64,000 nt of DNA from assembly GCF_001611675.1 (NCBI RefSeq), contig NZ_CP014766.1, positions 3,906,001 through 3,970,000 on the forward strand, read 5' to 3'. The notes beneath the pieces were generated by a model. That model did not search any database, was not told the DNA's origin, and saw only the letters and a list, made by a program, of their open reading frames with translations. The translations under genes were made by a program, and so were the position numbers. This DNA is from Pontibacter akesuensis (GTDB lineage: Bacteria > Bacteroidota > Bacteroidia > Cytophagales > Hymenobacteraceae). Of this stretch, positions 1-64,000 are shown in pieces (position 1 is the first letter of the stretch; every line of letters starts with the position of its first letter).

Positions 1-1
1 A

Positions 2-682
2 ACCTTTGTGCTAACGGCTTTTACAGCAAATGCACAGCAAAGCGCGGTGCTGCCACCACTGGTAAGCGTTAACGGCACAGGGGAGGTGCGGGTGCAGCCC
101 AACGAAGTGGTGGTAAACCTGGGCGTGGAGTCAAGGGAGAAAACCCTTGATGCTGCCCGTAAGGAAACAGACAAGAAAGCGGCAGCGATTATCAGCTACC
201 TCAAAAAGCAGGGGGTGGACGCAAAAGACATGCAAACCTCTTTTGTTACCCTAAACCCCGTGTACAACAGCGGGGAGTTTGGCCGTACAAGTCCTGATTT
301 TTATGTGGCCCAAAAGAACATGACGGTGGTGATTAAGAAGCTCAACCGCTTTGATGAACTCCTGTCGGGGCTGTATGGAGTGGGGGCAAACCATGTACAC
401 GGGGTGCAGTTCCAGGTGTCCGACGTGGAGAAGTATAAGGCAGAGGCACGGAAGAAGGCAGTGGCCAACGCCAAACAAAAAGCTTCCACCCTCACCTCAG
501 AACTCGGTGCCAAAATCGGCCGCGTCTATGCCATCAGTGAGAGCGAAGGGTACCGGGGCCCACAGCCCATGTATAAAGTAGCCTTGCAGGAAGTAGCTAT
601 GGATGGTGCAGGGGGACCTTCGATAGCCGGTGGTGAAGTTGTTATCTCTGCTAACGTCGATGTAAGTTTCGTGATTGAGTAG
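2..682 (+). CDS. SIMPL domain protein (DUF541), 5' end cut by window
   Basis: The frame is open from the first bases, and the visible N-terminus (TFVLTAFTANAQQ) is the end of a Sec signal peptide with a likely cleavage after ANA, so the true start lies upstream of the window. The mature part (about 215 residues) starts with VSVNGTGEVRVQPNEV, the typical opening of SIMPL/DUF541 proteins, followed by the long helical middle and a C-terminal VVISANVDVSFVIE strand. Such proteins are secreted or periplasmic; some relatives (26 kDa periplasmic immunogenic protein, the YggE group) are linked to oxidative stress, but no enzymatic role is established. The gene ends just before a strong bidirectional hairpin shared with the convergent gene. 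The family call is firm, the function is not. Confidence 0.88.
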   Translation, partial: TFVLTAFTANAQQSAVLPPLVSVNGTGEVRVQPNEVVVNLGVESREKTLDAARKETDKKAAAIISYLKKQGVDAKDMQTSFVTLNPVYNSGEFGRTSPDFYVAQKNMTVVIKKLNRFDELLSGLYGVGANHVHGVQFQVSDVEKYKAEARKKAVANAKQKASTLTSELGAKIGRVYAISESEGYRGPQPMYKVALQEVAMDGAGGPSIAGGEVVISANVDVSFVIE

Positions 683-711
683 CCTTATATATTGATTCAC
701 AGTCTAAGAAT

Positions 712-753
712 GCGAAAGCGGCACCAACTTTTCCAGGTTGGTGCCGCTTTCGC
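712..753. terminator. Bidirectional intrinsic terminator
   Basis: A perfect 17-bp stem (712-728 with 737-753) encloses an 8-base loop. It lies between the convergent SIMPL gene and the 772-1770 gene and probably stops transcription from both sides. T-rich flanks are short. Confidence 0.75.
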
Positions 754-771
754 GTTATACTTAACCCGGCC

Positions 772-1770
772 TTACACAGGCTTTACAAAATGCTGGATGG
801 GCTTGAAGTTATTCTGGGCGTCGAGCAGAAAGCTTAGTGGCTGCCCGGGGTTCTGGAGTATTTTATCTTCCCGAATGCTCCACGGCTTCAGCATTTCCTC
901 GAGCATGTGCGCGTAAGCAGTCATTTCCCAGGGGTTGAAGATCTCGTTTGTCACATCGTCTATTAGGGTATCGAGTACCAGTTTCGTATCGTCTGGCTTT
1001 GTGGGGCGCACGAAATACTCCGGTACCACCGCAAAGATGTAGGCGGCGTAAAAGGCTCTTGCCTTAAATTCCGCCACTTGTACAGGGTGTAGCTGCTGCC
1101 CCTGCGTAACGCCGTAAAGCCTGCCCAGGGCGCGGCCAATAATACCATTGTCCAGCAGCGTACACACCACGGCCACTGGACCAAGCTTGATGCTAAAGCA
1201 CATGGTGGTCAGCTCGTCCTGGTACTCGAAAGGCAGGTTGTCCTCTGTCGGGTCCACTTCCAACAGGAACAGGGAGCAAGGCAGAAAATCAGAAAACACC
1301 ATGGGTACCCGCAGCGACTGCAGCACCATAAAGAACATCCTGAACTTACCGAGCATTTTGGGGTCCTCGCTTACGGCATACTCAGGCATAATCAGCGGGT
1401 TCGCCTCCTTTATCAGTTCGGTTACCAGGGTGCCGTAATACATTTTGCCGATCCACTGGAAAAGACGCTGCTGCGGTAACTGCCGCACGCCCTCAATTCC
1501 CTGGGAAAAAGCGCTTTCTACTTCCTCCTCCAGGGGCAGCAGGTAATGGGTGTGGCAATGGTCGCAGCAGGGAATAGTCAACTGGCCGAAGCTGGTCACA
1601 CTTTTATCGAGCAGCAGCAGCTCCTTGTCTTTGAGGTTATACTTGCGTTGCAGCCATTCAGCGAAAACAGGGGCACGGTGTTCAGTTGTGATAGCGGTTC
1701 CACACAAAAAGCAATTCGTGTCGGTAAACTGCATTTTCCCGAACGGCTCGTATAGCGATAGGTTTGTCAT
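772..1770 (-). CDS. Conserved hypothetical protein with two CxxC pairs
   Basis: 332 residues if started at the ATG at 1770; the frame is open further upstream, but that extension is Cys/Ser/Arg-rich and not protein-like. The N-terminus carries CFLCG (about residue 19) and CDHC (about residue 68), two CxxC pairs that look like a zinc knuckle of treble-clef or HNH type. The rest is mostly hydrophobic helical sequence without motifs I recognise. No signal peptide is visible. A -7 element matching the Bacteroidota consensus lies 23 bases upstream of the start, which supports this start. The protein is probably a cytoplasmic zinc-binding protein; no function is proposed. Confidence 0.72.
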   Translation of the reverse strand: MTNLSLYEPFGKMQFTDTNCFLCGTAITTEHRAPVFAEWLQRKYNLKDKELLLLDKSVTSFGQLTIPCCDHCHTHYLLPLEEEVESAFSQGIEGVRQLPQQRLFQWIGKMYYGTLVTELIKEANPLIMPEYAVSEDPKMLGKFRMFFMVLQSLRVPMVFSDFLPCSLFLLEVDPTEDNLPFEYQDELTTMCFSIKLGPVAVVCTLLDNGIIGRALGRLYGVTQGQQLHPVQVAEFKARAFYAAYIFAVVPEYFVRPTKPDDTKLVLDTLIDDVTNEIFNPWEMTAYAHMLEEMLKPWSIREDKILQNPGQPLSFLLDAQNNFKPIQHFVKPV

Positions 1771-1792
1771 TGTTTCTAGGGGTATGCAGCCG

Positions 1793-1800
1793 CAAAGATA
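1793..1800 (-). promoter_or_regulatory. Bacteroidota -7 promoter element
   Basis: On the minus strand this reads TATCTTTG, a full match to TAnnTTTG. It would start transcription about 15 bases before the ATG at 1770. I see no clear -33 TTTG. Confidence 0.5.
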
Positions 1801-1861
1801 CGGAAGTAGCCGCGAGTTCTGAAATGGATGTACCGCAGCAAACAGCGGGGGAAGGAATAAA

Positions 1862-2254
1862 TTGCACCTGCCGGTGCAACAGGCACTGCTTAAGGTGCTT
1901 ACGGAGCCGCGGGAAACATACACCCTGCTGCAGCAGCTATCGGACAATTGGCAGCTGCCTTTTTACCTGGACAAGGTGGATGGAAGGAGCCATTGTAAGT
2001 GCAGTACGTTGCGCAAACCAATCCTCCTTACGGGTGTTAAGTATAGCGGCAGGCGTACAGTTGGTGGCGTAGCGGCAGGAAGTAAAAAAAACGTGTTATG
2101 CCGTTCTGGCTGTTTGATGCCTTCTTTTTTCCGTGTAAATTTGAAATTAGCGCCTGCTGTTGTCTTGAAAGGACAATTACCACGTGCTTTAGTTGTCGAA
2201 ATTAGGAGAGTGTTTGCATGTCATGCGCTGTCCGGGCACCCTGGCAGCGGCTAG
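1862..2254 (+). pseudogene. Possible gene remnant
   Basis: Up to about position 2000 this frame reads like real protein (VLTEPRETYTLLQQL, then NWQLPFYLDKVDG), but it has only a TTG start, and downstream it turns into Cys/Arg-rich sequence unlike a protein. An ATG at 1824 in another frame could have been joined to it before a slip in the G-run at 1845-1851. I do not recognise the family. It may be a decayed gene, or chance. Confidence 0.22.
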
Positions 2255-2433
2255 GATATTTATACCTGGTGGAGCAACACAGGATCTTTTTAATAAGGTG
2301 AAGAGACAGGGGCGATAGGACAGCCGGGGAGTGCAACACAAGGTTCAATTTAACAACAGCGGTCAGGCATGTGGCTTCACCGCATCACTAGCAGGCAGAG
2401 AGGCTTTCTGCTTTCCTGGCACTTTGATTTTAT

Positions 2434-3987
2434 ATGGAAAATAAAGCAGCGATTAATGTTACCGTTCCCAAGAATTACGATTCGGAATTTTGCGGTAGCA
2501 TCCCCCTACACCTGGTAAACCTGATACAGCCACATGGTGTGCTCCTGGTGTTGGATAGTGAAACTTTAAGTATCAGGCAGGCGAGTGAAAATGTGGAGCA
2601 GTACCTGGGCATTGGCCTGGAGGAGTTGCTGGAGCACGAACTTGCTGCCTTCGTGCCACAAAAGAATGTGGAGGAGATAAAGCTAAAAATCAAAGCCAAC
2701 AGCAACCACGATAAAATTCCACTTAGTCTTACCTTTCAGGTGAATGGGGAGAATGTGGCGTTTACGGCACTAGTGCACCCCAAGGAGGAATATGTGTTGG
2801 TAGAGTTGGAGGAGGCGGAAAAAGCGGTGGATGAGGTGCCGTTTATCGGACTTTATCAGCACATCAAGTACCTTACTTCGCTTTTTAAGCAGGCGGAATC
2901 CTCTGAGGCGACAGCACAACTGGCGGCTAACGAGCTGAAGAAGCTCACCGGCTTTGACCGGGTACTTGTTTATCAGTTCGATCCACAGTGGAATGGCATT
3001 GTAATAGCGCAGGCAAAAGAGGCGGGCATGGACGATTACATGGGGCTGCGCTTTCCAGCCTCTGACGTGCCCAAGCAATCCCGCGATTTATACTTCCGAA
3101 ATCCATACCGGCTCATTCCCACCCGCGATTATGCTCCTGTCAGACTTATTCCCATTGTAAACCCGCTTACTCAGCGCTTCACGGATCTTTCGGACTGTAA
3201 CCTGCGCAGTGTGGCCACCGTGCACCTGGAATACCTGAAGAACCTGGGCATACAGGCATCCATGTCGCTGCCGCTCATTATTAACAACCAGCTGTGGGGT
3301 TTAATCTCCTGCCATAACATTGCCGCCAAAAATCCCAGCTATGAGATGCGCTCAGCACTGGAGTTGCTTTCGGGTATACTTTCTGCCCAGCTGGCGAGCC
3401 AGGAAAACGAACAGGCAATCCTGTTGCGGGTGCAATTGCGAAGCATTCATGCGCGCCTGCTGGAGCAGCTATACAGCAATCAGAATTTTGCCGATGGCGT
3501 GCTCTCCGGCAGTACGAATATACAGGATTTGCTCTCGCTTTCGGGAGCGGCAGTATTGTATGAAGGCGGCATCTGGACAAGCGGAGAAACCCCGCATCAC
3601 CAGGAAATGAAAGAACTGGTATCGTGGATCAGGCGTAACAAAGGAACCTCACTTTTCGCCACGGCCAACCTGGGCAAAGACTACAGCCGCAGCGTTGCCT
3701 ACAAGGATGTAGCCAGCGGCGTTGTCGCGTTGCCGATTAACGCGGAGCAGGGGGAGTATATACTGGGCTTTCGCTCAGAGGTGCTGCAGACCATCAGTTG
3801 GGGTGGGGACCCGAACAATGCCATACAAATGGAGGCCGACGGGAAAACATACCACCCCCGTAATTCTTTCGCTACCTACCAGGAAACAGTAAAGCATACT
3901 TCCCTGCCGTGGAAGGAAGAGGAACTGGAGGCGGCGGAGGTTCTACGAAGCGCGGTGCTCGAGAAAATCATCAGAGAAAACTATTAA
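2434..3987 (+). CDS. Bacteriophytochrome photosensory protein (PAS-GAF-PHY, no kinase)
   Basis: A cytoplasmic red/far-red photoreceptor module of 517 residues. Cys20 lies just before the IQPHG motif, where bacteriophytochromes attach biliverdin. The PAS-like part covers about residues 15-120. The GAF domain (about 130-320) has PASDVP with Asp211, His264 in ATVHLEYL, and LWGLISCH with the second conserved His. The PHY domain (about 330-510) has the tongue motifs SWGG and PRNSF (475-479). All key chromophore-pocket residues I can check are present, so light sensing is likely. Usually a histidine kinase follows in the same protein; here the chain stops after PHY. The next gene, 142 bases downstream and on the same strand, is a large hybrid kinase and the obvious output partner (inference). 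No heme oxygenase gene for biliverdin supply is in the window. Confidence 0.95.
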   Translation: MENKAAINVTVPKNYDSEFCGSIPLHLVNLIQPHGVLLVLDSETLSIRQASENVEQYLGIGLEELLEHELAAFVPQKNVEEIKLKIKANSNHDKIPLSLTFQVNGENVAFTALVHPKEEYVLVELEEAEKAVDEVPFIGLYQHIKYLTSLFKQAESSEATAQLAANELKKLTGFDRVLVYQFDPQWNGIVIAQAKEAGMDDYMGLRFPASDVPKQSRDLYFRNPYRLIPTRDYAPVRLIPIVNPLTQRFTDLSDCNLRSVATVHLEYLKNLGIQASMSLPLIINNQLWGLISCHNIAAKNPSYEMRSALELLSGILSAQLASQENEQAILLRVQLRSIHARLLEQLYSNQNFADGVLSGSTNIQDLLSLSGAAVLYEGGIWTSGETPHHQEMKELVSWIRRNKGTSLFATANLGKDYSRSVAYKDVASGVVALPINAEQGEYILGFRSEVLQTISWGGDPNNAIQMEADGKTYHPRNSFATYQETVKHTSLPWKEEELEAAEVLRSAVLEKIIRENY

Positions 3988-4129
3988 GTACGCAGCCGCA
4001 AAGACATGTCAGAAACCACCAGTGCAACTTCCTTTTTGATGTGCCTTTCAGGCAAAATAGAAGATTCACATTTTGCGTTATCAGTTGTAAGTGCCATCTA
4101 GAAAAAGAACAGCAGCTTGCCCCAAGAAT

Positions 4130-7100
4130 ATGAATGAAAATGCACCCCAAAAGAAGGAAAGAAAACAGTTAACAGACCATTACCTGGTAGGTATTGGTGC
4201 TTCTGCGGGCGGGTTAGAGGCCATACATAAGCTTTTTGATCACCTACCCAACAACTCAAGCTTTTCATTTATCATTATTCAGCACCTTTCGCCGGACCAC
4301 AAAAGCCTGATGGCCGAGCTCCTGACCAAGCACACGCGCATGCAAGTGCAGGAGGCCGAAGACAAGATGCTGACCAGGCCCAACTGCGTGTACGTGTTGC
4401 CGAGCGGCAAGCAACTGACCATTGAGCACGGGCGCCTGCGCCTGGCCGATAAGGCGCGTAGCAGGGAACCTAACTTCGCCATTGACCTTTTTTTTGAGTC
4501 CATGGCCAAAGAGCGTGGCCGTCTGGCAGTGGGCGTGGTGCTGTCAGGTACGGGCACTGATGGCACAAAAGGAGCCATCGCCATAAAGGCGGCCGGAGGC
4601 ATGGTGGTGGTGCAGGACCCAAAGACTGCCAAGTTTGATGGAATGCCTCGCAGCGCCATCGATACAGGGGCGGTGGACTTTGTGTTGCCCCCAGAGCAGA
4701 TGCCGGAGCAGATACTCGACTACACCCAAAACGTGCTGCAGGCATCCATCGAAAATACAGAAGCAGGCAACAAAGGAGATGAGGCTATATTGAATGAAAT
4801 TCTGGACCTGATCTGCTCCCAGACCAAGACGGATTTTACAAACTACAAGCGCCCTACCATTGAACGCAGGCTCAGTAAGCGCATGGAGGTGGTGCAGGTT
4901 AAGAACCTGGCCGGCTACCTTTCCTACCTTCGGGAAAACCCGACGGAAGTGAAGATTCTCTCCCAGGAATTCCTGATTGGCGTTACGCGCTTTTTCCGTG
5001 ACAACGAAGCTTTTGAGGTGCTGGAGAAGGAGGTAATCCCTGCTATCTTGGCGAAAAAAGACCCGGAGGAAAGTATAAAAGTATGGGTGGCAGCCTGTAG
5101 CACAGGAGAGGAGGCCTATTCCCTAGCCATGCTGTTTCAGGAACACTGCCGCAAAACCGGAGCTGAGGCAAAGGTGAAAATTTTCGCGACGGATATAGAC
5201 TCACGTGCCATCAGCTTCGCCTCTAAGGGGATTTACCCTGCCTCAATTGCTAAAGAAGTGTCACCTGATTTTCTGAAGCGGTACTTTTACCAGAAGGGCA
5301 ACAAGTATGTGATCAATGAGGATCTTCGGAAACTGGTGGTATTTGCCCAGCATGATTTGCAGAAAGACCCGCCGTTCAGCAAGATCGACTTGGTAACATG
5401 CCGCAACATGCTCATTTACCTGAACCCGAACCTGCAGAACAAGGTGCTTTCCCTGTTTCCGTATGCGCTGAACATGGGCGGCTACCTGATGCTGGGGCCA
5501 AGTGAGCACATCGGGGATCTGAAGTCGTTTTTTGTGGAAGAAAACCGCAAATGGAAGCTTTACCAGAAGGTGAAGGACAGCATGGGCGTTCGGCAGAACT
5601 ACGGTATCTCTGACTATACCCCAGCTTTCTCGGCGGGAACCCAGCCTAACATTAAAAATAACCAGTTGCTGCAGTACAGTGAGTCCTTTATGGATGCCGT
5701 GGCCGATGACTTTAGGGTGACGGGCCTGTATGTGGATGAAAGTTACCAGTTGCTGCATGGCATCGGCGACATCAACCGCTTCCTGAAGTTCCCTAAAAAG
5801 CGCCTGCAGTTCAACCTGCTCAAAATGGTTCCTGATGAACTGGCCGTGTCCATCAGCGTGGGCATCCGTAAGGCGCTGAAGAATAACCAGAACGTCCCGG
5901 CGCGGCAAGTAGCTATCAAAGAGGGCAATAAGAGCCGGCTGGTGCAGGTATCCATCAAGCTGATTGCGGCCGAGAAGAACCTGGCTAAGGTAATACTGGT
6001 GCTGCTGCAGGAGGTGGGGCCGGCTGTTGCTTCGCCAAAAGCAGCAGAACTGCCGCCGGTGGCCGACTCGGATTATTACCAGCAGCTGGCCGCGCTGGAG
6101 ATGGAGCTGAAGGAGGCGCGTGACAGCCTGCACTTGACGGTGCAGGACCTGAGCACCTCGAACGAGGAGCTGCAGTCGAGCAACGAGGAACTGATGTCCT
6201 CGAACGAGGAGCTGCAAAGTTCAAACGAAGAGATGCAGTCGCTGAACGAGGAGCTGCACACGGTAAATACTGAGCACCAGCTGAAGATAAAGGAACTGCA
6301 GGAGCTGAACGAGGACCTGGACAACTACATCCGAAGCTCCAACATTGGACAGGTTTTCCTGGACCACAACCTGGAAATACGCAAGTTTACGCCTTCGGCA
6401 CGTGAGCTCATAAATATCATGGAAGGCGATTTGGGGCGCCCGATCCATCACCTGTCCCATAACCTGAAGTATACCCAGCTCACGGAGGATATCCGGAAAG
6501 TAAACCATACCTCGGTAGAGGTGGAGCAGGAGGTAGAAACCACAGAGGGCAAGTACTTCCTGATGCGGGTTATCCCGTACCTGAAGCACGACGGCAACAA
6601 AGACGGTGTGGTGCTTAGCTTTGTGGAGGTTACAACCCTGAAGGCGCTAAGCAACGTGGTGCAGGGCGTGCTAAACAGTTCGCTCAATAGCATTATGGCT
6701 TTTAAGGTGCTGCGCGACGCTAAACAGGAAATCACCGATTTTATTTGGAGTCTGCTTAACCATAAAGGGGAGGAGCTGATCGGTAAATCCTTTGTGCACC
6801 TGTCGGGGGAGAATATCCTGCCCGACATGCCTTTTATTCGCAAGAGCGGCTTATTTAAGAAATTTGTACACGTGGTGGAGTCAGGGCAGCCGTTGCACAT
6901 TGAGCAGCAGCTGGAGATCAGGGGCACGCGCGCCTGGTATGAGATTGCCGCCGTGAAGATGGGCGATGGCGTGGCGGTGACCATGGCCAACATTACCGAG
7001 AAGAAAAACACAGAGGAGAAAATACTGCTGGCGTACGAGGAGCTGAAGAAGGCCGAGGAAAACCTGATCAGCCTGAACGGCCAGTTGGAAGCACGGGTTT

Positions 7101-8248
7101 TGGAGCGAACGCAGGAGTTGGCTGCCAGCGAGGAGCGGTTCAGGCTGGTGTCGATGGCCACCAATGACGTGGTGTGGGACTGGGACCTGGTCAGCAACTC
7201 GATGTGGTGGAGCGATAGCCTGGAGAAGACTTTGGGCTTTGCCAGAGAGGAACTTGCCTATGGCGTGAACGGGTGGTTTGAGCGGGTGCACCCCGAAGAC
7301 CGCGAGGCGATGGTAGCCGGCCTGAACCAGGCCATCAATTATGGCAAGGAGCAGTGGTCTGCAGACTACAGGATACGCCGGGCGGACGATACGTATGCCT
7401 ATGTCTCGAACAGGGCCTACATCATGCATAACGAGTACAAGGTGCCCTACCGCATTCTGGGTTCTTTCATCGACCTTTCAAACCTGAAGGAGACGCAGGA
7501 GAAGCTTCAGAGCTCCAACGCGCACTTGCTGAAAGTAAACGCCGACCTGGACACATTTGTGTACACGGCCTCGCACGACCTGAAGGCGCCGATCGCCAAT
7601 ATTGAGGGGCTGCTACTGCTGTTGGAAGACCAGATAGAGGCTGCCGGGCCGCTGCCGGGCGAACCGACCAAACCGGTGTTCGACATGGTGAAGGACTCTA
7701 TCAGCCGCTTTAAAAACGTGATTAAGGACCTCACCGATATTGCCAAGGTGCAGCGCGACGTGGACGGCGCCGCCGAGCAGGTGGACCTGCTGGAGATACT
7801 GGAGAACGTGAAAGGCAGCATGAAGGACTGGCTGGATACTGAGAAGGCACAGATTGTAGTCGACTTCAAATGTCGCCCGAAAATTAAGTTTTCCACTAAA
7901 AACATGCATAGCGTTCTTTACAACCTGATCAACAACGCTGTGAAGTATAAATCGCCGGACAGGAACCCCGAGGTGCGCCTGAAGCTGGAGCAGCAGGACC
8001 ATTACCTGGTATTGTCGGTGCAGGACAATGGCCTGGGCATGAGCAGCGACAACCTGTCGAAGATGTTTACCCTATTCAAGCGCTTTCACTCTCACGTAGA
8101 AGGAACCGGCATGGGTCTTTACATTGTGAAGCGGATAATGAACAACGCTGGAGGCAAAGTGAATGTAGCAAGTGAAGAAGGCGTAGGCACTACCTTTAAA
8201 GTATACTTTAAGCACGAGGTAACCGAGCCAAGCCCCATCGCCGGCTAA
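4130..8248 (+). CDS. CheB-CheR-PAS histidine kinase fusion
   Basis: 1372 residues from the ATG at 4130; an open extension to a GTG at 4091 is not conserved-looking. Order of parts: CheB-type methylesterase (about 17-205) with Ser25 in GASAGG, His52 in QHLSPDH and Asp144 in GTGTDG; CheR-type methyltransferase (about 220-490) with the SAM loop ACSTGEEAYS and the CRNMLIYL motif; a coiled coil (about 650-730) of repeated SNEEL heptads; PAS-like domains, one clear at about 1000-1125; HisKA with His1149 in ASHDLKAPI; and a HATPase with NAVKYK, DNGLGM and GMGLYIVKR. There is no receiver domain and no membrane segment. Known relatives couple methylation-type modules to phosphorelay in non-chemotaxis pathways. 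Position directly after the phytochrome gene suggests it transmits the light signal. No receptor, CheA or CheW gene is nearby. Confidence 0.93.
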   Translation: MNENAPQKKERKQLTDHYLVGIGASAGGLEAIHKLFDHLPNNSSFSFIIIQHLSPDHKSLMAELLTKHTRMQVQEAEDKMLTRPNCVYVLPSGKQLTIEHGRLRLADKARSREPNFAIDLFFESMAKERGRLAVGVVLSGTGTDGTKGAIAIKAAGGMVVVQDPKTAKFDGMPRSAIDTGAVDFVLPPEQMPEQILDYTQNVLQASIENTEAGNKGDEAILNEILDLICSQTKTDFTNYKRPTIERRLSKRMEVVQVKNLAGYLSYLRENPTEVKILSQEFLIGVTRFFRDNEAFEVLEKEVIPAILAKKDPEESIKVWVAACSTGEEAYSLAMLFQEHCRKTGAEAKVKIFATDIDSRAISFASKGIYPASIAKEVSPDFLKRYFYQKGNKYVINEDLRKLVVFAQHDLQKDPPFSKIDLVTCRNMLIYLNPNLQNKVLSLFPYALNMGGYLMLGPSEHIGDLKSFFVEENRKWKLYQKVKDSMGVRQNYGISDYTPAFSAGTQPNIKNNQLLQYSESFMDAVADDFRVTGLYVDESYQLLHGIGDINRFLKFPKKRLQFNLLKMVPDELAVSISVGIRKALKNNQNVPARQVAIKEGNKSRLVQVSIKLIAAEKNLAKVILVLLQEVGPAVASPKAAELPPVADSDYYQQLAALEMELKEARDSLHLTVQDLSTSNEELQSSNEELMSSNEELQSSNEEMQSLNEELHTVNTEHQLKIKELQELNEDLDNYIRSSNIGQVFLDHNLEIRKFTPSARELINIMEGDLGRPIHHLSHNLKYTQLTEDIRKVNHTSVEVEQEVETTEGKYFLMRVIPYLKHDGNKDGVVLSFVEVTTLKALSNVVQGVLNSSLNSIMAFKVLRDAKQEITDFIWSLLNHKGEELIGKSFVHLSGENILPDMPFIRKSGLFKKFVHVVESGQPLHIEQQLEIRGTRAWYEIAAVKMGDGVAVTMANITEKKNTEEKILLAYEELKKAEENLISLNGQLEARVLERTQELAASEERFRLVSMATNDVVWDWDLVSNSMWWSDSLEKTLGFAREELAYGVNGWFERVHPEDREAMVAGLNQAINYGKEQWSADYRIRRADDTYAYVSNRAYIMHNEYKVPYRILGSFIDLSNLKETQEKLQSSNAHLLKVNADLDTFVYTASHDLKAPIANIEGLLLLLEDQIEAAGPLPGEPTKPVFDMVKDSISRFKNVIKDLTDIAKVQRDVDGAAEQVDLLEILENVKGSMKDWLDTEKAQIVVDFKCRPKIKFSTKNMHSVLYNLINNAVKYKSPDRNPEVRLKLEQQDHYLVLSVQDNGLGMSSDNLSKMFTLFKRFHSHVEGTGMGLYIVKRIMNNAGGKVNVASEEGVGTTFKVYFKHEVTEPSPIAG

Positions 8249-8300
8249 GGCGCATCAACCTGTTCTTTCAAAAGTATAGGTACCACGTATGGTCAAAAAA

Positions 8301-8338
8301 AAGGGCGGCTTCTCTTATAGAGAGGCCGCCCTTTTTTT
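8301..8338 (+). terminator. Intrinsic terminator after the hybrid kinase
   Basis: A 14-bp GC-rich stem with one G-U pair (arms GGGCGGC and GCCGCCC at its base) is flanked by an A-run on the left and seven T on the right, so it can act in both directions. It closes the phytochrome/kinase unit. Confidence 0.85.
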
Positions 8339-8476
8339 GAGCCGCTGCATGGAATCCTCTAGCTGTGCGCTGGCTAACCGTACCCTTGCTTTTGCATCAT
8401 CAAACAAGGTCAGATAAAAAGAAAGAAACCTTTATGTGAAAATATATGTATGTACATTAAATGTAGATATATTTAT

Positions 8477-8484
8477 TATATTTG
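8477..8484 (+). promoter_or_regulatory. -7 element for the YceI gene
   Basis: TATATTTG matches TAnnTTTG and lies in an AT-rich stretch (about 8430-8490). It implies a leader of roughly 130 bases before the ATG at 8625. The remaining spacer between 8339 and 8624 shows nothing else I can name. Confidence 0.5.
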
Positions 8485-8624
8485 TGAAGTGCCTGCCGCG
8501 GGAGTGTCACCAATAAAAAAGGCATTTTGTGCACCCTGGATGTGCTTCACCAAGTATGGCATAACCATAAGCGCTTATATGGCGGTATACTAAGTTGATT
8601 AATCGTATAAACATAAAAAATATT

Positions 8625-9161
8625 ATGGCTACAACAAAATGGGCAGTAGACCCAACCCACAGCGAAGTACAGTTTAAGGTAAAGCACCTGATGATCACCA
8701 CTGTAACAGGCTATTTCTCTAGCTTTAACGTGGAGGTGGAGACAGAGGACGAAGACTTTACAAAAGCTACACGTACCATTTTTACAGCGGATGTAGACTC
8801 TATCAGCACCAATAACGAGCAGCGTGATACGCACCTGAAGTCAGCGGATTTCTTTGATGCTGAGAACCACGGGCAGGTAAGGTTTGAGGGCAGAGACTAC
8901 GAAAAGAGCTCTGAGGATGAGTACAAACTGACCGGTGACCTGACCATTCGTGGCATTACCAAGCCGGTTACGGTTAATGTTGAGTTCGGTGGTGTGGTTG
9001 TAGATCCTTATGGACAGACTAAAGCAGGTTTCACCGTAACAGGCAAGATAAACCGCAAGGACTTTGGCTTGACATGGAGTGCCGTGACAGAGGCCGGAAG
9101 TGTAGTTGTAAGCGATGAAATTAAGCTTCAGGCGGAGATCCAACTGGTGAAGCAGGGTTAA
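8625..9161 (+). CDS. YceI family lipid-binding protein
   Basis: 178 residues from the ATG at 8625; the upstream in-frame TTG extension is AT-rich leader. It begins KWAVDPTHSEVQFKVKHL and ends with a long beta-strand-rich core (GDLTIRGITKPV, TVTGKINRKDFGLTWS), the standard YceI lipocalin-like barrel that binds polyisoprenoid chains in E. coli and Thermus relatives. No signal peptide is visible, so this copy is probably cytoplasmic. It stands alone, with its own promoter and terminator. The family call is certain; the ligand is unknown. Confidence 0.93.
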   Translation: MATTKWAVDPTHSEVQFKVKHLMITTVTGYFSSFNVEVETEDEDFTKATRTIFTADVDSISTNNEQRDTHLKSADFFDAENHGQVRFEGRDYEKSSEDEYKLTGDLTIRGITKPVTVNVEFGGVVVDPYGQTKAGFTVTGKINRKDFGLTWSAVTEAGSVVVSDEIKLQAEIQLVKQG

Positions 9162-9181
9162 CCACTATATTGCATGAAGGG

Positions 9182-9215
9182 AGAGGCTGCTTTTAGAGGC
9201 AGCCTCTTTTTTTTT
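9182..9215 (+). terminator. Intrinsic terminator after the YceI gene
   Basis: A perfect 9-bp stem (AGAGGCTGC with its complement) and an 8-base loop are followed by a run of about ten T. Confidence 0.88.
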
Positions 9216-9417
9216 GTGGCTTTGCCCCCGAGATGGGCCTTCCATGTAACGGCTGCTACTGCTGTTTGCGGCGAGTTATACTTTAGTGGATAGATTGTTG
9301 CGCGTTAACGGCTGCGAATAGGCTGTACCGCCCGCTGTTCCGTAAAAGGGGAGCAACAGTTTTGAAGTATGGGCCGGTATGCTTTGCTGCGGCCTATGTA
9401 AAATAAATCTACGCTAC

Positions 9418-10191
9418 ATGCCTTTTACCTTTTCGCATCCTGCCATTGTTCTGCCGCTGAAAAAGCTGAAACCGAATTGGTTTTCGGTGAATGGGCTGGT
9501 GCTGGGAAGTATGGCCCCTGACCTGCAGTATTTTCTCAAAATGAGCGGCGCCTCCGATTTCGGCCATACCGCCATCGGCGTGTTTGCTATCGACCTGCCA
9601 CTCTCTTTTCTGGTGGCTATTGCCTTTCACCGCTGGGTACGGAATAGCCTTATCCGGCACCTGCCTTCGCCGCTAGATACCCGCTACAGCGATTTCCTGA
9701 CTTTCGACTTCAATGCCTACCTCAGGCGTTCCTGGTTTGTGTTTGCCGCTTCAGCTTTCGTGGGGGCGCTGTCACACATGTTCTGGGACTTCTTTGGGCG
9801 GCCCGAAGGAATTGTGTATTACTTTGCGCCCGCTTTCTTTGAGCAGACCCTGCAACTTGGGCCGGTGGAGATGGAAGTAAATGACCTGATAGAAAGAATA
9901 GGCTCCGTACTTGGGTTAATATTCCTGGGCTGGCTCGTGTTTCAGAAAAAGGAGCCAATTGCCCCGGCCGTGGCAAGCCGCACCACCAGGCAGAAATTCA
10001 CTTTTTGGGGTGCTGTTTTGCTGGGCACCCTGCTCATTACCGCCCTCAAACTTTGGCTAGATTGGGAAGAAGACAGTGCGGGTTTTTACATCATCGTGCT
10101 AATTAGCGCGGGCTCGTGGTCGTTTGTGCTCGCGTCTGTGCTCTACCATTTCTTCAGCAGGCAGCCAAATGCCAGTAGCCGCACCTCCTGA
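9418..10191 (+). CDS. DUF4184 family membrane protein
   Basis: 257 residues from the ATG at 9418, chosen because MPFTFSHPA is the usual start of this family. The sequence has GSMAPDLQYF near residue 40 and HMFWDFFGRPEG in the middle, with several His and Asp residues near membrane faces, and about five or six hydrophobic segments. The arrangement resembles membrane-bound hydrolases of the YdjM/DUF457 type, where similar His/Asp residues bind metal, but the activity of DUF4184 is not known to me. It is monocistronic and ends before a hairpin at 10207-10244. Confidence 0.85.
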   Translation: MPFTFSHPAIVLPLKKLKPNWFSVNGLVLGSMAPDLQYFLKMSGASDFGHTAIGVFAIDLPLSFLVAIAFHRWVRNSLIRHLPSPLDTRYSDFLTFDFNAYLRRSWFVFAASAFVGALSHMFWDFFGRPEGIVYYFAPAFFEQTLQLGPVEMEVNDLIERIGSVLGLIFLGWLVFQKKEPIAPAVASRTTRQKFTFWGAVLLGTLLITALKLWLDWEEDSAGFYIIVLISAGSWSFVLASVLYHFFSRQPNASSRTS

Positions 10192-10206
10192 CTGAAGCAC
10201 CCTGAA

Positions 10207-10244
10207 CAGCAAGAGAACCCCAGATGGCCAAGGTCCTCTTGCTG
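10207..10244 (+). terminator. Hairpin after the DUF4184 gene
   Basis: A perfect 9-bp stem, CAGCAAGAG with CTCTTGCTG, is followed by TTTCTG. It is a weaker terminator candidate because the T-run is short. Confidence 0.55.
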
Positions 10245-10424
10245 TTTCTGATTTCAGGTGAAAGTATCGCTGCTCTAATTTGAAGTATAGCGTCTTCGAC
10301 AGGTGGTTCTACAAATCTGCTTATGGCTTTGGTTTAAAAGCCAGCCGTATAATAGCGTGATATTAAAGCATAGCTTGATGTGATTATCCACATAAACCGA
10401 AAGCTGTTTGGCTTATGATCTAGC

Positions 10425-10919
10425 TTATTTTTGATGTTGCTCGAACAAAACCAGTGCCTCCTCATTGCCCTGCTGGTGTGCCAGGTCAAGTGCGGTGAGG
10501 CCGCGGACGTCGCGGATAGTAGTGTCGGCTCCTTGCTCCAGCATAAGCTTCACAAGCTGGTTGCGTCCGAACAAAGTGGCAAACATCAGGGCGGTGCCGC
10601 CGTTGCCATTCTGGGTGTTCAGCTCGGCACCTTTCTCGATCAGTAGCAAGGCAATCTCGGGGTATCCCTTAAAACACACGCCCATCAGCGCCGTGTTGCC
10701 ACCGGCATCTTGTGCATTTACATCTGCCCCAGCGTCCAGCAGCAGTCGCGTCACTTCCTCGTGTCCATCGTAGGCAGCAATAATGAGTGGCGTGAAGCCC
10801 CGGCCATCCGTGATGTTTAGGTCCGCGCCGGCGGCAATTCGCTCTTTGATGTAGGCTGCATCCCCCTTTCGGGCTGCGTCAATCAGTAGGTGGTCCTCGT
10901 TAGAAGAAGTAAAAGTCAT
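10425..10919 (-). CDS. Ankyrin repeat protein
   Basis: 164 residues made almost entirely of ankyrin repeats: after a short N-terminal helix, four full repeats with the GxTPL/GNTAL turns and LLLDAGAD-type ends, then a partial fifth (GLTALDLAHQQGNEEA). No signal peptide or membrane segment is visible, so it is cytoplasmic. Ankyrin proteins bind other proteins; the partner cannot be deduced. The gene lies 78 bases downstream of the MFS transporter on the same strand and could be co-transcribed with it. Confidence 0.9.
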   Translation of the reverse strand: MTFTSSNEDHLLIDAARKGDAAYIKERIAAGADLNITDGRGFTPLIIAAYDGHEEVTRLLLDAGADVNAQDAGGNTALMGVCFKGYPEIALLLIEKGAELNTQNGNGGTALMFATLFGRNQLVKLMLEQGADTTIRDVRGLTALDLAHQQGNEEALVLFEQHQK

Positions 10920-10997
10920 AGATGTATAGTCTTATGGGTATATATAAATTGCTTACGTAGTTTAGGTGCAATAGGCTGCGCTTTTCCTGTTGCATTC

Positions 10998-12230
10998 TTA
11001 CTCCACAGGCACCGGGCCTTCCGGTACGGCTATTCTGGAAGGGCTGTTCCGCTTTGCGAAAAGCAGGTGCACCAACAGCGCCAGCGAAGAGAAGACAAGC
11101 CCCACGGCCACCACACCATTCCACTGCCAGATGGCCCATGCCTGGCTTGCCAGCAGCGTGCCTGTAGCGCCACCCATAAAGTAGGTGAACATATACACGG
11201 TGTTCAGGCGGTTACGGGCCTGCGGGTTTAAAGAGAAGATCAGGGTCTGGTTGGCAATGTGCGATGCCTGAAGACCCAAATCCAGGAAAATCACCCCCAC
11301 AATCAATCCAATCATACTTGAGCTGAAGGCGCCGAAAAGGACATACGAAAGAATGATCATGGCGATGGTGGCGACAAGAATGGCTTTGGTATCAAACTTA
11401 TCGCTGAGCCTTCCCATCACCGATGCCATCACGGCTCCACCTGCCCCAATCAGTCCAAAAGCACCGGCCACATCGCTGCCGGCGTCAAAGGGCGGGCCCT
11501 CCAGCAGGAACACGAGCGTTGTCCAGAAGCCGCCGAAGCAGGCAAAGCAAAGGGCGCCCCTGGCCGCGGCGAGCCTCAGTCCCGGCTCTTTCTTCACCAG
11601 GTGCACCAGCGATTTCATCAAACTTTTGTAGTTGCCCTTAAAATCGGGATGGACCTCGGGCAGCAGCATGTAAAGGGCTAGCCAGAGCAAAACCATGATG
11701 CCTGCCGCAATTAAAAACATGGCCCGCCAACCCAGATGCGCACCCACAAAACCGCTTAAAGTGCGGGAGCAAAGTATGCCGATCAGCAGGCCGCTCATTA
11801 CCGTGCCGATGGCTTTGCCACGCGCCTCGGGGCGGGCAAGCTGCGCAGCCATCGGCACAAACAGCTGGGGCACCACGCTGGTGGCGCCAATCAGCAAGCT
11901 GGCTGCCATTAACGTATAGAGGCTGGGGGAGAAGGCCGCGAGCAAAAGCGACAGGATGATCAGGGCAAAATCAACCATGATCAGGCGCTTGCGGCGCAGC
12001 ATATCTCCCAGCGGAATGATGAACAACAGCCCGATGGCATAACCCACCTGCGTGAGCATGGCAATATGACCCGCTTTCGCCTCCGGCACCCGGTATTCAC
12101 GCGCAATTTCGCCGAGTAGGGGCTGGCTGTAGTAAATGTTGGCCACCACCATACCGGAAGCGATGGTCATGAGCCAGAGTGTTTGGCGCGTTAAATGTGG
12201 TGCGGTATCCGGTGTATTGGTACTACTCAT
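10998..12230 (-). CDS. MFS transporter, drug or metabolite exporter type
   Basis: 410 residues with twelve predicted membrane helices in two halves separated by a basic loop near residues 195-215. The loop between helices 2 and 3 carries GDMLRRKRLIM, a version of MFS motif A. The N-terminal region (ASGMVVANIYYSQPLLGEIA) is characteristic of the exporter subfamily around YgaY and AraJ-like carriers. Substrate cannot be assigned. A near-consensus -7 element lies about 20 bases upstream on the minus strand. The family call is firm. Confidence 0.9.
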   Translation of the reverse strand: MSSTNTPDTAPHLTRQTLWLMTIASGMVVANIYYSQPLLGEIAREYRVPEAKAGHIAMLTQVGYAIGLLFIIPLGDMLRRKRLIMVDFALIILSLLLAAFSPSLYTLMAASLLIGATSVVPQLFVPMAAQLARPEARGKAIGTVMSGLLIGILCSRTLSGFVGAHLGWRAMFLIAAGIMVLLWLALYMLLPEVHPDFKGNYKSLMKSLVHLVKKEPGLRLAAARGALCFACFGGFWTTLVFLLEGPPFDAGSDVAGAFGLIGAGGAVMASVMGRLSDKFDTKAILVATIAMIILSYVLFGAFSSSMIGLIVGVIFLDLGLQASHIANQTLIFSLNPQARNRLNTVYMFTYFMGGATGTLLASQAWAIWQWNGVVAVGLVFSSLALLVHLLFAKRNSPSRIAVPEGPVPVE

Positions 12231-12464
12231 TTTAATGGAAGTGCAAGCGTAAAGTTACCTTAAACATACTTTTGAAAAATATGTTTGAACACACAGCCTG
12301 TTTGTTAAGCCTAAACTGCCATCGCCTAAGTTACAATGATAGGGGCATCAGCCACGCATATGAAATTCCGACAGCTAACCTTTTGCTTGTACCGTATCTA
12401 CCATCCATGTTACCTTTACCGGCGTTAACGGGGATACATTTTCGTTCCCGGGGCATGGTTCCCG

Positions 12465-12472
12465 TACCTTTA
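12465..12472 (+). promoter_or_regulatory. Near-consensus -7 element, metallophosphoesterase
   Basis: TACCTTTA differs from TAnnTTTG in the last base. An identical octamer occurs at 12411-12418. Either could start the transcript for the gene at 12523. Confidence 0.3.
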
Positions 12473-12522
12473 CCTAAAACCTGGCAAGCCTGCACCACTT
12501 ATACTTCTATAGCTAGTACCGT

Positions 12523-13785
12523 ATGACTCGGATTATTTTGATTCTGGGGGTAATATCCCTTCTCCTAGATTGGTATGTTTTCAAGGGCTTGCAACGCATA
12601 ACAGCCGGATGGAAATCCGCGCGGCTGCGCAAAACCTTTAACTGGGGGTATTGGACCTTTTTGCTGGGCTTCCTTATCTTTTTTGCCTACGGCATCTACA
12701 CACGCTTTGAAACGGACAGATCTACCCAATTATCGGTCTGGGGGATTGCCGGCTTTCTCACCTTGCTAGTCACTAAGCTGGTGTTTGTGCTGGTGCTGTT
12801 TGCAGAGGATATTGTTCGCCTGGTCATCGCCGCTTTTCGCTTCTTCGCAGGCCTCGGCAGAGAGGCGGCAAGGGAGAAGCCGCTGATGCCCGCGCGCAGG
12901 AAATTTGTGAGCCAAGTGGCCCTCGCGCTGGCCGCTGTTCCCTTTGTTTCTTTTTTGTACGGCATTGTCAAGGGCAAGTATGACTACACGGTATACCGCC
13001 ATACGCTGTACTTTGAGGACCTGCCCGAGGCCTTTGACGGCTTCACCATCACACAGGTGTCGGATGTGCATGCGGGGAGTTTTGACGATGCGGAGGCCGT
13101 GCAGCGCGGGATCGACATGATCAAAGCCCAAAAGTCTGATCTTTTTGTTTTCACAGGCGACCTGGTGAACGACCAGGCCACGGAGATTGTACCGTACATG
13201 GGCATGTTCAGCCAGATAAAGGCGCCCTACGGGCAGTTCTCCATCTTGGGAAACCACGACTACGGCATGTACCACGACTGGCCAAGCGAGGAGGCAAGGC
13301 TCGAAAATATCGCGCAGCTAAAGCAGTATCATGCGCAGCTAGGGTACAGGCTGCTGCTGGATGAAAGCGTTTCCATTGAGAAGGATGGCCAGCAGCTTTC
13401 GCTGGTGGGAGTGGAGAACTGGGGCGAGGGCTTCATCAAATTAGGTGATCTGGATAAAGCACTGCTGGGGGTGCCTGATGATGCGTTCAAAGTGCTGCTG
13501 TCGCATGACCCCTCGCATTGGGACAATGTGGTGAAGAATCACCCGGCGCACGTGCACCTCACGCTGTCGGGCCACACGCACGGCATGCAGGTAGGGGTGG
13601 AGACGCCGCTGGTGCGGTGGAGCCCGGCACAGTACCGCTACGAGAACTGGGCAGGGCTGGCGAAGGCAAAGGACAGGTTGCTGTACGTGAACCGCGGCTT
13701 TGGCTTTATCGGCTTCTCGGGCAGGGTGGGTATCTGGCCCGAGATAACGGTGCTGGAGCTGAAGCGGGGCAAACCGCAAGTATAA
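12523..13785 (+). CDS. Membrane-anchored metallophosphoesterase
   Basis: 420 residues. The first 150 contain four or five membrane helices; the rest is a calcineurin-like phosphoesterase domain with all metal motifs: DVH (Asp181, His183), GDLVND, GNHD, SHDPSHW and GHTH (His351, His353). This architecture is common in Bacteroidota and related to YkuE/YaeI, where members act on lipid-linked phosphates such as UDP-diacylglucosamine, but the substrate here is unknown. The catalytic domain should follow a helix around residues 125-150 and face one side of the inner membrane. The stop codon overlaps a CAAGTATAAA motif that forms a hairpin with a downstream inverted copy. Confidence 0.92.
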   Translation: MTRIILILGVISLLLDWYVFKGLQRITAGWKSARLRKTFNWGYWTFLLGFLIFFAYGIYTRFETDRSTQLSVWGIAGFLTLLVTKLVFVLVLFAEDIVRLVIAAFRFFAGLGREAAREKPLMPARRKFVSQVALALAAVPFVSFLYGIVKGKYDYTVYRHTLYFEDLPEAFDGFTITQVSDVHAGSFDDAEAVQRGIDMIKAQKSDLFVFTGDLVNDQATEIVPYMGMFSQIKAPYGQFSILGNHDYGMYHDWPSEEARLENIAQLKQYHAQLGYRLLLDESVSIEKDGQQLSLVGVENWGEGFIKLGDLDKALLGVPDDAFKVLLSHDPSHWDNVVKNHPAHVHLTLSGHTHGMQVGVETPLVRWSPAQYRYENWAGLAKAKDRLLYVNRGFGFIGFSGRVGIWPEITVLELKRGKPQV

Positions 13786-13809
13786 ACCTCCTGTCAGCAT
13801 TTATACTTG
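13777..13809. repeat. Inverted pair of CAAGTATAAA motifs
   Basis: CAAGTATAAA at 13777-13786 and its exact complement at 13800-13809 can form a 10-bp hairpin with a 13-base loop. The left copy contains the stop codon of the metallophosphoesterase gene. Confidence 0.7.
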
Positions 13810-13826
13810 ACGTGTCGGAAAGTTGG

Positions 13827-13861
13827 TTTGCTCCCGATCCGTGGAATAAATCGTACCTTTG
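13827..13861 (+). promoter_or_regulatory. Promoter for the DEAD-box helicase gene
   Basis: TACCTTTG at 13854-13861 is a full -7 match, with TTTG at 13827-13830 as a possible -33 box, spaced 23 bases apart, slightly wider than usual. It predicts a leader of about 125 bases before the ATG at 13996; long leaders are common for cold-induced helicases. Confidence 0.5.
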
Positions 13862-13995
13862 CAGCAACAGGCTATCGGGCAGTTATAGTAAGCTTATTTT
13901 AGCTGTAGATATGGCGTTCAAAATTAAGCTTTGCGCTACCTAAGCTGTCTTTACTTTTCCTGAAGCCATACGTTTACCTCTAGTTATACTTGCAC

Positions 13996-15138
13996 ATGTC
14001 CTTTTCAGCTATCGGATTATCAGCTTATTTACTTGAAGCCATCACGGCGCAAGGCTACACTAAACCCTACCCCATACAGGAGCAGGCCATCCCGCCCATA
14101 CTTGCGGGTAAGGACGTGTTGGGCATTGCGCAGACAGGTTCCGGTAAAACTGCCAGCTTCGCGCTGCCCATTCTGGAGCGGCTTAGCAAGCAGCAGGGCA
14201 AGCGCAGCCGAAGTGTCAGCGCACTGGTGCTGGTGCCCACCCGGGAACTTGCCATGCAGGTAGGGGAGGTTTTCAAGGCGCTGGGGGCACACCTGCCGCG
14301 AAAGGTGAAAACGCTGGCGGTGTACGGTGGCGTTTCGATAAACCCGCAGATGATGGCCTTAAGCGGCACCGAGATACTAGTGGCCACACCGGGAAGGTTG
14401 CTTGATTTAATTTCGTCGAAAGCGGTGCGGCTGTCGGAGGTGGAGGTACTGGTGCTGGATGAGGCCGATAAGATGCTGAACCTGGGCTTTAAAGAGGAAA
14501 TGGATCAGATCTTTGCGCTGCTGCCCCAGGTGCGCCAGAACGTGCTCTTTTCCGCCACATTGGCCGGAGATGTGGCCGCCATCAAAGAGAAGCTGCTGCT
14601 AAACCCGGTTACAATCGAGGTGGTGGCCGAAAACCAGGATGCAGAACTTATCAAACAAACGGCTTACCAGGTGCCCGACGAGAGCAAAGGACCGCTGCTG
14701 CGCTACCTCATCAAGCAGCAGAACATGCAGCAGGTGCTGGTGTTCATCTCCTCCATCAAGAAGGCAGACAACGTGGTGGTGAAGCTGAAAAAGAACGGTA
14801 TTGAGGCCATGGCCATGCACAGCCAGAAGAGCCAGGGCTCCCGCACGGAGTCGCTGAAGCAGTTTAAGGCGGGGAAAATCCGTGTGCTGGTGGCGACAGA
14901 CCTCGCTTCCCGCGGCATCGATATCCAGTTCCTGCCCTACGTGATCAACTACGATCTTCCACGCTCACCGAAAGACTATGTGCACCGCATCGGCAGAACA
15001 GGGCGGGCAGAGGCTGCGGGAGAAGCCATCTCGCTCATCAGCCCCGACGAGATGCACCACTTCAAGATAATTCAGAAGAAGATGGGCAAGCGCGTGCCGC
15101 TGATCGAAACCGGCGACCTGGACCTGAAAGGATTTTAA
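13996..15138 (+). CDS. DEAD-box RNA helicase
   Basis: 380 residues from the ATG at 13996 (an in-frame TTG lies two codons earlier). All helicase motifs are present: Q motif (GYTKPYPIQEQAIP), AQTGSGKT, PTRELA, TPGRLL, DEAD as LDEADKM, SAT, DLASRGID and HRIGRTGRA. The protein ends soon after the second RecA domain, without the basic or RNA-binding tail of the longer RhlE/CshA types, so it is a minimal core helicase. It probably works in RNA unwinding during ribosome assembly or decay. The long leader suggests control at the RNA level. Confidence 0.95.
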   Translation: MSFSAIGLSAYLLEAITAQGYTKPYPIQEQAIPPILAGKDVLGIAQTGSGKTASFALPILERLSKQQGKRSRSVSALVLVPTRELAMQVGEVFKALGAHLPRKVKTLAVYGGVSINPQMMALSGTEILVATPGRLLDLISSKAVRLSEVEVLVLDEADKMLNLGFKEEMDQIFALLPQVRQNVLFSATLAGDVAAIKEKLLLNPVTIEVVAENQDAELIKQTAYQVPDESKGPLLRYLIKQQNMQQVLVFISSIKKADNVVVKLKKNGIEAMAMHSQKSQGSRTESLKQFKAGKIRVLVATDLASRGIDIQFLPYVINYDLPRSPKDYVHRIGRTGRAEAAGEAISLISPDEMHHFKIIQKKMGKRVPLIETGDLDLKGF

Positions 15139-15276
15139 GTAGCTAGTGTTTTCGTTTTCAGGAGGTTAAAATCAGATTTTGAGCCAACGCCTTTTATCCC
15201 TGACCAATTCGGAACCTTCTGCACATTTCAGGCCTTACTAAGTCGTTCCTTACTCCACTTTTTTTGCCGCTTACGA

Positions 15277-16140
15277 ATGCCCTTACACATCACTTCGCTT
15301 AACTCCGGAAGCAACGGCAACTGCTACTACATCGGCAACGAGACGGAAGCGGTGCTGGTGGATGCCGGCATCTCCTGCCGCGAAACAGAAAAGCGCATGA
15401 GGCGCCTGGGTTTATCCATGGCGAAGGTGCGGGCGATCTTCATCTCGCATGAGCACTCTGATCATATCCGCGGGGTGGCGGTGCTGGCGCGCAAGTATAG
15501 CCTGCCGGTTTACATCACGCCCACCACACTGTACAGTTGCGGCCTGCGGCACGAGAACCTGGAGGTGGTCTCCTTTCTTCCGCATGAGGAAGTTGCTGTT
15601 GGAAGGCTTTCAATCACAGCTTTCCCTAAACGGCATGACGCTACTGATCCTCATAGCTTTATAGTAGCCTGCGAGGGTGTGAAAGTGGGTGTGTTCACGG
15701 ATATCGGCTCGCCCTGCGACCAACTCATCCGCTACTTCCAGCAGTGCCATGCCGCCTTTCTGGAAGCCAACTATGACGAGGGTTTGCTGGAACAGGGCAG
15801 GTACCCGTACCACCTCAAGAACCGCATCCGCGGCGGCAAAGGGCACTTGTCCAACCGCCAAGCGCTGGCGCTCTTCGCGGCCTACAAGCCCGATTTTATG
15901 AGCCATATTCTGCTCGCCCACCTCTCTAAAGACAACAACAACCCGCAACTGGTGAAGGACCTGTTCTCGCTGCACGCCAACGGCACCCAGGTGGTGGTGG
16001 CTTCGCGCTACGAGGAATCTGCCGTGTACTCCATCACCGGCTCCGGTAGCTTTCCGGCTATGCCCGTTCAGATTCCCGATGCAGCCCCGGTGAAAGGCAT
16101 CCAGATTCCCGGCGTCCAGACATCCCTCTTCGACTGGTAA
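15277..16140 (+). CDS. MBL-fold metallohydrolase, WalJ/YycJ-like
   Basis: 287 residues. The N-terminus (TSLNSGSNGNCYYI) and the metal motif HEHSDH (His58, His60, Asp62, His63) are characteristic of the WalJ/YycJ group of beta-lactamase-fold hydrolases, as are FTDIGSP and ILAHLSKDNNNP further on. In Firmicutes the family is tied to the WalKR system and has exonuclease activity reported; in Bacteroidota it usually stands alone. Metal-dependent nuclease or phosphodiesterase activity is a reasonable inference. It is cytoplasmic, on the same strand as the helicase but 138 bases away. Confidence 0.9.
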   Translation: MPLHITSLNSGSNGNCYYIGNETEAVLVDAGISCRETEKRMRRLGLSMAKVRAIFISHEHSDHIRGVAVLARKYSLPVYITPTTLYSCGLRHENLEVVSFLPHEEVAVGRLSITAFPKRHDATDPHSFIVACEGVKVGVFTDIGSPCDQLIRYFQQCHAAFLEANYDEGLLEQGRYPYHLKNRIRGGKGHLSNRQALALFAAYKPDFMSHILLAHLSKDNNNPQLVKDLFSLHANGTQVVVASRYEESAVYSITGSGSFPAMPVQIPDAAPVKGIQIPGVQTSLFDW

Positions 16141-16373
16141 GCCAGCCACTGAAACGAATTTTCCCCGCAAGTATAGCTACCACGCGTGCCCAGCGCGGTT
16201 GATTGCCCATAACAGCCACCGCGAACAGCCGTACACCATAAACTGCTGAGGGGGTGGCGTAGCCTGTCCCGCTAATCAGGCACAAAGGGGTAGGGTGGAG
16301 GCGTATTCTATACTTCGCCTCAAACAAGTCCCGTTCAGCCGGCGTGCCTATTATCTAACACCTAACTCGAACT

Positions 16374-17708
16374 ATGGAAAATTATGCTAAGATCGCCGCT
16401 ACATCAAAATCCCGTGTTGTTATAATAGGAGGGGGCTTTGCAGGCATTGAACTGGCAAAGTCGCTGCGCGAGGCTGATGTGCAGGTTGTCTTAATTGATA
16501 AAGAGAATTACCATACGTTTCAGCCCCTGTTATACCAGGTAGCCACGGCGGGCGTGGAGGCAGACTCCATCATTCACCCTTTCCGGAAGATATTCAAGCA
16601 CCAGCAGAACTTCTACTTCAGGTTAGCCGAGGTGGTGCACGTGGACACTGAGAACCGCTTTGTTGAGACTTCCATTGGCCTTATAAAGTATGACTACCTG
16701 GTGATTGCCACCGGGGCCACCACAAACTTCTTCGGCAACAAGCAGATGGAGAAAAACGCCATCTCCATCAAAAGCCTGGATGATGCGCTGGAGCTGCGGA
16801 ATACCATACTGTACAACTTTGAGAAGGCGCTGCAGCTAAACGATAAGGAGCAGCTGAACAGCCTGATGGACTATGTGATTGTGGGCGGAGGGCCAACCGG
16901 CGTAGAGGTGGCGGGCGCGCTGTGCGAGCTTCGGAACCACGTGTTTCCCAAAGACTATAAAGAACTGGACTTCCGGGAGATGGATATTTACCTGATCCAG
17001 AGCGGGCCGCAGCTGTTGAAGGGCATGTCGGATGAGGCCGGACAGAAGGCGCAGGAGTACCTGGAGCGCTTTGGCGTGAAAGTATGGCTCAACCGCCGGG
17101 TAAAGACCTACGACGGCTACACGGTAACGCTGGATACGGGTGAAACACTTGTTACGCGCACGCTTATCTGGGCGGCTGGAGTTACAGGGGCGCCGGTGCA
17201 CGGGATACGGCCGGATAGTGTGCTGAAGGGAAACCAACTGCAGGTGGATGTATACAACCGGGTGGCAGGTTATGAGAATGTGTTTGCCATTGGCGACATA
17301 GCCGCCATGATTACGGAGGAGTACCCGCTTGGTTTGCCGATGCTGGCCCAGCCGGCGCTGCAGCAGGGAGAGCTGCTCGGGCAGAACCTGAAGCGCCTAA
17401 TGGCCGGTAAGCCCATGCAGCCTTTCGAGTACAATGATAAGGGATCTATGGCCACTGTGGGGCGCAACCGTGCGGTGGCAGACCTGAAACTGTTCAAGAA
17501 GGAAATCAAGACACAGGGATTCATCGCCTGGCTGATCTGGATGTTCATTCACCTGATCTCGGTGGTGGGCTTTCGCAACCGTTTGGTGGTGCTGGTGAAC
17601 TGGGGCTGGAATTACTTCACCTACGATACCGGCAACCGGTTGATTATGGGCAAGAAGCACGTAAATGTTCCGGTAAAGGAAACTATCACCGAGAAAACCA
17701 TGGAATGA
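16374..17708 (+). CDS. ndh: Type II NADH dehydrogenase
   Basis: 444 residues with two nucleotide-binding folds: GGGFAGIELA near residue 20 for FAD and GGGPTGVEVAG near residue 170 for NADH. Other family signatures are QPLLYQVATAGVE, the C-terminal FAD motif FAIGDIA and a hydrophobic C-terminal segment (IAWLIWMFIHLISVVGF) that attaches the enzyme to the inner membrane. It passes electrons from NADH to quinone without pumping protons. The start ATG at 16374 gives a normal family N-terminus. It is monocistronic and is followed by a terminator. Confidence 0.93.
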   Translation: MENYAKIAATSKSRVVIIGGGFAGIELAKSLREADVQVVLIDKENYHTFQPLLYQVATAGVEADSIIHPFRKIFKHQQNFYFRLAEVVHVDTENRFVETSIGLIKYDYLVIATGATTNFFGNKQMEKNAISIKSLDDALELRNTILYNFEKALQLNDKEQLNSLMDYVIVGGGPTGVEVAGALCELRNHVFPKDYKELDFREMDIYLIQSGPQLLKGMSDEAGQKAQEYLERFGVKVWLNRRVKTYDGYTVTLDTGETLVTRTLIWAAGVTGAPVHGIRPDSVLKGNQLQVDVYNRVAGYENVFAIGDIAAMITEEYPLGLPMLAQPALQQGELLGQNLKRLMAGKPMQPFEYNDKGSMATVGRNRAVADLKLFKKEIKTQGFIAWLIWMFIHLISVVGFRNRLVVLVNWGWNYFTYDTGNRLIMGKKHVNVPVKETITEKTME

Positions 17709-17725
17709 CCATTTCTATACTTCAT

Positions 17726-17766
17726 AAGAGAAGGACCTGACTTAAAGAATCAGGTCTCTTTTTTAT
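17726..17766 (+). terminator. Intrinsic terminator after ndh
   Basis: The core stem is GACCTGA with TCAGGTC, extended through a small bulge by AAGAGA with TCTCTT, and followed by six T. Confidence 0.75.
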
Positions 17767-17860
17767 GATGCTTACATAGAGGAGGTAAGGCTGTTTATTT
17801 TTTGCTAAATAATCCTGGTGAATTTTGAATACGGGGTTTGTACCCGGTGGAAAAGGCGCC

Positions 17861-18493
17861 CTACGCGGCTTCTTTTTGCTGGTATGGCGTGATTTCGCCG
17901 TCCTCCACAAGAAAGGCTCTGTCCGCCCGGTTCAAAATTTCTTCTTTGCTGTCTGAATAGGCTTCGATAATTTTATAGGGCTTGCCCTTGAGGTATTGTT
18001 CCAGGCGGGCAATCTTCTCCTCCGCTTTGCAGGCCAGCCCATCGGCCAGGTAGGTGTGGCCGTTATAAGTTACCTTGGTGCCGGCGAAGGCATCAATTTT
18101 ATAAAGGTCGAACAGAGGTTTTACGTACAACTCCAGGCCGCCGGTAGCGCAAAACAGCACGATGTTCTGTGCTTTAAACTCATCGAAACGGTGCATGAGG
18201 TCCTGGTTGAAATTGGAAGGGAACTCCCGCTCCCAGAACTCCTTTGCATAAGCTTCCACCTGCGCCGGCGGCAGGTCATCCAGGTAATTAAAGAAATTTT
18301 CCTTAAACTCTGTCTGCCTGATCTGGTGCAGTTTTAGCAGCAGGTTGTAGTAGCCCATCTGCAGCAGGTATTTGATCCGCTTTGGCCGCTTGGTTAGGAT
18401 GAACTTATAGAACTCATCTTTGGAGCTCTCGTTGTAGAATGTCCCGTTCAGATCAAAAATAACAACCCTTACCTCCTCTTTGTCGTGCTCCAT
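17861..18493 (-). CDS. HAD superfamily protein with DLNGT motif
   Basis: 210 residues of the HAD fold, phosphoserine-phosphatase-like (subfamily IB): motif I near residue 14, a helical cap (about 25-105), motif II as FCATGG, motif III Lys in CKAEEK, and motif IV as SDSKEE. The odd point is motif I, which reads DLNGT: the nucleophile Asp is kept, but the second Asp, the general acid/base in phosphatases, is Asn. That would normally weaken phosphatase activity, so the protein may be a different kind of HAD enzyme or a weak one. No neighbour suggests a substrate. The family call is firm. Confidence 0.88.
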   Translation of the reverse strand: MEHDKEEVRVVIFDLNGTFYNESSKDEFYKFILTKRPKRIKYLLQMGYYNLLLKLHQIRQTEFKENFFNYLDDLPPAQVEAYAKEFWEREFPSNFNQDLMHRFDEFKAQNIVLFCATGGLELYVKPLFDLYKIDAFAGTKVTYNGHTYLADGLACKAEEKIARLEQYLKGKPYKIIEAYSDSKEEILNRADRAFLVEDGEITPYQQKEAA

Positions 18494-18689
18494 TCCTTTT
18501 TAATTGAAATTAGGGGTGCATTCACATGTACTTTGCGGTACATTTACGTACAATTGTCAGCTTCGCCACCTAAAAAAAGCGATTTTTTTTCCTGGAGAAG
18601 CTTATTCTGGATCGCAAGCCCACAGGGGCATGAAACTGATCTAAAGCCCGTTTAGTTATGAAGGCGAAGTACACGAAAGGAAGCAACGG

Positions 18690-18944
18690 ATGTTAGAAAA
18701 CTCAATGTTTCAGAACCTGCCATCCTGGCACCAGGCGGAGGTTTTAACCAGAAAAGGCACCTTATTGGCACAACGCAGGCACAATGGCTGGCTTGTTAGC
18801 CTGTATGCGCTGGACAACTCTTTTATAGAACTCTGGTCGGGAACAGCGGCCGAGGTGGTGGGCATGTTCTCTAAATCAGCAAGCGCATTAGAGATTCTGG
18901 ATCCTTACACCCATGCCATCGATATCCAGGAGTTCCTGGATTAG
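18690..18944 (+). CDS. Small conserved-looking hypothetical protein
   Basis: 84 residues, preceded by AAGGAAG about ten bases before the ATG (a second in-frame ATG lies five codons on). The composition is protein-like, with regular alternation such as WHQAEVLTRKGTLLAQRR followed by NGWLVSLYALDNSFIELW, suggesting a compact beta sheet, then a short helix and an acidic end. No motif, signal peptide or membrane segment. I do not recognise the family. A strong terminator 15 bases after the stop supports a real transcription unit. Confidence 0.7.
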   Translation: MLENSMFQNLPSWHQAEVLTRKGTLLAQRRHNGWLVSLYALDNSFIELWSGTAAEVVGMFSKSASALEILDPYTHAIDIQEFLD

Positions 18945-18958
18945 CAACTTAGTCTATA

Positions 18959-18997
18959 AAGCCATACTGCTGGTTATCAGCTGGAAGTATGGCTTTT
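18959..18997. terminator. Bidirectional terminator
   Basis: A perfect 11-bp stem (AAAGCCATACT with its complement) lies between the small gene ending at 18944 and the convergent cysQ gene ending at 19029. Confidence 0.75.
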
Positions 18998-19028
18998 CTA
19001 ATTTAAAGGAACAAGTATAAATCTTTGC

Positions 19029-19805
19029 TTAGTAGGCCACAAAAGAGGGATTCAGCAGGTTTGGCTTGTTGTATTCCAGGTCGTGTTGCAGGTCTGCCTG
19101 GTACACGCTGCGGTTCACGGCCCGAAGTATGGCGTGGCCGGCCGCGGTGTCCCACTCCATGGTAGGGGCAAACCGGGGGTAAATGTCTGCTTTGTTCTCG
19201 GCCAGTAACATCAGCTTAAAGGAACTGCCCATCGTCTCCAGCCGCACGTTTTTAAACTGATGGATGAACTGCTCTGTTTCAGGAGACAGGTGAGAGCGGG
19301 AAGCCACAACGATAACCTCGTCTTTCTGCAGCAGCGCCTCTATACTTAGCTTTTCCTGCAGCGGGTGCAGCAGCACCTTCTTTCCGGCGGCTTCTTTGTA
19401 CACCTTCGTCTCTTTGGAGCCATAGTACAGCACCTGTGGCACAGGTGCGAAAATAACACCTGCCACCGGGATGTTGTCCTGCATCAGGGCAATGTTTACT
19501 GTAAATTCTCCGTTGCGTTTGATAAACTCTTTGGTGCCGTCAAGCGGGTCTACAAGCCAGTACAACGGCCATTTTGTCCTTTCCTGAAAATCCGTTTGAG
19601 CGCCCTCCTCTGAAAGTATGGGCAGCCCTGTTTTCTGCAGATACGCGGTAATGATGGAATGGGCGGCTTTGTCCGCCTTCGTGAGTGGTGAGTCATCTGT
19701 CTTCAGGTTCACATCAAAATCGCCGGAGGCATACACTTTCAGGATGGCTTCGCCTGCCTTCAGCGCCGCTTCTCGCGCAATCTGCACTAATTCAGAAATA
19801 TCCAT
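19029..19805 (-). CDS. cysQ: 3'(2'),5'-bisphosphate nucleotidase CysQ
   Basis: 258 residues of the inositol-monophosphatase superfamily. The metal-binding motifs are in order: EEGAQ near residue 70, DPLDGTKEF near residue 87 (this long form is typical of CysQ), and WDTAAGHAIL near the C-terminus. CysQ removes a phosphate from 3'-phosphoadenosine 5'-phosphate (PAP), the by-product of sulfotransferases. The gene lies 49 bases downstream of cysC on the same strand, so the two are probably one operon. It pairs functionally with the sulfotransferase gene at 20881. Confidence 0.94.
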   Translation of the reverse strand: MDISELVQIAREAALKAGEAILKVYASGDFDVNLKTDDSPLTKADKAAHSIITAYLQKTGLPILSEEGAQTDFQERTKWPLYWLVDPLDGTKEFIKRNGEFTVNIALMQDNIPVAGVIFAPVPQVLYYGSKETKVYKEAAGKKVLLHPLQEKLSIEALLQKDEVIVVASRSHLSPETEQFIHQFKNVRLETMGSSFKLMLLAENKADIYPRFAPTMEWDTAAGHAILRAVNRSVYQADLQHDLEYNKPNLLNPSFVAY

Positions 19806-19854
19806 GTAGTAGGTAGGGTTGGGGAATGAGAAAGGTTTTCTGATGAGCGCTGGC

Positions 19855-20484
19855 TTATACTTGCGACAGCACTTTCATACGTTGCTGCGGCTTTAGTTGC
19901 GGCTCCACTACCTCAATCAGTTTGAGCAGCGACTCCTCAATGGCCTCCTGGTCCGTCTTCAGTTCAACATCCGGGGCAAGGGGAGACTCATAAGGGGCGC
20001 TGATGCCGGTAAAGTTCTTTATTTCGCCGCGCCTGGCTTTGGCGTACAGTCCTTTGGTATCCCGCTGCTCGCATACTTGCAGCGAGCAGTTCACATATAC
20101 TTCTGTAAAGCGGTTTTGCCCCACTATCTCCTGCACCAGGTGCCGTTCTTCTTTGTAAGGAGAGATAAAGGCGCAGATCACAACCAATCCGGCATCCAGC
20201 ATCAGCCTGGCCACTTCGCCTACGCGCCGGATGTTTTCTTTCCGATCCTCCGCCGTAAAGCTTAAGTCTTTGTTCAGCCCGTTGCGCACATTGTCCCCGT
20301 CCAGCAAAAACACTTTGTATCCCTGGTGAAAAAGGTAATGCTCCAGCCGCAGGGCCAGCGTACTTTTTCCCGAACCCGACAAGCCGGTTAAAAATACCAG
20401 GCGCGGTTCCTGCTGCATCATCTCTTTCCGTTGGCAGTAGCCTACCTGGGAGTCGAAAGGGAATAAGTGCTTCATTTTTTTCAA
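19855..20484 (-). CDS. cysC: Adenylyl-sulfate kinase CysC
   Basis: 209 residues; a start at the ATG three codons in is equally possible. The P-loop GLSGSGKST (about 34-42) and the APS-kinase motifs LLDGDNVRNGLNKDL and FISPYKEER are all present. It phosphorylates adenylyl sulfate to PAPS in the cytoplasm. It is slightly longer than a minimal APS kinase at both ends. CysN/CysD, which make the substrate, are not in the window. Because assimilatory sulfate reduction can bypass PAPS, a lone cysC-cysQ pair beside a sulfotransferase points to PAPS supply for sulfation (inference). Confidence 0.94.
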   Translation of the reverse strand: MKKMKHLFPFDSQVGYCQRKEMMQQEPRLVFLTGLSGSGKSTLALRLEHYLFHQGYKVFLLDGDNVRNGLNKDLSFTAEDRKENIRRVGEVARLMLDAGLVVICAFISPYKEERHLVQEIVGQNRFTEVYVNCSLQVCEQRDTKGLYAKARRGEIKNFTGISAPYESPLAPDVELKTDQEAIEESLLKLIEVVEPQLKPQQRMKVLSQV

Positions 20485-20507
20485 GGTTTTAATTGATCAG
20501 GGAACGG

Positions 20508-20515
20508 CAAACATA
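20508..20515 (-). promoter_or_regulatory. -7 element for cysC-cysQ
   Basis: On the minus strand this reads TATGTTTG, a full TAnnTTTG match, and implies a leader of about 15-25 bases. Confidence 0.45.
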
Positions 20516-20592
20516 CCGGGTAAAGAAAGACAGTCCTTGTACCTGAAAAAATGGAATTGAGTTATGCTACTGGCTGATTCCGGTTATTTCCT

Positions 20593-20784
20593 GGTGTAAG
20601 CATCCGCTTGTGCCGACGTACACGGAAAGGTCATTGTCATCTCGAACACAGTGGGAGATCTATCCGGAATACTGTAAAGATCTCTCACTGTGTTCGAGAT
20701 GACAATAGTAGAGGTGCTCGAAAGTGTAGCTGTGCAGGCCATGAACCTTTTTTTCATCGCAAGGCACAAGCGGACGCTTGCGCC
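20593..20784. repeat. Nested palindromic repeat element
   Basis: The inner part is a 29-bp inverted repeat, 20633-20661 with 20678-20706, with one mismatch and a 16-base loop; its arms contain CTCGAACACAGTG. The outer part is a 22-bp inverted repeat, 20593-20614 with 20763-20784, with three mismatches. The 20763-20784 arm recurs exactly, inverted, at 28060-28081. The nested, non-coding structure looks like a REP/MITE-type dispersed element. It fills the spacer between cysC and the sulfotransferase gene; the rest of 20485-20880 shows nothing else. Confidence 0.75.
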
Positions 20785-20880
20785 AGTGTTTTTGCAACTT
20801 TAAACAGTATAGAAGAATGTATACCTATACTTGCCGGAGCCGTATAGGGGCGTGACGAAATTTATAAACCACCCCTGACT

Positions 20881-21777
20881 ATGAAAATCCTGCAAGGCGG
20901 CGCACCCAAGTGCGGTAACTTCTGGCTCTACCAAATCATCCAGCAATTACTCGAGCGCACCGGCTACGACACATCCACATTCATTCAGAAACAGCCTATT
21001 TACAAGCTCGCACAGAAGTGGGAGCTGAACTATCCGACACAGGCGAGCATCGATATGGTGGATATAACTGACCTGCAACTCAGCTATCGAATCAGCAGTA
21101 TCTTCCGAATGCCCATCGAGAATATTGAAAGTTACCTTAAACAGACCAACCACGTGTGGACGCACTCGCCGATTTGCAAGCGCAGCCCGGAACTTCTGAA
21201 CCTGTTCGATAAGAAAGTATACATAGTGCGCGACCCGCGCGACAGGGCCATTTCAGCCTCCAAGTACTATACTTCGGAGTACATGCTGAAATACTATCCG
21301 CAGGAGGAAACGAATGCGCAGCGCTACCTGGAGAAGCACTTTGAGGAGCTGATGCTGGAGTGGGTGTGGCACGTGTACGATCATGTGCGCCTAAGCCGGG
21401 AACATAACATCCATATCGCTTTCTACGAAGGCTTTCTGCTCGACTTTCAGCAGGAACTGGGCCGGCTGCTAACATATTTGGGTGTTGATCTGCCGCAGCA
21501 GGAGCGGGAGGAACTGCAGGAGGCAATGAGCTTCTCGACACTCAAAAAGAAAAACCCGAAGCACCTCAAAAAAGGCACGTCGGGGTATTGGATGGATCAG
21601 CTGACGGAGGCGCAAACAGAAAAAGCCAGCATAGTTGCCGGTCCCTTGATGGATTTTCTGGGCTATCCGTCAGGCAAAGATCAACCGATGAACTATGCCC
21701 CCGAGCCCGCCCATCAGGATTTTGAGCAGCTGAAGCAACAGATTATTGCGGCACAACAGCCGCTCTACCAAAGCTGA
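20881..21777 (+). CDS. Sulfotransferase family protein
   Basis: 298 residues. The N-terminal PAPS-binding loop reads GGAPKCGNFWLYQII, replacing the usual PKSGT by PKCGN. The 3'-phosphate motif is YIVRDPRDRAISASKY near residue 120, and a C-terminal GTSGYWMDQLT matches the family's RKGxxGxW motif. It should transfer sulfate from PAPS to an acceptor, releasing PAP. No signal peptide, so it is cytoplasmic. Acceptor unknown; lipid or small metabolite are typical in bacteria. It stands divergent to cysC-cysQ, which make its donor and clear its product. The T-to-N change in the loop deserves a check. Confidence 0.88.
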   Translation: MKILQGGAPKCGNFWLYQIIQQLLERTGYDTSTFIQKQPIYKLAQKWELNYPTQASIDMVDITDLQLSYRISSIFRMPIENIESYLKQTNHVWTHSPICKRSPELLNLFDKKVYIVRDPRDRAISASKYYTSEYMLKYYPQEETNAQRYLEKHFEELMLEWVWHVYDHVRLSREHNIHIAFYEGFLLDFQQELGRLLTYLGVDLPQQEREELQEAMSFSTLKKKNPKHLKKGTSGYWMDQLTEAQTEKASIVAGPLMDFLGYPSGKDQPMNYAPEPAHQDFEQLKQQIIAAQQPLYQS

Positions 21778-21784
21778 GGGGCAA

Positions 21785-22258
21785 CTACCAAACACCCAGT
21801 TGCCGCCCGATTGTCTTTAACTGGCCGATATGGTAGCCGGTGTGGTGTAGTGTGGTCATGGCGGCCCAGGAGCGGGTTTCACCGTTTGCCTGTACCTCAA
21901 AGAGGTCGGTGTTGGGGTTCTGAACCAGCTGTATCATTTCGTCCAGTTCAGCCGCATAGGCATCTATGGCCTGGTTCCATTCCTGTTCGCTCTGCGGCAC
22001 GTGGTTCTCGGGCCAGTGCGCGTCGGGCCATACTTCCGGGTTGTCGGCCGGGGCTTTCATAAAGTTCAGCAGGGTTTGGTGGCGGGCGCGAATGTGGCCC
22101 AGCAAGATCCAGGCGGAGAAATGAAGGCCCTCCAGCATTACACCTGCTTTGTCATAATTGAACTCCCGCAGCAAAATAACATTCGGGGCAAAACCGCCTT
22201 TCAGCAGTTCTACCAGTTGCGCTCTTACAAGTTGATCTATGTCGTTTTCGGATGCCAT
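21785..22258 (-). CDS. DinB-like four-helix metalloprotein
   Basis: 157 residues, all helical. The pattern of a His near residue 47 (GLHFSAWILLGHIRARH region) and a C-terminal HHTGYHIGQLKTI fits the three-His metal site of the DinB/YfiT superfamily, and the length is typical. DinB-like proteins include thiol-dependent transferases and many uncharacterised stress proteins. No signal peptide. Convergent to the sulfotransferase, with 7 bases between stops. The family call is fair; the function is open. Confidence 0.8.
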   Translation of the reverse strand: MASENDIDQLVRAQLVELLKGGFAPNVILLREFNYDKAGVMLEGLHFSAWILLGHIRARHQTLLNFMKAPADNPEVWPDAHWPENHVPQSEQEWNQAIDAYAAELDEMIQLVQNPNTDLFEVQANGETRSWAAMTTLHHTGYHIGQLKTIGRQLGVW

Positions 22259-22382
22259 ATAGCCATGCTATTATCTGAATTTCTGAAGATAAATTTCAAG
22301 AGTTCAGAAACGATTTTATACTTGCGGGGTTTAGGTTGATGGCAATATACAGGTATAATTTCCTGGAAATCAGTGGTATGTA

Positions 22383-23333
22383 TTAAAATTGATTTTGCTG
22401 TTGCTGCAGTAGCTTTTCTTCCTGCTCGTGCACTGCTTGCAGCATCTCGTTTTCGGGCGCGGCAAGTGCTTCCTGCATATCCCTTTCCTCAATCTGCTGG
22501 TTCACCTGTGCCGCATGCTGTACAAGTGTCTGGAAAATGCGGCGATGCGCTTTCTTTTGCGGCAGGTACTCCGGGTGCCACTGTACGCCAATCACAAATT
22601 CCTGAACTGTGTTCTCAATGCCCTGCACCACCTGGTTTGCCTCCTGGGCTACTATGTCGATGTCTTTGCCGGGTTCTTTGACCGCCTGGTTATGCAGCGC
22701 ATTTACATCCAGTTGCCGGGTGCCAAGTATGCTGCCGAGTTTGCTTCCCTCTTTAATGTACACGCGCTTCACTGGGAAAATACTCGATGGATTGGGCTCC
22801 TCGAGGTAAAAGGTGTTAATGTCCTGGTAAAGCGTGCCGCGGAAGTAGACGTTGAGCAGCTGTGAGCCCCGGCAAATTCCAAGTATAGGAAGTTGTTTCT
22901 TTACCGCCTGGTCTATCAGTTGGATCTCAAGGTGGTCGCGGGCATGGTCTAATCCATGGCTGCGGCTGCGCTTGCGGCTGAAAAGCTTGCGGGTCAAGAA
23001 AAGAGCCGGGTAGTATAGCCAGCGGGCAAAACGGCCCACGCGCTGGAAGATATTTTTGGTGGGGTGCTTGAGGGTGCGCTGCAGGTACTCATCAAAAACA
23101 TGGTCCTGCTCATACGTGCTGGGGTCTACGTCGGCGCCTCCGCCTACCACCAGCGCCTGCAATCCGTCGGCGGTGCGGGGGCGGGAGGGGGTAATCCGTA
23201 CGGGCCAGCCACCCGCCAGCAAAATTCCGAACGCTGTAAAAAACCAGGCCGTTCCTCCGCCTTTGTCCGGCCCCGTCACGCCGATAGTTGGTCTGTTGCG
23301 GTCTATTTTATACTTCTTCGTCAGGTTAGCCAT
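22383..23333 (-). CDS. Class I glutamine amidotransferase-like protein (peptidase C26)
   Basis: 316 residues from the ATG at 23333. The catalytic Cys sits in GICRGSQLLN, and the His and Glu in GVQWHPEYLP, with the GGGADVDP oxyanion strand near residue 65. This is the gamma-glutamyl hydrolase/PuuD group, which cleaves gamma-glutamyl bonds or supplies ammonia. An insertion around residues 90-135 is very basic (RKLFSRKRSRSH). The start overlaps the end of the upstream amidoligase gene by 13 bases, so the two are translationally coupled. In published comparative analyses amidoligases of this class are recurrently linked to amidotransferase-fold proteins. Confidence 0.9.
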   Translation of the reverse strand: MANLTKKYKIDRNRPTIGVTGPDKGGGTAWFFTAFGILLAGGWPVRITPSRPRTADGLQALVVGGGADVDPSTYEQDHVFDEYLQRTLKHPTKNIFQRVGRFARWLYYPALFLTRKLFSRKRSRSHGLDHARDHLEIQLIDQAVKKQLPILGICRGSQLLNVYFRGTLYQDINTFYLEEPNPSSIFPVKRVYIKEGSKLGSILGTRQLDVNALHNQAVKEPGKDIDIVAQEANQVVQGIENTVQEFVIGVQWHPEYLPQKKAHRRIFQTLVQHAAQVNQQIEERDMQEALAAPENEMLQAVHEQEEKLLQQQQNQF

Positions 23334-24325
23334 TTTGCAGTTTCTTTTGTCCACTTGCCCTCAAACCCGAGCAACGACTTGTCTTTCAGGTACAGGTACT
23401 CTTCACTCATTTTCGCGATTTTATCTGGCTCATTTGCCAGGTCATCCAATACCACCCAGTTGTTCCACTCCTGAGCCAGCGTCCAGTCGGGTTGCGAGAT
23501 AGAACTGTTTGGCAAGCGGTAATGGAATGTTTCCCTGTCCTTCACCTTGCCCACATCCTGGAACTCTGATACCGTCTCTTTACTAAGCGCAGAAAAAAGC
23601 GGGTACATGTCCAGCGGCCGGTTGCGGTCGGGGTTGTAGAGGTGGTAATCGCGGATAAGCGTTTCCAGGTCCGGCTCGTATGTCGGTGCAAGTATAACTT
23701 TCGCGTAAGCCTCCGGGTAAGGATCGATAAACGGGCTCACCCGACGGGCAAAATCCGTTTCCCCGACTTCCAGCAGCCAAGGGTAAAGCAGCAGGAAAGC
23801 GCGCAGGTAATTGAGCAGCGTACGCGGCTCTGTATCGGGCACCTCCACGTTGATGTGTGTGCCGAAGGCGTTGGTTATAAAATCCTTCGTACCCTTGGCA
23901 TGATGCGCATACAGGGCTTCCCGCAGCTTTTCCAACTGTTCCAATTCATTGCAGGGTACCGGAGGCGTGGCGATCTCGTAGGGGAATATTTTGCCGACCA
24001 CACTTTCCAGCATTGTTTCCACGCTGTCTTCCAACGTGTCTTCGCCGATCTTGTACTCGTTCAGGTTGATGTGCAGCTTATCGAAGGCTTTCTTGTAGTT
24101 CTTTTCCGTCAGCAGCGTCAGGTCAAACTCCACTGTAAAATCACCAATTGTTGTATCCACCACCTTCTGCGAAAAACGGTGCGCCTCCTGCACTTTTCCG
24201 CCGTACAGTTGCTGTATAATCTGCACAGCCTCTTCCACACCTACGTTTGTAAACTCAAGCTCAAACCCAACGGTACGCAGGTTCCCGTTCTTATTATGCT
24301 GTACAGACAGTTGATTAAATTGCAT
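23321..24325 (-). CDS. Amidoligase family protein (COOH-NH2 ligase fold)
   Basis: 334 residues from the ATG at 24325 (the frame is open to 24409, but that part is leader-like). GFELEFTN near residue 21 is the glutamine-synthetase-fold metal strand of the putative amidoligase family (PF12224 type), and NAFGTHINVEVPD near residue 165 is the HxN strand that follows in this family. The predicted reaction is ATP-dependent formation of an amide or peptide bond. It forms an overlapping pair with the class I amidotransferase downstream, so a product may be made and trimmed, or ammonia supplied, by the pair. Substrate unknown. The family call rests on motif and context. Confidence 0.82.
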   Translation of the reverse strand: MQFNQLSVQHNKNGNLRTVGFELEFTNVGVEEAVQIIQQLYGGKVQEAHRFSQKVVDTTIGDFTVEFDLTLLTEKNYKKAFDKLHINLNEYKIGEDTLEDSVETMLESVVGKIFPYEIATPPVPCNELEQLEKLREALYAHHAKGTKDFITNAFGTHINVEVPDTEPRTLLNYLRAFLLLYPWLLEVGETDFARRVSPFIDPYPEAYAKVILAPTYEPDLETLIRDYHLYNPDRNRPLDMYPLFSALSKETVSEFQDVGKVKDRETFHYRLPNSSISQPDWTLAQEWNNWVVLDDLANEPDKIAKMSEEYLYLKDKSLLGFEGKWTKETAKWLT

Positions 24326-24602
24326 AGGCAAATTAGATTTTTCCTTCTTACAAACGGTAAAAAGCAAAAGCTGTTCACTTTGGCGGGTCTGATAGCGGAA
24401 ATAATGCAATATTTAAGTTGCTCTCACAGCGATATCAGAAAGATTTATAAAGGTCAGAAAGAGTGAGGCAGAAATTCAAAGAACTTGCTTTACTTTAGCT
24501 TCTACCTGCTTTGCATCAAAAATCAAGACGCCTTTGATGGCTTTTCAGGGTGAAATGGTATCTTCATCAAATCATTGCGTTCAAACTTTAAATGAGTTCT
24601 AC

Positions 24603-25469
24603 ATGCCAGAATTTGTACTTGGTGTAGATATCGGAGGCACCCACATAACAGCTGCGGTAATTGATCTAAGCAGCCGCGCAATTCTGCAGGAAACCCTAAG
24701 CCGGGCACCCGTAGACTCCGGCGGTTCGGTGCAGCAGGTAATAACCACCTGGAGCAGCGCCATGCATGCCGCCATCCGGAAATCAGGACAGCAGGTGCGC
24801 CGAATGGGTATTGCCATGCCTGGCCCTTTTGATTATGAGTATGGCGTGGCGCTGATGCAAAACCAAGGCAAGTATGATCACTTGTATGGCGTCAATGTCA
24901 GGCCGTTGCTGGCCCAGGAGCTGCAGGTGCCGGAGGAAAATATCCTGTTTCAGAACGATGCTCCCTGCTTTCTGCAGGGCGAGTTTTTTGGCGGCGCAGC
25001 AAAAGGATGCACCAGGGCCATCGGCATGACTTTAGGAACTGGTTTGGGATCTACGTGGTATGCGAACGGCAAAGCAGTGGACGCCGACAGGTGGAATACC
25101 CCTTTTGGCGATAGTATAGCGGAGGAGTACCTCAGCTCGCGCTGGTTTGTGAAGCGCTTTGAGGAGCTGACAGGACAGCAGGTGCCCAATGTTAAAGCCA
25201 TTGTTGACCAATTTCCTACAGAGCCGAAAGTGCAGCAACTGTTTGATGAGTTTGGGAAAAACCTGGGTGTTTTCCTGATCCCTTTCGCGCAGGAGCGGAA
25301 CCCAGAGGTGATTGTGTTGGGTGGCAACATTGCCAAAGCGCTGCCGCTTTTTGCCCCTTTGCTGCTTCAAACGCTGCACCAGCAAAACGTTCATGTTCCG
25401 GTAAAGCAGGCGCAGTTAGGTGAGGAAGCCGCCTTAATTGGAGCAGCTAGCTTATGGAAGCAAGCGTAA
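24603..25469 (+). CDS. ROK family sugar kinase (glucokinase-like)
   Basis: 288 residues from the ATG at 24603; the upstream open frame is not conserved-looking. The ATP site GVDIGGTHI is at residues 7-15, the sugar loop as GIAMPGPFDYEYG, the catalytic Asp in FQNDAPCF, and a second phosphate loop as GMTLGTGLGSTWY. The zinc-binding CxCGxxGC of many ROK proteins is missing: here the segment reads DRWNTPFGDSI, as in short ROK kinases. It probably phosphorylates glucose, mannose or a related hexose. The GH92 mannosidase gene 62 bases downstream on the same strand suggests a role in mannose use. Confidence 0.88.
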   Translation: MPEFVLGVDIGGTHITAAVIDLSSRAILQETLSRAPVDSGGSVQQVITTWSSAMHAAIRKSGQQVRRMGIAMPGPFDYEYGVALMQNQGKYDHLYGVNVRPLLAQELQVPEENILFQNDAPCFLQGEFFGGAAKGCTRAIGMTLGTGLGSTWYANGKAVDADRWNTPFGDSIAEEYLSSRWFVKRFEELTGQQVPNVKAIVDQFPTEPKVQQLFDEFGKNLGVFLIPFAQERNPEVIVLGGNIAKALPLFAPLLLQTLHQQNVHVPVKQAQLGEEAALIGAASLWKQA

Positions 25470-25531
25470 TAAATCGCCATACTTCTGATTCATAATTTAT
25501 TATTCAGCATTCATACTTTACCCTTCGCTCA

Positions 25532-27847
25532 ATGAAGAAGCTTTTACTACCCGTTCTGCTACTCTCTCCCATACTTTTGCTGGCACAATCCAAGCCTGCG
25601 CATGACCTGGTGAAGTACGTTAACCCGATGATCGGCACGGCCAAAATGGGGCATACGTATCCGGGAGCCACGGTGCCATTTGGTATGGTGCAGCTAAGCC
25701 CGGACACCGACACCATTCCGTATGCGGTGGATGGCAAGTATAACAAGGATGTTTACAAGTACTGCGCAGGTTACCAGTATGACGATCCAACCATCGTTGG
25801 TTTTAGCCATACGCATTTTAGTGGCACCGGCCACTCTGACCTGGGCGATTTTCTGATTGCGCCTACCACAGGTAAACTGCAGCTGAACCCCGGTACGGAA
25901 GACAAACCAGAGAGCGGTTACCGCTCGGCTTTCTCACATGCCAACGAAAAGGCCGAACCTGCCTATTATAAAGTGAAGCTGGACGACCACAACATCCTAG
26001 CGGAACTGACTGCCACAAACCGGGTAGGCATGCACCAGTACACGTTCCCTAAATCAGACGAGGCGCACATTATACTTGATTTGATGTCAGGCATTTATAA
26101 CTATGACGGTAAAAACACCTGGACTTTTGTGCGGGTGGAGAACGATACACTGATTACCGGTTACCGCCAAACCAATGGCTGGGCCAGAACACGCACCGTA
26201 TACTTTGCCATGGCCTTCAACAAGCCTTTTCACCAGTACGGTAACAAGAACTACGAGGAGGAGCAGGTGTACAAGGGCTTCTGGCGCAAGTTTGATCAGA
26301 CCAAGAACTTCCCCGAGTTTGCCGGTAAAAAGCTACGCGCCTACTTTGACTTTAAAACGGAGGAAGGAGAGAAGATCAAAATAAAATTTGCCCTCTCACC
26401 GGTAAGCACAGCGGGCGCGCTTGCGAACATGCGCGCCGAAATTCCGCATTGGGACTTTGAGCGGGTAAAGCAGGAAGGGCAGGCTAACTGGAACAAGGAA
26501 CTTAACAAGGTGGTAGTAGACGCCAGCAAGGACAACCTGACGAATTTCTACACGGCCATGTACCATTCCTTCCTGGGCCCGACAACCTATATGGATGTGG
26601 ACGGCAAGTACCGGGGCCTCGACATGAACGTGCACCAGGCGAAGGATTTTACGAACTACACCAGCTTCTCGCTTTGGGATACGTACCGCGCGCTGCACCC
26701 GCTGTTTAACATTCTGCAGCCCGCCCGCAATGCCGATATGGTGAAGTCGATGCTCGCGCATTACGACCAGAGCGTGCACAACATGCTGCCGGTTTGGTCG
26801 CATCATGCCAACGAAAACTGGTGTATGATCGGCTACCATGCCGTGCCGGTGATTGCGGATGCGGTAATTAAAGGAAACGCCGGTTTTGATGTGAACCGGG
26901 CACTGGAAGCCTGTGTCACCACCGCCCGAAACAACTACTACGATGGCCTGAACTACTACATGGAGATGGACTACGTGCCGGAGGACAAGAACGGTTCCTC
27001 TGTATCAAAAACGCTGGAGTACGCCTACGACGACTGGTGCATCGCCCAGATGGCCAAGAAGCTGAACCGCCAGGACATCTACGAGGAGTTTATGAAGCGC
27101 GCCTCCAACTACAAGAATGTGTATGATTCTAAGTCTGGTTACATGCGCCCGAAGTTAAGCGATGGCTCCTGGAAAAAGGAGTTTGACCCACTCGATACGC
27201 ACGGGCAAGGCTTTATTGAGGGCAACTCCTGGAACTACAGCCTCTATGTGCCGCACGATCCGGCCGAGATGATAAAGATGATGGGCGGGAAGCAGCGCTT
27301 TGCCCAGCACCTGGACTCGCTCTTCACTATGGACCTGCCGGACAAATACTTTGCGAATACGGAAGACATTTCCCGTGATGGCATCATCGGCAACTACGTG
27401 CACGGCAACGAACCTTCGCACCACGTGGCCTACCTTTACAACTGGACAAATGAGCCCTGGAAAACGCAGGAGCGAACGCGTATGGTGTTGAAGGCCATGT
27501 ATAAACCGACTGTTGACGGTCTCGGCGGCAACGACGACTTTGGACAGATGAGTGCCTGGTACATCTTTAGCTCGCTTGGCTTTTACCCCGTTGCTCCCGG
27601 CTCGGACCACTATGCCATCGGCAGCCCTGCAGTAAAATCGGCCAATATAAACCTGGAGAACGGGAAGACCTTCAACATTGAGGTGAAGAATCAGAAGGAT
27701 AAGAACGTGTATGTGCAGAAGATCGAGCTGAATGGCAAGTCTATCGACCGCAGCTACATTACACATAGCGAGATTATGAATGGGGGCAAAATTACCTTTT
27801 ACATGGGCAGCAAACCAAACAAGAAGCTGATGGCAGTGGCTGAATAA
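25532..27847 (+). CDS. GH92 alpha-mannosidase, secreted
   Basis: 771 residues with a Sec signal peptide (MKKLLLPVLLLSPILLLAQ). The mature protein starts VKYVNPMIGTAKMGHTYPGA, the classic GH92 opening, and has the Ca-site and catalytic regions in order: WSHHANENWCMIGYHA, EGNSWNYSLYVPHDP, GNEPSHHVAYLYNW and GNDDFGQMSAWYIF. GH92 enzymes are Ca-dependent exo-acting alpha-mannosidases, most often alpha-1,2, that trim N-glycans and yeast mannan. It is probably periplasmic or surface exposed. It follows the ROK kinase and faces a second GH92 gene across a repeat-rich spacer. No SusC/SusD pair is present, so this is not a complete polysaccharide locus. Confidence 0.95.
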   Translation: MKKLLLPVLLLSPILLLAQSKPAHDLVKYVNPMIGTAKMGHTYPGATVPFGMVQLSPDTDTIPYAVDGKYNKDVYKYCAGYQYDDPTIVGFSHTHFSGTGHSDLGDFLIAPTTGKLQLNPGTEDKPESGYRSAFSHANEKAEPAYYKVKLDDHNILAELTATNRVGMHQYTFPKSDEAHIILDLMSGIYNYDGKNTWTFVRVENDTLITGYRQTNGWARTRTVYFAMAFNKPFHQYGNKNYEEEQVYKGFWRKFDQTKNFPEFAGKKLRAYFDFKTEEGEKIKIKFALSPVSTAGALANMRAEIPHWDFERVKQEGQANWNKELNKVVVDASKDNLTNFYTAMYHSFLGPTTYMDVDGKYRGLDMNVHQAKDFTNYTSFSLWDTYRALHPLFNILQPARNADMVKSMLAHYDQSVHNMLPVWSHHANENWCMIGYHAVPVIADAVIKGNAGFDVNRALEACVTTARNNYYDGLNYYMEMDYVPEDKNGSSVSKTLEYAYDDWCIAQMAKKLNRQDIYEEFMKRASNYKNVYDSKSGYMRPKLSDGSWKKEFDPLDTHGQGFIEGNSWNYSLYVPHDPAEMIKMMGGKQRFAQHLDSLFTMDLPDKYFANTEDISRDGIIGNYVHGNEPSHHVAYLYNWTNEPWKTQERTRMVLKAMYKPTVDGLGGNDDFGQMSAWYIFSSLGFYPVAPGSDHYAIGSPAVKSANINLENGKTFNIEVKNQKDKNVYVQKIELNGKSIDRSYITHSEIMNGGKITFYMGSKPNKKLMAVAE

Positions 27848-27868
27848 GTATAAACCAGCAAGCATGAA

Positions 27869-27910
27869 AAAGCAGAAGAGCACCTCTAATAAGCGGTGCT
27901 CTTCTGCTTT
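27869..27910 (+). terminator. Strong intrinsic terminator after the first GH92 gene
   Basis: A perfect 16-bp stem (27869-27884 with 27895-27910) with a 10-base loop and T-rich end. Confidence 0.88.
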
Positions 27911-28496
27911 TAGCGGTGTAATTTCCTCTCCGGCCATCGAGCGCAAGTCTTCAGACTTGTGTCTAATTATTATGTCGAGTTTGAAACTCGACTGGCTTGA
28001 AAAGCCATCCTTGCATAGCGGCGGCTATACTGGTTGCAGCCATAGTTGTTACAATATCTGGCGCAAGCGTCCGCTTGTGCCGTCGTCTGCTTCAGCTATA
28101 CTTCCATCGCCACAGCTTCCGCATATGCGAACAAGCTATCCTTTCTAGCTACTGCTGATCCTCCAGCTCCCAAATATCTATCGTTTCACCTTTAGCTTTG
28201 GAGCCCTCACGGCCGGGAGGTCCCGTCCTCGGGCATCGCGCTGGGACCTTTTCTTTGCTCGCTGCGCTTTGCAATCCCGCTCCCGCGGGACCGAAAAACT
28301 CCAAAGGCGCTCTTTTTCGAGGGCCCCTACCCCCACCAAGGACTGGAATCAGTTTAAGTAGCTACTGCTTTCGCTAAATGACTTCAGCCAAGTCCCCCCT
28401 TAAGGGGGGTAGGGGGATGTTTTACTCCTGCGGATAATTCCCCTTCTCGGAGGGGCGAGGGGTGGGTAACGCATCTAATAAGTACTGCCATCAAGC
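27911..28496. repeat. Repeat-rich intergenic region
   Basis: The stretch holds short palindromes one after another: AAGTCTTCAGACTT (about 27949), GTCGAGTTTGAAACTCGAC (about 27974), a GC-rich block around 28205-28290 with GGTCCCG...CGGGACC-type complementarity, CCCCCTTAAGGGGGG near 28398, and CCCCTTCTCGGAGGGG near 28440. Such modules recur widely in Bacteroidota intergenic DNA as non-coding dispersed repeats. No convincing gene is present; the 94- and 72-codon frames here are composed of repeat sequence. Confidence 0.65.
28060..28081. repeat. Solo copy of the 22-bp repeat arm
   Basis: Exact inverse complement of 20763-20784, the outer arm of the nested palindrome near cysC. It is 22/22 identical, and itself partly palindromic around CAAGCGTCCGCTTG. 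Confidence 0.85.
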
Positions 28497-30806
28497 CTAT
28501 TGCTGCTCATCTCTGGAAAAGGAGTATGGAAAGGCACTTTCCGATATTCCGCGGGTGGTGTTTGGTGTTACGACCATGTCAAATTTAAGCTTTCCGCCCT
28601 TTAGAATTGTTTCGTGCGATATCCAGTTCTTATCATACTTCTTTCCATTGAGCCTGGCCTGCTGTATGTATAGGTTTTGAGCGCTGTTGTTGGGTGCTTC
28701 AATCACAAATTCTTTCCCGCTTTCCAGCTTCAGCGTTATCTTCCTGAAGAGTGGTGCGCCGATCACATACTGGTTTACCGCTGGCGTAACCGGGTAAAAG
28801 CCCATGGCCGAGAACACGTACCAAGCCGAGGTCTGGCCGTTGTCTTCGTCGCCGATGTAGCCATCTGGAATCGGTTTATACATGCGGTTCATGGTTTCGC
28901 GCACCCAGTACTGTGCTTTCCAGGGAGCGCCGGCATAGTTATACAGGTAGATCATGTGCTGTATCGGCTGGTTGCCGTGCGCGTATTGGCCCATGTTAGC
29001 AATCTGCATCTCGCGTATTTCATGGATCACACCACCGTAGTAGCTCTCGTCGTACACGGGAGGCAGCGAAAAAACAGAGTCCAGCTTGGCTACAAAGTTT
29101 CGCTTGCCGCCCATCAAATCCACCAGCCCCTGCACATCATGGAAAACGGACCAACTGTAGTGCCAGCTATTACCCTCTGTAAACGCGTCGCCCCACTTAA
29201 AGGGGTTAAACGGTGACTGAAAAGTACCATCCTGGTTTTTGCCCCGCATCAACCCTGTTGAAGGATCGAAGAGGTGGCGGTAGTTCTGACTACGTTTGGC
29301 GTACAGGTCAATTTCCTGTTGCGGTTTCTTCAAGGCTTTCGCCAGTTGGTAGATGGCAAAATCATCGTAGGCATACTCCAGCGTACGGGCCGCGTTCTCG
29401 TTGATTTTTACATCATAAGGAACATATCCCAGTTTGTTGTAATAGTCGGCGCCGGCACGACCAATGGCTGTAATCGGTCCTTCGTTGTTGGCGCCATGCA
29501 GCAGTGCCTCATACAGTGTTTCGATGTCGTAGCCGCGCAGGCCTTTCATGTAGGCGTCGGCCACCACCGAGGCAGAGTTATTGCCTACCATAATGTTGGC
29601 ATAGCCCGGGCTTGACCACTCAGGCAGCCAGCCTCCCTCTTTATAATCATTTACAAGCCCTGCCTGCATTTCTTTGTTGATGGCCGGATACACCAGGTTC
29701 AGGAACGGGTAAAGGGCACGGAAAGTATCCCAGAAGCCAGTGCCGGCAAAGCGGTAGCCGTCGTATGTTTTCCCGTCGTAGGGGCTGTAATGCACGGGTT
29801 CTCCAGCCGCATTCAGCTCATACATTTTGTGCGGGAAAAACAGCGTGCGGTAGAGGCAGGAGTAAAAGGTGCGCAGTTGCTCGTCTGTGCCTCCCTCAAC
29901 GATGATGCGGCTCAGGGCTTTATGCCACTTTTCTTTGGCTTTGCGTTTGGTAGCCTCAAAATCATCCTTTGCCAATTCCCGCTGCAGGTTTAACTCTGCC
30001 TGCTCCATACTTATAAAAGAGGAGGCGACCCGCAGGTTAACCTTTTCGCCCTTCGCTGTTTTAAAGCCTACAATTGCTCCGGCATGGTTGGCCTCCATCT
30101 CCAGCGCATCTTTTACCAGGGTAGAGTCGTGCCAGGTATAGGCCACCTTCAAGGGCTTATCAATATAGATGACGAAGTAGTTTTTGAAATTTACCGGGTT
30201 GCTGCGTGCGGCGCGGGTAGTATAACCGATGATTTTGTTTTGTTCCGGAAGCACCTTCACGTATGAGCCTTTGTCCAGGGCGTCGATGACGATAAAGGAG
30301 CTGTCGGATTTGGGGTAGGTAAAACGGAATTGCGCGGCGCGTTCGGTTGGAGTGAACTCTGTGGTGACGTCGTGGTCAGCCAGATAGACGCTGTAGAAAT
30401 AGGGTTTGGCTACCTCAGATTTGTGTGAAAACCAGCTGGCCCTGTCCTCCTCCCGAAACTTAACTTTGCCCGTTACGGGCATAATCACGAACTGACCGTA
30501 GTCGTTCATCCAGGGCGAGGGCTGGTGTGTTTGCTTAAAGCCTTTTATCTGGTCCGCATCATACGTATAGGCCCAGCCGTTTCCCATTTTACCCGTTTGG
30601 GCGGTCCAGAGGTTCATGCCCCAGGGTACAGCCACAGCAGGGTAGGTGTTGCCATTCGACAAGCTGACTTTTGAGTCAGTGCCCATAAGCGGGTTTACCA
30701 ATTCCTCGGGTTCAAACGGCTTTTGTTTTTGCTGTGCAAGGGCGGGAGACACTGCGCCTACAGAAAATGCCAGGAGAAGGTAAGTTATTTGCGATTTTAA
30801 TTTCAT
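28497..30806 (-). CDS. GH92 alpha-mannosidase, secreted, second copy
   Basis: 769 residues with signal peptide ending at SPALAQQ. The opening (EELVNPLMGTDSKVSLSNGNTYPAVAVPWG) and later motifs (FTEGNSWHYSWSVFHD, GNQPIQHMIYLYN, GDEDNGQTSAWYVF) place it in GH92, but the sequence differs strongly from the 25532 copy, so it is a separate subgroup rather than a recent duplicate. Differences at the active-site rim, with GNQPIQH against GNEPSHH, suggest another linkage preference. It converges on the first GH92 gene. Together with the ROK kinase this makes a small mannoside-use group. Confidence 0.95.
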   Translation of the reverse strand: MKLKSQITYLLLAFSVGAVSPALAQQKQKPFEPEELVNPLMGTDSKVSLSNGNTYPAVAVPWGMNLWTAQTGKMGNGWAYTYDADQIKGFKQTHQPSPWMNDYGQFVIMPVTGKVKFREEDRASWFSHKSEVAKPYFYSVYLADHDVTTEFTPTERAAQFRFTYPKSDSSFIVIDALDKGSYVKVLPEQNKIIGYTTRAARSNPVNFKNYFVIYIDKPLKVAYTWHDSTLVKDALEMEANHAGAIVGFKTAKGEKVNLRVASSFISMEQAELNLQRELAKDDFEATKRKAKEKWHKALSRIIVEGGTDEQLRTFYSCLYRTLFFPHKMYELNAAGEPVHYSPYDGKTYDGYRFAGTGFWDTFRALYPFLNLVYPAINKEMQAGLVNDYKEGGWLPEWSSPGYANIMVGNNSASVVADAYMKGLRGYDIETLYEALLHGANNEGPITAIGRAGADYYNKLGYVPYDVKINENAARTLEYAYDDFAIYQLAKALKKPQQEIDLYAKRSQNYRHLFDPSTGLMRGKNQDGTFQSPFNPFKWGDAFTEGNSWHYSWSVFHDVQGLVDLMGGKRNFVAKLDSVFSLPPVYDESYYGGVIHEIREMQIANMGQYAHGNQPIQHMIYLYNYAGAPWKAQYWVRETMNRMYKPIPDGYIGDEDNGQTSAWYVFSAMGFYPVTPAVNQYVIGAPLFRKITLKLESGKEFVIEAPNNSAQNLYIQQARLNGKKYDKNWISHETILKGGKLKFDMVVTPNTTRGISESAFPYSFSRDEQQ

Positions 30807-31220
30807 AGTAGAACAGCAGCAGCTTTATATGTTATGTTGCAAGAGTTTCAAGGGATGGTAAAACCATTTGAGCGCATCAACCTTGTTTATTTTCCTAAAT
30901 GGAATTGATATAGGCAGGTACGCTTGTACAAAGTAATGTTCTTTCGCGCAAAGATCAAGAACGCGCTGCTTGAAGTATACCATACCTGGCATGCCAACCG
31001 AACAGGGCCGACAACAAAAGCGTGCTGAATCAGCACAGGCCGCCTTTAAATGCTTTTGTTGAATACAATGTATCGTATAAGAGGCCCTGATCACACGCAG
31101 CTATCAGGTGTAGGTATTTATACTTACTAGTCCGTATAACATGGTATTATTCAACAATAAGCCCTTAATAATTATATTATAAGTGGCAGCGTAAGCTTTT
31201 GCACCGTATCTTTAGATTAT

Positions 31221-31404
31221 ATGCAGGTAACAGTATGGCCAAAGCATTAGCTGAGGTAAATGTCTGAGGTTTGGCTGACCTGTATCTATCTTAAAGGAGG
31301 GAGAAGTCATTTGTGATGGGTGCTATGAATGGCTCTCCCTACCCTTTATTCTCTCTAAAGCTTCTTAGTAAAAAGGCTCTGGCAAATACTGCCGGAGCCT
31401 TTTT
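31221..31404 (+). ncRNA. Candidate small RNA with its own terminator
   Basis: A near-consensus -7 element TATCTTTA (31207-31214) is followed by about 150 bases and then a strong terminator: a 15-bp stem, 31370-31384 with 31390-31404, with one G-U pair and a T-rich end, not next to any annotated gene. Inside, GGAGGGAGA (about 31297) can pair with TCTCCCT (about 31333). The unit carries short frames only: a 10-codon one near 31235 and a 58-codon one from 31316 that would read through the terminator. It may be an sRNA or a leader for a tiny peptide. Expression is unproven. Confidence 0.35.
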
Positions 31405-31573
31405 ATTTATGCAAACTTTAGCAGACACGGCTCTACCCGCTTTACCAAAAATACAAATGTATTTAATGCAACCTAAGCGCATTGGCTGCTAAACCGGCTA
31501 TTGAAGCTAATTTACACTTTGGGCGCAATACTCATTTACCAAAGAACAGGCAGACCAAGTATGGCAGGCTTAT

Positions 31574-31617
31574 AACGCCAACCGGCCCCTCATGTAGTTG
31601 AGAGGCCGGTTGGCGTT
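31574..31617. terminator. Terminator, probably of the 31638-32072 gene
   Basis: A 19-bp stem with one mismatch (31574-31592 with 31599-31617) and a 6-base loop lies 20 bases past the stop of the minus-strand membrane protein gene. Confidence 0.75.
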
Positions 31618-31637
31618 CTGATTTTAAATGTTCATGC

Positions 31638-32072
31638 TTAATTGCCAGGCCAGGAAACCCAGGGAATACGGATCAGGATCAGGAGTAGTCCGATGCCATA
31701 AAAGATGGCAATGCTTTTAAAACCTTTGTCGGTTCCCACCATGCGCTTGGCACGGGAGTAACCAATGGTAATCAGCACCACCGCGATTACCATGGTTAGC
31801 GGGTGCTCCAGGATGTAAAGCCTGGAAATAGAGTCGCCCATTGCGGCGCCTGAAAAGTTGCTGGCTCCACGCGGTGAGACAAAGTAGAGGATCAAGCCGA
31901 TAACCCACTGGAGGTGCGCAGGAATAAGGCCAAGCAAGGCGATTTTTCGGTCACCGTCTGAAAAAATTCTTTTGCCGAACAAGCCGATGAGGGCGCTGAT
32001 AAAGCTGATGAGCAGCCCGAGCAGCACGAGGTAAGTCATGTAGGAGTGAGAATGCAGTAGTCCTGTATACAT
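31638..32072 (-). CDS. Small four-helix membrane protein
   Basis: 144 residues from the ATG at 32072 (MYTGLLHSHSY); the 16 codons upstream look like leader. Four hydrophobic segments: about 13-33, 47-68, 90-112 and 122-140. Histidines in the first loop (LLHSHSY) and before helix 2 (PAHLQW), and one in LEHPLTM, could bind heme, and relatives in Bacteroidota are often labelled cytochrome b-like, but I cannot confirm heme binding. The sequence ends IPWVSWPGN. Function unknown; inner-membrane location is clear. Confidence 0.82.
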   Translation of the reverse strand: MYTGLLHSHSYMTYLVLLGLLISFISALIGLFGKRIFSDGDRKIALLGLIPAHLQWVIGLILYFVSPRGASNFSGAAMGDSISRLYILEHPLTMVIAVVLITIGYSRAKRMVGTDKGFKSIAIFYGIGLLLILIRIPWVSWPGN

Positions 32073-32141
32073 AGAGGGTTTGATTTGTTGCTGCCGTAAA
32101 TATATAAATTTAAAATTCAAAGTTGCAGCACGGCACTCGAA

Positions 32142-33290
32142 TCAAAGCAGCAACGCATCCACCCGATACGCATAAACCATTTCCTCGCACGGGGACCAGG
32201 CAAAGATGGTAAAAGCACCATCCTGCGAGGCCACCATGGCAATGGCATTGGGTTGGTCGTGCACAAACTGGGCTGCCGATAAGTGCCGCGTGCCGCCGCT
32301 CTGTGTGGGAGAAAGGGTAGTAGGCGTGCTGCCAACGATGGGCTCCGTGAACACAACTTTCTCAATTGGATCCTTTCCCTCTGGCCTTCCGATCTTCGCA
32401 CCAAAGGCCAGCACCTCGTATTGGTCGCTGATGAGGGTGGCGCCATCCACTGCCGTGAAACCGGCAACGCCCTCTACGGCATCACGCAAGGCTCCCTTCC
32501 ACAGGCTCTTGCTTCGCTCCGTTTTCTCCTGCCGCATCAGGTTTGCCAACCCCGCGTAGGCCGGCTCCACAGCGTACATGATCGGGTGCATGATTGATTT
32601 GCGCCAGGAGTCCGTGCCCGCTGGCACCACCAGCAGCGTGCCCCCGCGCTTATGCGCCCGCATCGACACAGCCAGTTGTACGAGCAGGTTCACCGAATCC
32701 TGGCCGGTGGAGGGAGATGTGAAGTTTAGCAGGGCAGACAGAAGAGTGGGGCAGTCAGGCAGGCTGGCCGCTTTCTCGTCAACTATTTTTACCTGGTCTC
32801 CCTTCAGCACGGCTACGTTGGCCAGCTTCCCAAGCCCCCCGAAACGTCGGTGTTTTACCACCAGCAGGGCAGGATCAGAAACATCAAGCACAAAGCAAAG
32901 GTCGGGTGTGGTGCGGGTACAGCCCCAGATATAAAGTTCTCCCTCCTCATGCCATACCCCCAGGTGCACGCCCGGCCGCTCCACAGCCGGGGCTACTTTT
33001 GTGAGGGTTGCAGACGTAAAGGAAAGGCGCTGTTCAAAAATAAGGGGCGAGCTGGATGATTCCGGGGGAAGAAAAGCCATTGAAATTTTAGGCGAAATGC
33101 CCTCTTCGCGGCGCAGGCTCGCCCAAAAGGCTGTGTCGATCATCGACTCGATCTCGTGCGCGCCCGGCGCTGGGGCCAGGTTCTGATCACCGCGCTCCTG
33201 CGCCAGCACAAACTGCTGCTTAAAGTGTGCTTCGATGGAAGTGGCCACAGCGCGGGCTGCCTGGTAGGTGGTATGGTGCGGGGATAGCAT
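32142..33290 (-). CDS. Diadenylate-cyclase-like (DAC-type) sensor protein
   Basis: 382 residues from the ATG at 33290. The last 120 residues resemble the diadenylate cyclase core: DGATLIS at 282-288 matches the DGA motif, and SGGTRHLSAAQFV at 332-344 matches the GTRHRAA motif, followed by a strand pair (AIAMVASQDGAFTIFAW). The second Arg of RHR is Leu337 here, and the spacing between the motifs is longer than in DisA or CdaA. The N-terminal 200 residues may form a sensor. It resembles the DACNV-type group described in Bacteroidota, probably a nucleotide-binding sensor rather than a c-di-AMP synthase. No membrane helix is visible. Confidence 0.72.
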   Translation of the reverse strand: MLSPHHTTYQAARAVATSIEAHFKQQFVLAQERGDQNLAPAPGAHEIESMIDTAFWASLRREEGISPKISMAFLPPESSSSPLIFEQRLSFTSATLTKVAPAVERPGVHLGVWHEEGELYIWGCTRTTPDLCFVLDVSDPALLVVKHRRFGGLGKLANVAVLKGDQVKIVDEKAASLPDCPTLLSALLNFTSPSTGQDSVNLLVQLAVSMRAHKRGGTLLVVPAGTDSWRKSIMHPIMYAVEPAYAGLANLMRQEKTERSKSLWKGALRDAVEGVAGFTAVDGATLISDQYEVLAFGAKIGRPEGKDPIEKVVFTEPIVGSTPTTLSPTQSGGTRHLSAAQFVHDQPNAIAMVASQDGAFTIFAWSPCEEMVYAYRVDALLL

Positions 33291-33599
33291 GTATGGCTTT
33301 AAACAAAGTATAATTAGGAGTACACGTAAACTATAGGGTGTAACCCCAAAACGGGCTAAAATGTTAAGGTACAAGTATAGCACCCTGACGCTGCTGACCT
33401 TTCGCAAGCGGCAGGGCTTGTTCAGGCAAAGTTAAAAATTCGCTGGGAAACGGGTTATTTATACTTGCTTAAGGATTTCCGGAGACTTACATTGCCATCA
33501 ATCGTTACCTTTGGCAAAATCCGGATTTGCAGGAGTGCAGCGTATACTTGATCGCGCGCACCGCCAAAACCGCTTCCATCAGACACAGCAACAACACAG
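33291..33599. other. Divergent intergenic region with four AAGTATA motifs
   Basis: This spacer separates the DAC-like gene from the divergent FUSC gene. It holds AAGTATA/TATACTT at 33306, 33373, 33460 and 33543, four copies in about 240 bases, two on each strand. Apart from the promoter at 33506 I see no gene; the 75-codon frame at 33511 is a shadow. Confidence 0.6.
33506..33513 (+). promoter_or_regulatory. -7 element for the FUSC gene
   Basis: TACCTTTG, a full TAnnTTTG match, 87 bases upstream of the ATG at 33600. Confidence 0.5.
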
Positions 33600-35732
33600 A
33601 TGCCGACCCAGGTGTGGACTTTTAGACGCTTCTTTTTCAGCGAGTATTTTGCGGACGGGGTGCGGGTTACTTTTGCCCTCCTACTTCCGACACTACTTCT
33701 CTCGCTGCTGGGTCATCTGCAGGCAGGCATTCCGCTAGCCATGGGTGCTTTGCTGGTTAGCCTTTCCGATGCGCCCGGTCCTGCCACGCACAAACGAAAT
33801 GGAATGCTTGTATGCATTCTCACCGTTTGGTTAGTGGCCCTTACTACAGGCTTCGCCCGCCTGAGCAGCCTGGCAATGGGTGCTGAGATTCTTGTTTTTT
33901 CCTTTCTCTTCTCGATGCTGACCGTGTACGGCAACCGTGCGGCACTGATCGGCTCCGGGGCTTTGCTGGCCATGATCCTGGTTATGGGCCTGCACCCTGA
34001 AAATGTCTGGGGCTTTGCTTTTCTGGTGGCTGCCGGCGGGTTGTGGTACTTTTTGCTAAGCATGCTGTTTTTGCGCCTCTTGCCTTACCGGCCGGCGCAG
34101 CACGCGTTGGGCGAATGTATTCGCGAAACAGCGGCCTTTCTGAAGCTGAGGGCGGCTTTTTATAGCCTCTCCACTGATCCTGATACTAATTACCGTAAAA
34201 TCGTGCAGCAGCAGGTGGTGGTCAGCGAAAAGCAGGACGCGGTGCGTGAGTTGCTGCTTCGGAGCAGGCAATTGGTAAAAGAAGCCACCGACCAGAGCCG
34301 GCGGCTGGTGCTGGCCTTTGTGGATGTGGTGGACCTGTACGAACAGATTTCCGTGATGCAGAACGACTACAATGCCCTGCGCGACACGCTGAGCAAATTA
34401 GGGCTGCTTGACCACATTGGCCTCCTGATCCGCCATATGGCTGAGGAACTGAACGAAATGGGATGGGCCGTACAGTCCATTGCCCCTTACAAGCCAACGC
34501 ATGCGCTGGAAACCGAGCTGGCAAATCTGCGGGAACGGGTGCAGCAAACTCCTGAAGCAGCCCTGGCAGCGCAATCGCCCGTGCTACAGGGAATACTGGT
34601 AAACATGGAGCGCATTCTTGAGAAGTATGCGCACATCCGCCACTATTTCGGACCTTCAACAGGCGAAAGCGCTGGTTTGGGACAGGAAGAGGATTACGCG
34701 CGCTTTGTCTCGCACGAGGAATACAGCGCCAGCAAATTAGTAAACAACCTTACCTGGCAGTCATCTATTTTTAAGTATTCCCTACGTGTGGCGCTGGCAT
34801 GCTTTGTTGGCTTCATGCTCATGCAAACGGTGATAGAGGGCAGCCACAGTTATTGGGTGTTGCTCACCATTCTGGTTATACTAAAGCCTGCTTTCAGCCT
34901 GACAAAGCAACGCAATTTCCAGCGCCTGTTGGGTACCATTATTGGTGGGCTGGTAGGGGTGGTGGTGCTGGCACTGGTGCAGGACGAGGTACTGCGTTTT
35001 ATGATCCTGATAATAGCAATGGTTGGAACTTTTAGCCTGATCCGTCTGAATTATATTGTGAGTGTAATTTTCATGACACCGTTTGTGCTGATTGTTTTTA
35101 GCTTTCTGGGAGGTGCAGGCACAAACATTGCCCAGGAGCGGATTATCGACACGTTGATCGGTTCAGCTGTTGCGTTTGCTGCCAGTTACCTGCTATTCCC
35201 GAACTGGGAATCAGCTAAACTAAGCCTGTTGCTGCGTGCTATTCTAAAAGCGAACATCGCATACCTGCAACGGCTCTCCCTAACCCTGGCGGGAAAAGAT
35301 GTGGCCTCCATAGAGTATAAACTGGCCCGGAAAGAGGTGTACGTCAGTGCTGCCAACTTATCGGCTGCTTTTCAGCGGATGATATCAGAGCCAAAGAGCA
35401 AACAGCGAAACGTAGAAGCCATTTACAATTTCCTGGTGCTCAATCATATTCTTTCCTCAAACATTGCGTCTGTGGCCTCGCTGCTGCAGGCGGGCCGACA
35501 GCAAACCGCTACGGCCGGGCACCTGCAGGAGGCGGTAAACCAGGCAGTGGACCTGCTGCAGCGGAGCCTTCGGCAGATCGAGGAAAGCCCAGCCGTGGCC
35601 GAAGCGGCTCTTCCACAACTGAATGCCGAACCTCAAACAGGCCAGGAACGGTCTCTGCTGCAGGAGCAGCTGGTGTTTCTGCAGAAAGTAAGCCAGGATA
35701 TTTACAGAACAACCGGTGCCATAGTTGTCTGA
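33600..35732 (+). CDS. FUSC family inner-membrane protein (YccS-like)
   Basis: 710 residues. Two blocks of about five membrane helices each (about 20-165 and 390-530) are separated by a large cytoplasmic helical region (about 170-385) and followed by a C-terminal helical tail (about 535-700). The second block contains WVLLTILVILKPAFSLTKQR and RLLGTIIGGLVGVV, the signature of the FUSC/aromatic-acid exporter (AaeB, YccS) group. Members are thought to export aromatic acids or other small molecules, often with an AaeA-like partner; none is here. It stands alone behind its own promoter. Substrate unknown. Confidence 0.9.
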   Translation: MPTQVWTFRRFFFSEYFADGVRVTFALLLPTLLLSLLGHLQAGIPLAMGALLVSLSDAPGPATHKRNGMLVCILTVWLVALTTGFARLSSLAMGAEILVFSFLFSMLTVYGNRAALIGSGALLAMILVMGLHPENVWGFAFLVAAGGLWYFLLSMLFLRLLPYRPAQHALGECIRETAAFLKLRAAFYSLSTDPDTNYRKIVQQQVVVSEKQDAVRELLLRSRQLVKEATDQSRRLVLAFVDVVDLYEQISVMQNDYNALRDTLSKLGLLDHIGLLIRHMAEELNEMGWAVQSIAPYKPTHALETELANLRERVQQTPEAALAAQSPVLQGILVNMERILEKYAHIRHYFGPSTGESAGLGQEEDYARFVSHEEYSASKLVNNLTWQSSIFKYSLRVALACFVGFMLMQTVIEGSHSYWVLLTILVILKPAFSLTKQRNFQRLLGTIIGGLVGVVVLALVQDEVLRFMILIIAMVGTFSLIRLNYIVSVIFMTPFVLIVFSFLGGAGTNIAQERIIDTLIGSAVAFAASYLLFPNWESAKLSLLLRAILKANIAYLQRLSLTLAGKDVASIEYKLARKEVYVSAANLSAAFQRMISEPKSKQRNVEAIYNFLVLNHILSSNIASVASLLQAGRQQTATAGHLQEAVNQAVDLLQRSLRQIEESPAVAEAALPQLNAEPQTGQERSLLQEQLVFLQKVSQDIYRTTGAIVV

Positions 35733-36047
35733 ATAGGAGAAGCTGCAAATGAGCTGTGTCGTGCCGCATCAGTATACAAGCAAACCCCGCCTGTTTGCAC
35801 ACCTTTAGAGACTTGCAGGCTCTTCCGATTTGTAGAGAACACCAGTCTAGCTTCTTTCTGCAGCTGTTTTCCTGAACCTGCACCGCTGTTTCGCCTGATG
35901 TATCGCTTTATTTAGATGGGTAAGGGTTAGCTGGCCGCAGCCTACAGCAACTATTTACGTAGCTAAAGGCTGCGGCTCAAAAGATAACCTGCTGTTTTGC
36001 AGTAGCCGTTAATTTTGTAGCTTAGGCCAATTGGCAGAACCATCTTC
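35733..36047. other. Intergenic region with a GC-rich inverted repeat
   Basis: The only structure is a perfect 10-bp inverted repeat, GCCGCAGCCT (35934-35943) with AGGCTGCGGC (35967-35976). There is no T-run, so it may be a leader structure of the ClC gene or a weak terminator. No gene is visible. Confidence 0.5.
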
Positions 36048-37817
36048 ATGAAACATAAATTGAACCGTTTTCAGCTGGGCTTTTTCAGGTGGCGCAGGAG
36101 GCAAAGCAACAACCGCATTATGCCCTTTGTGCTTAGCGTGGTGGTGGGTTTAATTGTGGGAGTGGCGGCCATACTTATCAAAACAATCATTTTTTACATT
36201 GAGCAGTACGCGGTATATTTCGCGCCAAACCTGCTGAACTTCCTGTTGCCCCTCATCGGGTTTCTGCTGGTTACCTTCCTGAACCGAAATGTCTTTAGCC
36301 AGACCGCTCATTTCAACGGTGCGCGCAACGTTATCCAGGCCATCGAAAAAAACAGCTCCATCATCAAGTTCAGGCTTATATACTCCAAGTTTGTTACCAC
36401 GGGCCTGACCATTGGCTTTGGGGGAAGCTCCGGGGTGGAGGCGGCCATTATCTCGAGTGGGGCGGCGGTGGGCTCTAATGTGGGGCGTGTGTTAGGGCTG
36501 GGCTACCGGCTGCGCACGCTCCTGATCGGTTGCGGTGTGGCTGCCGGCATATCCGCTGTCTACAATGCCCCGATGGGTGGGTTTATATTTGCCCTCGAAA
36601 CCATACTTCCGGAATTTACGCCCACGTTGCTTATTCCGCTGCTGGTGGCGGCGGCGGCCGGTAAAATCCTGTTCGAATTTATTATGGGAGAGCACCTGCG
36701 CTTCGAGGTGCCGCTCACTGATTTTGCCTACGAGCAGATACCACTCGTAATCCTGCTTGGGGTACTGGGGATGCTGATGTCGAGCTACCTGTTGCGCACC
36801 TACAGCTACTGTGCCACTTACTTTGGCCGGATTAAGAATGCCTATCTGCGGGCTATAGTCGGAGGCGTTGCCCTGGGTAGTATCATTTACCTGCTGCCTC
36901 CTATGTATGGGGAGGGCTACGTAAGTATAAATGCCTTGCTCAACTCAGAAGAGCGCTCCCTCATTGCCAATTCGCCGTTGTCTGTGTTCCCGAACACCAT
37001 CTGGTTCAACTTTCTTTTCTTCTTTTTGATCACCATGGTGAAGCCCCTTGCCACCGGCATCTGCGTGAACTCGGGCGGAGAGGGGGGTTATTTTGCCCCT
37101 TCCATTATCACAGGTGGTCTGTTGGGGTTTTTGTTCTATAAAGTGGCGGTGCTGGCAATGCCTTTTTACGAACTCAACCCATCCACCTACATCTTCCTGG
37201 GAATGGCCAGTGTGTTTGCCTGTATCATGAATGCCCCGGTAACGGCAATATTCCTGGTAGCGGAGATCACGCAGAGCTACCAGCTGTTTGTACCGCTGAT
37301 GTTGGTTTGCTCCGTATCATACTTCCTGAAATACTACATCGAGAACCTAAGCAAGAGCGTGGTGCAACCGCAGGGGCAGAGTAAGGCAATGCGCGTGGAC
37401 AGAATCCTGTTAAACGAGCTGGACATACGGCTACTGGTGGAGGACGACCATACGCCTGTGCGGGAAGATGCGTCGTTTAGGAGTATTGTGGAAACATTTG
37501 CCAACTCTAACCGAGATGTACTGCAGGTGCTGGACAAAGAGGGCATGCTGGTTGGCGTTATTTCATTGAGCGATCTGCGGAAGCAGTTAGGGGATGTTTC
37601 TAATTATGATACGGTGCTGGCCCGCGACCTGATGCAACCACCTCAGGTAACGGTAGACATAGACGAGCCCGCGGCTGATGTCCTGGACAAGTTCGATGAA
37701 AGTAAACTGTGGTCGCTGCCTGTAGTGCACCGGGGCAGGTTTAAAGGGTTTATTTCAAAAAGCAGCCTCCTGACGCAGTACCGAAACGAATTGACGCGTG
37801 TTAACAGGTTCTTTTGA
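36048..37817 (+). CDS. ClC chloride channel/antiporter with CBS domains
   Basis: 589 residues. The ClC core (about 25-435) has the gating-glutamate motif as SSGVEAAI, with Glu131 in the position of the external Glu (the usual Pro two residues later is Ala), followed by GAAVGSNVGR. The second signature is GICVNSGGEGGYFAPS, matching GxFxP, and a third is MNAPVTAIFLVAEIT. The C-terminal 130 residues form two CBS motifs (DRDVLQVLDKEGMLVGVISL-like and LWSLPVVHRGRFKGFISK) that often bind adenine nucleotides. It moves chloride, or possibly fluoride or nitrate, across the inner membrane. With Glu131 kept, proton-coupled exchange is possible. Monocistronic. Confidence 0.93.
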   Translation: MKHKLNRFQLGFFRWRRRQSNNRIMPFVLSVVVGLIVGVAAILIKTIIFYIEQYAVYFAPNLLNFLLPLIGFLLVTFLNRNVFSQTAHFNGARNVIQAIEKNSSIIKFRLIYSKFVTTGLTIGFGGSSGVEAAIISSGAAVGSNVGRVLGLGYRLRTLLIGCGVAAGISAVYNAPMGGFIFALETILPEFTPTLLIPLLVAAAAGKILFEFIMGEHLRFEVPLTDFAYEQIPLVILLGVLGMLMSSYLLRTYSYCATYFGRIKNAYLRAIVGGVALGSIIYLLPPMYGEGYVSINALLNSEERSLIANSPLSVFPNTIWFNFLFFFLITMVKPLATGICVNSGGEGGYFAPSIITGGLLGFLFYKVAVLAMPFYELNPSTYIFLGMASVFACIMNAPVTAIFLVAEITQSYQLFVPLMLVCSVSYFLKYYIENLSKSVVQPQGQSKAMRVDRILLNELDIRLLVEDDHTPVREDASFRSIVETFANSNRDVLQVLDKEGMLVGVISLSDLRKQLGDVSNYDTVLARDLMQPPQVTVDIDEPAADVLDKFDESKLWSLPVVHRGRFKGFISKSSLLTQYRNELTRVNRFF

Positions 37818-37857
37818 TCAAGGACATATTTGGTGTTGTGCTCGTGCACGTTGCCTT

Positions 37858-37980
37858 CAAGTATAAACCTGGCCGCCGTTCTTTTTTCTTTATTTGCAAA
37901 GGCATGCGCCTTAACTGTGATGTAGCAAAGCAATGCTGCAAGTATAAATTAGAGCAATCCAATGTGTGGGAAGTATAAAT
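37858..37980. repeat. Cluster of three AAGTATAAA motifs
   Basis: CAAGTATAAA at 37858-37867 and 37939-37948 and GAAGTATAAA at 37970-37979, all in the same orientation, between the convergent ClC and cyclase genes. No conventional terminator hairpin is visible in this spacer. Confidence 0.65.
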
Positions 37981-38030
37981 AAACACATGGCAGCACCTGC
38001 GGGCTCTTGCTCTCGCAGAACAATCATGTT

Positions 38031-41000
38031 TCAGGCATAAACCTCTTTGGAAATCATCTCCTCCACAAAGTACATATCGATTGCTCCTTTGTTTTTGGCA
38101 TCTATCTTACCTCTGTAGTAGCATACAAATTCATCTTTGATGATTTCGTAAGTGGCACCCGATATATTTATTTCCCCCTCTTTGCAACTGGATTCCATGC
38201 AGGCTGCGGTATTTACGGTGTCCCCCCAAATATCGTAGGCAAACTTTTGCGTTCCCACAATACCCGCCACCACCGGACCCGTGTGAATGCCTATCCTTAT
38301 CTCAAACTTATGCTTCTTTGCATAATTATCCGGGTTCAGGCTTTTCACGAAGGCCAGTATCTCAAGCCCGGCCTTTACCACATCAGCGGGTGTGTTGGCG
38401 TCCGGGTTCGGAATGCCGCCTGCGCACATGTAGGAGTCGCCTATCGTCTTGATTTTTTCAATGTTGTACTTCGCAATAATTTTGTCAAAGGCGCAAAAAT
38501 AGAAATCGATAACTGCCACCAATTCCTCCGGCGTCAAGTTTTCGCTGATCTTGGTGAAGTCTTTGAAATCAGTGAAAAGCACGGTGGCGGCCTCATAGCT
38601 ACGCGCCTCCGCACGTCCTTTCAGCTTCAGTTCATCGGCAATCTCCACGGGCAAAATGTTCAAGAGCAGGTCGTCCGACTTTTTCTTCTCCGTCTGCAAT
38701 TGCACGGTGCGCTTTTGCACGAGTTTCTCAAGCCTTCTTTTGGAGGCGATCAGGTTGCGGTGCTTTGCCTTGAAGACGCCCCAGATAATGCTGCCCCACA
38801 GCAGCACGTAGAAAAGGTAAGCCCACCAGGTACGGTAGAACGGCGGAAGCGAGGCAAAGCTGAACGTGGCTTCCTGGCTTTGGATGCCGTAGATATTCCT
38901 GGATTTCACCCTGAATACATAGTCGCCTTCATCAAGGCCGGTATACTCTTTTTTTGTTTCGGTCGTCCAATGCGACCAGTTTTGGTCTTGCCCTTCCAGC
39001 ATATAGCTGTACATCAACTGCCCGGGGGCGTCGTAGGAGGTGGCCGCATACTCAAAGCTGATGGAGCTGATGGCGTGCGGCAGCGTGAATTTAAAGCGGG
39101 GAGACTGTTTTAAAGACACCTGTCCATTCTCGGAAAAAGCGCCGTAAAATACGGTGGAATCGCCCGAGAGCTTTACTTTGCGAAGTAAGGTGAGGTGCTT
39201 ATCTTTGTAGTCTTTAGGAATAAGCGGATTATACCTGATAATGCCTTCGGTTGTGCCAAGCCATACGATTCCCTGAGGGTCAGTGTATATTGTCCATACA
39301 TCCACCCGTGGAATGCGGCTTAAGGGGGTGGTATCCCACACATAGGTGCTGTTTTGCAGCTTAACCAACTGCCCGGTCCTGAACTCGGAGGTTAACCAGA
39401 TGTCACCGTTGTTGCCTTCTGAAAGGTTAATCGCCTCCCGTGATCCATCAGCGAATTTTACCCCAAGGGATGCATCAGGTTTGAGTTGGTAACTGTCGCC
39501 TTGTTTCTGCAGACTGTAAATGCCCTTGCTAGTTCCAAAATAGATATTTCCCTGGATGCTGTACACCTGAAAGCTGCGCAGTTCGTTTGCCAGCTCAGCA
39601 GATGGCTTGAAGTTGCGAACCGGTGGTTGCAGCCCATGTGCCTTGGAGTCGTCGATAGCGGAAATATTGTCGTTGCAGGAGGCCCAGAGCGTTCCTGTTT
39701 TATCTGTTGCCAGCCAGATCACGTCATGATTAACGGCTGTTATCTCACCTTCCCACTTCCATTTGCCCTTGCGGTGTGTTACCACAGCCAACCCATCAGA
39801 GGAACCAACATAATATTTGTTTTGGTCGAAGGCCGACTGCTGTATTGTTTTATAAGTAACGCCCTCAGTTTGCGGTGAAATCTGTTTTAGAACCGTATTC
39901 TCCAACACATACACCCCAGGGGAACTGACGACCAGTAGTGTGTCTCCCCGTTGCAGCAGTTTCCATACTTCAGCCTGCAAATGAGGGTGCTTCTGGAATT
40001 CCGGCATGTACGTGCTCTCATCAATAAAGTACAGGCCTGAGGATGTGCCTACATACAGGCGGTTCTCCTGCTTTAAAATAGACAGGGCAATGCCATCGAG
40101 GCCCATCGGTTCGCTCAGATAGGTGAGGGGGGAGGGATAGTCAATACGGCTAATGCCTTTGTTTAGGGCAGCCCACAAAGCGCCCTCCATATCCACGTAT
40201 AAATGCAAAGCAGCATTGTCGTTTAAGCCGTTTTCCTTTGTTATTGACTTTTTTATCTTCCCCTTTTGGTCCAGAATTACCACGCCTCCGGTAATGGTAG
40301 CCAGCGCGATAGTTCCGTCTACAAGCGGTGTGGCATGCATAAAAAACTCCTGGCTCAGTACCTCTGACGGCTCAGTTACAAATTCCTCCAGTTTTTGGTC
40401 TTTGAAAGAGAACAGACCTTCATCATACGTCACCACCAGAAAGTGCGGCTTTGAGGCTTCTGTATCAGGGAGTGGGAGCAGGGAAACAACATTCAGGTCT
40501 TTCAGGCTTTTTCCTCCCAGGACAGGCTGGAACCGATTGCGCTCCAGCACGGAAAGGCCTTTTTCTTTATCGATAGCGTACAGTTTGTTCTCGCTCTGGT
40601 AAATACGGCCGAAGCCTGCCTTACTGTGCCACACGTTAAATTTCTTTCCAGACCAGCGGAAAACATTGTTTTGAGTGCTGAAATACACCTCCTGCCCCAG
40701 GGTGGCAATTTTGCCGATCTTTAGCTCTGGGTACTTGTGCTTCAGGTGATGCATCAGGGATATAAACTGCATCCTGCCAACCGAGTCGGGCGCCAGGTAT
40801 CCGAAGTCGCTGTTACTTCCTAAAAAGATCCTGCCGTCGCTGTTCTTCGCAAGTTGAAAACGCCCTGTGTTTGCAGTTCCATGCACCAACCGCCAGGATA
40901 TGCCATCATACTCCAGCACACCACTCGTGTTGCTCACATAGATCACGCCTCTGTCGTCCTGTATCACCGCCCAATTCTGCGGACTGGAGATATAGGAGTC

Positions 41001-41111
41001 GCTCTGGTAAGCAGCGGGTGGGAAAGACTGGATGTGAGCATCTCCGATTTGCGCCATTAACCTACAACTACCTATCAGAATGGATATGGTAATAAATAGA
41101 TATCTAAACAT
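38031..41111 (-). CDS. Beta-propeller sensor adenylate cyclase (Reg_prop, Y_Y_Y, class III)
   Basis: 1026 residues: signal peptide (cut near SCRLMAQ), about 650 residues of two-component-regulator propeller repeats (for example GTLWASCNDNISAID and GIVWLGTTEGIIRYN), a Y_Y_Y immunoglobulin-like domain (about 655-745), one membrane helix (about 755-775), a coiled coil and a class III cyclase domain (about 830-1020). Metal-binding Asp residues are in FTDFKDFT and TIGDSYM, with Lys in EKIKTIGD and Asp in DIWGDTVN suggesting ATP as substrate. The transition-state Arg of VNxASR is replaced by Cys971 (NTAACMES), which would be expected to reduce activity. The sensor is periplasmic and the cyclase cytoplasmic. 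Confidence 0.92.
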   Translation of the reverse strand: MFRYLFITISILIGSCRLMAQIGDAHIQSFPPAAYQSDSYISSPQNWAVIQDDRGVIYVSNTSGVLEYDGISWRLVHGTANTGRFQLAKNSDGRIFLGSNSDFGYLAPDSVGRMQFISLMHHLKHKYPELKIGKIATLGQEVYFSTQNNVFRWSGKKFNVWHSKAGFGRIYQSENKLYAIDKEKGLSVLERNRFQPVLGGKSLKDLNVVSLLPLPDTEASKPHFLVVTYDEGLFSFKDQKLEEFVTEPSEVLSQEFFMHATPLVDGTIALATITGGVVILDQKGKIKKSITKENGLNDNAALHLYVDMEGALWAALNKGISRIDYPSPLTYLSEPMGLDGIALSILKQENRLYVGTSSGLYFIDESTYMPEFQKHPHLQAEVWKLLQRGDTLLVVSSPGVYVLENTVLKQISPQTEGVTYKTIQQSAFDQNKYYVGSSDGLAVVTHRKGKWKWEGEITAVNHDVIWLATDKTGTLWASCNDNISAIDDSKAHGLQPPVRNFKPSAELANELRSFQVYSIQGNIYFGTSKGIYSLQKQGDSYQLKPDASLGVKFADGSREAINLSEGNNGDIWLTSEFRTGQLVKLQNSTYVWDTTPLSRIPRVDVWTIYTDPQGIVWLGTTEGIIRYNPLIPKDYKDKHLTLLRKVKLSGDSTVFYGAFSENGQVSLKQSPRFKFTLPHAISSISFEYAATSYDAPGQLMYSYMLEGQDQNWSHWTTETKKEYTGLDEGDYVFRVKSRNIYGIQSQEATFSFASLPPFYRTWWAYLFYVLLWGSIIWGVFKAKHRNLIASKRRLEKLVQKRTVQLQTEKKKSDDLLLNILPVEIADELKLKGRAEARSYEAATVLFTDFKDFTKISENLTPEELVAVIDFYFCAFDKIIAKYNIEKIKTIGDSYMCAGGIPNPDANTPADVVKAGLEILAFVKSLNPDNYAKKHKFEIRIGIHTGPVVAGIVGTQKFAYDIWGDTVNTAACMESSCKEGEINISGATYEIIKDEFVCYYRGKIDAKNKGAIDMYFVEEMISKEVYA

Positions 41112-41248
41112 TGTAATATATCATGAAAAAATAATACTTATTTATATATACGCTTTGTAGTTATTTAGATATTAATTAGTACTTTTAATTTAGTGAACAG
41201 GCGGTAATGTCTGATAATCAATCTCTAAACCAATTAAGCGAAGAAGCC

Positions 41249-41629
41249 ATGCCACGAGGAGTAGTAATTGCCATCACGCCATCTAAAAAGAGTGTACAGG
41301 CAGATGAAGAAGTACAGGAACTCGCTACGAGCGATACATCTGCCGAAAATGCAGCAGGTGCAGAAATAGAAAGTGCTGCAACAGCAGATAATTTGGTGCG
41401 AGATGGGGCAGGTGCGGCAGAAGAAGATCAGGTTCGTGCCGGTTGTTATGGAACAGTTAGAATCGAAGAAACGAATCATGAACATAATGGTAAAGTAGCA
41501 AAGTTTGTCATTCCAAGAGGGTCAAGGCAGCAGCCCTGTTGTTCCAAGAAAAGAGGGGACGAGGTTACTGTAGGTAATATAAGAGAGGAGAAGGACGGCT
41601 TGCATGCTGATATCATAGGTAACTGCTGA
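41249..41629 (+). CDS. Small OB-fold-like protein, first of a tandem pair
   Basis: 126 residues from the ATG at 41249. I choose this start because its first residues (MPRGVVIAITPSKK) and the DNA around it match the start of the next gene (MPQGTVIAIKP); an ATG at 41207 would add 14 residues. After an Ala/Glu-rich linker (about 20-65) comes a Cys-containing domain (CYGTVRIEE, KVAKFVIPRG, QPCCSKKRGDEVTVGNI), with strand spacing reminiscent of a cold-shock-type OB fold split by the linker. No signal peptide. I do not recognise the family. It is divergent to the cyclase and 46 bases upstream of its paralogue. Confidence 0.65.
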   Translation: MPRGVVIAITPSKKSVQADEEVQELATSDTSAENAAGAEIESAATADNLVRDGAGAAEEDQVRAGCYGTVRIEETNHEHNGKVAKFVIPRGSRQQPCCSKKRGDEVTVGNIREEKDGLHADIIGNC

Positions 41630-41675
41630 CTTATTTCCTTTTGTGTAAAGATTTAAAAACCTAAAACTCATAGCC

Positions 41676-42068
41676 ATGCCACAAGGAACAGTTATAGCCA
41701 TTAAACCCATGGGCTTTGTTGGAGATTCTCAGCAACTGCAGTCGTTTGACTCAGGATTAGACCAACAATATGCCTATAGCGCCGCTGGAAATCCCGAGCA
41801 GAGCGGAAACATAGTCTTCATTAAGGTGCCACCAAAAGGAAACACCGACCGAATTTTCTGGTTTGAGGACAGGGTTGAAATGTTTGCTTTGAAGGACAAA
41901 GTAAAGTTTGACATAGATGAGGCCAACACCAAGTCAATAAAAGGGGCTAAAAACGTTGTTAAGCTTAAAAGCAGAGTTCCTGCGCTACCTGGCGGCCTTC
42001 TCCCGCAACTGGCACTTCTGGCCGCCGCGCTACTCATAATCGGCGTTACGCTAGACAAAAACCGCTAA
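41676..42068 (+). CDS. Small OB-fold-like protein with C-terminal membrane helix
   Basis: 130 residues. The N-terminal 95 follow the cold-shock-domain order: a first strand GTVIAI, then GFVGDS, IVFIKVP in the place of VFFHxSD, DRVEMFALKDKVKFDI in the place of LKVGDKVEFDV, and KSIKGAKNVVKLKS in the place of KGPKAVNV. RNA-binding aromatics of true cold-shock proteins are mostly absent. A hydrophobic helix (LLPQLALLAAALLIIGVTL, about 106-125) ends with a basic tail, so this is a tail-anchored protein with its domain in the cytoplasm. The family is unknown to me. It forms a tandem with the 41249 gene, probably co-transcribed. Confidence 0.68.
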   Translation: MPQGTVIAIKPMGFVGDSQQLQSFDSGLDQQYAYSAAGNPEQSGNIVFIKVPPKGNTDRIFWFEDRVEMFALKDKVKFDIDEANTKSIKGAKNVVKLKSRVPALPGGLLPQLALLAAALLIIGVTLDKNR

Positions 42069-42173
42069 GACATAAACTTCTTACTTTGCTCCAATGCTGA
42101 TGAAGTATCAAGTATAAATGTTTTATAGCCAAGCTCGCGTTTGGGCAAGAATAGAGACAAAGGACTTAAAAAG

Positions 42174-42206
42174 AAAAGCGCTGACTCTATTAGAGCCAGC
42201 GCTTTT
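42174..42206. terminator. Bidirectional terminator
   Basis: A 15-bp stem with one G-U pair (42174-42188 with 42192-42206), A-rich on the left and T-rich on the right, between the OB-fold-like gene and the convergent stress-protein gene. Confidence 0.82.
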
Positions 42207-42227
42207 TCTATGGGATTAAGTTTAAGG

Positions 42228-43028
42228 TTAAAGGATACGCGAGCGGTCACCTTCTGATCGGTGACGTCTCAGTTCCTCTTCACTTAGGTTCTCAACGTCA
42301 ACATTCGTTTTGCGAACGGTGCCGTGTATGTCCTCTACATGTTCTTCCACATCCTTGCCAATATTTATTTCCTCCACCACGCGGGCTTCTTTGTCAACAA
42401 TTGGAACTTCGGCATGCTCGGTCATTTCCACCTCTCCCTCTTTAAAGGCATTCAAATCCCGCTCTGATGCTGGGCGATTAACCGGGTTGCGCTCCACATG
42501 CACATGCTCCTCGCGTAAGCGCAGGTGCTCTTCAATGGGACGCTCCACAATGCGGCTGCGCACGCGCACACCACCTGTTTCCACGGTACGCTTGCCTACG
42601 TGCATTTCCTCTTCTATTATCGGGATAGTGGTATCATTGGTAGTGGTATCTCTTCTGGTGGTATCTGTTGCGGCTGTGCCAGCGGCACCAGCGGCGTAGC
42701 CTGTAGAAGCGCGCTCATCTAAGTTAACAGCGCCATACTCATCAAGAATATCGGCTGCGCGTTCTGCTTCCTGTGCTGAATTGGCGTGTACCGTTACGAT
42801 GGCGCCATTGCGGGCATAACTGGAATGGCGTTCTGTGCGCTCATCGCTTCCGAACAAGTTTCTGAAAAAATTTCCGATGCTGTCGTTGTCCTCATGGCTG
42901 TCTTGTCCGGAGGTTGTCTGAGGGGCGATATCTATTCGTTCTCTCTGGAAGCCACCGCTCACTAATTGCTGTAAGGCTGTCTGTGCTTCTCTGGAGGTAT
43001 CAAAAACTCCTACTACTGTGTGTGACAT
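42228..43028 (-). CDS. YsnF/AvaK-type stress protein (GSP17M plus DUF2382)
   Basis: 266 residues from the ATG at 43028 (12 upstream codons look like leader). The N-terminal part (about 1-95) starts MSHTVVGVFDTSREAQTAL and is a general-stress-protein 17M-type domain. The C-terminal part (about 130-245) is DUF2382, with VGKRTVETGGVRVRS and ERPIEEHLRLREEHVHVER. A Thr/Asp-rich linker joins them. Very charged and acidic, cytoplasmic. Such proteins are induced by heat or osmotic stress in other bacteria; the biochemical role is unknown. The AT-rich region upstream probably holds its promoter. Confidence 0.88.
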   Translation of the reverse strand: MSHTVVGVFDTSREAQTALQQLVSGGFQRERIDIAPQTTSGQDSHEDNDSIGNFFRNLFGSDERTERHSSYARNGAIVTVHANSAQEAERAADILDEYGAVNLDERASTGYAAGAAGTAATDTTRRDTTTNDTTIPIIEEEMHVGKRTVETGGVRVRSRIVERPIEEHLRLREEHVHVERNPVNRPASERDLNAFKEGEVEMTEHAEVPIVDKEARVVEEINIGKDVEEHVEDIHGTVRKTNVDVENLSEEELRRHRSEGDRSRIL

Positions 43029-43336
43029 AGTTTTGTCTTTTAAAGTTAAGTTTGTTTCATGCAACAGCCTTTTTAAGGGGCTGGCTAGCTTGGATTGATA
43101 GCAATAAAATTAAATTTTATAAGTAGTAATACGCTGGGGTTTGGGTATAGTTGGTATTTTATTTTACTAATTTATAAGCAGTATATAGCGATTATTAACT
43201 TGATGAACAGGTGGGGTGCTTGTGATTTGGGTGAGAAAAGTACAAAAAAGCTTGCCTGGTGATGGCTTAGTGCAAAAGAGCATTATAAAGCGCAGCTTTT
43301 ATACTTGTTGCCAAGGGCTGATGTAGGATTGAAGCA
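43029..43336. other. AT-rich intergenic region
   Basis: 43085-43200 is distinctly AT-rich and includes a perfect palindrome ATAAAATT-A-AATTTTAT (43104-43120), possibly an operator or promoter element for the stress gene. A TTTATACTTG motif lies near 43298. No gene is visible. Confidence 0.5.
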
Positions 43337-45223
43337 TCAGCCTTTACCTGTTCCTTCTGCTTCCGAAACATGGAGCATGCGGAGAAGGGCTGTTTTCTTG
43401 TACTGGTGTTGCTGCATCCGCTTCATGATATCATCCAGCAGGGCAATGGATTTTAGGATGTAAGTGCCTTTGTTCAGCATTACGCAGTCTGCGCGCTGGG
43501 CCATGGCCGCATCGGTGATTTCGGCGCGGGAGGGGCGTCCTTTCTTGGTGAGTTTCTCCAGCACCTGCGTTGCCCACACAACCGGCAGGTGTGCCGCCTC
43601 TGCAATCCATAAAATTTCCTCCTGTACCTCGGCCAGCCGTTGCCAGCCCAACTCAACAGCCAGGTCACCCCGCGCGATCATAATGCCGACGGGATGGTTG
43701 CGCATGAGCGTGAGCAGCAGTTGCGGGAGGTTCGCGAATGCGGCCTTCGTTTCTATCTTCAGCATGATTCCCACATGCGAGGAATTGTGCTGCTGCAGGG
43801 CCTGCTGCAATTCCTCCACCATCTCCAGGTGGCTGACAAAAGACAGGTTAACGACATCGGCATGCTGCACTACAAAGGCTAAGTCATTCCTGTCTTTCTC
43901 GGTCAAAGTAAAGAGCTCCAGGTCGCTCTCAGGCAGGTTTATGCCCTTGTCAGGCCTAAGTTTGCTGCCGCTTTCATCCGCGCCGGTTATTTTAACTCTG
44001 ATCACATCTGGTGTAACCTCAGTTATTTCGCCTTCTATTTCGCCATCATCAAACAAGATTGGCTCCCCCACCTTTACCCGCGAAAAAACTTCCGGCAGGG
44101 TGCAGGAGATATGGGCTGGTTTCAATACATTTCCATCCTGGTCGAGTTTGGCAGGTTCACCCGGAATATCCTGGCGATGCAGTAGCAACTCCTGCCCAGC
44201 CTTCAATATGAGCGGAGTTACCATGGCGGGCATCGCCCCCAGCTTTTCTGCAACCGCCTCGCCCGACTCATCCATGACGCGCAGCTCAGTGCCTGAGCCC
44301 AGGTAAGCCGATTTGTAAAGATGCACCAAAGCGCCCTGTTTGTTTTTCTGGACAACGGTAAACTTTCGCTTCCTGCGCCGGGTATCCACAAACCGGATGT
44401 CGCTTCCTTCGGTAAGCAAGTTAACCCATTCCGGTGAGACAGTGAGTGCTACATCAACAGGTTCCGGTGCCGGCTTGCCTTTAGGCGCCAGCCATACTTT
44501 CGCCGGCATCAATATATTGCCCAGTTCATCGATTAAGGGATGAATGCCCATTACCTTTGGCCCCGGTTTCAAAGCACCTGTGCGGAGTTTGGGTCCCATC
44601 AAATCAAACAGGATGGTACACTGCCGGCCTGTTTCCTTCTCGGCCTTTTTGATGTGCCGCACCATTTTCTCCCACACTTTTTCGTCGTCGTGGGCGCAAT
44701 TGATGCGGGCACAGTTCATGCCAGCGGCCACTAAATCACGCACCTGCTTGTAGTGGTCGGCCATTTCTTTTGCAAAGGTTACCATGATTCGCCCGGCACG
44801 GCCGGGGGAAGGAGCGCCGAGCAGTGCTTTGATATTCGCGTCTAAGTGAAAACGGGAAGAAGGGAAAGGCTCCAGAACGGGCATTGATTCGCTTACGTGG
44901 CCCAATAGCAGCTGCAGCTGGTTGCGCACAGCCGTTAAGTTGGCCAGCACATGGCTCTCCGACCTCCCGAGCGAGGACAGGCCCAGACGCGAAAGCTCGA
45001 CCTGTAGCTCGCGTATGTCATGCTTGCGCAGGGCCAGGTAATGCAGCAGATTTTTGCTGCTTTCGAGGTGCTTCGGGTGCACCTGTTCCAGCTGTGAGAC
45101 AAACTTTTTCTCTTGCGCTACTGCTTCCTGCTGCAGCTTCTCAAGTTGCTTCAGCAGCTTCGTAAGCGCTGTTTTTGCATATATCTTTTTTGCAGCCGGC
45201 TTTGACTTCTGATCCTCTTTCAT
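43337..45223 (-). CDS. Long atypical pyruvate kinase
   Basis: 628 residues. The first 135 form a helical extension with a coiled coil (KLLKQLEKLQQEA) not found in the standard 470-residue enzyme. The catalytic part then has GMNCARINCAHDD, FDLMGPKLRTG (phosphate/K+ loop), a much enlarged B domain, MLKIETKAAF, ARGDLAVELGW and WATQVLEKLTKKG, and stops after AMAQRADCVMLNKGTYI, without the regulatory C-terminal domain. Catalytic Lys and Glu residues are in place. It likely converts phosphoenolpyruvate and ADP to pyruvate and ATP, but regulation must differ, and another acceptor substrate is not excluded. Similar long forms occur in some bacteria. Monocistronic. Confidence 0.88.
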   Translation of the reverse strand: MKEDQKSKPAAKKIYAKTALTKLLKQLEKLQQEAVAQEKKFVSQLEQVHPKHLESSKNLLHYLALRKHDIRELQVELSRLGLSSLGRSESHVLANLTAVRNQLQLLLGHVSESMPVLEPFPSSRFHLDANIKALLGAPSPGRAGRIMVTFAKEMADHYKQVRDLVAAGMNCARINCAHDDEKVWEKMVRHIKKAEKETGRQCTILFDLMGPKLRTGALKPGPKVMGIHPLIDELGNILMPAKVWLAPKGKPAPEPVDVALTVSPEWVNLLTEGSDIRFVDTRRRKRKFTVVQKNKQGALVHLYKSAYLGSGTELRVMDESGEAVAEKLGAMPAMVTPLILKAGQELLLHRQDIPGEPAKLDQDGNVLKPAHISCTLPEVFSRVKVGEPILFDDGEIEGEITEVTPDVIRVKITGADESGSKLRPDKGINLPESDLELFTLTEKDRNDLAFVVQHADVVNLSFVSHLEMVEELQQALQQHNSSHVGIMLKIETKAAFANLPQLLLTLMRNHPVGIMIARGDLAVELGWQRLAEVQEEILWIAEAAHLPVVWATQVLEKLTKKGRPSRAEITDAAMAQRADCVMLNKGTYILKSIALLDDIMKRMQQHQYKKTALLRMLHVSEAEGTGKG

Positions 45224-45752
45224 TCCTTTATCAGTTGCGCGTGAGCGTATTCCTGTAACAGCCAGAACATGCTACAAGCCTCTCTCTCATACGTGTCTTT
45301 AAGAGACACAGTAATGTTGTAAAGTTGATGTTCTGCTTCTTCAATATTTTATTTTCATAGAATTTAAAACTTCAAAGGAGGTATGGGAAGGGCAGAAGTT
45401 AGACGTTATGGGTATACTGGCACTAAGAAATGCTTGTAGGGATGGGAGAACTTGCACTGGACTTTATTTGTTTTCTGCCAGTTTCTCTAACAAGGGGAGG
45501 TGTTGCTTGTAGTGAAGTCCCTGTTTTTATAGGAGATATGTTTAATGCCTCTATACCAAGTATAAACTCTAGGGGTTCTGCTAGTAAATAGTAGCAAGTA
45601 AACCCTAGTTAGGGATGGTACAAATTTGATTGTTGAATTAGTACGCGATATGATGAAGCCAATCCATCAGGAATTAAAAATATTAGCAAAAACCTGCGTC
45701 TTTTGAGCTGCCTTGCCGTCATCAGGTTGTAAAAACCTAAAAAGACACCTAC
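45224..45752. other. Intergenic region, no gene seen
   Basis: 529 bases with small inverted repeats only: GTGTCT...AGACAC near 45294, and CTAGGG (45569-45574) with CCCTAG (45603-45608) enclosing a shorter GCTA...TAGC stem. One CAAGTATAAA at about 45558. There is no convincing TAnnTTTG element and no coding frame. Confidence 0.5.
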
Positions 45753-46418
45753 ATGGAAATCTCAACACAAGACAAGCCTGCCTTGATTCTTATCGATATT
45801 CAAAAAGCCTTCGATGACATCAATTATTGGGGAGGACAACGAAATAATTTGGAGGCAGAGGACAATTCGGGTAGGCTGCTCAACTTTTGGAGAGACCGCA
45901 ACTTTCCCATTTTCCATATACAGCATTGCTCGGCAAACCCCAAGGGCTTACACGCCGAAGGAAGTATAGGCAATGAGTTTAAGGACGTTGTGAAACCAAA
46001 GGAAGGTGAAGTTATCATAAAAAAGAGTGTAAACAGTGCCTTTATAGGTACTAACCTTAAGCAGCAGCTCGACGAGAATCACATCACGAAAGTTATTATA
46101 ATTGGGCTGACAACGGACCATTGCGTTTCCACGACAACGAGAATGGCCGGTAATTACGGGTACGACACCTACATTGTCTCTGATGCAACGGCAGCCTTTT
46201 GCAAGAGAGGTGTGGCCGGGCAGTTATTCCCGGCAGGGATGATTCATGACACCGCCCTGGCAAGCCTTATGGGTGAATTCGCCACCGTAGTTAAGACAGA
46301 CGAATTGATAGACGCTTTAAGTAAAGAGATTCTACCTGAAAGCATTAAACTTGCATCGGAGGCGGAACTGATGTTTCGGTGGGTGCCAGACACAAGTATA
46401 ATGGTTATGTTTAAATAG
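45753..46418 (+). CDS. Isochorismatase-like cysteine hydrolase
   Basis: 221 residues. The catalytic triad is visible: Asp15 in LIDIQKAF, Lys in IIKKSVNSAF, and Cys124 in TTDHCVSTT, with the cis-peptide region just before it (IIGLTTDHC). These mark the isochorismatase-like hydrolase family, which includes nicotinamidases and ureidoacrylate amidases. The fold is complete, with a C-terminal extension of about 25 residues. The substrate is probably a small amide or ester. Convergent to an AraC regulator that could control it, though this is only a position-based idea. Confidence 0.9.
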   Translation: MEISTQDKPALILIDIQKAFDDINYWGGQRNNLEAEDNSGRLLNFWRDRNFPIFHIQHCSANPKGLHAEGSIGNEFKDVVKPKEGEVIIKKSVNSAFIGTNLKQQLDENHITKVIIIGLTTDHCVSTTTRMAGNYGYDTYIVSDATAAFCKRGVAGQLFPAGMIHDTALASLMGEFATVVKTDELIDALSKEILPESIKLASEAELMFRWVPDTSIMVMFK

Positions 46419-46535
46419 GTTGATCAGAAGTATAATCATTTGCAGCAGCTCTAGTCAAAGTAGGGTGGCTGCTGCTGTATAGGTTCTTCGTGAGAATTTT
46501 CAACCTCTTTAACTTCTTAAGCAATCTGCAAAAAA

Positions 46536-47429
46536 TTATTTGGCATAGCTCTGCTTGTTTGCGGCCCGGAATTGCTCTGGTGTCTGGCCGGTGTGCTTTT
46601 TAAAGAAGCGAAAGAAGTAGGTGTTGTCGAAGTACCCTAGTGCCGACGCGATCTGGGAACTCGTCAGGTCGACGTGCACCAGGAGCCGTTTTGCCTCCAG
46701 CAAGGTACGGTACTGGATCAGTTCATTGGTGGTTCTGCCCAGAGAGGCTTTACATACTTCGTTCAGGTGCTTTGCCGTCACGTGCAGGCAATCGGCATAA
46801 AAGCTGACGGGAGCGTGCTCCTTGTAATGCAGGTCTATCAGCCTTTCCAAGTTTTGGAGGAGCATCCTGTCTTTTCCCGGTACTTCCGATGCCGCCTCCT
46901 GCAAGTGAAAAACTCGTGTCAGACTGATCAGAAGCACGTCCAAATACCTGCTAAGCATTACGTCGCGCATCAACTTCGCCTCCCTGAATTCCTGTTCCAG
47001 CATGTGCAGCACAGGCATCAGCGCAGTTTTATCTTCCTGCGACAAAGTAAGTATGGGTTTGTTTCGTAAAGCATTAAAATAAGGAAAGTCAAAGAGCATG
47101 CGGTGCGGATACTCGTTGGCGTAAAATTCCTGCGTAAAGAAAATTACACAGCCATCCGCATCAGCCGACAGCTCCCAACTGTGCACCTGGCCCGGGGTCA
47201 TGAAGAACACAGTATCCGGCTTTACATCGTATACAGTGAAATCGATGGTGTGCGTACCGGAGCCTTGGGTTACAAACAGCATAATATAGAAGTTGTGGCG
47301 GTGTGGCTCCCGGGTAAACTGATGCTCCTGCAGGTGGTCTGCTAACGAGCTAACGTAAAAATACTGCTCTTTCTGGGCCAGCGCCTTAAAGTCCTGTATT
47401 TGGTATATGGGTAGGGGTTCGTTCCGCAT
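46536..47429 (-). CDS. AraC family transcriptional regulator
   Basis: 297 residues from the ATG at 47429 (a further in-frame ATG at 47453 is possible). The N-terminal half is a cupin-type sensor domain (about 35-130; REPHRHNFYIMLFV, GQVHSWEL), and the C-terminal 100 residues form two helix-turn-helix motifs ending SALGYFDNTYFFRFFKKHTGQTPEQFR, the AraC signature. It probably binds a small organic molecule and activates a nearby promoter. Candidates are its own divergent neighbour, the DUF983 gene, and the convergent hydrolase. Confidence 0.92.
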   Translation of the reverse strand: MRNEPLPIYQIQDFKALAQKEQYFYVSSLADHLQEHQFTREPHRHNFYIMLFVTQGSGTHTIDFTVYDVKPDTVFFMTPGQVHSWELSADADGCVIFFTQEFYANEYPHRMLFDFPYFNALRNKPILTLSQEDKTALMPVLHMLEQEFREAKLMRDVMLSRYLDVLLISLTRVFHLQEAASEVPGKDRMLLQNLERLIDLHYKEHAPVSFYADCLHVTAKHLNEVCKASLGRTTNELIQYRTLLEAKRLLVHVDLTSSQIASALGYFDNTYFFRFFKKHTGQTPEQFRAANKQSYAK

Positions 47430-47564
47430 GCACGCGTGTTTTACGGGACACAAGTTAAGTATGTAGAAGTTAAAGGCAGCAATGTATTTTCTGGCACTGT
47501 GGTAAGTGGCCGAAAAGTGCAGTAAAGGGAGACTTTTGTACCGCTGGTTTTTCGCCTGCTATCG

Positions 47565-47572
47565 TACTTTTG
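47565..47572 (+). promoter_or_regulatory. -7 element for the DUF983 gene
   Basis: TACTTTTG, a full TAnnTTTG match, 29 bases before the ATG at 47601. Confidence 0.5.
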
Positions 47573-47600
47573 CTTTTGTAATGCTTTGGAGTAATCAACC

Positions 47601-48002
47601 ATGAATCAGAAAAGATCAGTCCTGTACAGTATAATCACGGCCAAGTGCCCCAGGTGCCGGGAAGGCAATATGTTCACGAAAGGAACTTTGTACAGCACAA
47701 AGTTTGCGGACATGCACGAAAGCTGCCCCTGCTGCGGGCAGGCGTTTGAGCCGGAACCCGGTTATTATTACGGCGCCATGTACGTCAGCTTCGCCTTTAA
47801 CGTGGCTATTTTCATTGTCTCGCTTTTTATACTTTACCAGTTTGTGGAGGATGTGACCATTGCCATGATGATGGGCGTGGTGGCCGTGGTGGTAATTGGG
47901 TTGCTGCCTGTCATCTTCCGTTTGTCGCGTGCGCTCTGGATCCACATGTTTGTCCGTTACGAAGGTCCCTGTGATCAAATTCCGAACAAAGTGCACGAGT
48001 AG
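47601..48002 (+). CDS. DUF983 family membrane protein
   Basis: 133 residues. The N-terminal domain has two zinc-type pairs, CPRCREG (about 16) and CPCCGQ (about 46), and ends with FEPEPGYYYGAMYVSFAFN, the DUF983 signature. Two membrane helices follow (about 66-84 and 88-108). Location: inner membrane, zinc domain in the cytoplasm. Role unknown; the family occurs widely in Bacteroidota and Alphaproteobacteria. It stands alone behind a good promoter. Confidence 0.9.
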   Translation: MNQKRSVLYSIITAKCPRCREGNMFTKGTLYSTKFADMHESCPCCGQAFEPEPGYYYGAMYVSFAFNVAIFIVSLFILYQFVEDVTIAMMMGVVAVVVIGLLPVIFRLSRALWIHMFVRYEGPCDQIPNKVHE

Positions 48003-48204
48003 CAGGACAAAAAAAAGCAGTACAGAAGTGATTTAGCGTAGCAAGGTCAGGTTCCGACAAGAGGCCCGTCTTCAGCTGCGCCAGGGGGGTGGGCAAAAAG
48101 CTGCTGCAAATTTAAGCTTTAGGTCAAAATTGAATAAAATTTAAGCAGGGATAATGCCTGAGATGCCTTATATTGAACGCTGAAATTTGTGTTGGTTATA
48201 AGGT

Positions 48205-49428
48205 ATGGCTTTTCTTAGATTACAATCACTGTTGACCAGGTGCATGGCCGCATCTGCTTTCTGCTTGGCGCTGCTTTCCTGTTCGGAAGATAAAAAGAGT
48301 ACACTGTTTGAGACGATGTTCCCGGACAATGAGGGCCGTGAGTTGGTGGTGGTGCCAGCCTCTTTCACCCCGGACAGTGCCCGGCAGTTGGGTCACCAGC
48401 TGGACTCTATCTTTAGCCGCCTGCACAAGAAAAGAGGCTTTAACGGCACGGTGCTGGTGACCAAGTATGACCAGGTAATCTACAAGGGGGCTTTTGGCTA
48501 TGGCGACTTTCAGTGCAAAGACACCCTTACCACCGAATCTGTTTTCCAGCTGGCTTCTGTTTCTAAGCAGTTTACGGCCATGGCCATCATGATGCTGAAA
48601 GAGGAGGGGGAGCTCAGCTATGATGACAGCGTGCAGCAGTATGTGCCGGATTTTCCGTACAGAGGCATCACCATTCGCCATTTGCTCACGCACCGGTCCG
48701 GCTTGCCGAACTATACTTACTTCAGCGATGAGCTTTGGCCCGACCGTAAGGTTTCGCTCACAAACGACGACGTGCTTCACCTGATGGCTGCCCATCAGCC
48801 GAAATATTACTTCACCCCGGACAAGCGCTTCGATTACAGCAACACCGGCTATGCGCTGCTGGCCTCCATTGTGGAGAAAGCCTCAGGCGTACCCTTTGAT
48901 ACATACCTGCAGGAGGAGATATTTGAACCCCTGGAAATGACGCGCACCTATACTTTCAGGCCGGAACTGGCCGTGCAAAATGAAGGCATTGTGACGGGGT
49001 ACACCGGTGGCCGGCGGAAAAGAACGCCTGACTACCTGGATACAGTGCTGGGTGACAAAGGCCTTTATTCTACTGTGGAAGACCTGTACAAATGGGACCA
49101 GGCCTTGTATACCCAGAAGCTGGTGAAACGGGAAACGCTGGCGGAAGCTTTTATAGGCTATAGCCCGGGCATCAAAAACGAGGAAGATTACGGTTTTGGC
49201 TGGCGCCTGAAGCAGGTGGAAAGCGGGGACACGGTGGTGTATCATGGCGGCCTGTGGCACGGCTACAATACCTACCTGCTCCGAAACCCGAAAGACCACA
49301 GCGCCATCATCGTTCTAAGCAACGTGACCAACGGGAGCTTAAATTACCTGAAAGAGCTGCGCAAGTTTTTATATCCTGCCCAGCCAGTCAAAAAGGATGA
49401 ACAGAAAGAAAAGATAGCTGCTAACTAG
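48205..49428 (+). CDS. Class C beta-lactamase-fold serine hydrolase, lipoprotein
   Basis: 407 residues. The signal peptide ends in LALLSC with lipobox Cys26, so the protein is a lipoprotein. The serine-hydrolase motifs are SVSK (Ser118, Lys121), YSN in FDYSNTGYAL and HGG in VYHGGLWHGY. It belongs to the AmpC/esterase/D-amino peptidase group, which in Bacteroidota are mostly periplasmic peptidases or esterases rather than resistance enzymes. The gene ends 19 bases from a second, convergent member of the family. The two differ in sequence and anchoring. Confidence 0.92.
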   Translation: MAFLRLQSLLTRCMAASAFCLALLSCSEDKKSTLFETMFPDNEGRELVVVPASFTPDSARQLGHQLDSIFSRLHKKRGFNGTVLVTKYDQVIYKGAFGYGDFQCKDTLTTESVFQLASVSKQFTAMAIMMLKEEGELSYDDSVQQYVPDFPYRGITIRHLLTHRSGLPNYTYFSDELWPDRKVSLTNDDVLHLMAAHQPKYYFTPDKRFDYSNTGYALLASIVEKASGVPFDTYLQEEIFEPLEMTRTYTFRPELAVQNEGIVTGYTGGRRKRTPDYLDTVLGDKGLYSTVEDLYKWDQALYTQKLVKRETLAEAFIGYSPGIKNEEDYGFGWRLKQVESGDTVVYHGGLWHGYNTYLLRNPKDHSAIIVLSNVTNGSLNYLKELRKFLYPAQPVKKDEQKEKIAAN

Positions 49429-49447
49429 CAGCCTTTATCAAGGCATG

Positions 49448-50596
49448 CTACTGTTGTTTAATCAGGTGGTTGTAGAGACTGTTTACCGTCGCCACGATCA
49501 CCTGGTTTGGCTCTTCTTCGGCTGGCGTATTGCTGCCGTTGGTTAGCACTACAATTCCGAATTTCTCTTTCGGATGAAAGAACATGGCGCTATAAAGGCC
49601 GTAGGCGGTGCCCGTGTGGCCGCGCATGGTTTTGCCGGGTATCAGGTTCTCCACGTTGTCAATAGCAAGTCCATAGCCATTCTCTGCCACCTTTTTCTGC
49701 ATCCTCTTCGCACTCTTCTTCGAGATAATCCTGACGCCGTTATACGCACCATCGTTCATGTGCATCAACATGTATTTTGCCAGATCGGTGGCAGACATCT
49801 TCATGCCTCCAGTAGGTGAGAAGATGGGCGCGCTGTAACCCATCACATAGTTCTGGATTTCCTCGCGGCGCGGTGCGTAAGCCGATGGCGACGGAGTATA
49901 CTCTTTTGTAGCAGGATCATAGGCGTACAAGGTGGCGAAGCGGGTGGAATCCAGTGACTCAACCCAATAGCCGCCGTACAAGCCCAAAGGGTTCAAAATA
50001 TGCTGCTTTACATACTGGTCAAACCGCTCCCCTGATTTCTTCTCGATGATGGTGCCGATCATGTTAAAGTTAAGGTTGCAGTATTCGTAGCCCTTGCCCG
50101 GTTCATAGTCGTTGTAGCACTTGGCCCAATCGGGGTTTTTAGCAGGGTTAATCACATCCAGGTTAAAGTAGCCTTCACTGTCGTTGATGCTGGAAGTATG
50201 GGAGAGAGCCATTTTAAGGGTGATGACTTTTTCCGGATACTTCGGGTTACGCACCCTAAAGCCTACCAGATCACTCATGTCATCGCTCAGCGACAGCTTT
50301 CCGGCCTCAACCAGTTGCATGACGGACGTGGCGGAGAAGGACTTGGAAATGGAGGCAATCCGAAAAATGTGCTCCTCCTTCAGCGGAGCATTCCGCTCCA
50401 CATCCTGCAAGCCGAGGGCGTTGGAGTAAATTATTTTATCGTCTTTGACCACAGCCACAGACATACCCACCACATCCATCTCGTCCATTATCCGACGTAA
50501 GTCTGCCTCGGCTTCTGCAACTTGCCCACGGGCGCTAAAAGAGAAGATTAGTGCCAGGAGAAGTATAGCTATGTTTCTAGGGTTTGTTATGACCAT
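49448..50596 (-). CDS. Class C beta-lactamase-fold serine hydrolase, secreted
   Basis: 382 residues with a cleavable signal peptide (cut near FSARGQ). Motifs: SISK (Ser82, Lys85), YCN in YEYCNLNFNMIG, and HTG in MRGHTGTAYG; the loop GMKMSATDLAKYM is also typical. Family role as for its convergent neighbour: D-Ala peptidase, esterase or peptide hydrolase of the envelope. No beta-lactam resistance claim can be made. The pair 48205/49448 is probably the remains of independent acquisitions or a very old duplication. Confidence 0.92.
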   Translation of the reverse strand: MVITNPRNIAILLLALIFSFSARGQVAEAEADLRRIMDEMDVVGMSVAVVKDDKIIYSNALGLQDVERNAPLKEEHIFRIASISKSFSATSVMQLVEAGKLSLSDDMSDLVGFRVRNPKYPEKVITLKMALSHTSSINDSEGYFNLDVINPAKNPDWAKCYNDYEPGKGYEYCNLNFNMIGTIIEKKSGERFDQYVKQHILNPLGLYGGYWVESLDSTRFATLYAYDPATKEYTPSPSAYAPRREEIQNYVMGYSAPIFSPTGGMKMSATDLAKYMLMHMNDGAYNGVRIISKKSAKRMQKKVAENGYGLAIDNVENLIPGKTMRGHTGTAYGLYSAMFFHPKEKFGIVVLTNGSNTPAEEEPNQVIVATVNSLYNHLIKQQ

Positions 50597-50761
50597 ACTG
50601 CTTTGATTTTTGGAATATTAAGATACAAATGCTTTGGCACAAAGCAATTTATACTTGCTGGCAGATTCAGCCCTTTTTTCATACTTCCTGATTGATATGT
50701 TGTCGCTACAGTATTTCTCCAGAATTGAGCGGTAAAGTTGTACTGCAAAAAGACAACATAC

Positions 50762-51577
50762 ATGAAACCACTGCTACTCACATTCCTCGTGCTCCTATGC
50801 GCCTCCCAGGCTGAGGCACAGCTATCAACTGAACCTGATTCAGCGTCCTCCGTGGTGCCACTTGTGCCGCAGCAGAATGATTCCAGCCACTGGGTGAGGG
50901 AGGCAAGGCAAAACCTGCACCCATTGGTGCGCCAAGCTATTGTGCCAAGTATACTTATTGGCTGGGGAATTACGCACATGGGAGATGAAGGCATGTTTGA
51001 GGGAAGCGAAGGAATTAGAAACATGGTGAAGCGCAACTACCCTGAATTCAAAACCTCACTGGATGACCATACCGGCTTTGCGCCCATTTTGATGGTTGTA
51101 GGGTTAAACCTTTCTGGCGTAAAAGGGGAGCATCATTTTACCGAGCAGGCAGTATTGCTCGGCATGACCTACTTTGTTAACCGCAGCCTCACCAACAACC
51201 TGAAAAGCCTGACCAAAATCAACCGCCCCGATGGGCAGAGCAACGATGCTTTCCCGTCGGGCCACACCTCCACAGCCTTTGCCTATGCTACTTTTCTGCA
51301 CCGCGAGTATGGGCGCCAAAGTATCTGGTACAGCGTGGCCGGCTATTCCTTTGCCACGGCAACTGGTATGATGCGCATTCTAAACGACCGACACTGGCTT
51401 TCAGATGTGCTTACGGGAGCGGGTGTGGGCATTCTGTCGGCTGAAATTGCCTACCTGGCCTACCCCTTGTTGCAGCGCAGCATCCTGAACAATTTCAAAG
51501 AAAAGCAAAGCATTGGGATTGCCCCTTACTACAACCAGGGAGCCGGAGGACTTGCCTTCGTCTACCGTATAAGGTAA
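50762..51577 (+). CDS. PAP2 family phosphatase
   Basis: 271 residues from the ATG at 50762, with signal peptide MKPLLLTFLVLLCASQAEAQ. The three acid-phosphatase motifs are KSLTKINRPDG, PSGHT (His168) and NDRHWLSDVLTG. Hydrophobic segments around them place the active site at the periplasmic face. Such enzymes dephosphorylate undecaprenyl diphosphate or other lipid phosphates. The gene ends 110 bases before the response regulator-kinase operon on the same strand, so both may respond to the same envelope condition (inference). Confidence 0.92.
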   Translation: MKPLLLTFLVLLCASQAEAQLSTEPDSASSVVPLVPQQNDSSHWVREARQNLHPLVRQAIVPSILIGWGITHMGDEGMFEGSEGIRNMVKRNYPEFKTSLDDHTGFAPILMVVGLNLSGVKGEHHFTEQAVLLGMTYFVNRSLTNNLKSLTKINRPDGQSNDAFPSGHTSTAFAYATFLHREYGRQSIWYSVAGYSFATATGMMRILNDRHWLSDVLTGAGVGILSAEIAYLAYPLLQRSILNNFKEKQSIGIAPYYNQGAGGLAFVYRIR

Positions 51578-51687
51578 TCCGGGCGCCGGCTCTGCCAAAT
51601 ACAGGTCCGGCAGGACGGCAACAGCGGCTCAAGATTGCAGACCGGTTCCTGAATTGTTACAGAATTATCCCATAGCTTTAGCTCCTT

Positions 51688-52365
51688 ATGAAGATCCTGT
51701 TGATAGAAGATGAGCCCGCCATGCTCGACAACATGGTCAAATCCCTGACAGGGGAGAAGTACGTGGTGGAGACAGCCACTACTTTCCGTGCTGCCATGGA
51801 TAAGATTCATGTGTATGACTACGATTGCATTCTGCTCGATATCTCGTTGCCTGACGGAAACGGGCTGGTGCTGTTGGAAGAGTTGAAGGCGCTCGATGCC
51901 GCGCAGAGCGTAATCATCGTATCGGCCCGGGATTCGGTTGATGACAGGGTGGCCGGCCTCAACCTGGGAGCCGACGACTATCTGCCCAAACCCTTTCACA
52001 TGGCAGAACTGCATGCGCGTGTGAAATCGGTTCTTCGGAGACGAAAGTTTGAGGGCAGCCGCATTATTGAAATAAACAACCTGCGGGTAGACCCCGAGGA
52101 GCGTGCGGTGCATGTGAACGACCAGCTGCTCCTTCTCAGCCGCAAGGAGTATGACATCCTGCTGTATTTTATCTCTAACAGGAACCGTCTGGTGAGCAAA
52201 ACCGCCTTGGGCGAGCACGTATGGGGAGATCAGATAGACGAGGTGGACAGCTTTGACTTTATCTACTCCCAGATAAAGAACCTCCGCAAAAAGCTGAAGG
52301 AGCATGGGGCGCAACTGGAGATCCAGGCCATCTACGGCATAGGGTATAAACTGCTGCTGGCATGA
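51688..52365 (+). CDS. OmpR-family response regulator
   Basis: 225 residues: receiver domain (1-118) with acidic pocket EDE, phosphoacceptor Asp51, Thr/Ser-type SAR at 79-81 and Lys101, followed by a winged helix (about 130-224) with LSRKEYDILLYF and IYGIGYKL. A DNA-binding activator or repressor. The stop overlaps the start of the kinase gene by four bases (ATGA), so the two are one operon and translationally coupled. Confidence 0.95.
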   Translation: MKILLIEDEPAMLDNMVKSLTGEKYVVETATTFRAAMDKIHVYDYDCILLDISLPDGNGLVLLEELKALDAAQSVIIVSARDSVDDRVAGLNLGADDYLPKPFHMAELHARVKSVLRRRKFEGSRIIEINNLRVDPEERAVHVNDQLLLLSRKEYDILLYFISNRNRLVSKTALGEHVWGDQIDEVDSFDFIYSQIKNLRKKLKEHGAQLEIQAIYGIGYKLLLA

Positions 52366-53639
52366 AACTGCTGAACCACACCCTTTCGTACCTTGCGGCC
52401 ATACTTTTCGTGGTTATCACGGGCTGGTCGGCCCTGCTCTACTACAGCCTGCTCGATGAGATTTACGACAGCCTCGACGACGGGTTGGGAAACTATAAAC
52501 TGCTGATTATGCAGCGCGCGGCGGCAGACAGTACCATCCTGCAAAGAAGCAGCTTTGGAGAGAATAATTATGCCATCAAGCCCATCGCAGGTCCCAAGGT
52601 ATTCCGGGTGACGGATGTGTACAGCGACACGGCTATGTTTATGGTGAATGAGCAGGACTTTGAGCCGGTGCGCATGCTGAAGACTGTTTTCCGGCACAAC
52701 GGCAATTTTTACGAACTGCGGGTTATTAACTCAATGGTAGAGACCGATGACCTGGTGGAGGACCTGCTGGTATCTATCTTTTGGCTGTACCTGGGGCTTA
52801 TAGCTATTATTCTCGTTCTAAATAATTTCCTGCTGAAAAAGACATGGCAACCTTTTTACCGTTTGGTGCAGCAGCTCAGGGATTTCCGCCTGGAGAAGCA
52901 GCACCAGATCAAGTATGAGGAGACGCGCGTGGAGGAGTTTCAGGTGCTGCATGATGCCGTTTCGAAACTTATCCAGAACAGCACCGATACCTACCAGAGC
53001 CAGAAGCAGTTTATCGAGAACGCCTCGCACGAGCTGCAGACACCGCTGGCCATTAGCCTGAACAAGCTTGAGCTGCTGCTGGAGGAAAGCAACCTGACCG
53101 AGGAGCAACTGCGTCTGCTGGCCGGCGCAGTGAACAACCTGGAGCGTATGAAGCGGTTGAACAAGTCGCTGCTGCTGCTCTCCAAGATCGAGAACAGGCA
53201 GTTTCAGGTAGAGGAGGAAGTCAACATCAATCAGGTAATCAAAACCCTGCTTGATGATTTTTCTGATCAGGCCGAATACAAAGGCCTCGCCGTTACACTG
53301 GTGGAAGAAGGAGATTGCAGGGTGCGCATGAACCCTGATCTGGCAAGTGTGCTGCTTACGAACCTGCTCAAAAACGCTATCGTGCACAACCACCAGGAGG
53401 GCTTTGTGGAGGTAACCGTCAGCCGCGATAAACTGGTTGTCGCTAACAGTGGAAAGACTAGCGCCCTGAACGAGCAGCGCATGTTTTCTCGATTCCAGCA
53501 GGATAGTCCCAGCGAGGCCTCTACCGGACTTGGGCTTCCGATCGTGAAGGCCATTGCGAACCTTTACAGGTTTCAGGTAAAGTATAGCTTTACCGGTAAA
53601 CACATCCTAACGCTCTCTTTCCACCCGCCCCACCAATAA
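52362..53639 (+). CDS. Sensor histidine kinase, partner of the upstream regulator
   Basis: 425 residues. Two membrane helices (about 8-28 and 135-158) enclose a periplasmic sensor of about 105 residues; then a short linker, HisKA with His223 in NASHELQTPLA, and a HATPase with NLLKNAIVHN, a shortened G1 region (VVANSGK) and TGLGLPIVKAI. The DNG-type G1 box is degenerate, as in many Bacteroidota kinases of this type. It probably controls envelope genes, and the downstream PepSY-like lipoprotein is a natural target. Confidence 0.94.
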   Translation: MKLLNHTLSYLAAILFVVITGWSALLYYSLLDEIYDSLDDGLGNYKLLIMQRAAADSTILQRSSFGENNYAIKPIAGPKVFRVTDVYSDTAMFMVNEQDFEPVRMLKTVFRHNGNFYELRVINSMVETDDLVEDLLVSIFWLYLGLIAIILVLNNFLLKKTWQPFYRLVQQLRDFRLEKQHQIKYEETRVEEFQVLHDAVSKLIQNSTDTYQSQKQFIENASHELQTPLAISLNKLELLLEESNLTEEQLRLLAGAVNNLERMKRLNKSLLLLSKIENRQFQVEEEVNINQVIKTLLDDFSDQAEYKGLAVTLVEEGDCRVRMNPDLASVLLTNLLKNAIVHNHQEGFVEVTVSRDKLVVANSGKTSALNEQRMFSRFQQDSPSEASTGLGLPIVKAIANLYRFQVKYSFTGKHILTLSFHPPHQ

Positions 53640-53715
53640 GCTTCTCCTTTATTTAAGATTATTTTTAAACCTCACGTATCTCACCCGATTCCCAATTCTC
53701 TACAGATTCGGCCTT

Positions 53716-53723
53716 TACCTTTG
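53716..53723 (+). promoter_or_regulatory. -7 element for the PepSY-like gene
   Basis: TACCTTTG, a full TAnnTTTG match, 40 bases before the ATG at 53763. So this gene is not simply part of the kinase operon. Confidence 0.5.
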
Positions 53724-53762
53724 TTAGGTATCTTCATTATAAGACCTAAAAAAGAGAATGTT

Positions 53763-54218
53763 ATGAATCTAAATATAATAGCACTCGCCGCTGCCTGTTC
53801 GCTTATGTTTATTTTTTCTTCCTGCGCCAGCCAGGATATTCCACAGGATAAAGTACCATCTGTAGTCGTAAACACTTTTGCGAAAGCTTACCCCACAGTT
53901 ACCCTGGTGGAGTGGCAGAAGCATGAGCAGGGATTCGAGGCAGAGTTTGACAGCGACACCACAGAGCTCACTGTACTGGTAGATAACAGCGGTACAATCG
54001 TGCAGACGAAAAGGGACCTAATGGTAGCGGAGCTTCCGGAGGCAATTCAACACACCCTGAACCTCAACTACAAAGACAAGAAGGTAGACGATGTGGAAAT
54101 AGTAGAAAAAGCCGGTCAGGCCTTTTACCAGGTGGAGCTGGACGCTATGTGGAGGGACACCAAACTTGTGTTTGATGAAGCTGGCGAAGAGCAGCAAAAC
54201 TTAAATTATTGGGAATAA
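53763..54218 (+). CDS. PepSY-like domain lipoprotein
   Basis: 151 residues from the ATG at 53763. The lipobox is FSSC (Cys about 20). The mature part begins with PSVVVNTFAKAYPTVTLVEW and repeats a similar pattern (ELPEAIQHTLNLNYKDKKVDDVEIVE), the two-fold helix-strand layout of the PepSY-like (DUF2874) group of Bacteroidota. It sits in the periplasm, anchored to a membrane. Related genes are often regulated by a neighbouring two-component pair, and the gene here follows one by 123 bases. Confidence 0.88.
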   Translation: MNLNIIALAAACSLMFIFSSCASQDIPQDKVPSVVVNTFAKAYPTVTLVEWQKHEQGFEAEFDSDTTELTVLVDNSGTIVQTKRDLMVAELPEAIQHTLNLNYKDKKVDDVEIVEKAGQAFYQVELDAMWRDTKLVFDEAGEEQQNLNYWE

Positions 54219-54298
54219 ATTAACATGGTTACAAGTATGGGCAGGAGACAATAAACGCCTGTTCATACTTGCCAGTCATACTCTTATAAATATAAACG

Positions 54299-55186
54299 AT
54301 GATAAACATACCATTTAAAAAGATAGCAGTTGCCGCCTCTTTAGCGGGAGCCATAACTTTTGGTGCTATAAAGTCTTTTGGCGATGCCCCGAAACCTGTT
54401 TCTACAATAGAAACGACGGAGGAGATGCTGCCCAAAAGTGTTGTAAAGTGGGAATTGCCCGCAGCACTGCGTGAAGTATCGGGTATCGCCCAGCTGCCCG
54501 ATAACCTGATGGCCTGTGTGCAGGATGAGGAGGGAGCCATTTACCTGTACGACCTGAACACTAAAGCGGTAAAGCGTAAGATTGCGTTCGCAGGGCCAGG
54601 CGACTACGAAGGCATAGCTGTGGATGGCAACACCGCCTACATCCTCCGAAGTGACGGCACCCTGATTGAAGTTGCAGCCTTTTTAGGACCCAAACCCGAA
54701 GTGACGACACACGCGTCGGTGCTGACACCGGAGCACAACACAGAGGGGCTGGCCCTGGACAAAAAGAATAACCGCCTGCTTGTTGCCGGCAAGGGCTTTG
54801 ACACCAGACTAGGAGACAACAAAGGGATATACGCCTTTGATCTGGGGAAAAGGAAAATGGCTCAAAAGCCTGTTATCACCATTCCGCTGGCGCAGAAGCA
54901 GTTTGCTGCAAAAGGCAAAAAGAAAAAGAGCAAGTACGATGTTTTCCAGCCTTCATCCCTGGAGATCCATCCGAAAACTGGAGAGCTATACTTGCTGGAT
55001 GCCGTGAATGAGCGGCTGCTGGTGCTAAGTGAAGCAGGCGCTATTCAGAGAGCTGTTGACCTGGATAAAGGACAACTGATGCAACCAGAAGGCCTTAGCT
55101 TCGACAGCAACGGAGCGATGTACATTGCCAGCGAAGGTGGTAAAAAAGGCACTGGGGTGATTGTAAAGTATGACAAAGGGATCTAA
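54299..55186 (+). CDS. SdiA-regulated-like beta-propeller protein
   Basis: 295 residues with an N-terminal hydrophobic segment (about 8-24) that is a signal peptide or anchor. The body reads as a beta propeller: REVSGIAQLPDNLMACVQDEEG, DYEGIAVDGNTAYILRSDGTL, HNTEGLALDKKNNRLLVAG, PSSLEIHPKTGELYLLD and MQPEGLSFDSNGAMYIASEGG, six blades, matching the SdiA-regulated family. A basic loop (KGKKKKSKYD) interrupts one blade. Periplasmic; the family's function is not known. It lies 81 bases after the PepSY gene, possibly in one transcript. Confidence 0.87.
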   Translation: MINIPFKKIAVAASLAGAITFGAIKSFGDAPKPVSTIETTEEMLPKSVVKWELPAALREVSGIAQLPDNLMACVQDEEGAIYLYDLNTKAVKRKIAFAGPGDYEGIAVDGNTAYILRSDGTLIEVAAFLGPKPEVTTHASVLTPEHNTEGLALDKKNNRLLVAGKGFDTRLGDNKGIYAFDLGKRKMAQKPVITIPLAQKQFAAKGKKKKSKYDVFQPSSLEIHPKTGELYLLDAVNERLLVLSEAGAIQRAVDLDKGQLMQPEGLSFDSNGAMYIASEGGKKGTGVIVKYDKGI

Positions 55187-55367
55187 TAGAGAACCCTCAA
55201 TAATTGAGCAAGCGTAGCGATTGCAGCATCCAAAAGCCTTTGCTGTATCCGGTTGAAAGCGACTCGATCAATTATCAATACTAAACCCGGGGCAGCCTAA
55301 GCTCATCCCAGAAATATATTAGGCCTGGGCTGCCATACTTTTTTTCAGAGTAAATCAACTTACATGT

Positions 55368-56117
55368 ATGCCGGAAAACACCCAAGCCGAAAATAAACAA
55401 GCCACCGAAACAGGCATAGGAACAGATAAAGAGCATGACGCTAATAACGGCCAAAGCAAATGGCCTTTGATAGGGACTGTCCTACTTATCGGCGGCCTCG
55501 TTGCCGCTTACTTTGTCTTTCCAGGTTTTAAGGGTGGGGTGCAGGAAGCATGGGCTGTGCTCACAAGCGGGGATGAGCAGCGCATTTCGGCATGGGTGGA
55601 GCAGTTCGGTTTCTGGGGGCCGTTCTTTATTGTACTGGCCATGGTAGCGCAGATGTTTCTGCTGGTTATTAATGTAGTGGCGCTGATGCTGGTGGCCATT
55701 ATTGCATACGGTCCTGTTTGGGGCTCTGTGATTGCAGTGGTGGCCGTGGGGGTGGCGTCTACCATCGGCTACTGGCTGGGGCGTAGTCTGGGGCAGGCGG
55801 GCGTGAGCAGGCTCATCGGCGAAAAAACAGAGCGCAAGGTTGAAGGTTTCATGGAGGAGTACGGCATTTGGGCAATTATCATCGCCAGGATATCGCCATT
55901 CCTCTCAAACGATGCTGTGAGCTTTGTGGCCGGCATCGCCAGAATGGGTTACCTCAGGTTTATCGCCGCTACCCTGGCAGGCATCATCCCGCTGACACTG
56001 CTGCTGGCCTGGCTGGGGGAGAACAGCGAACGCCTTAAAACAGGGCTAATCTGGGTATCCGGCGTAAGCCTTGCGTTCTTTATTGGTTACATCCTTTACA
56101 AGAAGTATGGCAGGTAA
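55368..56117 (+). CDS. TVP38/DedA-type (VTT domain) membrane protein
   Basis: 249 residues. An acidic, Gln/Glu-rich cytoplasmic N-tail (1-32) precedes helices at about 33-51 and 80-110, the re-entrant glycine-rich region (IAYGPVWGSVIAVVAVGVASTIGYWLGRSLG) and the family motif ARISPFLSNDAVSFVAGIARM, then two helices. This is the VTT fold shared by TVP38/TMEM64 and DedA proteins, several of which act as lipid scramblases or flippases. The motif Arg and Pro are kept. Inner membrane; lipid specificity unknown. Confidence 0.9.
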   Translation: MPENTQAENKQATETGIGTDKEHDANNGQSKWPLIGTVLLIGGLVAAYFVFPGFKGGVQEAWAVLTSGDEQRISAWVEQFGFWGPFFIVLAMVAQMFLLVINVVALMLVAIIAYGPVWGSVIAVVAVGVASTIGYWLGRSLGQAGVSRLIGEKTERKVEGFMEEYGIWAIIIARISPFLSNDAVSFVAGIARMGYLRFIAATLAGIIPLTLLLAWLGENSERLKTGLIWVSGVSLAFFIGYILYKKYGR

Positions 56118-56168
56118 AGTCAGAGCCTGCACCTGCCGTAAAATTTGCACTTTAAACACCTTTACACT

Positions 56169-56252
56169 ATGAAAATGAAGCAAGTAAGAATTATATTTTT
56201 TATTATCATCCTAGCCTTATCTGCTATACTAGTAACTGAACTGATGTACTGA
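56169..56252 (+). CDS. 27-residue single-helix membrane peptide
   Basis: A short frame of ATG plus 26 codons: a basic start (MKMKQVR), a purely hydrophobic stretch of about 15 residues (IIFFIIILALSAILV) and the end TELMY. It lies 51 bases after the TVP38 gene on the same strand, too short for normal gene finders. Composition and position fit a membrane microprotein co-transcribed with the TVP38 gene. There is no independent evidence of translation. Confidence 0.4.
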   Translation: MKMKQVRIIFFIIILALSAILVTELMY

Positions 56253-56395
56253 TGTGGTGCAAGTATAAATCTCTGCTTTCAGAACTGTGTATAGTTGGGG
56301 ATTATGTTCTTGCTAGCCAAGGCTAAAGTTCAGTCTCTTGGCAGTTGGTAAATCAAGTATACATGAGGTAATGCGGTAAAAGAAGTTGTAATAAT

Positions 56396-56441
56396 AAAAC
56401 AAAAGAACTCTCGGTGGACTTACTGTGAGTTCTTTTGTTTT
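56396..56441. terminator. Terminator after the TVP38 unit
   Basis: A perfect 15-bp stem (56396-56410 with 56427-56441), A-rich outside left and T-rich outside right, usable in both directions. Confidence 0.82.
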
Positions 56442-56534
56442 GAGCAATAAACAATTGAAAGTAAGCTACTAGGCGTTGTCAGTTTCGTATAACAAACAAA
56501 AGGTTAGGTGCGGCCCACAGGCGAAAACTGGATT

Positions 56535-57059
56535 ATGGTGAAGCTTAGAATATTGTTTTATTTGCTGTCGGCCAGTATGGTGCTAAGTTTGTCTTGCGCT
56601 GAATCAGACCCTGAGCCTGTGGCTACTTTCAAATTTACTGTGAACGGAACATTGCTGGAATGGAATGGGCCGGGTAATGGCATTCCGGTTTGCGTGCTGT
56701 GCGGTCCCGGTCTCTCGAATTACGCCTCCTATTTCGTACTTCACTCCAGTGCTCCTCAAATGTATGGCGAGGCCTTAATTCTGCAACTTAATGCCGCTTC
56801 GCTGGAAACCAAAACATATAGCGATACAGTAAGCACTGCTGTCGATTCTTTGGAAGCTACGCACAGGCTTTACCTGCCAACTCTAAAAGCAGCCGCAACA
56901 GAAGTAGGCGATTACGCATCAGTCACTTTTACATCCATAGAAAACGATAAATACTATAGTGGCACTTTGAGGGCAAGCCTCACCTCATCTCCTTTTGGCC
57001 CGGACGCACCCAAAGTCGAGATAGAAGGGGAGTTCAAAAATGTAAGAGGAAGCTTATAG
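56535..57059 (+). CDS. Hypothetical lipoprotein
   Basis: 174 residues from the ATG at 56535 (nine in-frame codons upstream do not look like signal sequence). Lipobox SLSC (Cys about 21). The mature part is Ser/Thr-rich and beta-strand-like, with a CVLC pair near residue 53 and an ending VEIEGEFKNVRG that resembles small beta-sandwich lipoproteins of Bacteroidota (DUF6252-like), though I cannot assign the family with confidence. It is anchored in the envelope. The gene follows a terminator and precedes another lipoprotein gene by 90 bases. Confidence 0.75.
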   Translation: MVKLRILFYLLSASMVLSLSCAESDPEPVATFKFTVNGTLLEWNGPGNGIPVCVLCGPGLSNYASYFVLHSSAPQMYGEALILQLNAASLETKTYSDTVSTAVDSLEATHRLYLPTLKAAATEVGDYASVTFTSIENDKYYSGTLRASLTSSPFGPDAPKVEIEGEFKNVRGSL

Positions 57060-57149
57060 ACAAGAAGCTGCGGCTGCCGCCATAGTTTGAACCTGCTTCT
57101 GGGACAGATATTTTAATGTATAGCCATACCTCCTAAATGTTTATGTACC

Positions 57150-58175
57150 ATGGCAGCAAAATGGCTTTCTAACAAATGTATCATAGCAGGAATGGTAATG
57201 TTGCTGCTGGCCTGTGAAAAAGAGGAGAGGCCACAGTCTGAGGCTGTTATGGTTACTACTTTTGCAGGACGTGGAGAAGGTTTGGTCGATGGCGCCGGTA
57301 TCCAGGCACGGTTTAATGGACCTAGAGGTGTTGCAACAGATGCCCAAGGCAATATATACGTGGCTGATGCAGCGAATAACGTCGTCAGAAAGATTACACC
57401 CGCAGCCGAGGTAACCACACTGGCAGGCAGTGGGGAACTGGGCCACAAAGATGGACCTGGCAGCACCGCACAATTCACTAATCTTGACGCCATAGCAACT
57501 GATGCACAGGAAAATATCTATGTTACGGACTTTAACCGTGTCCGCAAGATTACTCCGTCGGGAGATGTAAGCACGGTGGCAGGAGGAGGCGCACCCGGCT
57601 ATGCTGATGGAGATATAAGTGTGGCCAAGTTCACTGCCTTAACAGGTATAGCGGTGGATGTGCAAGGGAATATTTACGTGTCGGATCTGGAAAACCAACG
57701 TATCCGCCAAATATCTCCGGAGGGAAAGGTCAGAACGTTGGCGGGAAGCGGAAAGCCGGGTTTTGCTGATGGAACAGGCAGCGCCGCACAGTTCAATTAT
57801 CCCAGAGGGTTGACCATCGATAACCAGGGCAACCTTTACCTGATCGATTCTGTGGATGACCACATTCGAAAAATAACGCTGGCGGGGGTGGTAAGTACCC
57901 TGGCTACTGTAAGGGATGCGGCCGGAATCGCAACGGATGAATTGGGGAACATCTATGTAACTGAAGCAGCGCTTACCCCGGAGTTCCATCGTATCCACAA
58001 GATTTCTCCTTCGGGTACAACGAGCGTTTTGGCCGGTCATGCTTCCGGCTATGCTGATGGCAACGGATCAACTGCTCTGTTTGATACCCCTGTGGGTATA
58101 GCCCTTGATGAGAGGGGGAACATCTACGTTTCGGAATACCGGCCAAACCGGATCAGGAAAATTTCCTTCAATTAA
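57150..58175 (+). CDS. NHL-repeat lipoprotein
   Basis: 341 residues. Lipobox LLAC (Cys22). Six NHL-type repeats follow, each with GNIYVAD-like or GNLYLID-like strands separated by VRKIT-type and TLAGSGxxGxxDG-type turns, so the protein is a six-bladed propeller outside the inner membrane. NHL propellers bind proteins or glycans; no enzyme residues are evident. Probably co-transcribed with the lipoprotein gene just upstream. Confidence 0.9.
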   Translation: MAAKWLSNKCIIAGMVMLLLACEKEERPQSEAVMVTTFAGRGEGLVDGAGIQARFNGPRGVATDAQGNIYVADAANNVVRKITPAAEVTTLAGSGELGHKDGPGSTAQFTNLDAIATDAQENIYVTDFNRVRKITPSGDVSTVAGGGAPGYADGDISVAKFTALTGIAVDVQGNIYVSDLENQRIRQISPEGKVRTLAGSGKPGFADGTGSAAQFNYPRGLTIDNQGNLYLIDSVDDHIRKITLAGVVSTLATVRDAAGIATDELGNIYVTEAALTPEFHRIHKISPSGTTSVLAGHASGYADGNGSTALFDTPVGIALDERGNIYVSEYRPNRIRKISFN

Positions 58176-58585
58176 AGAAGCTGCTACTTGTTGGAGCCAA
58201 CGCAAACCAAGTAGATGTGCCGCAAGTAGAGGTCGTGTACTACGGTGCCTGTGCTGGAGTAGAGTATTTTCCCCTATCCTACAAGTTTTAATGTCGGCCC
58301 GCTCAAAGGCCCCGGCACAGAAAAGTACAAACAACCATGTCATACTTCCGAACAATCCTGCTATATTTCATTTGAAATAGGGACAGCTAATTACCGCTTT
58401 TCATATCTGAGCTGCATGTTAAAAATTAACATGCATGGCATGAAGTACTTATAGCTTGGTGGAGCTGATTTAGCAGCCGGAAGCTGCGGGAGTTCAGTAT
58501 CTTTAGCTGGGCGGAGTAAGGCAAAAGAAAATTTATACTTAAAGGCAAGGCTCCGGCGAGTGAAGCGTTAGAATAAAAAAATTAC
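58176..58585. other. Intergenic region before mreB
   Basis: It contains a small palindrome TATTTCATTTGAAATA (about 58364-58379) and a near-consensus -7 element TATCTTTA at about 58499, which could start the mreB transcript, plus TTTATACTT near 58533. The 95-codon minus frame overlapping here is a shadow of the NHL gene. Confidence 0.45.
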
Positions 58586-59608
58586 ATGGGATTACTGAAT
58601 TACTTTAGCCAGGGAATTGCCATAGATCTAGGCACGGCAAATTTTCTGGTCATACATGAAGACAAGATTGTGGTGGATGAGCCCTCTATTGTGGCTTTTG
58701 ACAGAAGAACAGGAAAGATGATTGCCGTGGGGCGAAAAGCCATGCAAATGCAAGGAAAGGCCCACGATGACATCCGGATTGTGCGTCCCCTTAAGGACGG
58801 CGTTATAGCTGACTTCCATGCCGCCGAGCAGATGATAAAAGGCATGCTGCAAATGGTTAGCAATGGGAAAAGCCGGTTTACACCTTCTTACAAGATGGTG
58901 ATTTGCGTACCCTCTGGCACCACAGAGGTGGAAAAGCGCGCTATCCGTGATTCCGCCGTGATTGCCGGCGCTCGGGAGGTGCACCTGGTGCACGAGCCTA
59001 TTGCGGCTGCCGTCGGCATAGGGCTGGACGTGGAAGAGCCAACCGGGCACATGATTATCGATATTGGCGGGGGCACCACCGAGATTGCCGTGATTGCCTT
59101 AAGCGGGATAGTTTGCGACCAGTCGGTGCGGGTGGCGGGAGATACTTTTGATGCCGAGATTGTGCACTTTATGCGCCGCAAACACAACATCCTGATCGGT
59201 CAGCCTACAGCGGAACGTATAAAAGTGGAGGTGGGATCAGCCTTGCCTGAGTTACAGGACCCACCCGTTGATATAACCATTCGTGGCCGGGACCTGATGA
59301 CGGGCCTCCCCAAGCAGGTTTCTGTTTCGTATGTAGATGTGGCACACTGCCTGGACAGATCGCTCTCTAAAATAGAGGATGCTGTATTGAAAACCCTGGA
59401 GATCACGCCTCCCGAACTTTCCGGCGATATTCACCAGTCCGGTATTTTCCTCACCGGCGGCGGAGCGCTGCTTCGTGGCTTGGATAAAAGAATATCATCT
59501 AAAACCAAGCTCCCCACGCATGTGGTGGATGACCCGCTTCTGGCCGTGGTGAGAGGCACGGGCATTGCCTTGAAAAACATAGGCCGTTTTCAGTTCCTGA
59601 TGCGCTAG
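58586..59608 (+). CDS. mreB: Rod-shape protein MreB
   Basis: 340 residues, the full length of MreB. Actin-fold nucleotide motifs: DLGTANFLV (about 12-20), IGGGTTEIAVIAL (about 157-169) and GGGALLRGLDKRI near residue 292; also HLVHEPIAAAVG. It polymerises under the inner membrane and guides cell-wall synthesis. mreC, mreD and the PBP2 gene, which usually follow it, are absent: the next gene is convergent. So this is a solitary mreB, possibly a second copy besides a complete mre operon elsewhere. Confidence 0.95.
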   Translation: MGLLNYFSQGIAIDLGTANFLVIHEDKIVVDEPSIVAFDRRTGKMIAVGRKAMQMQGKAHDDIRIVRPLKDGVIADFHAAEQMIKGMLQMVSNGKSRFTPSYKMVICVPSGTTEVEKRAIRDSAVIAGAREVHLVHEPIAAAVGIGLDVEEPTGHMIIDIGGGTTEIAVIALSGIVCDQSVRVAGDTFDAEIVHFMRRKHNILIGQPTAERIKVEVGSALPELQDPPVDITIRGRDLMTGLPKQVSVSYVDVAHCLDRSLSKIEDAVLKTLEITPPELSGDIHQSGIFLTGGGALLRGLDKRISSKTKLPTHVVDDPLLAVVRGTGIALKNIGRFQFLMR

Positions 59609-59657
59609 TTTATACTTGACGCAGTCTCCAAAAGTATCTTTAACCTACAAGTATAAA
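59609..59657. repeat. Inverted pair of CAAGTATAAA motifs after mreB
   Basis: TTTATACTTG (59609-59618) and CAAGTATAAA (59648-59657) are exact complements and flank about 29 bases. The left copy begins directly after the mreB stop codon, as at the metallophosphoesterase gene. Confidence 0.7.
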
Positions 59658-59708
59658 GTCAGGCATTCCTGAAGCTTGCGAAACAAGAAGCAGCAAGTAT
59701 GAGTGTTC

Positions 59709-59753
59709 TATAGAAAAGGCCGTTCCACTGAAGGTGGAGCGGCCTTTTCTATA
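59709..59753. terminator. Bidirectional terminator
   Basis: A 20-bp stem with one G-U pair (59709-59728 with 59734-59753) and a 5-base loop, between mreB and the convergent pseudouridine synthase gene. Confidence 0.85.
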
Positions 59754-59845
59754 AGTATAACTGTAACTTAACTTAAGATGTACTGCCTTCTGCGTGATAG
59801 TCTTTTAAGGAAACACTATAGGGTGGGGGAAGTATGGCCGCAGCC

Positions 59846-60553
59846 TCAGCAAGCTACTTCCTGAATCAAGCGCTTAATTTCTTCCTTTGTGAGGTGCCGC
59901 CACGCCCCCGGTGACAGATCGCCTAATTCGAGGTTGATGATGCGGGTGCGCACAAGTTTCTTCACCTCATATCCGAGCTTGTAGCACATGCGCCTGATTT
60001 GGCGGTTTAGCCCCTGGGTCAACACAATGGTGAAAGTTATTTCATCTACCTGCCGCACGAGAGCAGCCCTTGTGGTTTTTCCCATAATAACGATACCGGC
60101 AGCAAGCTGCTCCAGTGCCTGCTGTGTGAGTGGATGGTCTACGGTTACCTGGTACTCTTTTTCCTGTAGCGTCTCCGCATGAAGGATTTTGTACAGCGTT
60201 CCGCCGTCGTTGGTGAGCAGCATAAGCCCCTCCGATGCTTTATCCAGCCGCCCTACCGGAAACAGGCTCTGCGGAAAATTCAGCGCCTGCAGCAGGTTGT
60301 CCTTTACATCGGGGTTCATGGTGGATTCTACTCCGCATGGCTTGTGGTAGGCAAGGTAGATATTCTCCCGCGGGGCTTTGATAACCCGCCCGTCCAGTTT
60401 AACCTCATCCTCGGGGAGCAGCGCCTGGGTTAAGGTCCCTCTGTGGCCGTTCACCAGCACCCTTCCCGAAAGTATAAAGCCAATGGCTTCTTTATTGGAA
60501 ACGCTAAGTTGCTGCACAACATAATGCTTTAAAGACGAAGTATAGGCTTTCAT
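59846..60553 (-). CDS. RluF-type pseudouridine synthase
   Basis: 235 residues. The N-terminal S4 RNA-binding domain (about 1-60; LSVSNKEAIGFILSGRVLVNG) is followed by the catalytic domain with GRLDKASEGLMLL, where Asp about 101 is the catalytic residue, and with QGLNRQIRRMCYKLGYEV, the RsuA/RluB/E/F group signature. It isomerises uridine in ribosomal RNA; the closest E. coli type by layout is RluF, but RluB or RluE targets cannot be excluded. Cytoplasmic, monocistronic. Confidence 0.92.
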   Translation of the reverse strand: MKAYTSSLKHYVVQQLSVSNKEAIGFILSGRVLVNGHRGTLTQALLPEDEVKLDGRVIKAPRENIYLAYHKPCGVESTMNPDVKDNLLQALNFPQSLFPVGRLDKASEGLMLLTNDGGTLYKILHAETLQEKEYQVTVDHPLTQQALEQLAAGIVIMGKTTRAALVRQVDEITFTIVLTQGLNRQIRRMCYKLGYEVKKLVRTRIINLELGDLSPGAWRHLTKEEIKRLIQEVAC

Positions 60554-60702
60554 GTATAGCAGAGAAAACTGATAAAGAACCTGGTTATTTTAAAACAGCA
60601 TCTTTGTTGATGTAGAAGAGAACTGCATCTTGAATTGAACATGGTTGCGTCAGCAAAAGCTAATCAAGAATATCTGGCCCAACCGGCCTGTGGCAAAGCA
60701 TT

Positions 60703-61971
60703 CTATACTTGCTTTTTGAAGTATACCTGAAAGGTAGTGCCACGGTTTACCTCACTTTGCACCTCAATTTTTCCCTGGTAGTTATCAAGAATCCGTTTGG
60801 TGACGTAAAGCCCCACGCCGCTTCCCTCTACGTGGTCGTGAAGCCGCTTAAAAAGGGAGAATATCTTGTTTCGGTGCTTGTTCAAATCGATGCCTATGCC
60901 ATTATCGGCAACTGTCAAAACAATATATTCCTCGGTGTCAGAAGTAGTTACCTTCACAAATGGAGCCTGCCCAGGTGAGCGGTATTTGATAGCATTCGTG
61001 AGAAGGTTCTGCAGGATACTTTGCAGGTGTTGCGACACAAAATGCACCTTGGGTTGTTTGTTGAAATCATAGGCGATTTGCACCCCGGACTCCTGAACCA
61101 GGTGGTTTATATTCGTCAATACGTCTTTGAATACTTTTTCGAAAGATATTTCTTCCAGCACCTCCTCTTCAGCTCTGCGCTGTATCTTGCTCACATCCGA
61201 CAGGTCCTGAATGGTGCGATTGAGTTTTAAGACAGACACTTCCAGGCGTTGCAGGATGGGCGCTACAGCTCCATTGGGCAAAGCCATTTCTTCGTTCAGT
61301 GCAGTTAGCAAGCCTTCCATATTCGTTATGGGCACCTTCAGGTCATGCGAGGCGGAATAGACAAAGTTATCCAGGTCGGAGTTGATCTGGATTAGCTCGT
61401 TGTTTTTAGTGATAAGGGCCGCCTGTGTCTTTTCCCTTTCCTCTATTTCGGCAGCTAAGGCGTTGTTAGCCTGCAGAAGCTGGTGTGTTCTTTCCTCCAC
61501 CCGGGCTTCAAGCGCCTGTTTCGCCAGGTTGAGCTCGTCCTGAATTTTTTCACGCTCCTCTATTTCTGCCTTAAGCTGGCGGTTAGATGCCTCCAACTGA
61601 GCATTGCTCGGTATGGCCAACAGGGCAGGAATGGACTTATAAAGCACAACGGCAGTAGCGATGGATACCAGCCCGGTTACCATTTTAATGGTCCCTGCGA
61701 GCCGATATGTGGGAATCCAGGCTGTCCAGATATCCATAACGTGCGTTGTGCCACACAGCATGATAAAAGCACCAAAGAGAAAAAATACATGTTTGTGTGC
61801 CAGGTCCTGACGCGTCCTGGCAAAGTAAAAGAGCATCAGTGGAATGGAGTAATATGCAGCTGCTGTTAAGGCGTCTCCGCCCACCGTGAGCCACAGAATT
61901 TCGGGCTTCCAGAAATAGCAATGCCCGTGAGGCATAAAATCGGACTGTAGTAGTTTCTGAAAAAACTCCAT
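60703..61971 (-). CDS. Histidine kinase with ethylene-receptor-type membrane domain
   Basis: 422 residues. The N-terminus (about 22-125) has three membrane helices and matches the plant ETR1 ethylene-binding domain at every key residue I can place: Asp33, Tyr40, Ile70, Cys73 and His77 (motifs AAAYYSIPLMLFYF and MLCGTTHVMD), where Cys and His bind copper(I). A coiled coil (about 125-195), HisKA with His209 in ASHDLKVPI and HATPase with NAIKYRS, DNGIGI and GVGLYVTKRI follow. There is no GAF or receiver domain. Cyanobacterial relatives bind ethylene; ligand binding is not proven here. No response regulator is adjacent. A -7 element lies upstream at 62010. Confidence 0.92.
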   Translation of the reverse strand: MEFFQKLLQSDFMPHGHCYFWKPEILWLTVGGDALTAAAYYSIPLMLFYFARTRQDLAHKHVFFLFGAFIMLCGTTHVMDIWTAWIPTYRLAGTIKMVTGLVSIATAVVLYKSIPALLAIPSNAQLEASNRQLKAEIEEREKIQDELNLAKQALEARVEERTHQLLQANNALAAEIEEREKTQAALITKNNELIQINSDLDNFVYSASHDLKVPITNMEGLLTALNEEMALPNGAVAPILQRLEVSVLKLNRTIQDLSDVSKIQRRAEEEVLEEISFEKVFKDVLTNINHLVQESGVQIAYDFNKQPKVHFVSQHLQSILQNLLTNAIKYRSPGQAPFVKVTTSDTEEYIVLTVADNGIGIDLNKHRNKIFSLFKRLHDHVEGSGVGLYVTKRILDNYQGKIEVQSEVNRGTTFQVYFKKQV

Positions 61972-62447
61972 TTGTATGAGGTATAGACGATGAAAGTCGA
62001 AGATAACTTCAAATATAATTCAAAATGTGGTGTGATTGCATAAGGCGGTATGGTCAAGTTTCAAGTAGGCTGCGATATGCAAGGCTTGGAACACAAAAGC
62101 CCGATTCCGAAAGCAGTGTCAGCGTCACGGCAAGCAACCTATCTGCACCCTCTTAAACTATATGCACATTTTTTCAATCCAGATTCGACCTACAGCTCGC
62201 CCTATACTGACGGATTTTGCTGCCTTCATTTTTCCAGATAAAAAGGAGAGGCTTTCGTTCAATGCAGGCCTTGGCTCGAAGATGTGCCAAATAATTTTAG
62301 TAAAGCATTAAGAATATAAAGTATAAGTATTATGAGATTAGTTTATGCTATTTATATTTACTGAAATTGATGCACCATCCCTTCTTCCTGCTGCTGATCC
62401 CTTGCAGTCACGCTAAACTTATTGTTTAACAATTTATAAATAACGCT
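61972..62447. other. Divergent intergenic region
   Basis: Besides the minus-strand promoter at 62010, the last 170 bases are AT-rich and probably hold the promoter of the lipoprotein gene. One AAGTATA at about 62319. The 63-codon frame at 62050 shows no family features. Confidence 0.45.
62010..62017 (-). promoter_or_regulatory. -7 element for the ethylene-receptor-like kinase
   Basis: On the minus strand this reads TATATTTG, a full TAnnTTTG match, about 40 bases upstream of the ATG at 61971. Confidence 0.48.
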
Positions 62448-63275
62448 ATGACTAAAGTATGGACTCGCGGCTATAAGCTGCTGGGAATGTTTGTTGCGCT
62501 CGCCCTTTTTGGTTGCGAGAGCCAGGAAGACGTGCAGCCAGGTAGCATGCAGTCTTCCCTGGAGCAGGAGCAGAAGAAAGTAAAAACGACTGTTTATTAC
62601 GGGCCACTTACAGCGTATTTAGGCGGAACCGCCCGCACTTGGGTTGAAGTGGTGAATGGCAAGCCTATTGCCATAGGAATAGAACTCTCTGAGGACGTAC
62701 TGGTGAATCTTCCGGAGGAGATGGGAGAGTTTGTGCTTAAGCTCCCCGGTCAGGCACATTCCACCGGAATAAAGACCATAATGGTGGGGTGGAACCCAAT
62801 GGGACACGATCCTGAAGGCGTGTACACAATCCCTCACTTCGACTTTCACTTTTATACCATCACCCATGGGCAGATTAAGCAGATCACCGGAGGAGTGGAT
62901 GAAGGGGCCTATACGCTCCAGGAAAAGGGGATTTTCCCCGCAGTCTATACTTTTGGCCCCGTGCCTTTTGCTGTCCCCCACATGGGCGTGCACTGGTCGG
63001 ATATAACCTCTCCTGAGTTTTCACCTGCAGGTTTTAGCAAAACATTTATTTATGGCTCAAACAAGGACAGGGTCACCTTCCTGGAGCCTATGATTACACT
63101 TGCCTACCTCAGGAGCCTGGGGGCAAATCAATCAGTTGAGACACCCATCCCTTCATTGCTCAGGTACGAGGACCCGGGTTACTACCCAGAGTCCTACACC
63201 GTCACGTATGATGCTGCTTCCGGCACCTACAGTATTGCCTTAACAGACCTGATATGGCATAACAGGAATAAGTAA
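62448..63275 (+). CDS. DUF5602-type (TTHB210-like) lipoprotein
   Basis: 275 residues. Lipobox ALFGC (Cys about 23). The body starts VYYGPLTAYLGGTARTWVEV and has a His-rich motif HFDFHFYTI (about 127-135) and PFAVPHMGVHWSD (about 176), as in secreted proteins carrying the DUF5602/TTHB210-like domain. The clustered His and Asp could bind metal (inference). It is anchored in the envelope. Function unknown. A perfect terminator follows directly, and the gene converges on a GlxA-type regulator. Confidence 0.82.
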   Translation: MTKVWTRGYKLLGMFVALALFGCESQEDVQPGSMQSSLEQEQKKVKTTVYYGPLTAYLGGTARTWVEVVNGKPIAIGIELSEDVLVNLPEEMGEFVLKLPGQAHSTGIKTIMVGWNPMGHDPEGVYTIPHFDFHFYTITHGQIKQITGGVDEGAYTLQEKGIFPAVYTFGPVPFAVPHMGVHWSDITSPEFSPAGFSKTFIYGSNKDRVTFLEPMITLAYLRSLGANQSVETPIPSLLRYEDPGYYPESYTVTYDAASGTYSIALTDLIWHNRNK

Positions 63276-63277
63276 TT

Positions 63278-63319
63278 AAAAAGCAGGCTCCTTACCTGAT
63301 CGTAAGGAGCCTGCTTTTT
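63278..63319. terminator. Strong bidirectional terminator
   Basis: A perfect 18-bp stem (63278-63295 with 63302-63319), loop of six, with A- and T-runs at the ends, between two convergent genes. Confidence 0.9.
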
Positions 63320-63355
63320 GATTTTGTTGATGTGTTGGTGTTTATAGATTCAGCT

Positions 63356-64000
63356 TTAAGGAATCAGAAGTTTGTCTTTCTGCTGGACCTGCTTGTTATA
63401 CTTGTTGCGGTACTCGATGGGCGTAAGTCCGGTGATTTTCTTGAAGACGGTCCGAAAGGCTTTGGTATCGGTATACCCCACGTCAAACAATACTTCGTTG
63501 ATGTTTTTTCTACTGGTTTCGAAACTGCGTTTAGCAGCTTCTATTTTAACCCGTTGCATATACTCCAGCACCGAGTTATGGGTGGCTTTATAAAAACGGC
63601 GCTCAAAACTGCGCCGGCCTACGGCTACTTTTTCAGCTAACTGGTCCACTGAAATCCTGTCATTGTAATTTTTTTCGATGTATTCCTGAGCCGCTTTTAC
63701 AGCTGAGTCATTGTGGCCTTTCTGCCCCTGAAACAAAGCAAAAGCTGCCTGGCTGTTTCGGTCTATATCAATGGCAAAATATTTCGAGGCAAGTATAGCT
63801 GTTTCGCGGTCTGTATATTTTTCCACCAAGTGCAGCAACAGGTTCCAATAAGAGTTGGCCCCGCCACTGGAGTACAGCCGGTTTTCCTCGGTCACTATAC
63901 TTCCATCAGCCACCTCCACATCCGGAAACATTTCCCTGAACTCATTGGCAAAGCCCCAGTGGGTTGAGCACTTTTTACCAGCTAGCAAACCCGTTGAAGC
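63356..64000 (-). CDS. GlxA-type AraC regulator, start cut by window
   Basis: At least 214 residues visible, with the frame open to the window end. The first part (GLLAGKKCSTHWGF and YSSGGANSYWNLLLHLVEKY) is the C-terminal half of a DJ-1/PfpI-like amidase-fold domain as in GlxA/FtrA regulators. The second part (about the last 100 residues) is an AraC DNA-binding domain with two helix-turn-helix motifs (LAEKVAVGRRSFERRF and VGYTDTKAFRTVFKK). The nucleophile region lies outside the window. Effector unknown. Confidence 0.92.
   Translation of the reverse strand, partial: ASTGLLAGKKCSTHWGFANEFREMFPDVEVADGSIVTEENRLYSSGGANSYWNLLLHLVEKYTDRETAILASKYFAIDIDRNSQAAFALFQGQKGHNDSAVKAAQEYIEKNYNDRISVDQLAEKVAVGRRSFERRFYKATHNSVLEYMQRVKIEAAKRSFETSRKNINEVLFDVGYTDTKAFRTVFKKITGLTPIEYRNKYNKQVQQKDKLLIP

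Follow-up and report, generated by a model that had tools for sequence, protein, structure and literature searches.

The 64,000-nucleotide stretch of Pontibacter akesuensis DNA analysed here (the window) carries the short word AAGTATA scattered over both strands, which raises the question of what kind of signal this word is and how it became so frequent. The initial annotation had put the number by eye at more than 60; we counted 78 copies (41 on the plus strand and 37 on the minus strand), against a mean of 4.99 and a maximum of 10 in 100 dinucleotide shuffles, and a copy lies within 3 bases of each of the ten coordinates that had been cited. Among the copies assigned there to spacers, those at 37858, 45557 and 59648 are indeed in spacers, whereas the copy at 13778 overlaps a stop codon and that at 33373 lies within the open reading frame 32142-33407 (taken as listed, with a TTG start), so that neither is a clean spacer site. 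Scanning the window for Rfam families and for tRNAs returned no matches. AAGTATRR is a better word than AAGTATA, with 105 copies in the window (shuffle mean 5.7), whose leftmost bases are as follows.

AAGTATRR, plus strand (56 copies): 431, 2039, 5071, 5079, 7943, 8272, 8552, 9365, 9507, 10283, 12976, 13778, 15493, 16169, 16686, 17080, 18985, 19013, 19125, 19614, 22881, 23690, 24870, 25736, 27846, 31557, 33306, 33373, 36923, 37859, 37940, 37971, 42110, 45558, 45962, 46394, 46428, 47049, 48463, 50194, 50561, 52911, 53580, 54233, 55166, 56103, 56261, 59649, 59695, 59753, 59830, 60470, 60538, 62319, 62455, 63791
AAGTATRR, minus strand (49 copies): 755, 1637, 3088, 9276, 11312, 12499, 13801, 13984, 14096, 16308, 17715, 19340, 19855, 20825, 21267, 22028, 22316, 23308, 25477, 25511, 25569, 26070, 28096, 28633, 30005, 31118, 33459, 36169, 36601, 37317, 39963, 43299, 44492, 47827, 48711, 48948, 50649, 50679, 52399, 54263, 54986, 55333, 58340, 58533, 59610, 60703, 62945, 63396, 63895

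The longer form CAAGTATAAA occurs 14 times in the window, eight times on the plus strand and six times on the minus strand.

13777 to 13786, plus strand, overlapping the stop codon of the open reading frame that ends at 13785
13800 to 13809, minus strand, inverted pair with the copy at 13777
19012 to 19021, plus strand
22315 to 22324, minus strand
33458 to 33467, minus strand
37858 to 37867, plus strand, spacer
37939 to 37948, plus strand, spacer
42109 to 42118, plus strand
43298 to 43307, minus strand
45557 to 45566, plus strand, spacer
50648 to 50657, minus strand
56260 to 56269, plus strand
59609 to 59618, minus strand, spacer, inverted pair with the copy at 59648
59648 to 59657, plus strand, spacer

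The suggestion of a genome-wide signal is borne out by the counts over the whole genome, where AAGTATRR is present 7217 times (about 7200 per 4.8 Mb) versus 672 for the reversed control, and CAAGTATAAA 838 times versus 8 for the reversed controls. The excess also stays after Markov correction: under an order-3 model over 464 kb of the same genome, AAGTATA was seen 561 times with 104 expected, and CAAGTATAAA 72 times with 2.3 expected. Under a maximal-order model of the window alone, AAGTATA is not in the top 15 seven-mers because the shorter words within it, AAGTAT and AGTATA, are over-represented as well. The entire 8-base context is needed for enrichment; AAGTATAA stands at 32 times expectation, and any single change in bases 1-6 brings the ratio to 0.8-4.5.

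Codon pairs or codon use, considered from the outset as a possible source of the word, are rejected. Predicted genes hold 443 of the 688 copies, and the coding count (233+210) compares with 31+14, about 45, expected from synonymous-codon shuffling; the spacers hold 231 copies versus 13-36 expected and are denser in the word than the genes. Sense and antisense copies within genes are alike. The word occurs alike in convergent, tandem and divergent spacers, and no excess of inverted pairs of the word was found, which together with the share of copies in predicted genes disfavours the transcription-end signal that had been among the early options; a promoter signal was rejected as well, for lack of a preference for convergent spacers or inverted pairs. 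The strand bias that was looked for is present but weak, 326:259 (56%, p 0.006) towards the G-rich strand. The spacing between copies is near exponential (Poisson-like), and the density is 0.90-1.95 per kb in all 21 chromosome segments, with no regional pattern. Some long word-free stretches carry ordinary core genes. A 116-kb contig with a relaxase, TraG and a coupling protein has 22 words per 100 kb compared with 148 on the chromosome, a scarcity in acquired DNA that refers to one replicon, 100 kb of conjugative-type contig.

Across 50 Pontibacter species genomes, whose assignment to words is our reading of the counts, we found word A (AAGTATRR) in 20 genomes, word B (AGGTATAG) in 12, word C (AACTATAG) in 4, C/A mixtures in 3, word D (ATATATRR) in 1, and none or a trace of the word in 10; A, B and C are backed by genome-wide counts and D by 80 kb of one genome. 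All four dialects have the core A-x-x-TAT-R-R in common. The 12 B genomes and the 7 C or mixed genomes are each monophyletic with a support of 1.0, and the dialect labels require 7 changes on the tree versus 20 or more in 1000 label shuffles. The words are roughly twice as well conserved as the sequence beside them, being identical between relatives in 50%, 55% and 46% of cases in clades A, B and C, compared with 22% for flanks. The wrong-dialect control was mixed, with the C word conserved at 60% in clade A and 87% in clade B over 38 and 26 sites that are not independent. In-place turnover from an A site to a B word was rejected, with 61 of 2298 aligned comparisons, perhaps only at the level of shared codons. 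A mobile repeat such as REP was likewise rejected: outside the word only 2-3 further bases show much conservation, and the word positions in genes align with relatives at graded mismatches (gapped positions set aside, insertion uncounted). In the comparison with related genera, proposed earlier as a check, ARSTATAR exceeds five times its control in only four of 241 order-wide genomes, the Pontibacter genomes G000, G005, G014 and G034, and its ratio is 2.0 and 1.2 in G027 and G035 of the same genus and at most about 2.4 outside it (G235). No such word was found at seven loci in Rufibacter.

Judged by sequence, the overall pattern is characteristic of DNA-uptake-sequence dialects that have spread through biased transformation, and we consider AAGTATRR, with CAAGTATAAA as its best form, likely to be one dialect of a Pontibacter DNA-uptake-type self-mark. 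Among the several options first raised, an uptake-type sequence fits best because of the clade dialects, the dispersion over both strands, the scarcity on the conjugative contig and the better conservation of the word than of its flanks; the marks of an uptake sequence found here also include an excess on both strands that coding does not explain and the presence of competence genes. In the mechanism that we propose, a DNA receptor at the surface or in the periplasm would prefer word-bearing DNA, mostly derived from the same kind of cell. A helix-hairpin-helix protein resembling ComEA and the channel ComEC would pass the DNA taken up to the cytoplasm, where DprA and RecA would recombine it. 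Word-bearing fragments would replace wordless alleles more often than the reverse, and the word would therefore spread by molecular drive over recombining chromosomal DNA, genes and spacers alike, without building up on conjugative DNA. Changes in the preference of the receptor would let a genome drift to a new word, giving rise to clade-specific dialects. Pontibacter cells are presumed competent, with the word acting at uptake and a non-pilin protein as the receptor. We further lean towards an independently evolved, pilus-free, sequence-specific uptake in Pontibacter. A-x-x-TAT-R-R would be read by a receptor of a novel kind, either secreted or in the outer membrane, and receptor changes would have produced at least four dialects, which would hinder the exchange of genes between species within the genus.

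To our knowledge, the families with established uptake words are limited to Pasteurellaceae and Neisseriaceae, which both have type IV pili; a literature search found no such word for Bacteroidota, and we are aware of no experiment on DNA uptake or transformation in Pontibacter. The Pasteurellaceae USS is a very abundant word with dialects on both strands, as is the Pontibacter word, which differs in its letters, its phylum and the absence of a detected type IV pilus platform. For the Neisseriaceae DUS, whose dialects are read by the receptor ComP, one report describes a short, non-palindromic word that is present in thousands of copies, within genes as well as spacers and in either orientation, with some relatives wordless and with dialects that differ by a few bases, have a common core and follow the core phylogeny (PMC3630211), and another describes scarcity on conjugative DNA (PMC7371117). 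The Pontibacter word resembles the DUS in all these respects, from its number, non-palindromic form and placement to its core-sharing, phylogeny-following dialects, wordless relatives and scarcity on conjugative DNA. Unlike the DUS with its CTG core, the Pontibacter word has the core A-x-x-TAT-R-R, CTG being absent from AAGTATRR, AGGTATAG, AACTATAG and ATATATRR; in addition, Pontibacter belongs to Bacteroidota and its inverted word pairs are not in excess.

Both comEC and dprA were found in 50/50 genomes, with stops in G020 and G040, and a ComEA-like frame of 304-346 aa in 49/50; such genes occur in non-competent bacteria too. The type IV pilus/T2SS platform protein (T2SSF, PF00482) was found in 0/50 genomes, with 13/14 controls positive. 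Given this absence beside comEC and dprA in every genome, a non-pilus receptor is suggested, and a ComP-type pilin receptor would be lacking. All three competence genes are whole in six wordless genomes and therefore do not predict the word, which weighs against the uptake reading, as do the weak strand bias, the mixed wrong-dialect control and the core genes in some word-free stretches. Also against it, comEC and dprA are interrupted in G040, yet the genome has 5041 B words; the genes may have been lost recently, or the draft assembly may be in error. In favour of the uptake reading, the single-contig G020 has the fewest A ten-mers among the 20 A genomes, and interruptions are present in its comEC, its ComEA-like gene and its dprA, the first two being the sole split genes among 21 matched. 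G020 keeps 9/23 shared sites, and G001, with whole genes, 9/30; the words of G020 itself are conserved in relatives at 60/112, as elsewhere, with flanks at 14%, and its one-mismatch relic ratio is 1.31, other A genomes having 1.14-1.50. A decay of the word in G020 may be suggested by its low genome count, but relics and site retention are not decisive.

Like this word, Chi and HIP1 are short and very abundant. In a Chi-type recombination hotspot, an intracellular RecBCD/AddAB-type enzyme would read the word and steer the recombination of broken or incoming DNA, and the dialects would be enzyme changes; a very abundant 8-base word with a core in common, a weak bias to the G-rich strand and scarcity on the conjugative contig would agree with this. 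E. coli Chi, however, has a strong bias to one replication strand and roughly 1000 sites, whereas the Pontibacter bias is just 56%, the spacers are denser in the word than the genes, there is no regional pattern, and the copy number is far above that of Chi; we regard this reading as unlikely. A HIP1-like genome word of unspecified cause, made for example by repair or mutation bias, could have very high counts with no demonstrated function and similar sense and antisense copies. HIP1 is a palindromic octamer, AAGTATRR is not palindromic and requires its 8-base context, and a mutation bias would have reached the plasmid too, all of which render such an origin highly improbable.

A binding site for a nucleoid or segregation protein, with each site under ordinary selection, seems quite improbable. 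Thousands of sites with Poisson spacing and no regional or strong strand pattern disfavour it, as do six related genomes without any word, and per-site selection at about 7200 sites, many in genes, would be hard to sustain, even if the density is even over 21 chromosome segments and the second replicon is poor in the word. The short, non-palindromic word and the word-poor second replicon would also suit a restriction-modification or BREX-type methylation mark, but methylation alone would drive no ten-fold excess and offers no reason for the enrichment; moreover, such systems turn over fast, whereas the dialects follow deep clades, and we find this reading hardly credible.

If the uptake-type self-mark is true, DNA self-marking arose again in a phylum without the type IV pilus machine, and competence would be expected in many Pontibacter, with a handle for their genetics and with foreign DNA spotted as word-poor stretches. 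The dialects would then lead directly to the DNA receptor on the outside of Bacteroidota cells, a surface protein that changes along with the word being a receptor candidate. In Riemerella anatipestifer, from this pilus-free phylum, transformation involves ComEC, DprA, a periplasmic triple-HhH protein and outer proteins with DUF5689/choice-of-anchor J and a CarboxypepD-type barrel, and the sections covered of the report describe no uptake word (PMC8459023). Pontibacter likewise holds the ComEC, DprA and HhH gene kinds, but the outer proteins are without a clear match. None of the neighbours of the ComEA-like gene follows word presence in 20 genomes inspected by eye, and DUF5689, present in 22/50 genomes, does not follow the dialects; no receptor protein was found among these candidates. 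In the five genomes whose DUF5689 loci were viewed, the neighbours look SusC/SusD-like by eye in G002, G012, G044 and G028, and in G000 the domain belongs to a secreted protein that resembles a nuclease.

The initial annotation put AAGTATA at well over 60 copies in the window; we counted 78 (41 on the + strand and 37 on the - strand), against a mean of 4.99 and a maximum of 10 in 100 dinucleotide shuffles, and a copy lies within three bases of every position that it named. Because purines mostly fill the two positions 3' of AAGTAT, AAGTATRR is the better word, with 105 copies in the window (bases 3906001-3970000 of contig 1) against a shuffle mean of 5.7; the ten-mer CAAGTATAAA occurs 14 times. 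Over the whole genome (4.83 Mb, two contigs), there are 7217 copies of AAGTATRR and 838 of CAAGTATAAA, against 672 and 8 for the same patterns written backwards. In 464 kb sampled from this genome (the window and 20 further stretches, each of 20 kb), AAGTATA, AAGTATAA, and CAAGTATAAA were seen 561, 295, and 72 times, whereas an order-3 Markov model predicts 104, 31, and 2.3; the excess stays after this correction, far from the near-expected count under which the annotation would have dropped its signal. In 504 kb, AAGTATAA reaches 32 times its dinucleotide expectation, and any single change in bases 1-6 leaves only 0.8-4.5 times; G is tolerated at base 7 (9.6 times), as are G or C at base 8 (16.6 and 14.6 times).

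The annotation had also weighed codon pairs as the source of the excess. By the gene calls of a simple codon-usage script, the 688 copies of AAGTATRR in the 464 kb comprise 233 genic sense, 210 genic antisense, 231 spacer, and 14 edge copies. After synonymous-codon shuffling (n = 30), genes contain on average 31 copies in sense and 14 in antisense, and Markov models of order 1 to 3 predict 13 to 36 in the spacers, where the density is 2.89 per kb against 1.15 per kb in genes. Both fall far below what is observed, so the excess is not accounted for by codon pairs.

The word is spread along the chromosome at 0.90-1.95 copies per kb over 21 segments, with nearly exponential gaps (n = 667, CV 1.04); 62 pairs lie at most 60 bases apart, 37 direct and 25 inverted. 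Convergent, tandem, and divergent spacers carry 3.3, 3.1, and 2.6 copies per kb. The strand bias for which a check had been proposed is present but weak: the G-rich strand carries 326 words and the opposite strand 259 (p = 0.006), where the sign of the GC skew in the two halves sets the strands and the three segments close to the switch (2.16, 2.40, and 2.64 Mb) are omitted. The second contig has 22 copies where 148 are expected (100 of its 116 kb read); it encodes a MobA/VirD2-type relaxase, a TraG P-loop protein, and a coupling protein, and therefore looks, from its gene content, like a conjugative replicon. Chromosomal stretches of more than 3 kb without the word hold SusC/SusD-like pairs (identified by eye), one stretch of 40.7% GC, and also some ordinary core genes.

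Sequence matches placed the genus: one protein of the window had 11 matching loci, seven of them in Rufibacter and one in Pontibacter fetidus, and G014, of the same genus as the window, agrees with P. fetidus BT213 at 2876 of 2876 shared bases, which makes the genus Pontibacter (Bacteroidota, Cytophagales, Hymenobacteraceae). Among 50 species genomes of Pontibacter, CAAGTATAAA numbers 311-1049 in 20 and 236-501 in a further three, which are mixed; the remaining 27 have 19-138, and the reversed controls 2-22. De novo word counts, from 20 kb around comEC and more in some genomes, showed that many genomes low in CAAGTATAAA bear a different word.

Dialects in the 50 genomes, assigned by eye from word tables with no fixed threshold
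A (AAGTATRR), 20 genomes: G000, 1, 3, 5, 6, 9, 10, 15, 19-22, 24-26, 32, 34, 43, 44, 49
B (AGGTATAG), 12 genomes: G002, 4, 11, 18, 23, 30, 31, 39, 40, 42, 46, 48
C (AACTATAG), 4 genomes: G008, 17, 28, 38
C and A mixed, 3 genomes: G012, 14, 45
D (ATATATRR; 80 kb from one genome), 1 genome: G035
No word, 6 genomes: G007, 13, 27, 29, 33, 47
Weak traces, 4 genomes: G016, 36, 37, 41

The four words share the form A-x-x-TAT-R-R. Genome-wide, counts of AGGTATAG run from 2823 to 5222 in the 12 B genomes, where the controls give 65-133, and from 173 to 833 in the other 38, the count in G001 being inflated by an array (G001:C1:1944098-1946633) in which it recurs at least 39 times on a single strand at ~66-base intervals, resembling a CRISPR-array repeat. 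AACTATAG occurs 6288-8208 times in G008, 14, 17, 28, and 38, 2617 in G045, 2002 in G012, and 907 in G049; the remaining 42 genomes range from 70 to 476. In a midpoint-rooted tree of six comEC-locus proteins, each from 38 to 49 of the 50 genomes, the 12 B genomes are monophyletic, as are the seven C and mixed genomes (support 1.0 each); the labels (A, B, C including mixtures, D, and none including weak traces) change 7 times, against at least 20 in 1000 shuffles. The neighbours of the B clade, G032 and G049, bear word A. G012, G014, and G045 hold A and C words together, which may reflect a dialect change under way or one receptor reading both. One stretch of a C genome (L106, G028:C1:500001-520000) has 27 A words and 50 C words, and two other stretches of this genome have 4 A words each.

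In the comparison with related genera that had been suggested, none of 150 other genomes of the family exceeds 32 copies of the A ten-mer, no comparable word was seen at seven Rufibacter loci, and ARSTATAR exceeds five times its control in 4 of 241 genomes of the order, every one Pontibacter, with a top ratio of ~2.4 outside the genus. Four small genomes of another family (G235, G262, G367, and G387) show ~1.5-2.4 times the reversed control, which may be due to composition or to another word system.

In aligned comparisons of the comEC region, the relative has the identical word 1151 times out of 2327 in clade A, 1272 out of 2301 in clade B, and 257 out of 563 in clade C, against 22% for in-phase flanking 8-mers in each clade; sites recur among these comparisons, which are not independent. 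The wrong-word control was mixed: clades B and C conserve the A word at 16%, and clades A and C the B word at 29-30%, but conservation of the C word is 60% in clade A (38 sites) and 87% in clade B (26 sites). In codon alignments, excluding gapped positions, A words face A words 2262 times out of 4959 when A genomes are compared with one another, and 0 times out of 2298 when the comparison is with B genomes.

Both comEC and dprA are present in all 50 genomes and a ComEA-like HhH frame (304-346 aa) in 49. None of the 50 gave a hit to the type IV pilus/type II secretion platform protein, for which 13 of 14 control genomes were positive. The three competence genes are whole in the six wordless genomes; the genes therefore permit the word and do not predict it. 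G020, a single contig, offers a natural experiment for competence loss: three unlinked competence genes (comEC, the ComEA-like gene, and dprA) are interrupted, yet many A words remain. At its comEC and ComEA-like loci, 21 genes were matched: 17 run unbroken in one frame, 2 gave partial single matches, and only these two competence genes are split; no split genes were seen in G021, G005, or G031. G020 has the fewest A ten-mers (311) of the 20 A genomes and retains 9 of 23 shared sites (9 of 30 in G001; 8 of 17 to 26 of 32 in ten others), and its own words are identical in relatives in 60 of 112 cases (flanks 14%); single-site erosion is not clear. In the draft G040, comEC and dprA are interrupted and B words stand at full number.

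Thousands of dispersed copies, clade dialects of a shared form, scarcity on a likely conjugative replicon, and conservation above the flanks are the product expected of biased uptake and recombination. Work on the neisserial DUS describes dialects congruent with the core-genome tree, a common CTG core, and some relatives without DUS (PMC3630211); a location in permissive core-genome parts, conservation, and absence from recently acquired genes (PMC2397512); and conjugative elements located through DUS-poor stretches (PMC7371117). The Pontibacter word is alike in its dialects by clade, common core form, wordless relatives, and scarcity on conjugative DNA. We infer competence in Pontibacter cells, and uptake as the step at which the word acts. 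Since no pilus platform was found, the receptor should differ in kind from ComP. Riemerella transformation, as described in PMC8459023, depends on ComEC, DprA, ComF, RecA, and an HhH protein, together with outer proteins that differ from those of other machines; Pontibacter likewise has ComEC, DprA, and the HhH protein. A search for the outer receptor found none, and the distribution of DUF5689 does not track the dialects. Among the open-licence papers listed, no title or opening of an abstract describes uptake-type words in Bacteroidota; an earlier account may exist elsewhere.

Apart from the word, 11-mers such as CTCGGAGGGGC and CCCCTCCGAGG reach 70-90 times the order-3 Markov expectation in the 464 kb (~10 copies each) and are a separate dispersed G+C-rich repeat. 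The window also contains the following genes, of which the two GH92-family genes adjoin on opposite strands:
2434-3987, + strand, bacteriophytochrome-like protein of 517 aa, scoring 272 of 1040 bits and so under the curated BphP cut-off
25532-27847, + strand, GH92-family glycosyl hydrolase, above the curated cut-off
28497-30806, - strand, GH92-family glycosyl hydrolase, above the curated cut-off
43337-45223, - strand, pyruvate kinase, long form (PRK14725), above the cut-off
The closest relatives found for the long pyruvate kinase are from Rufibacter (68-72% identity), with Pontibacter fetidus at 59%.
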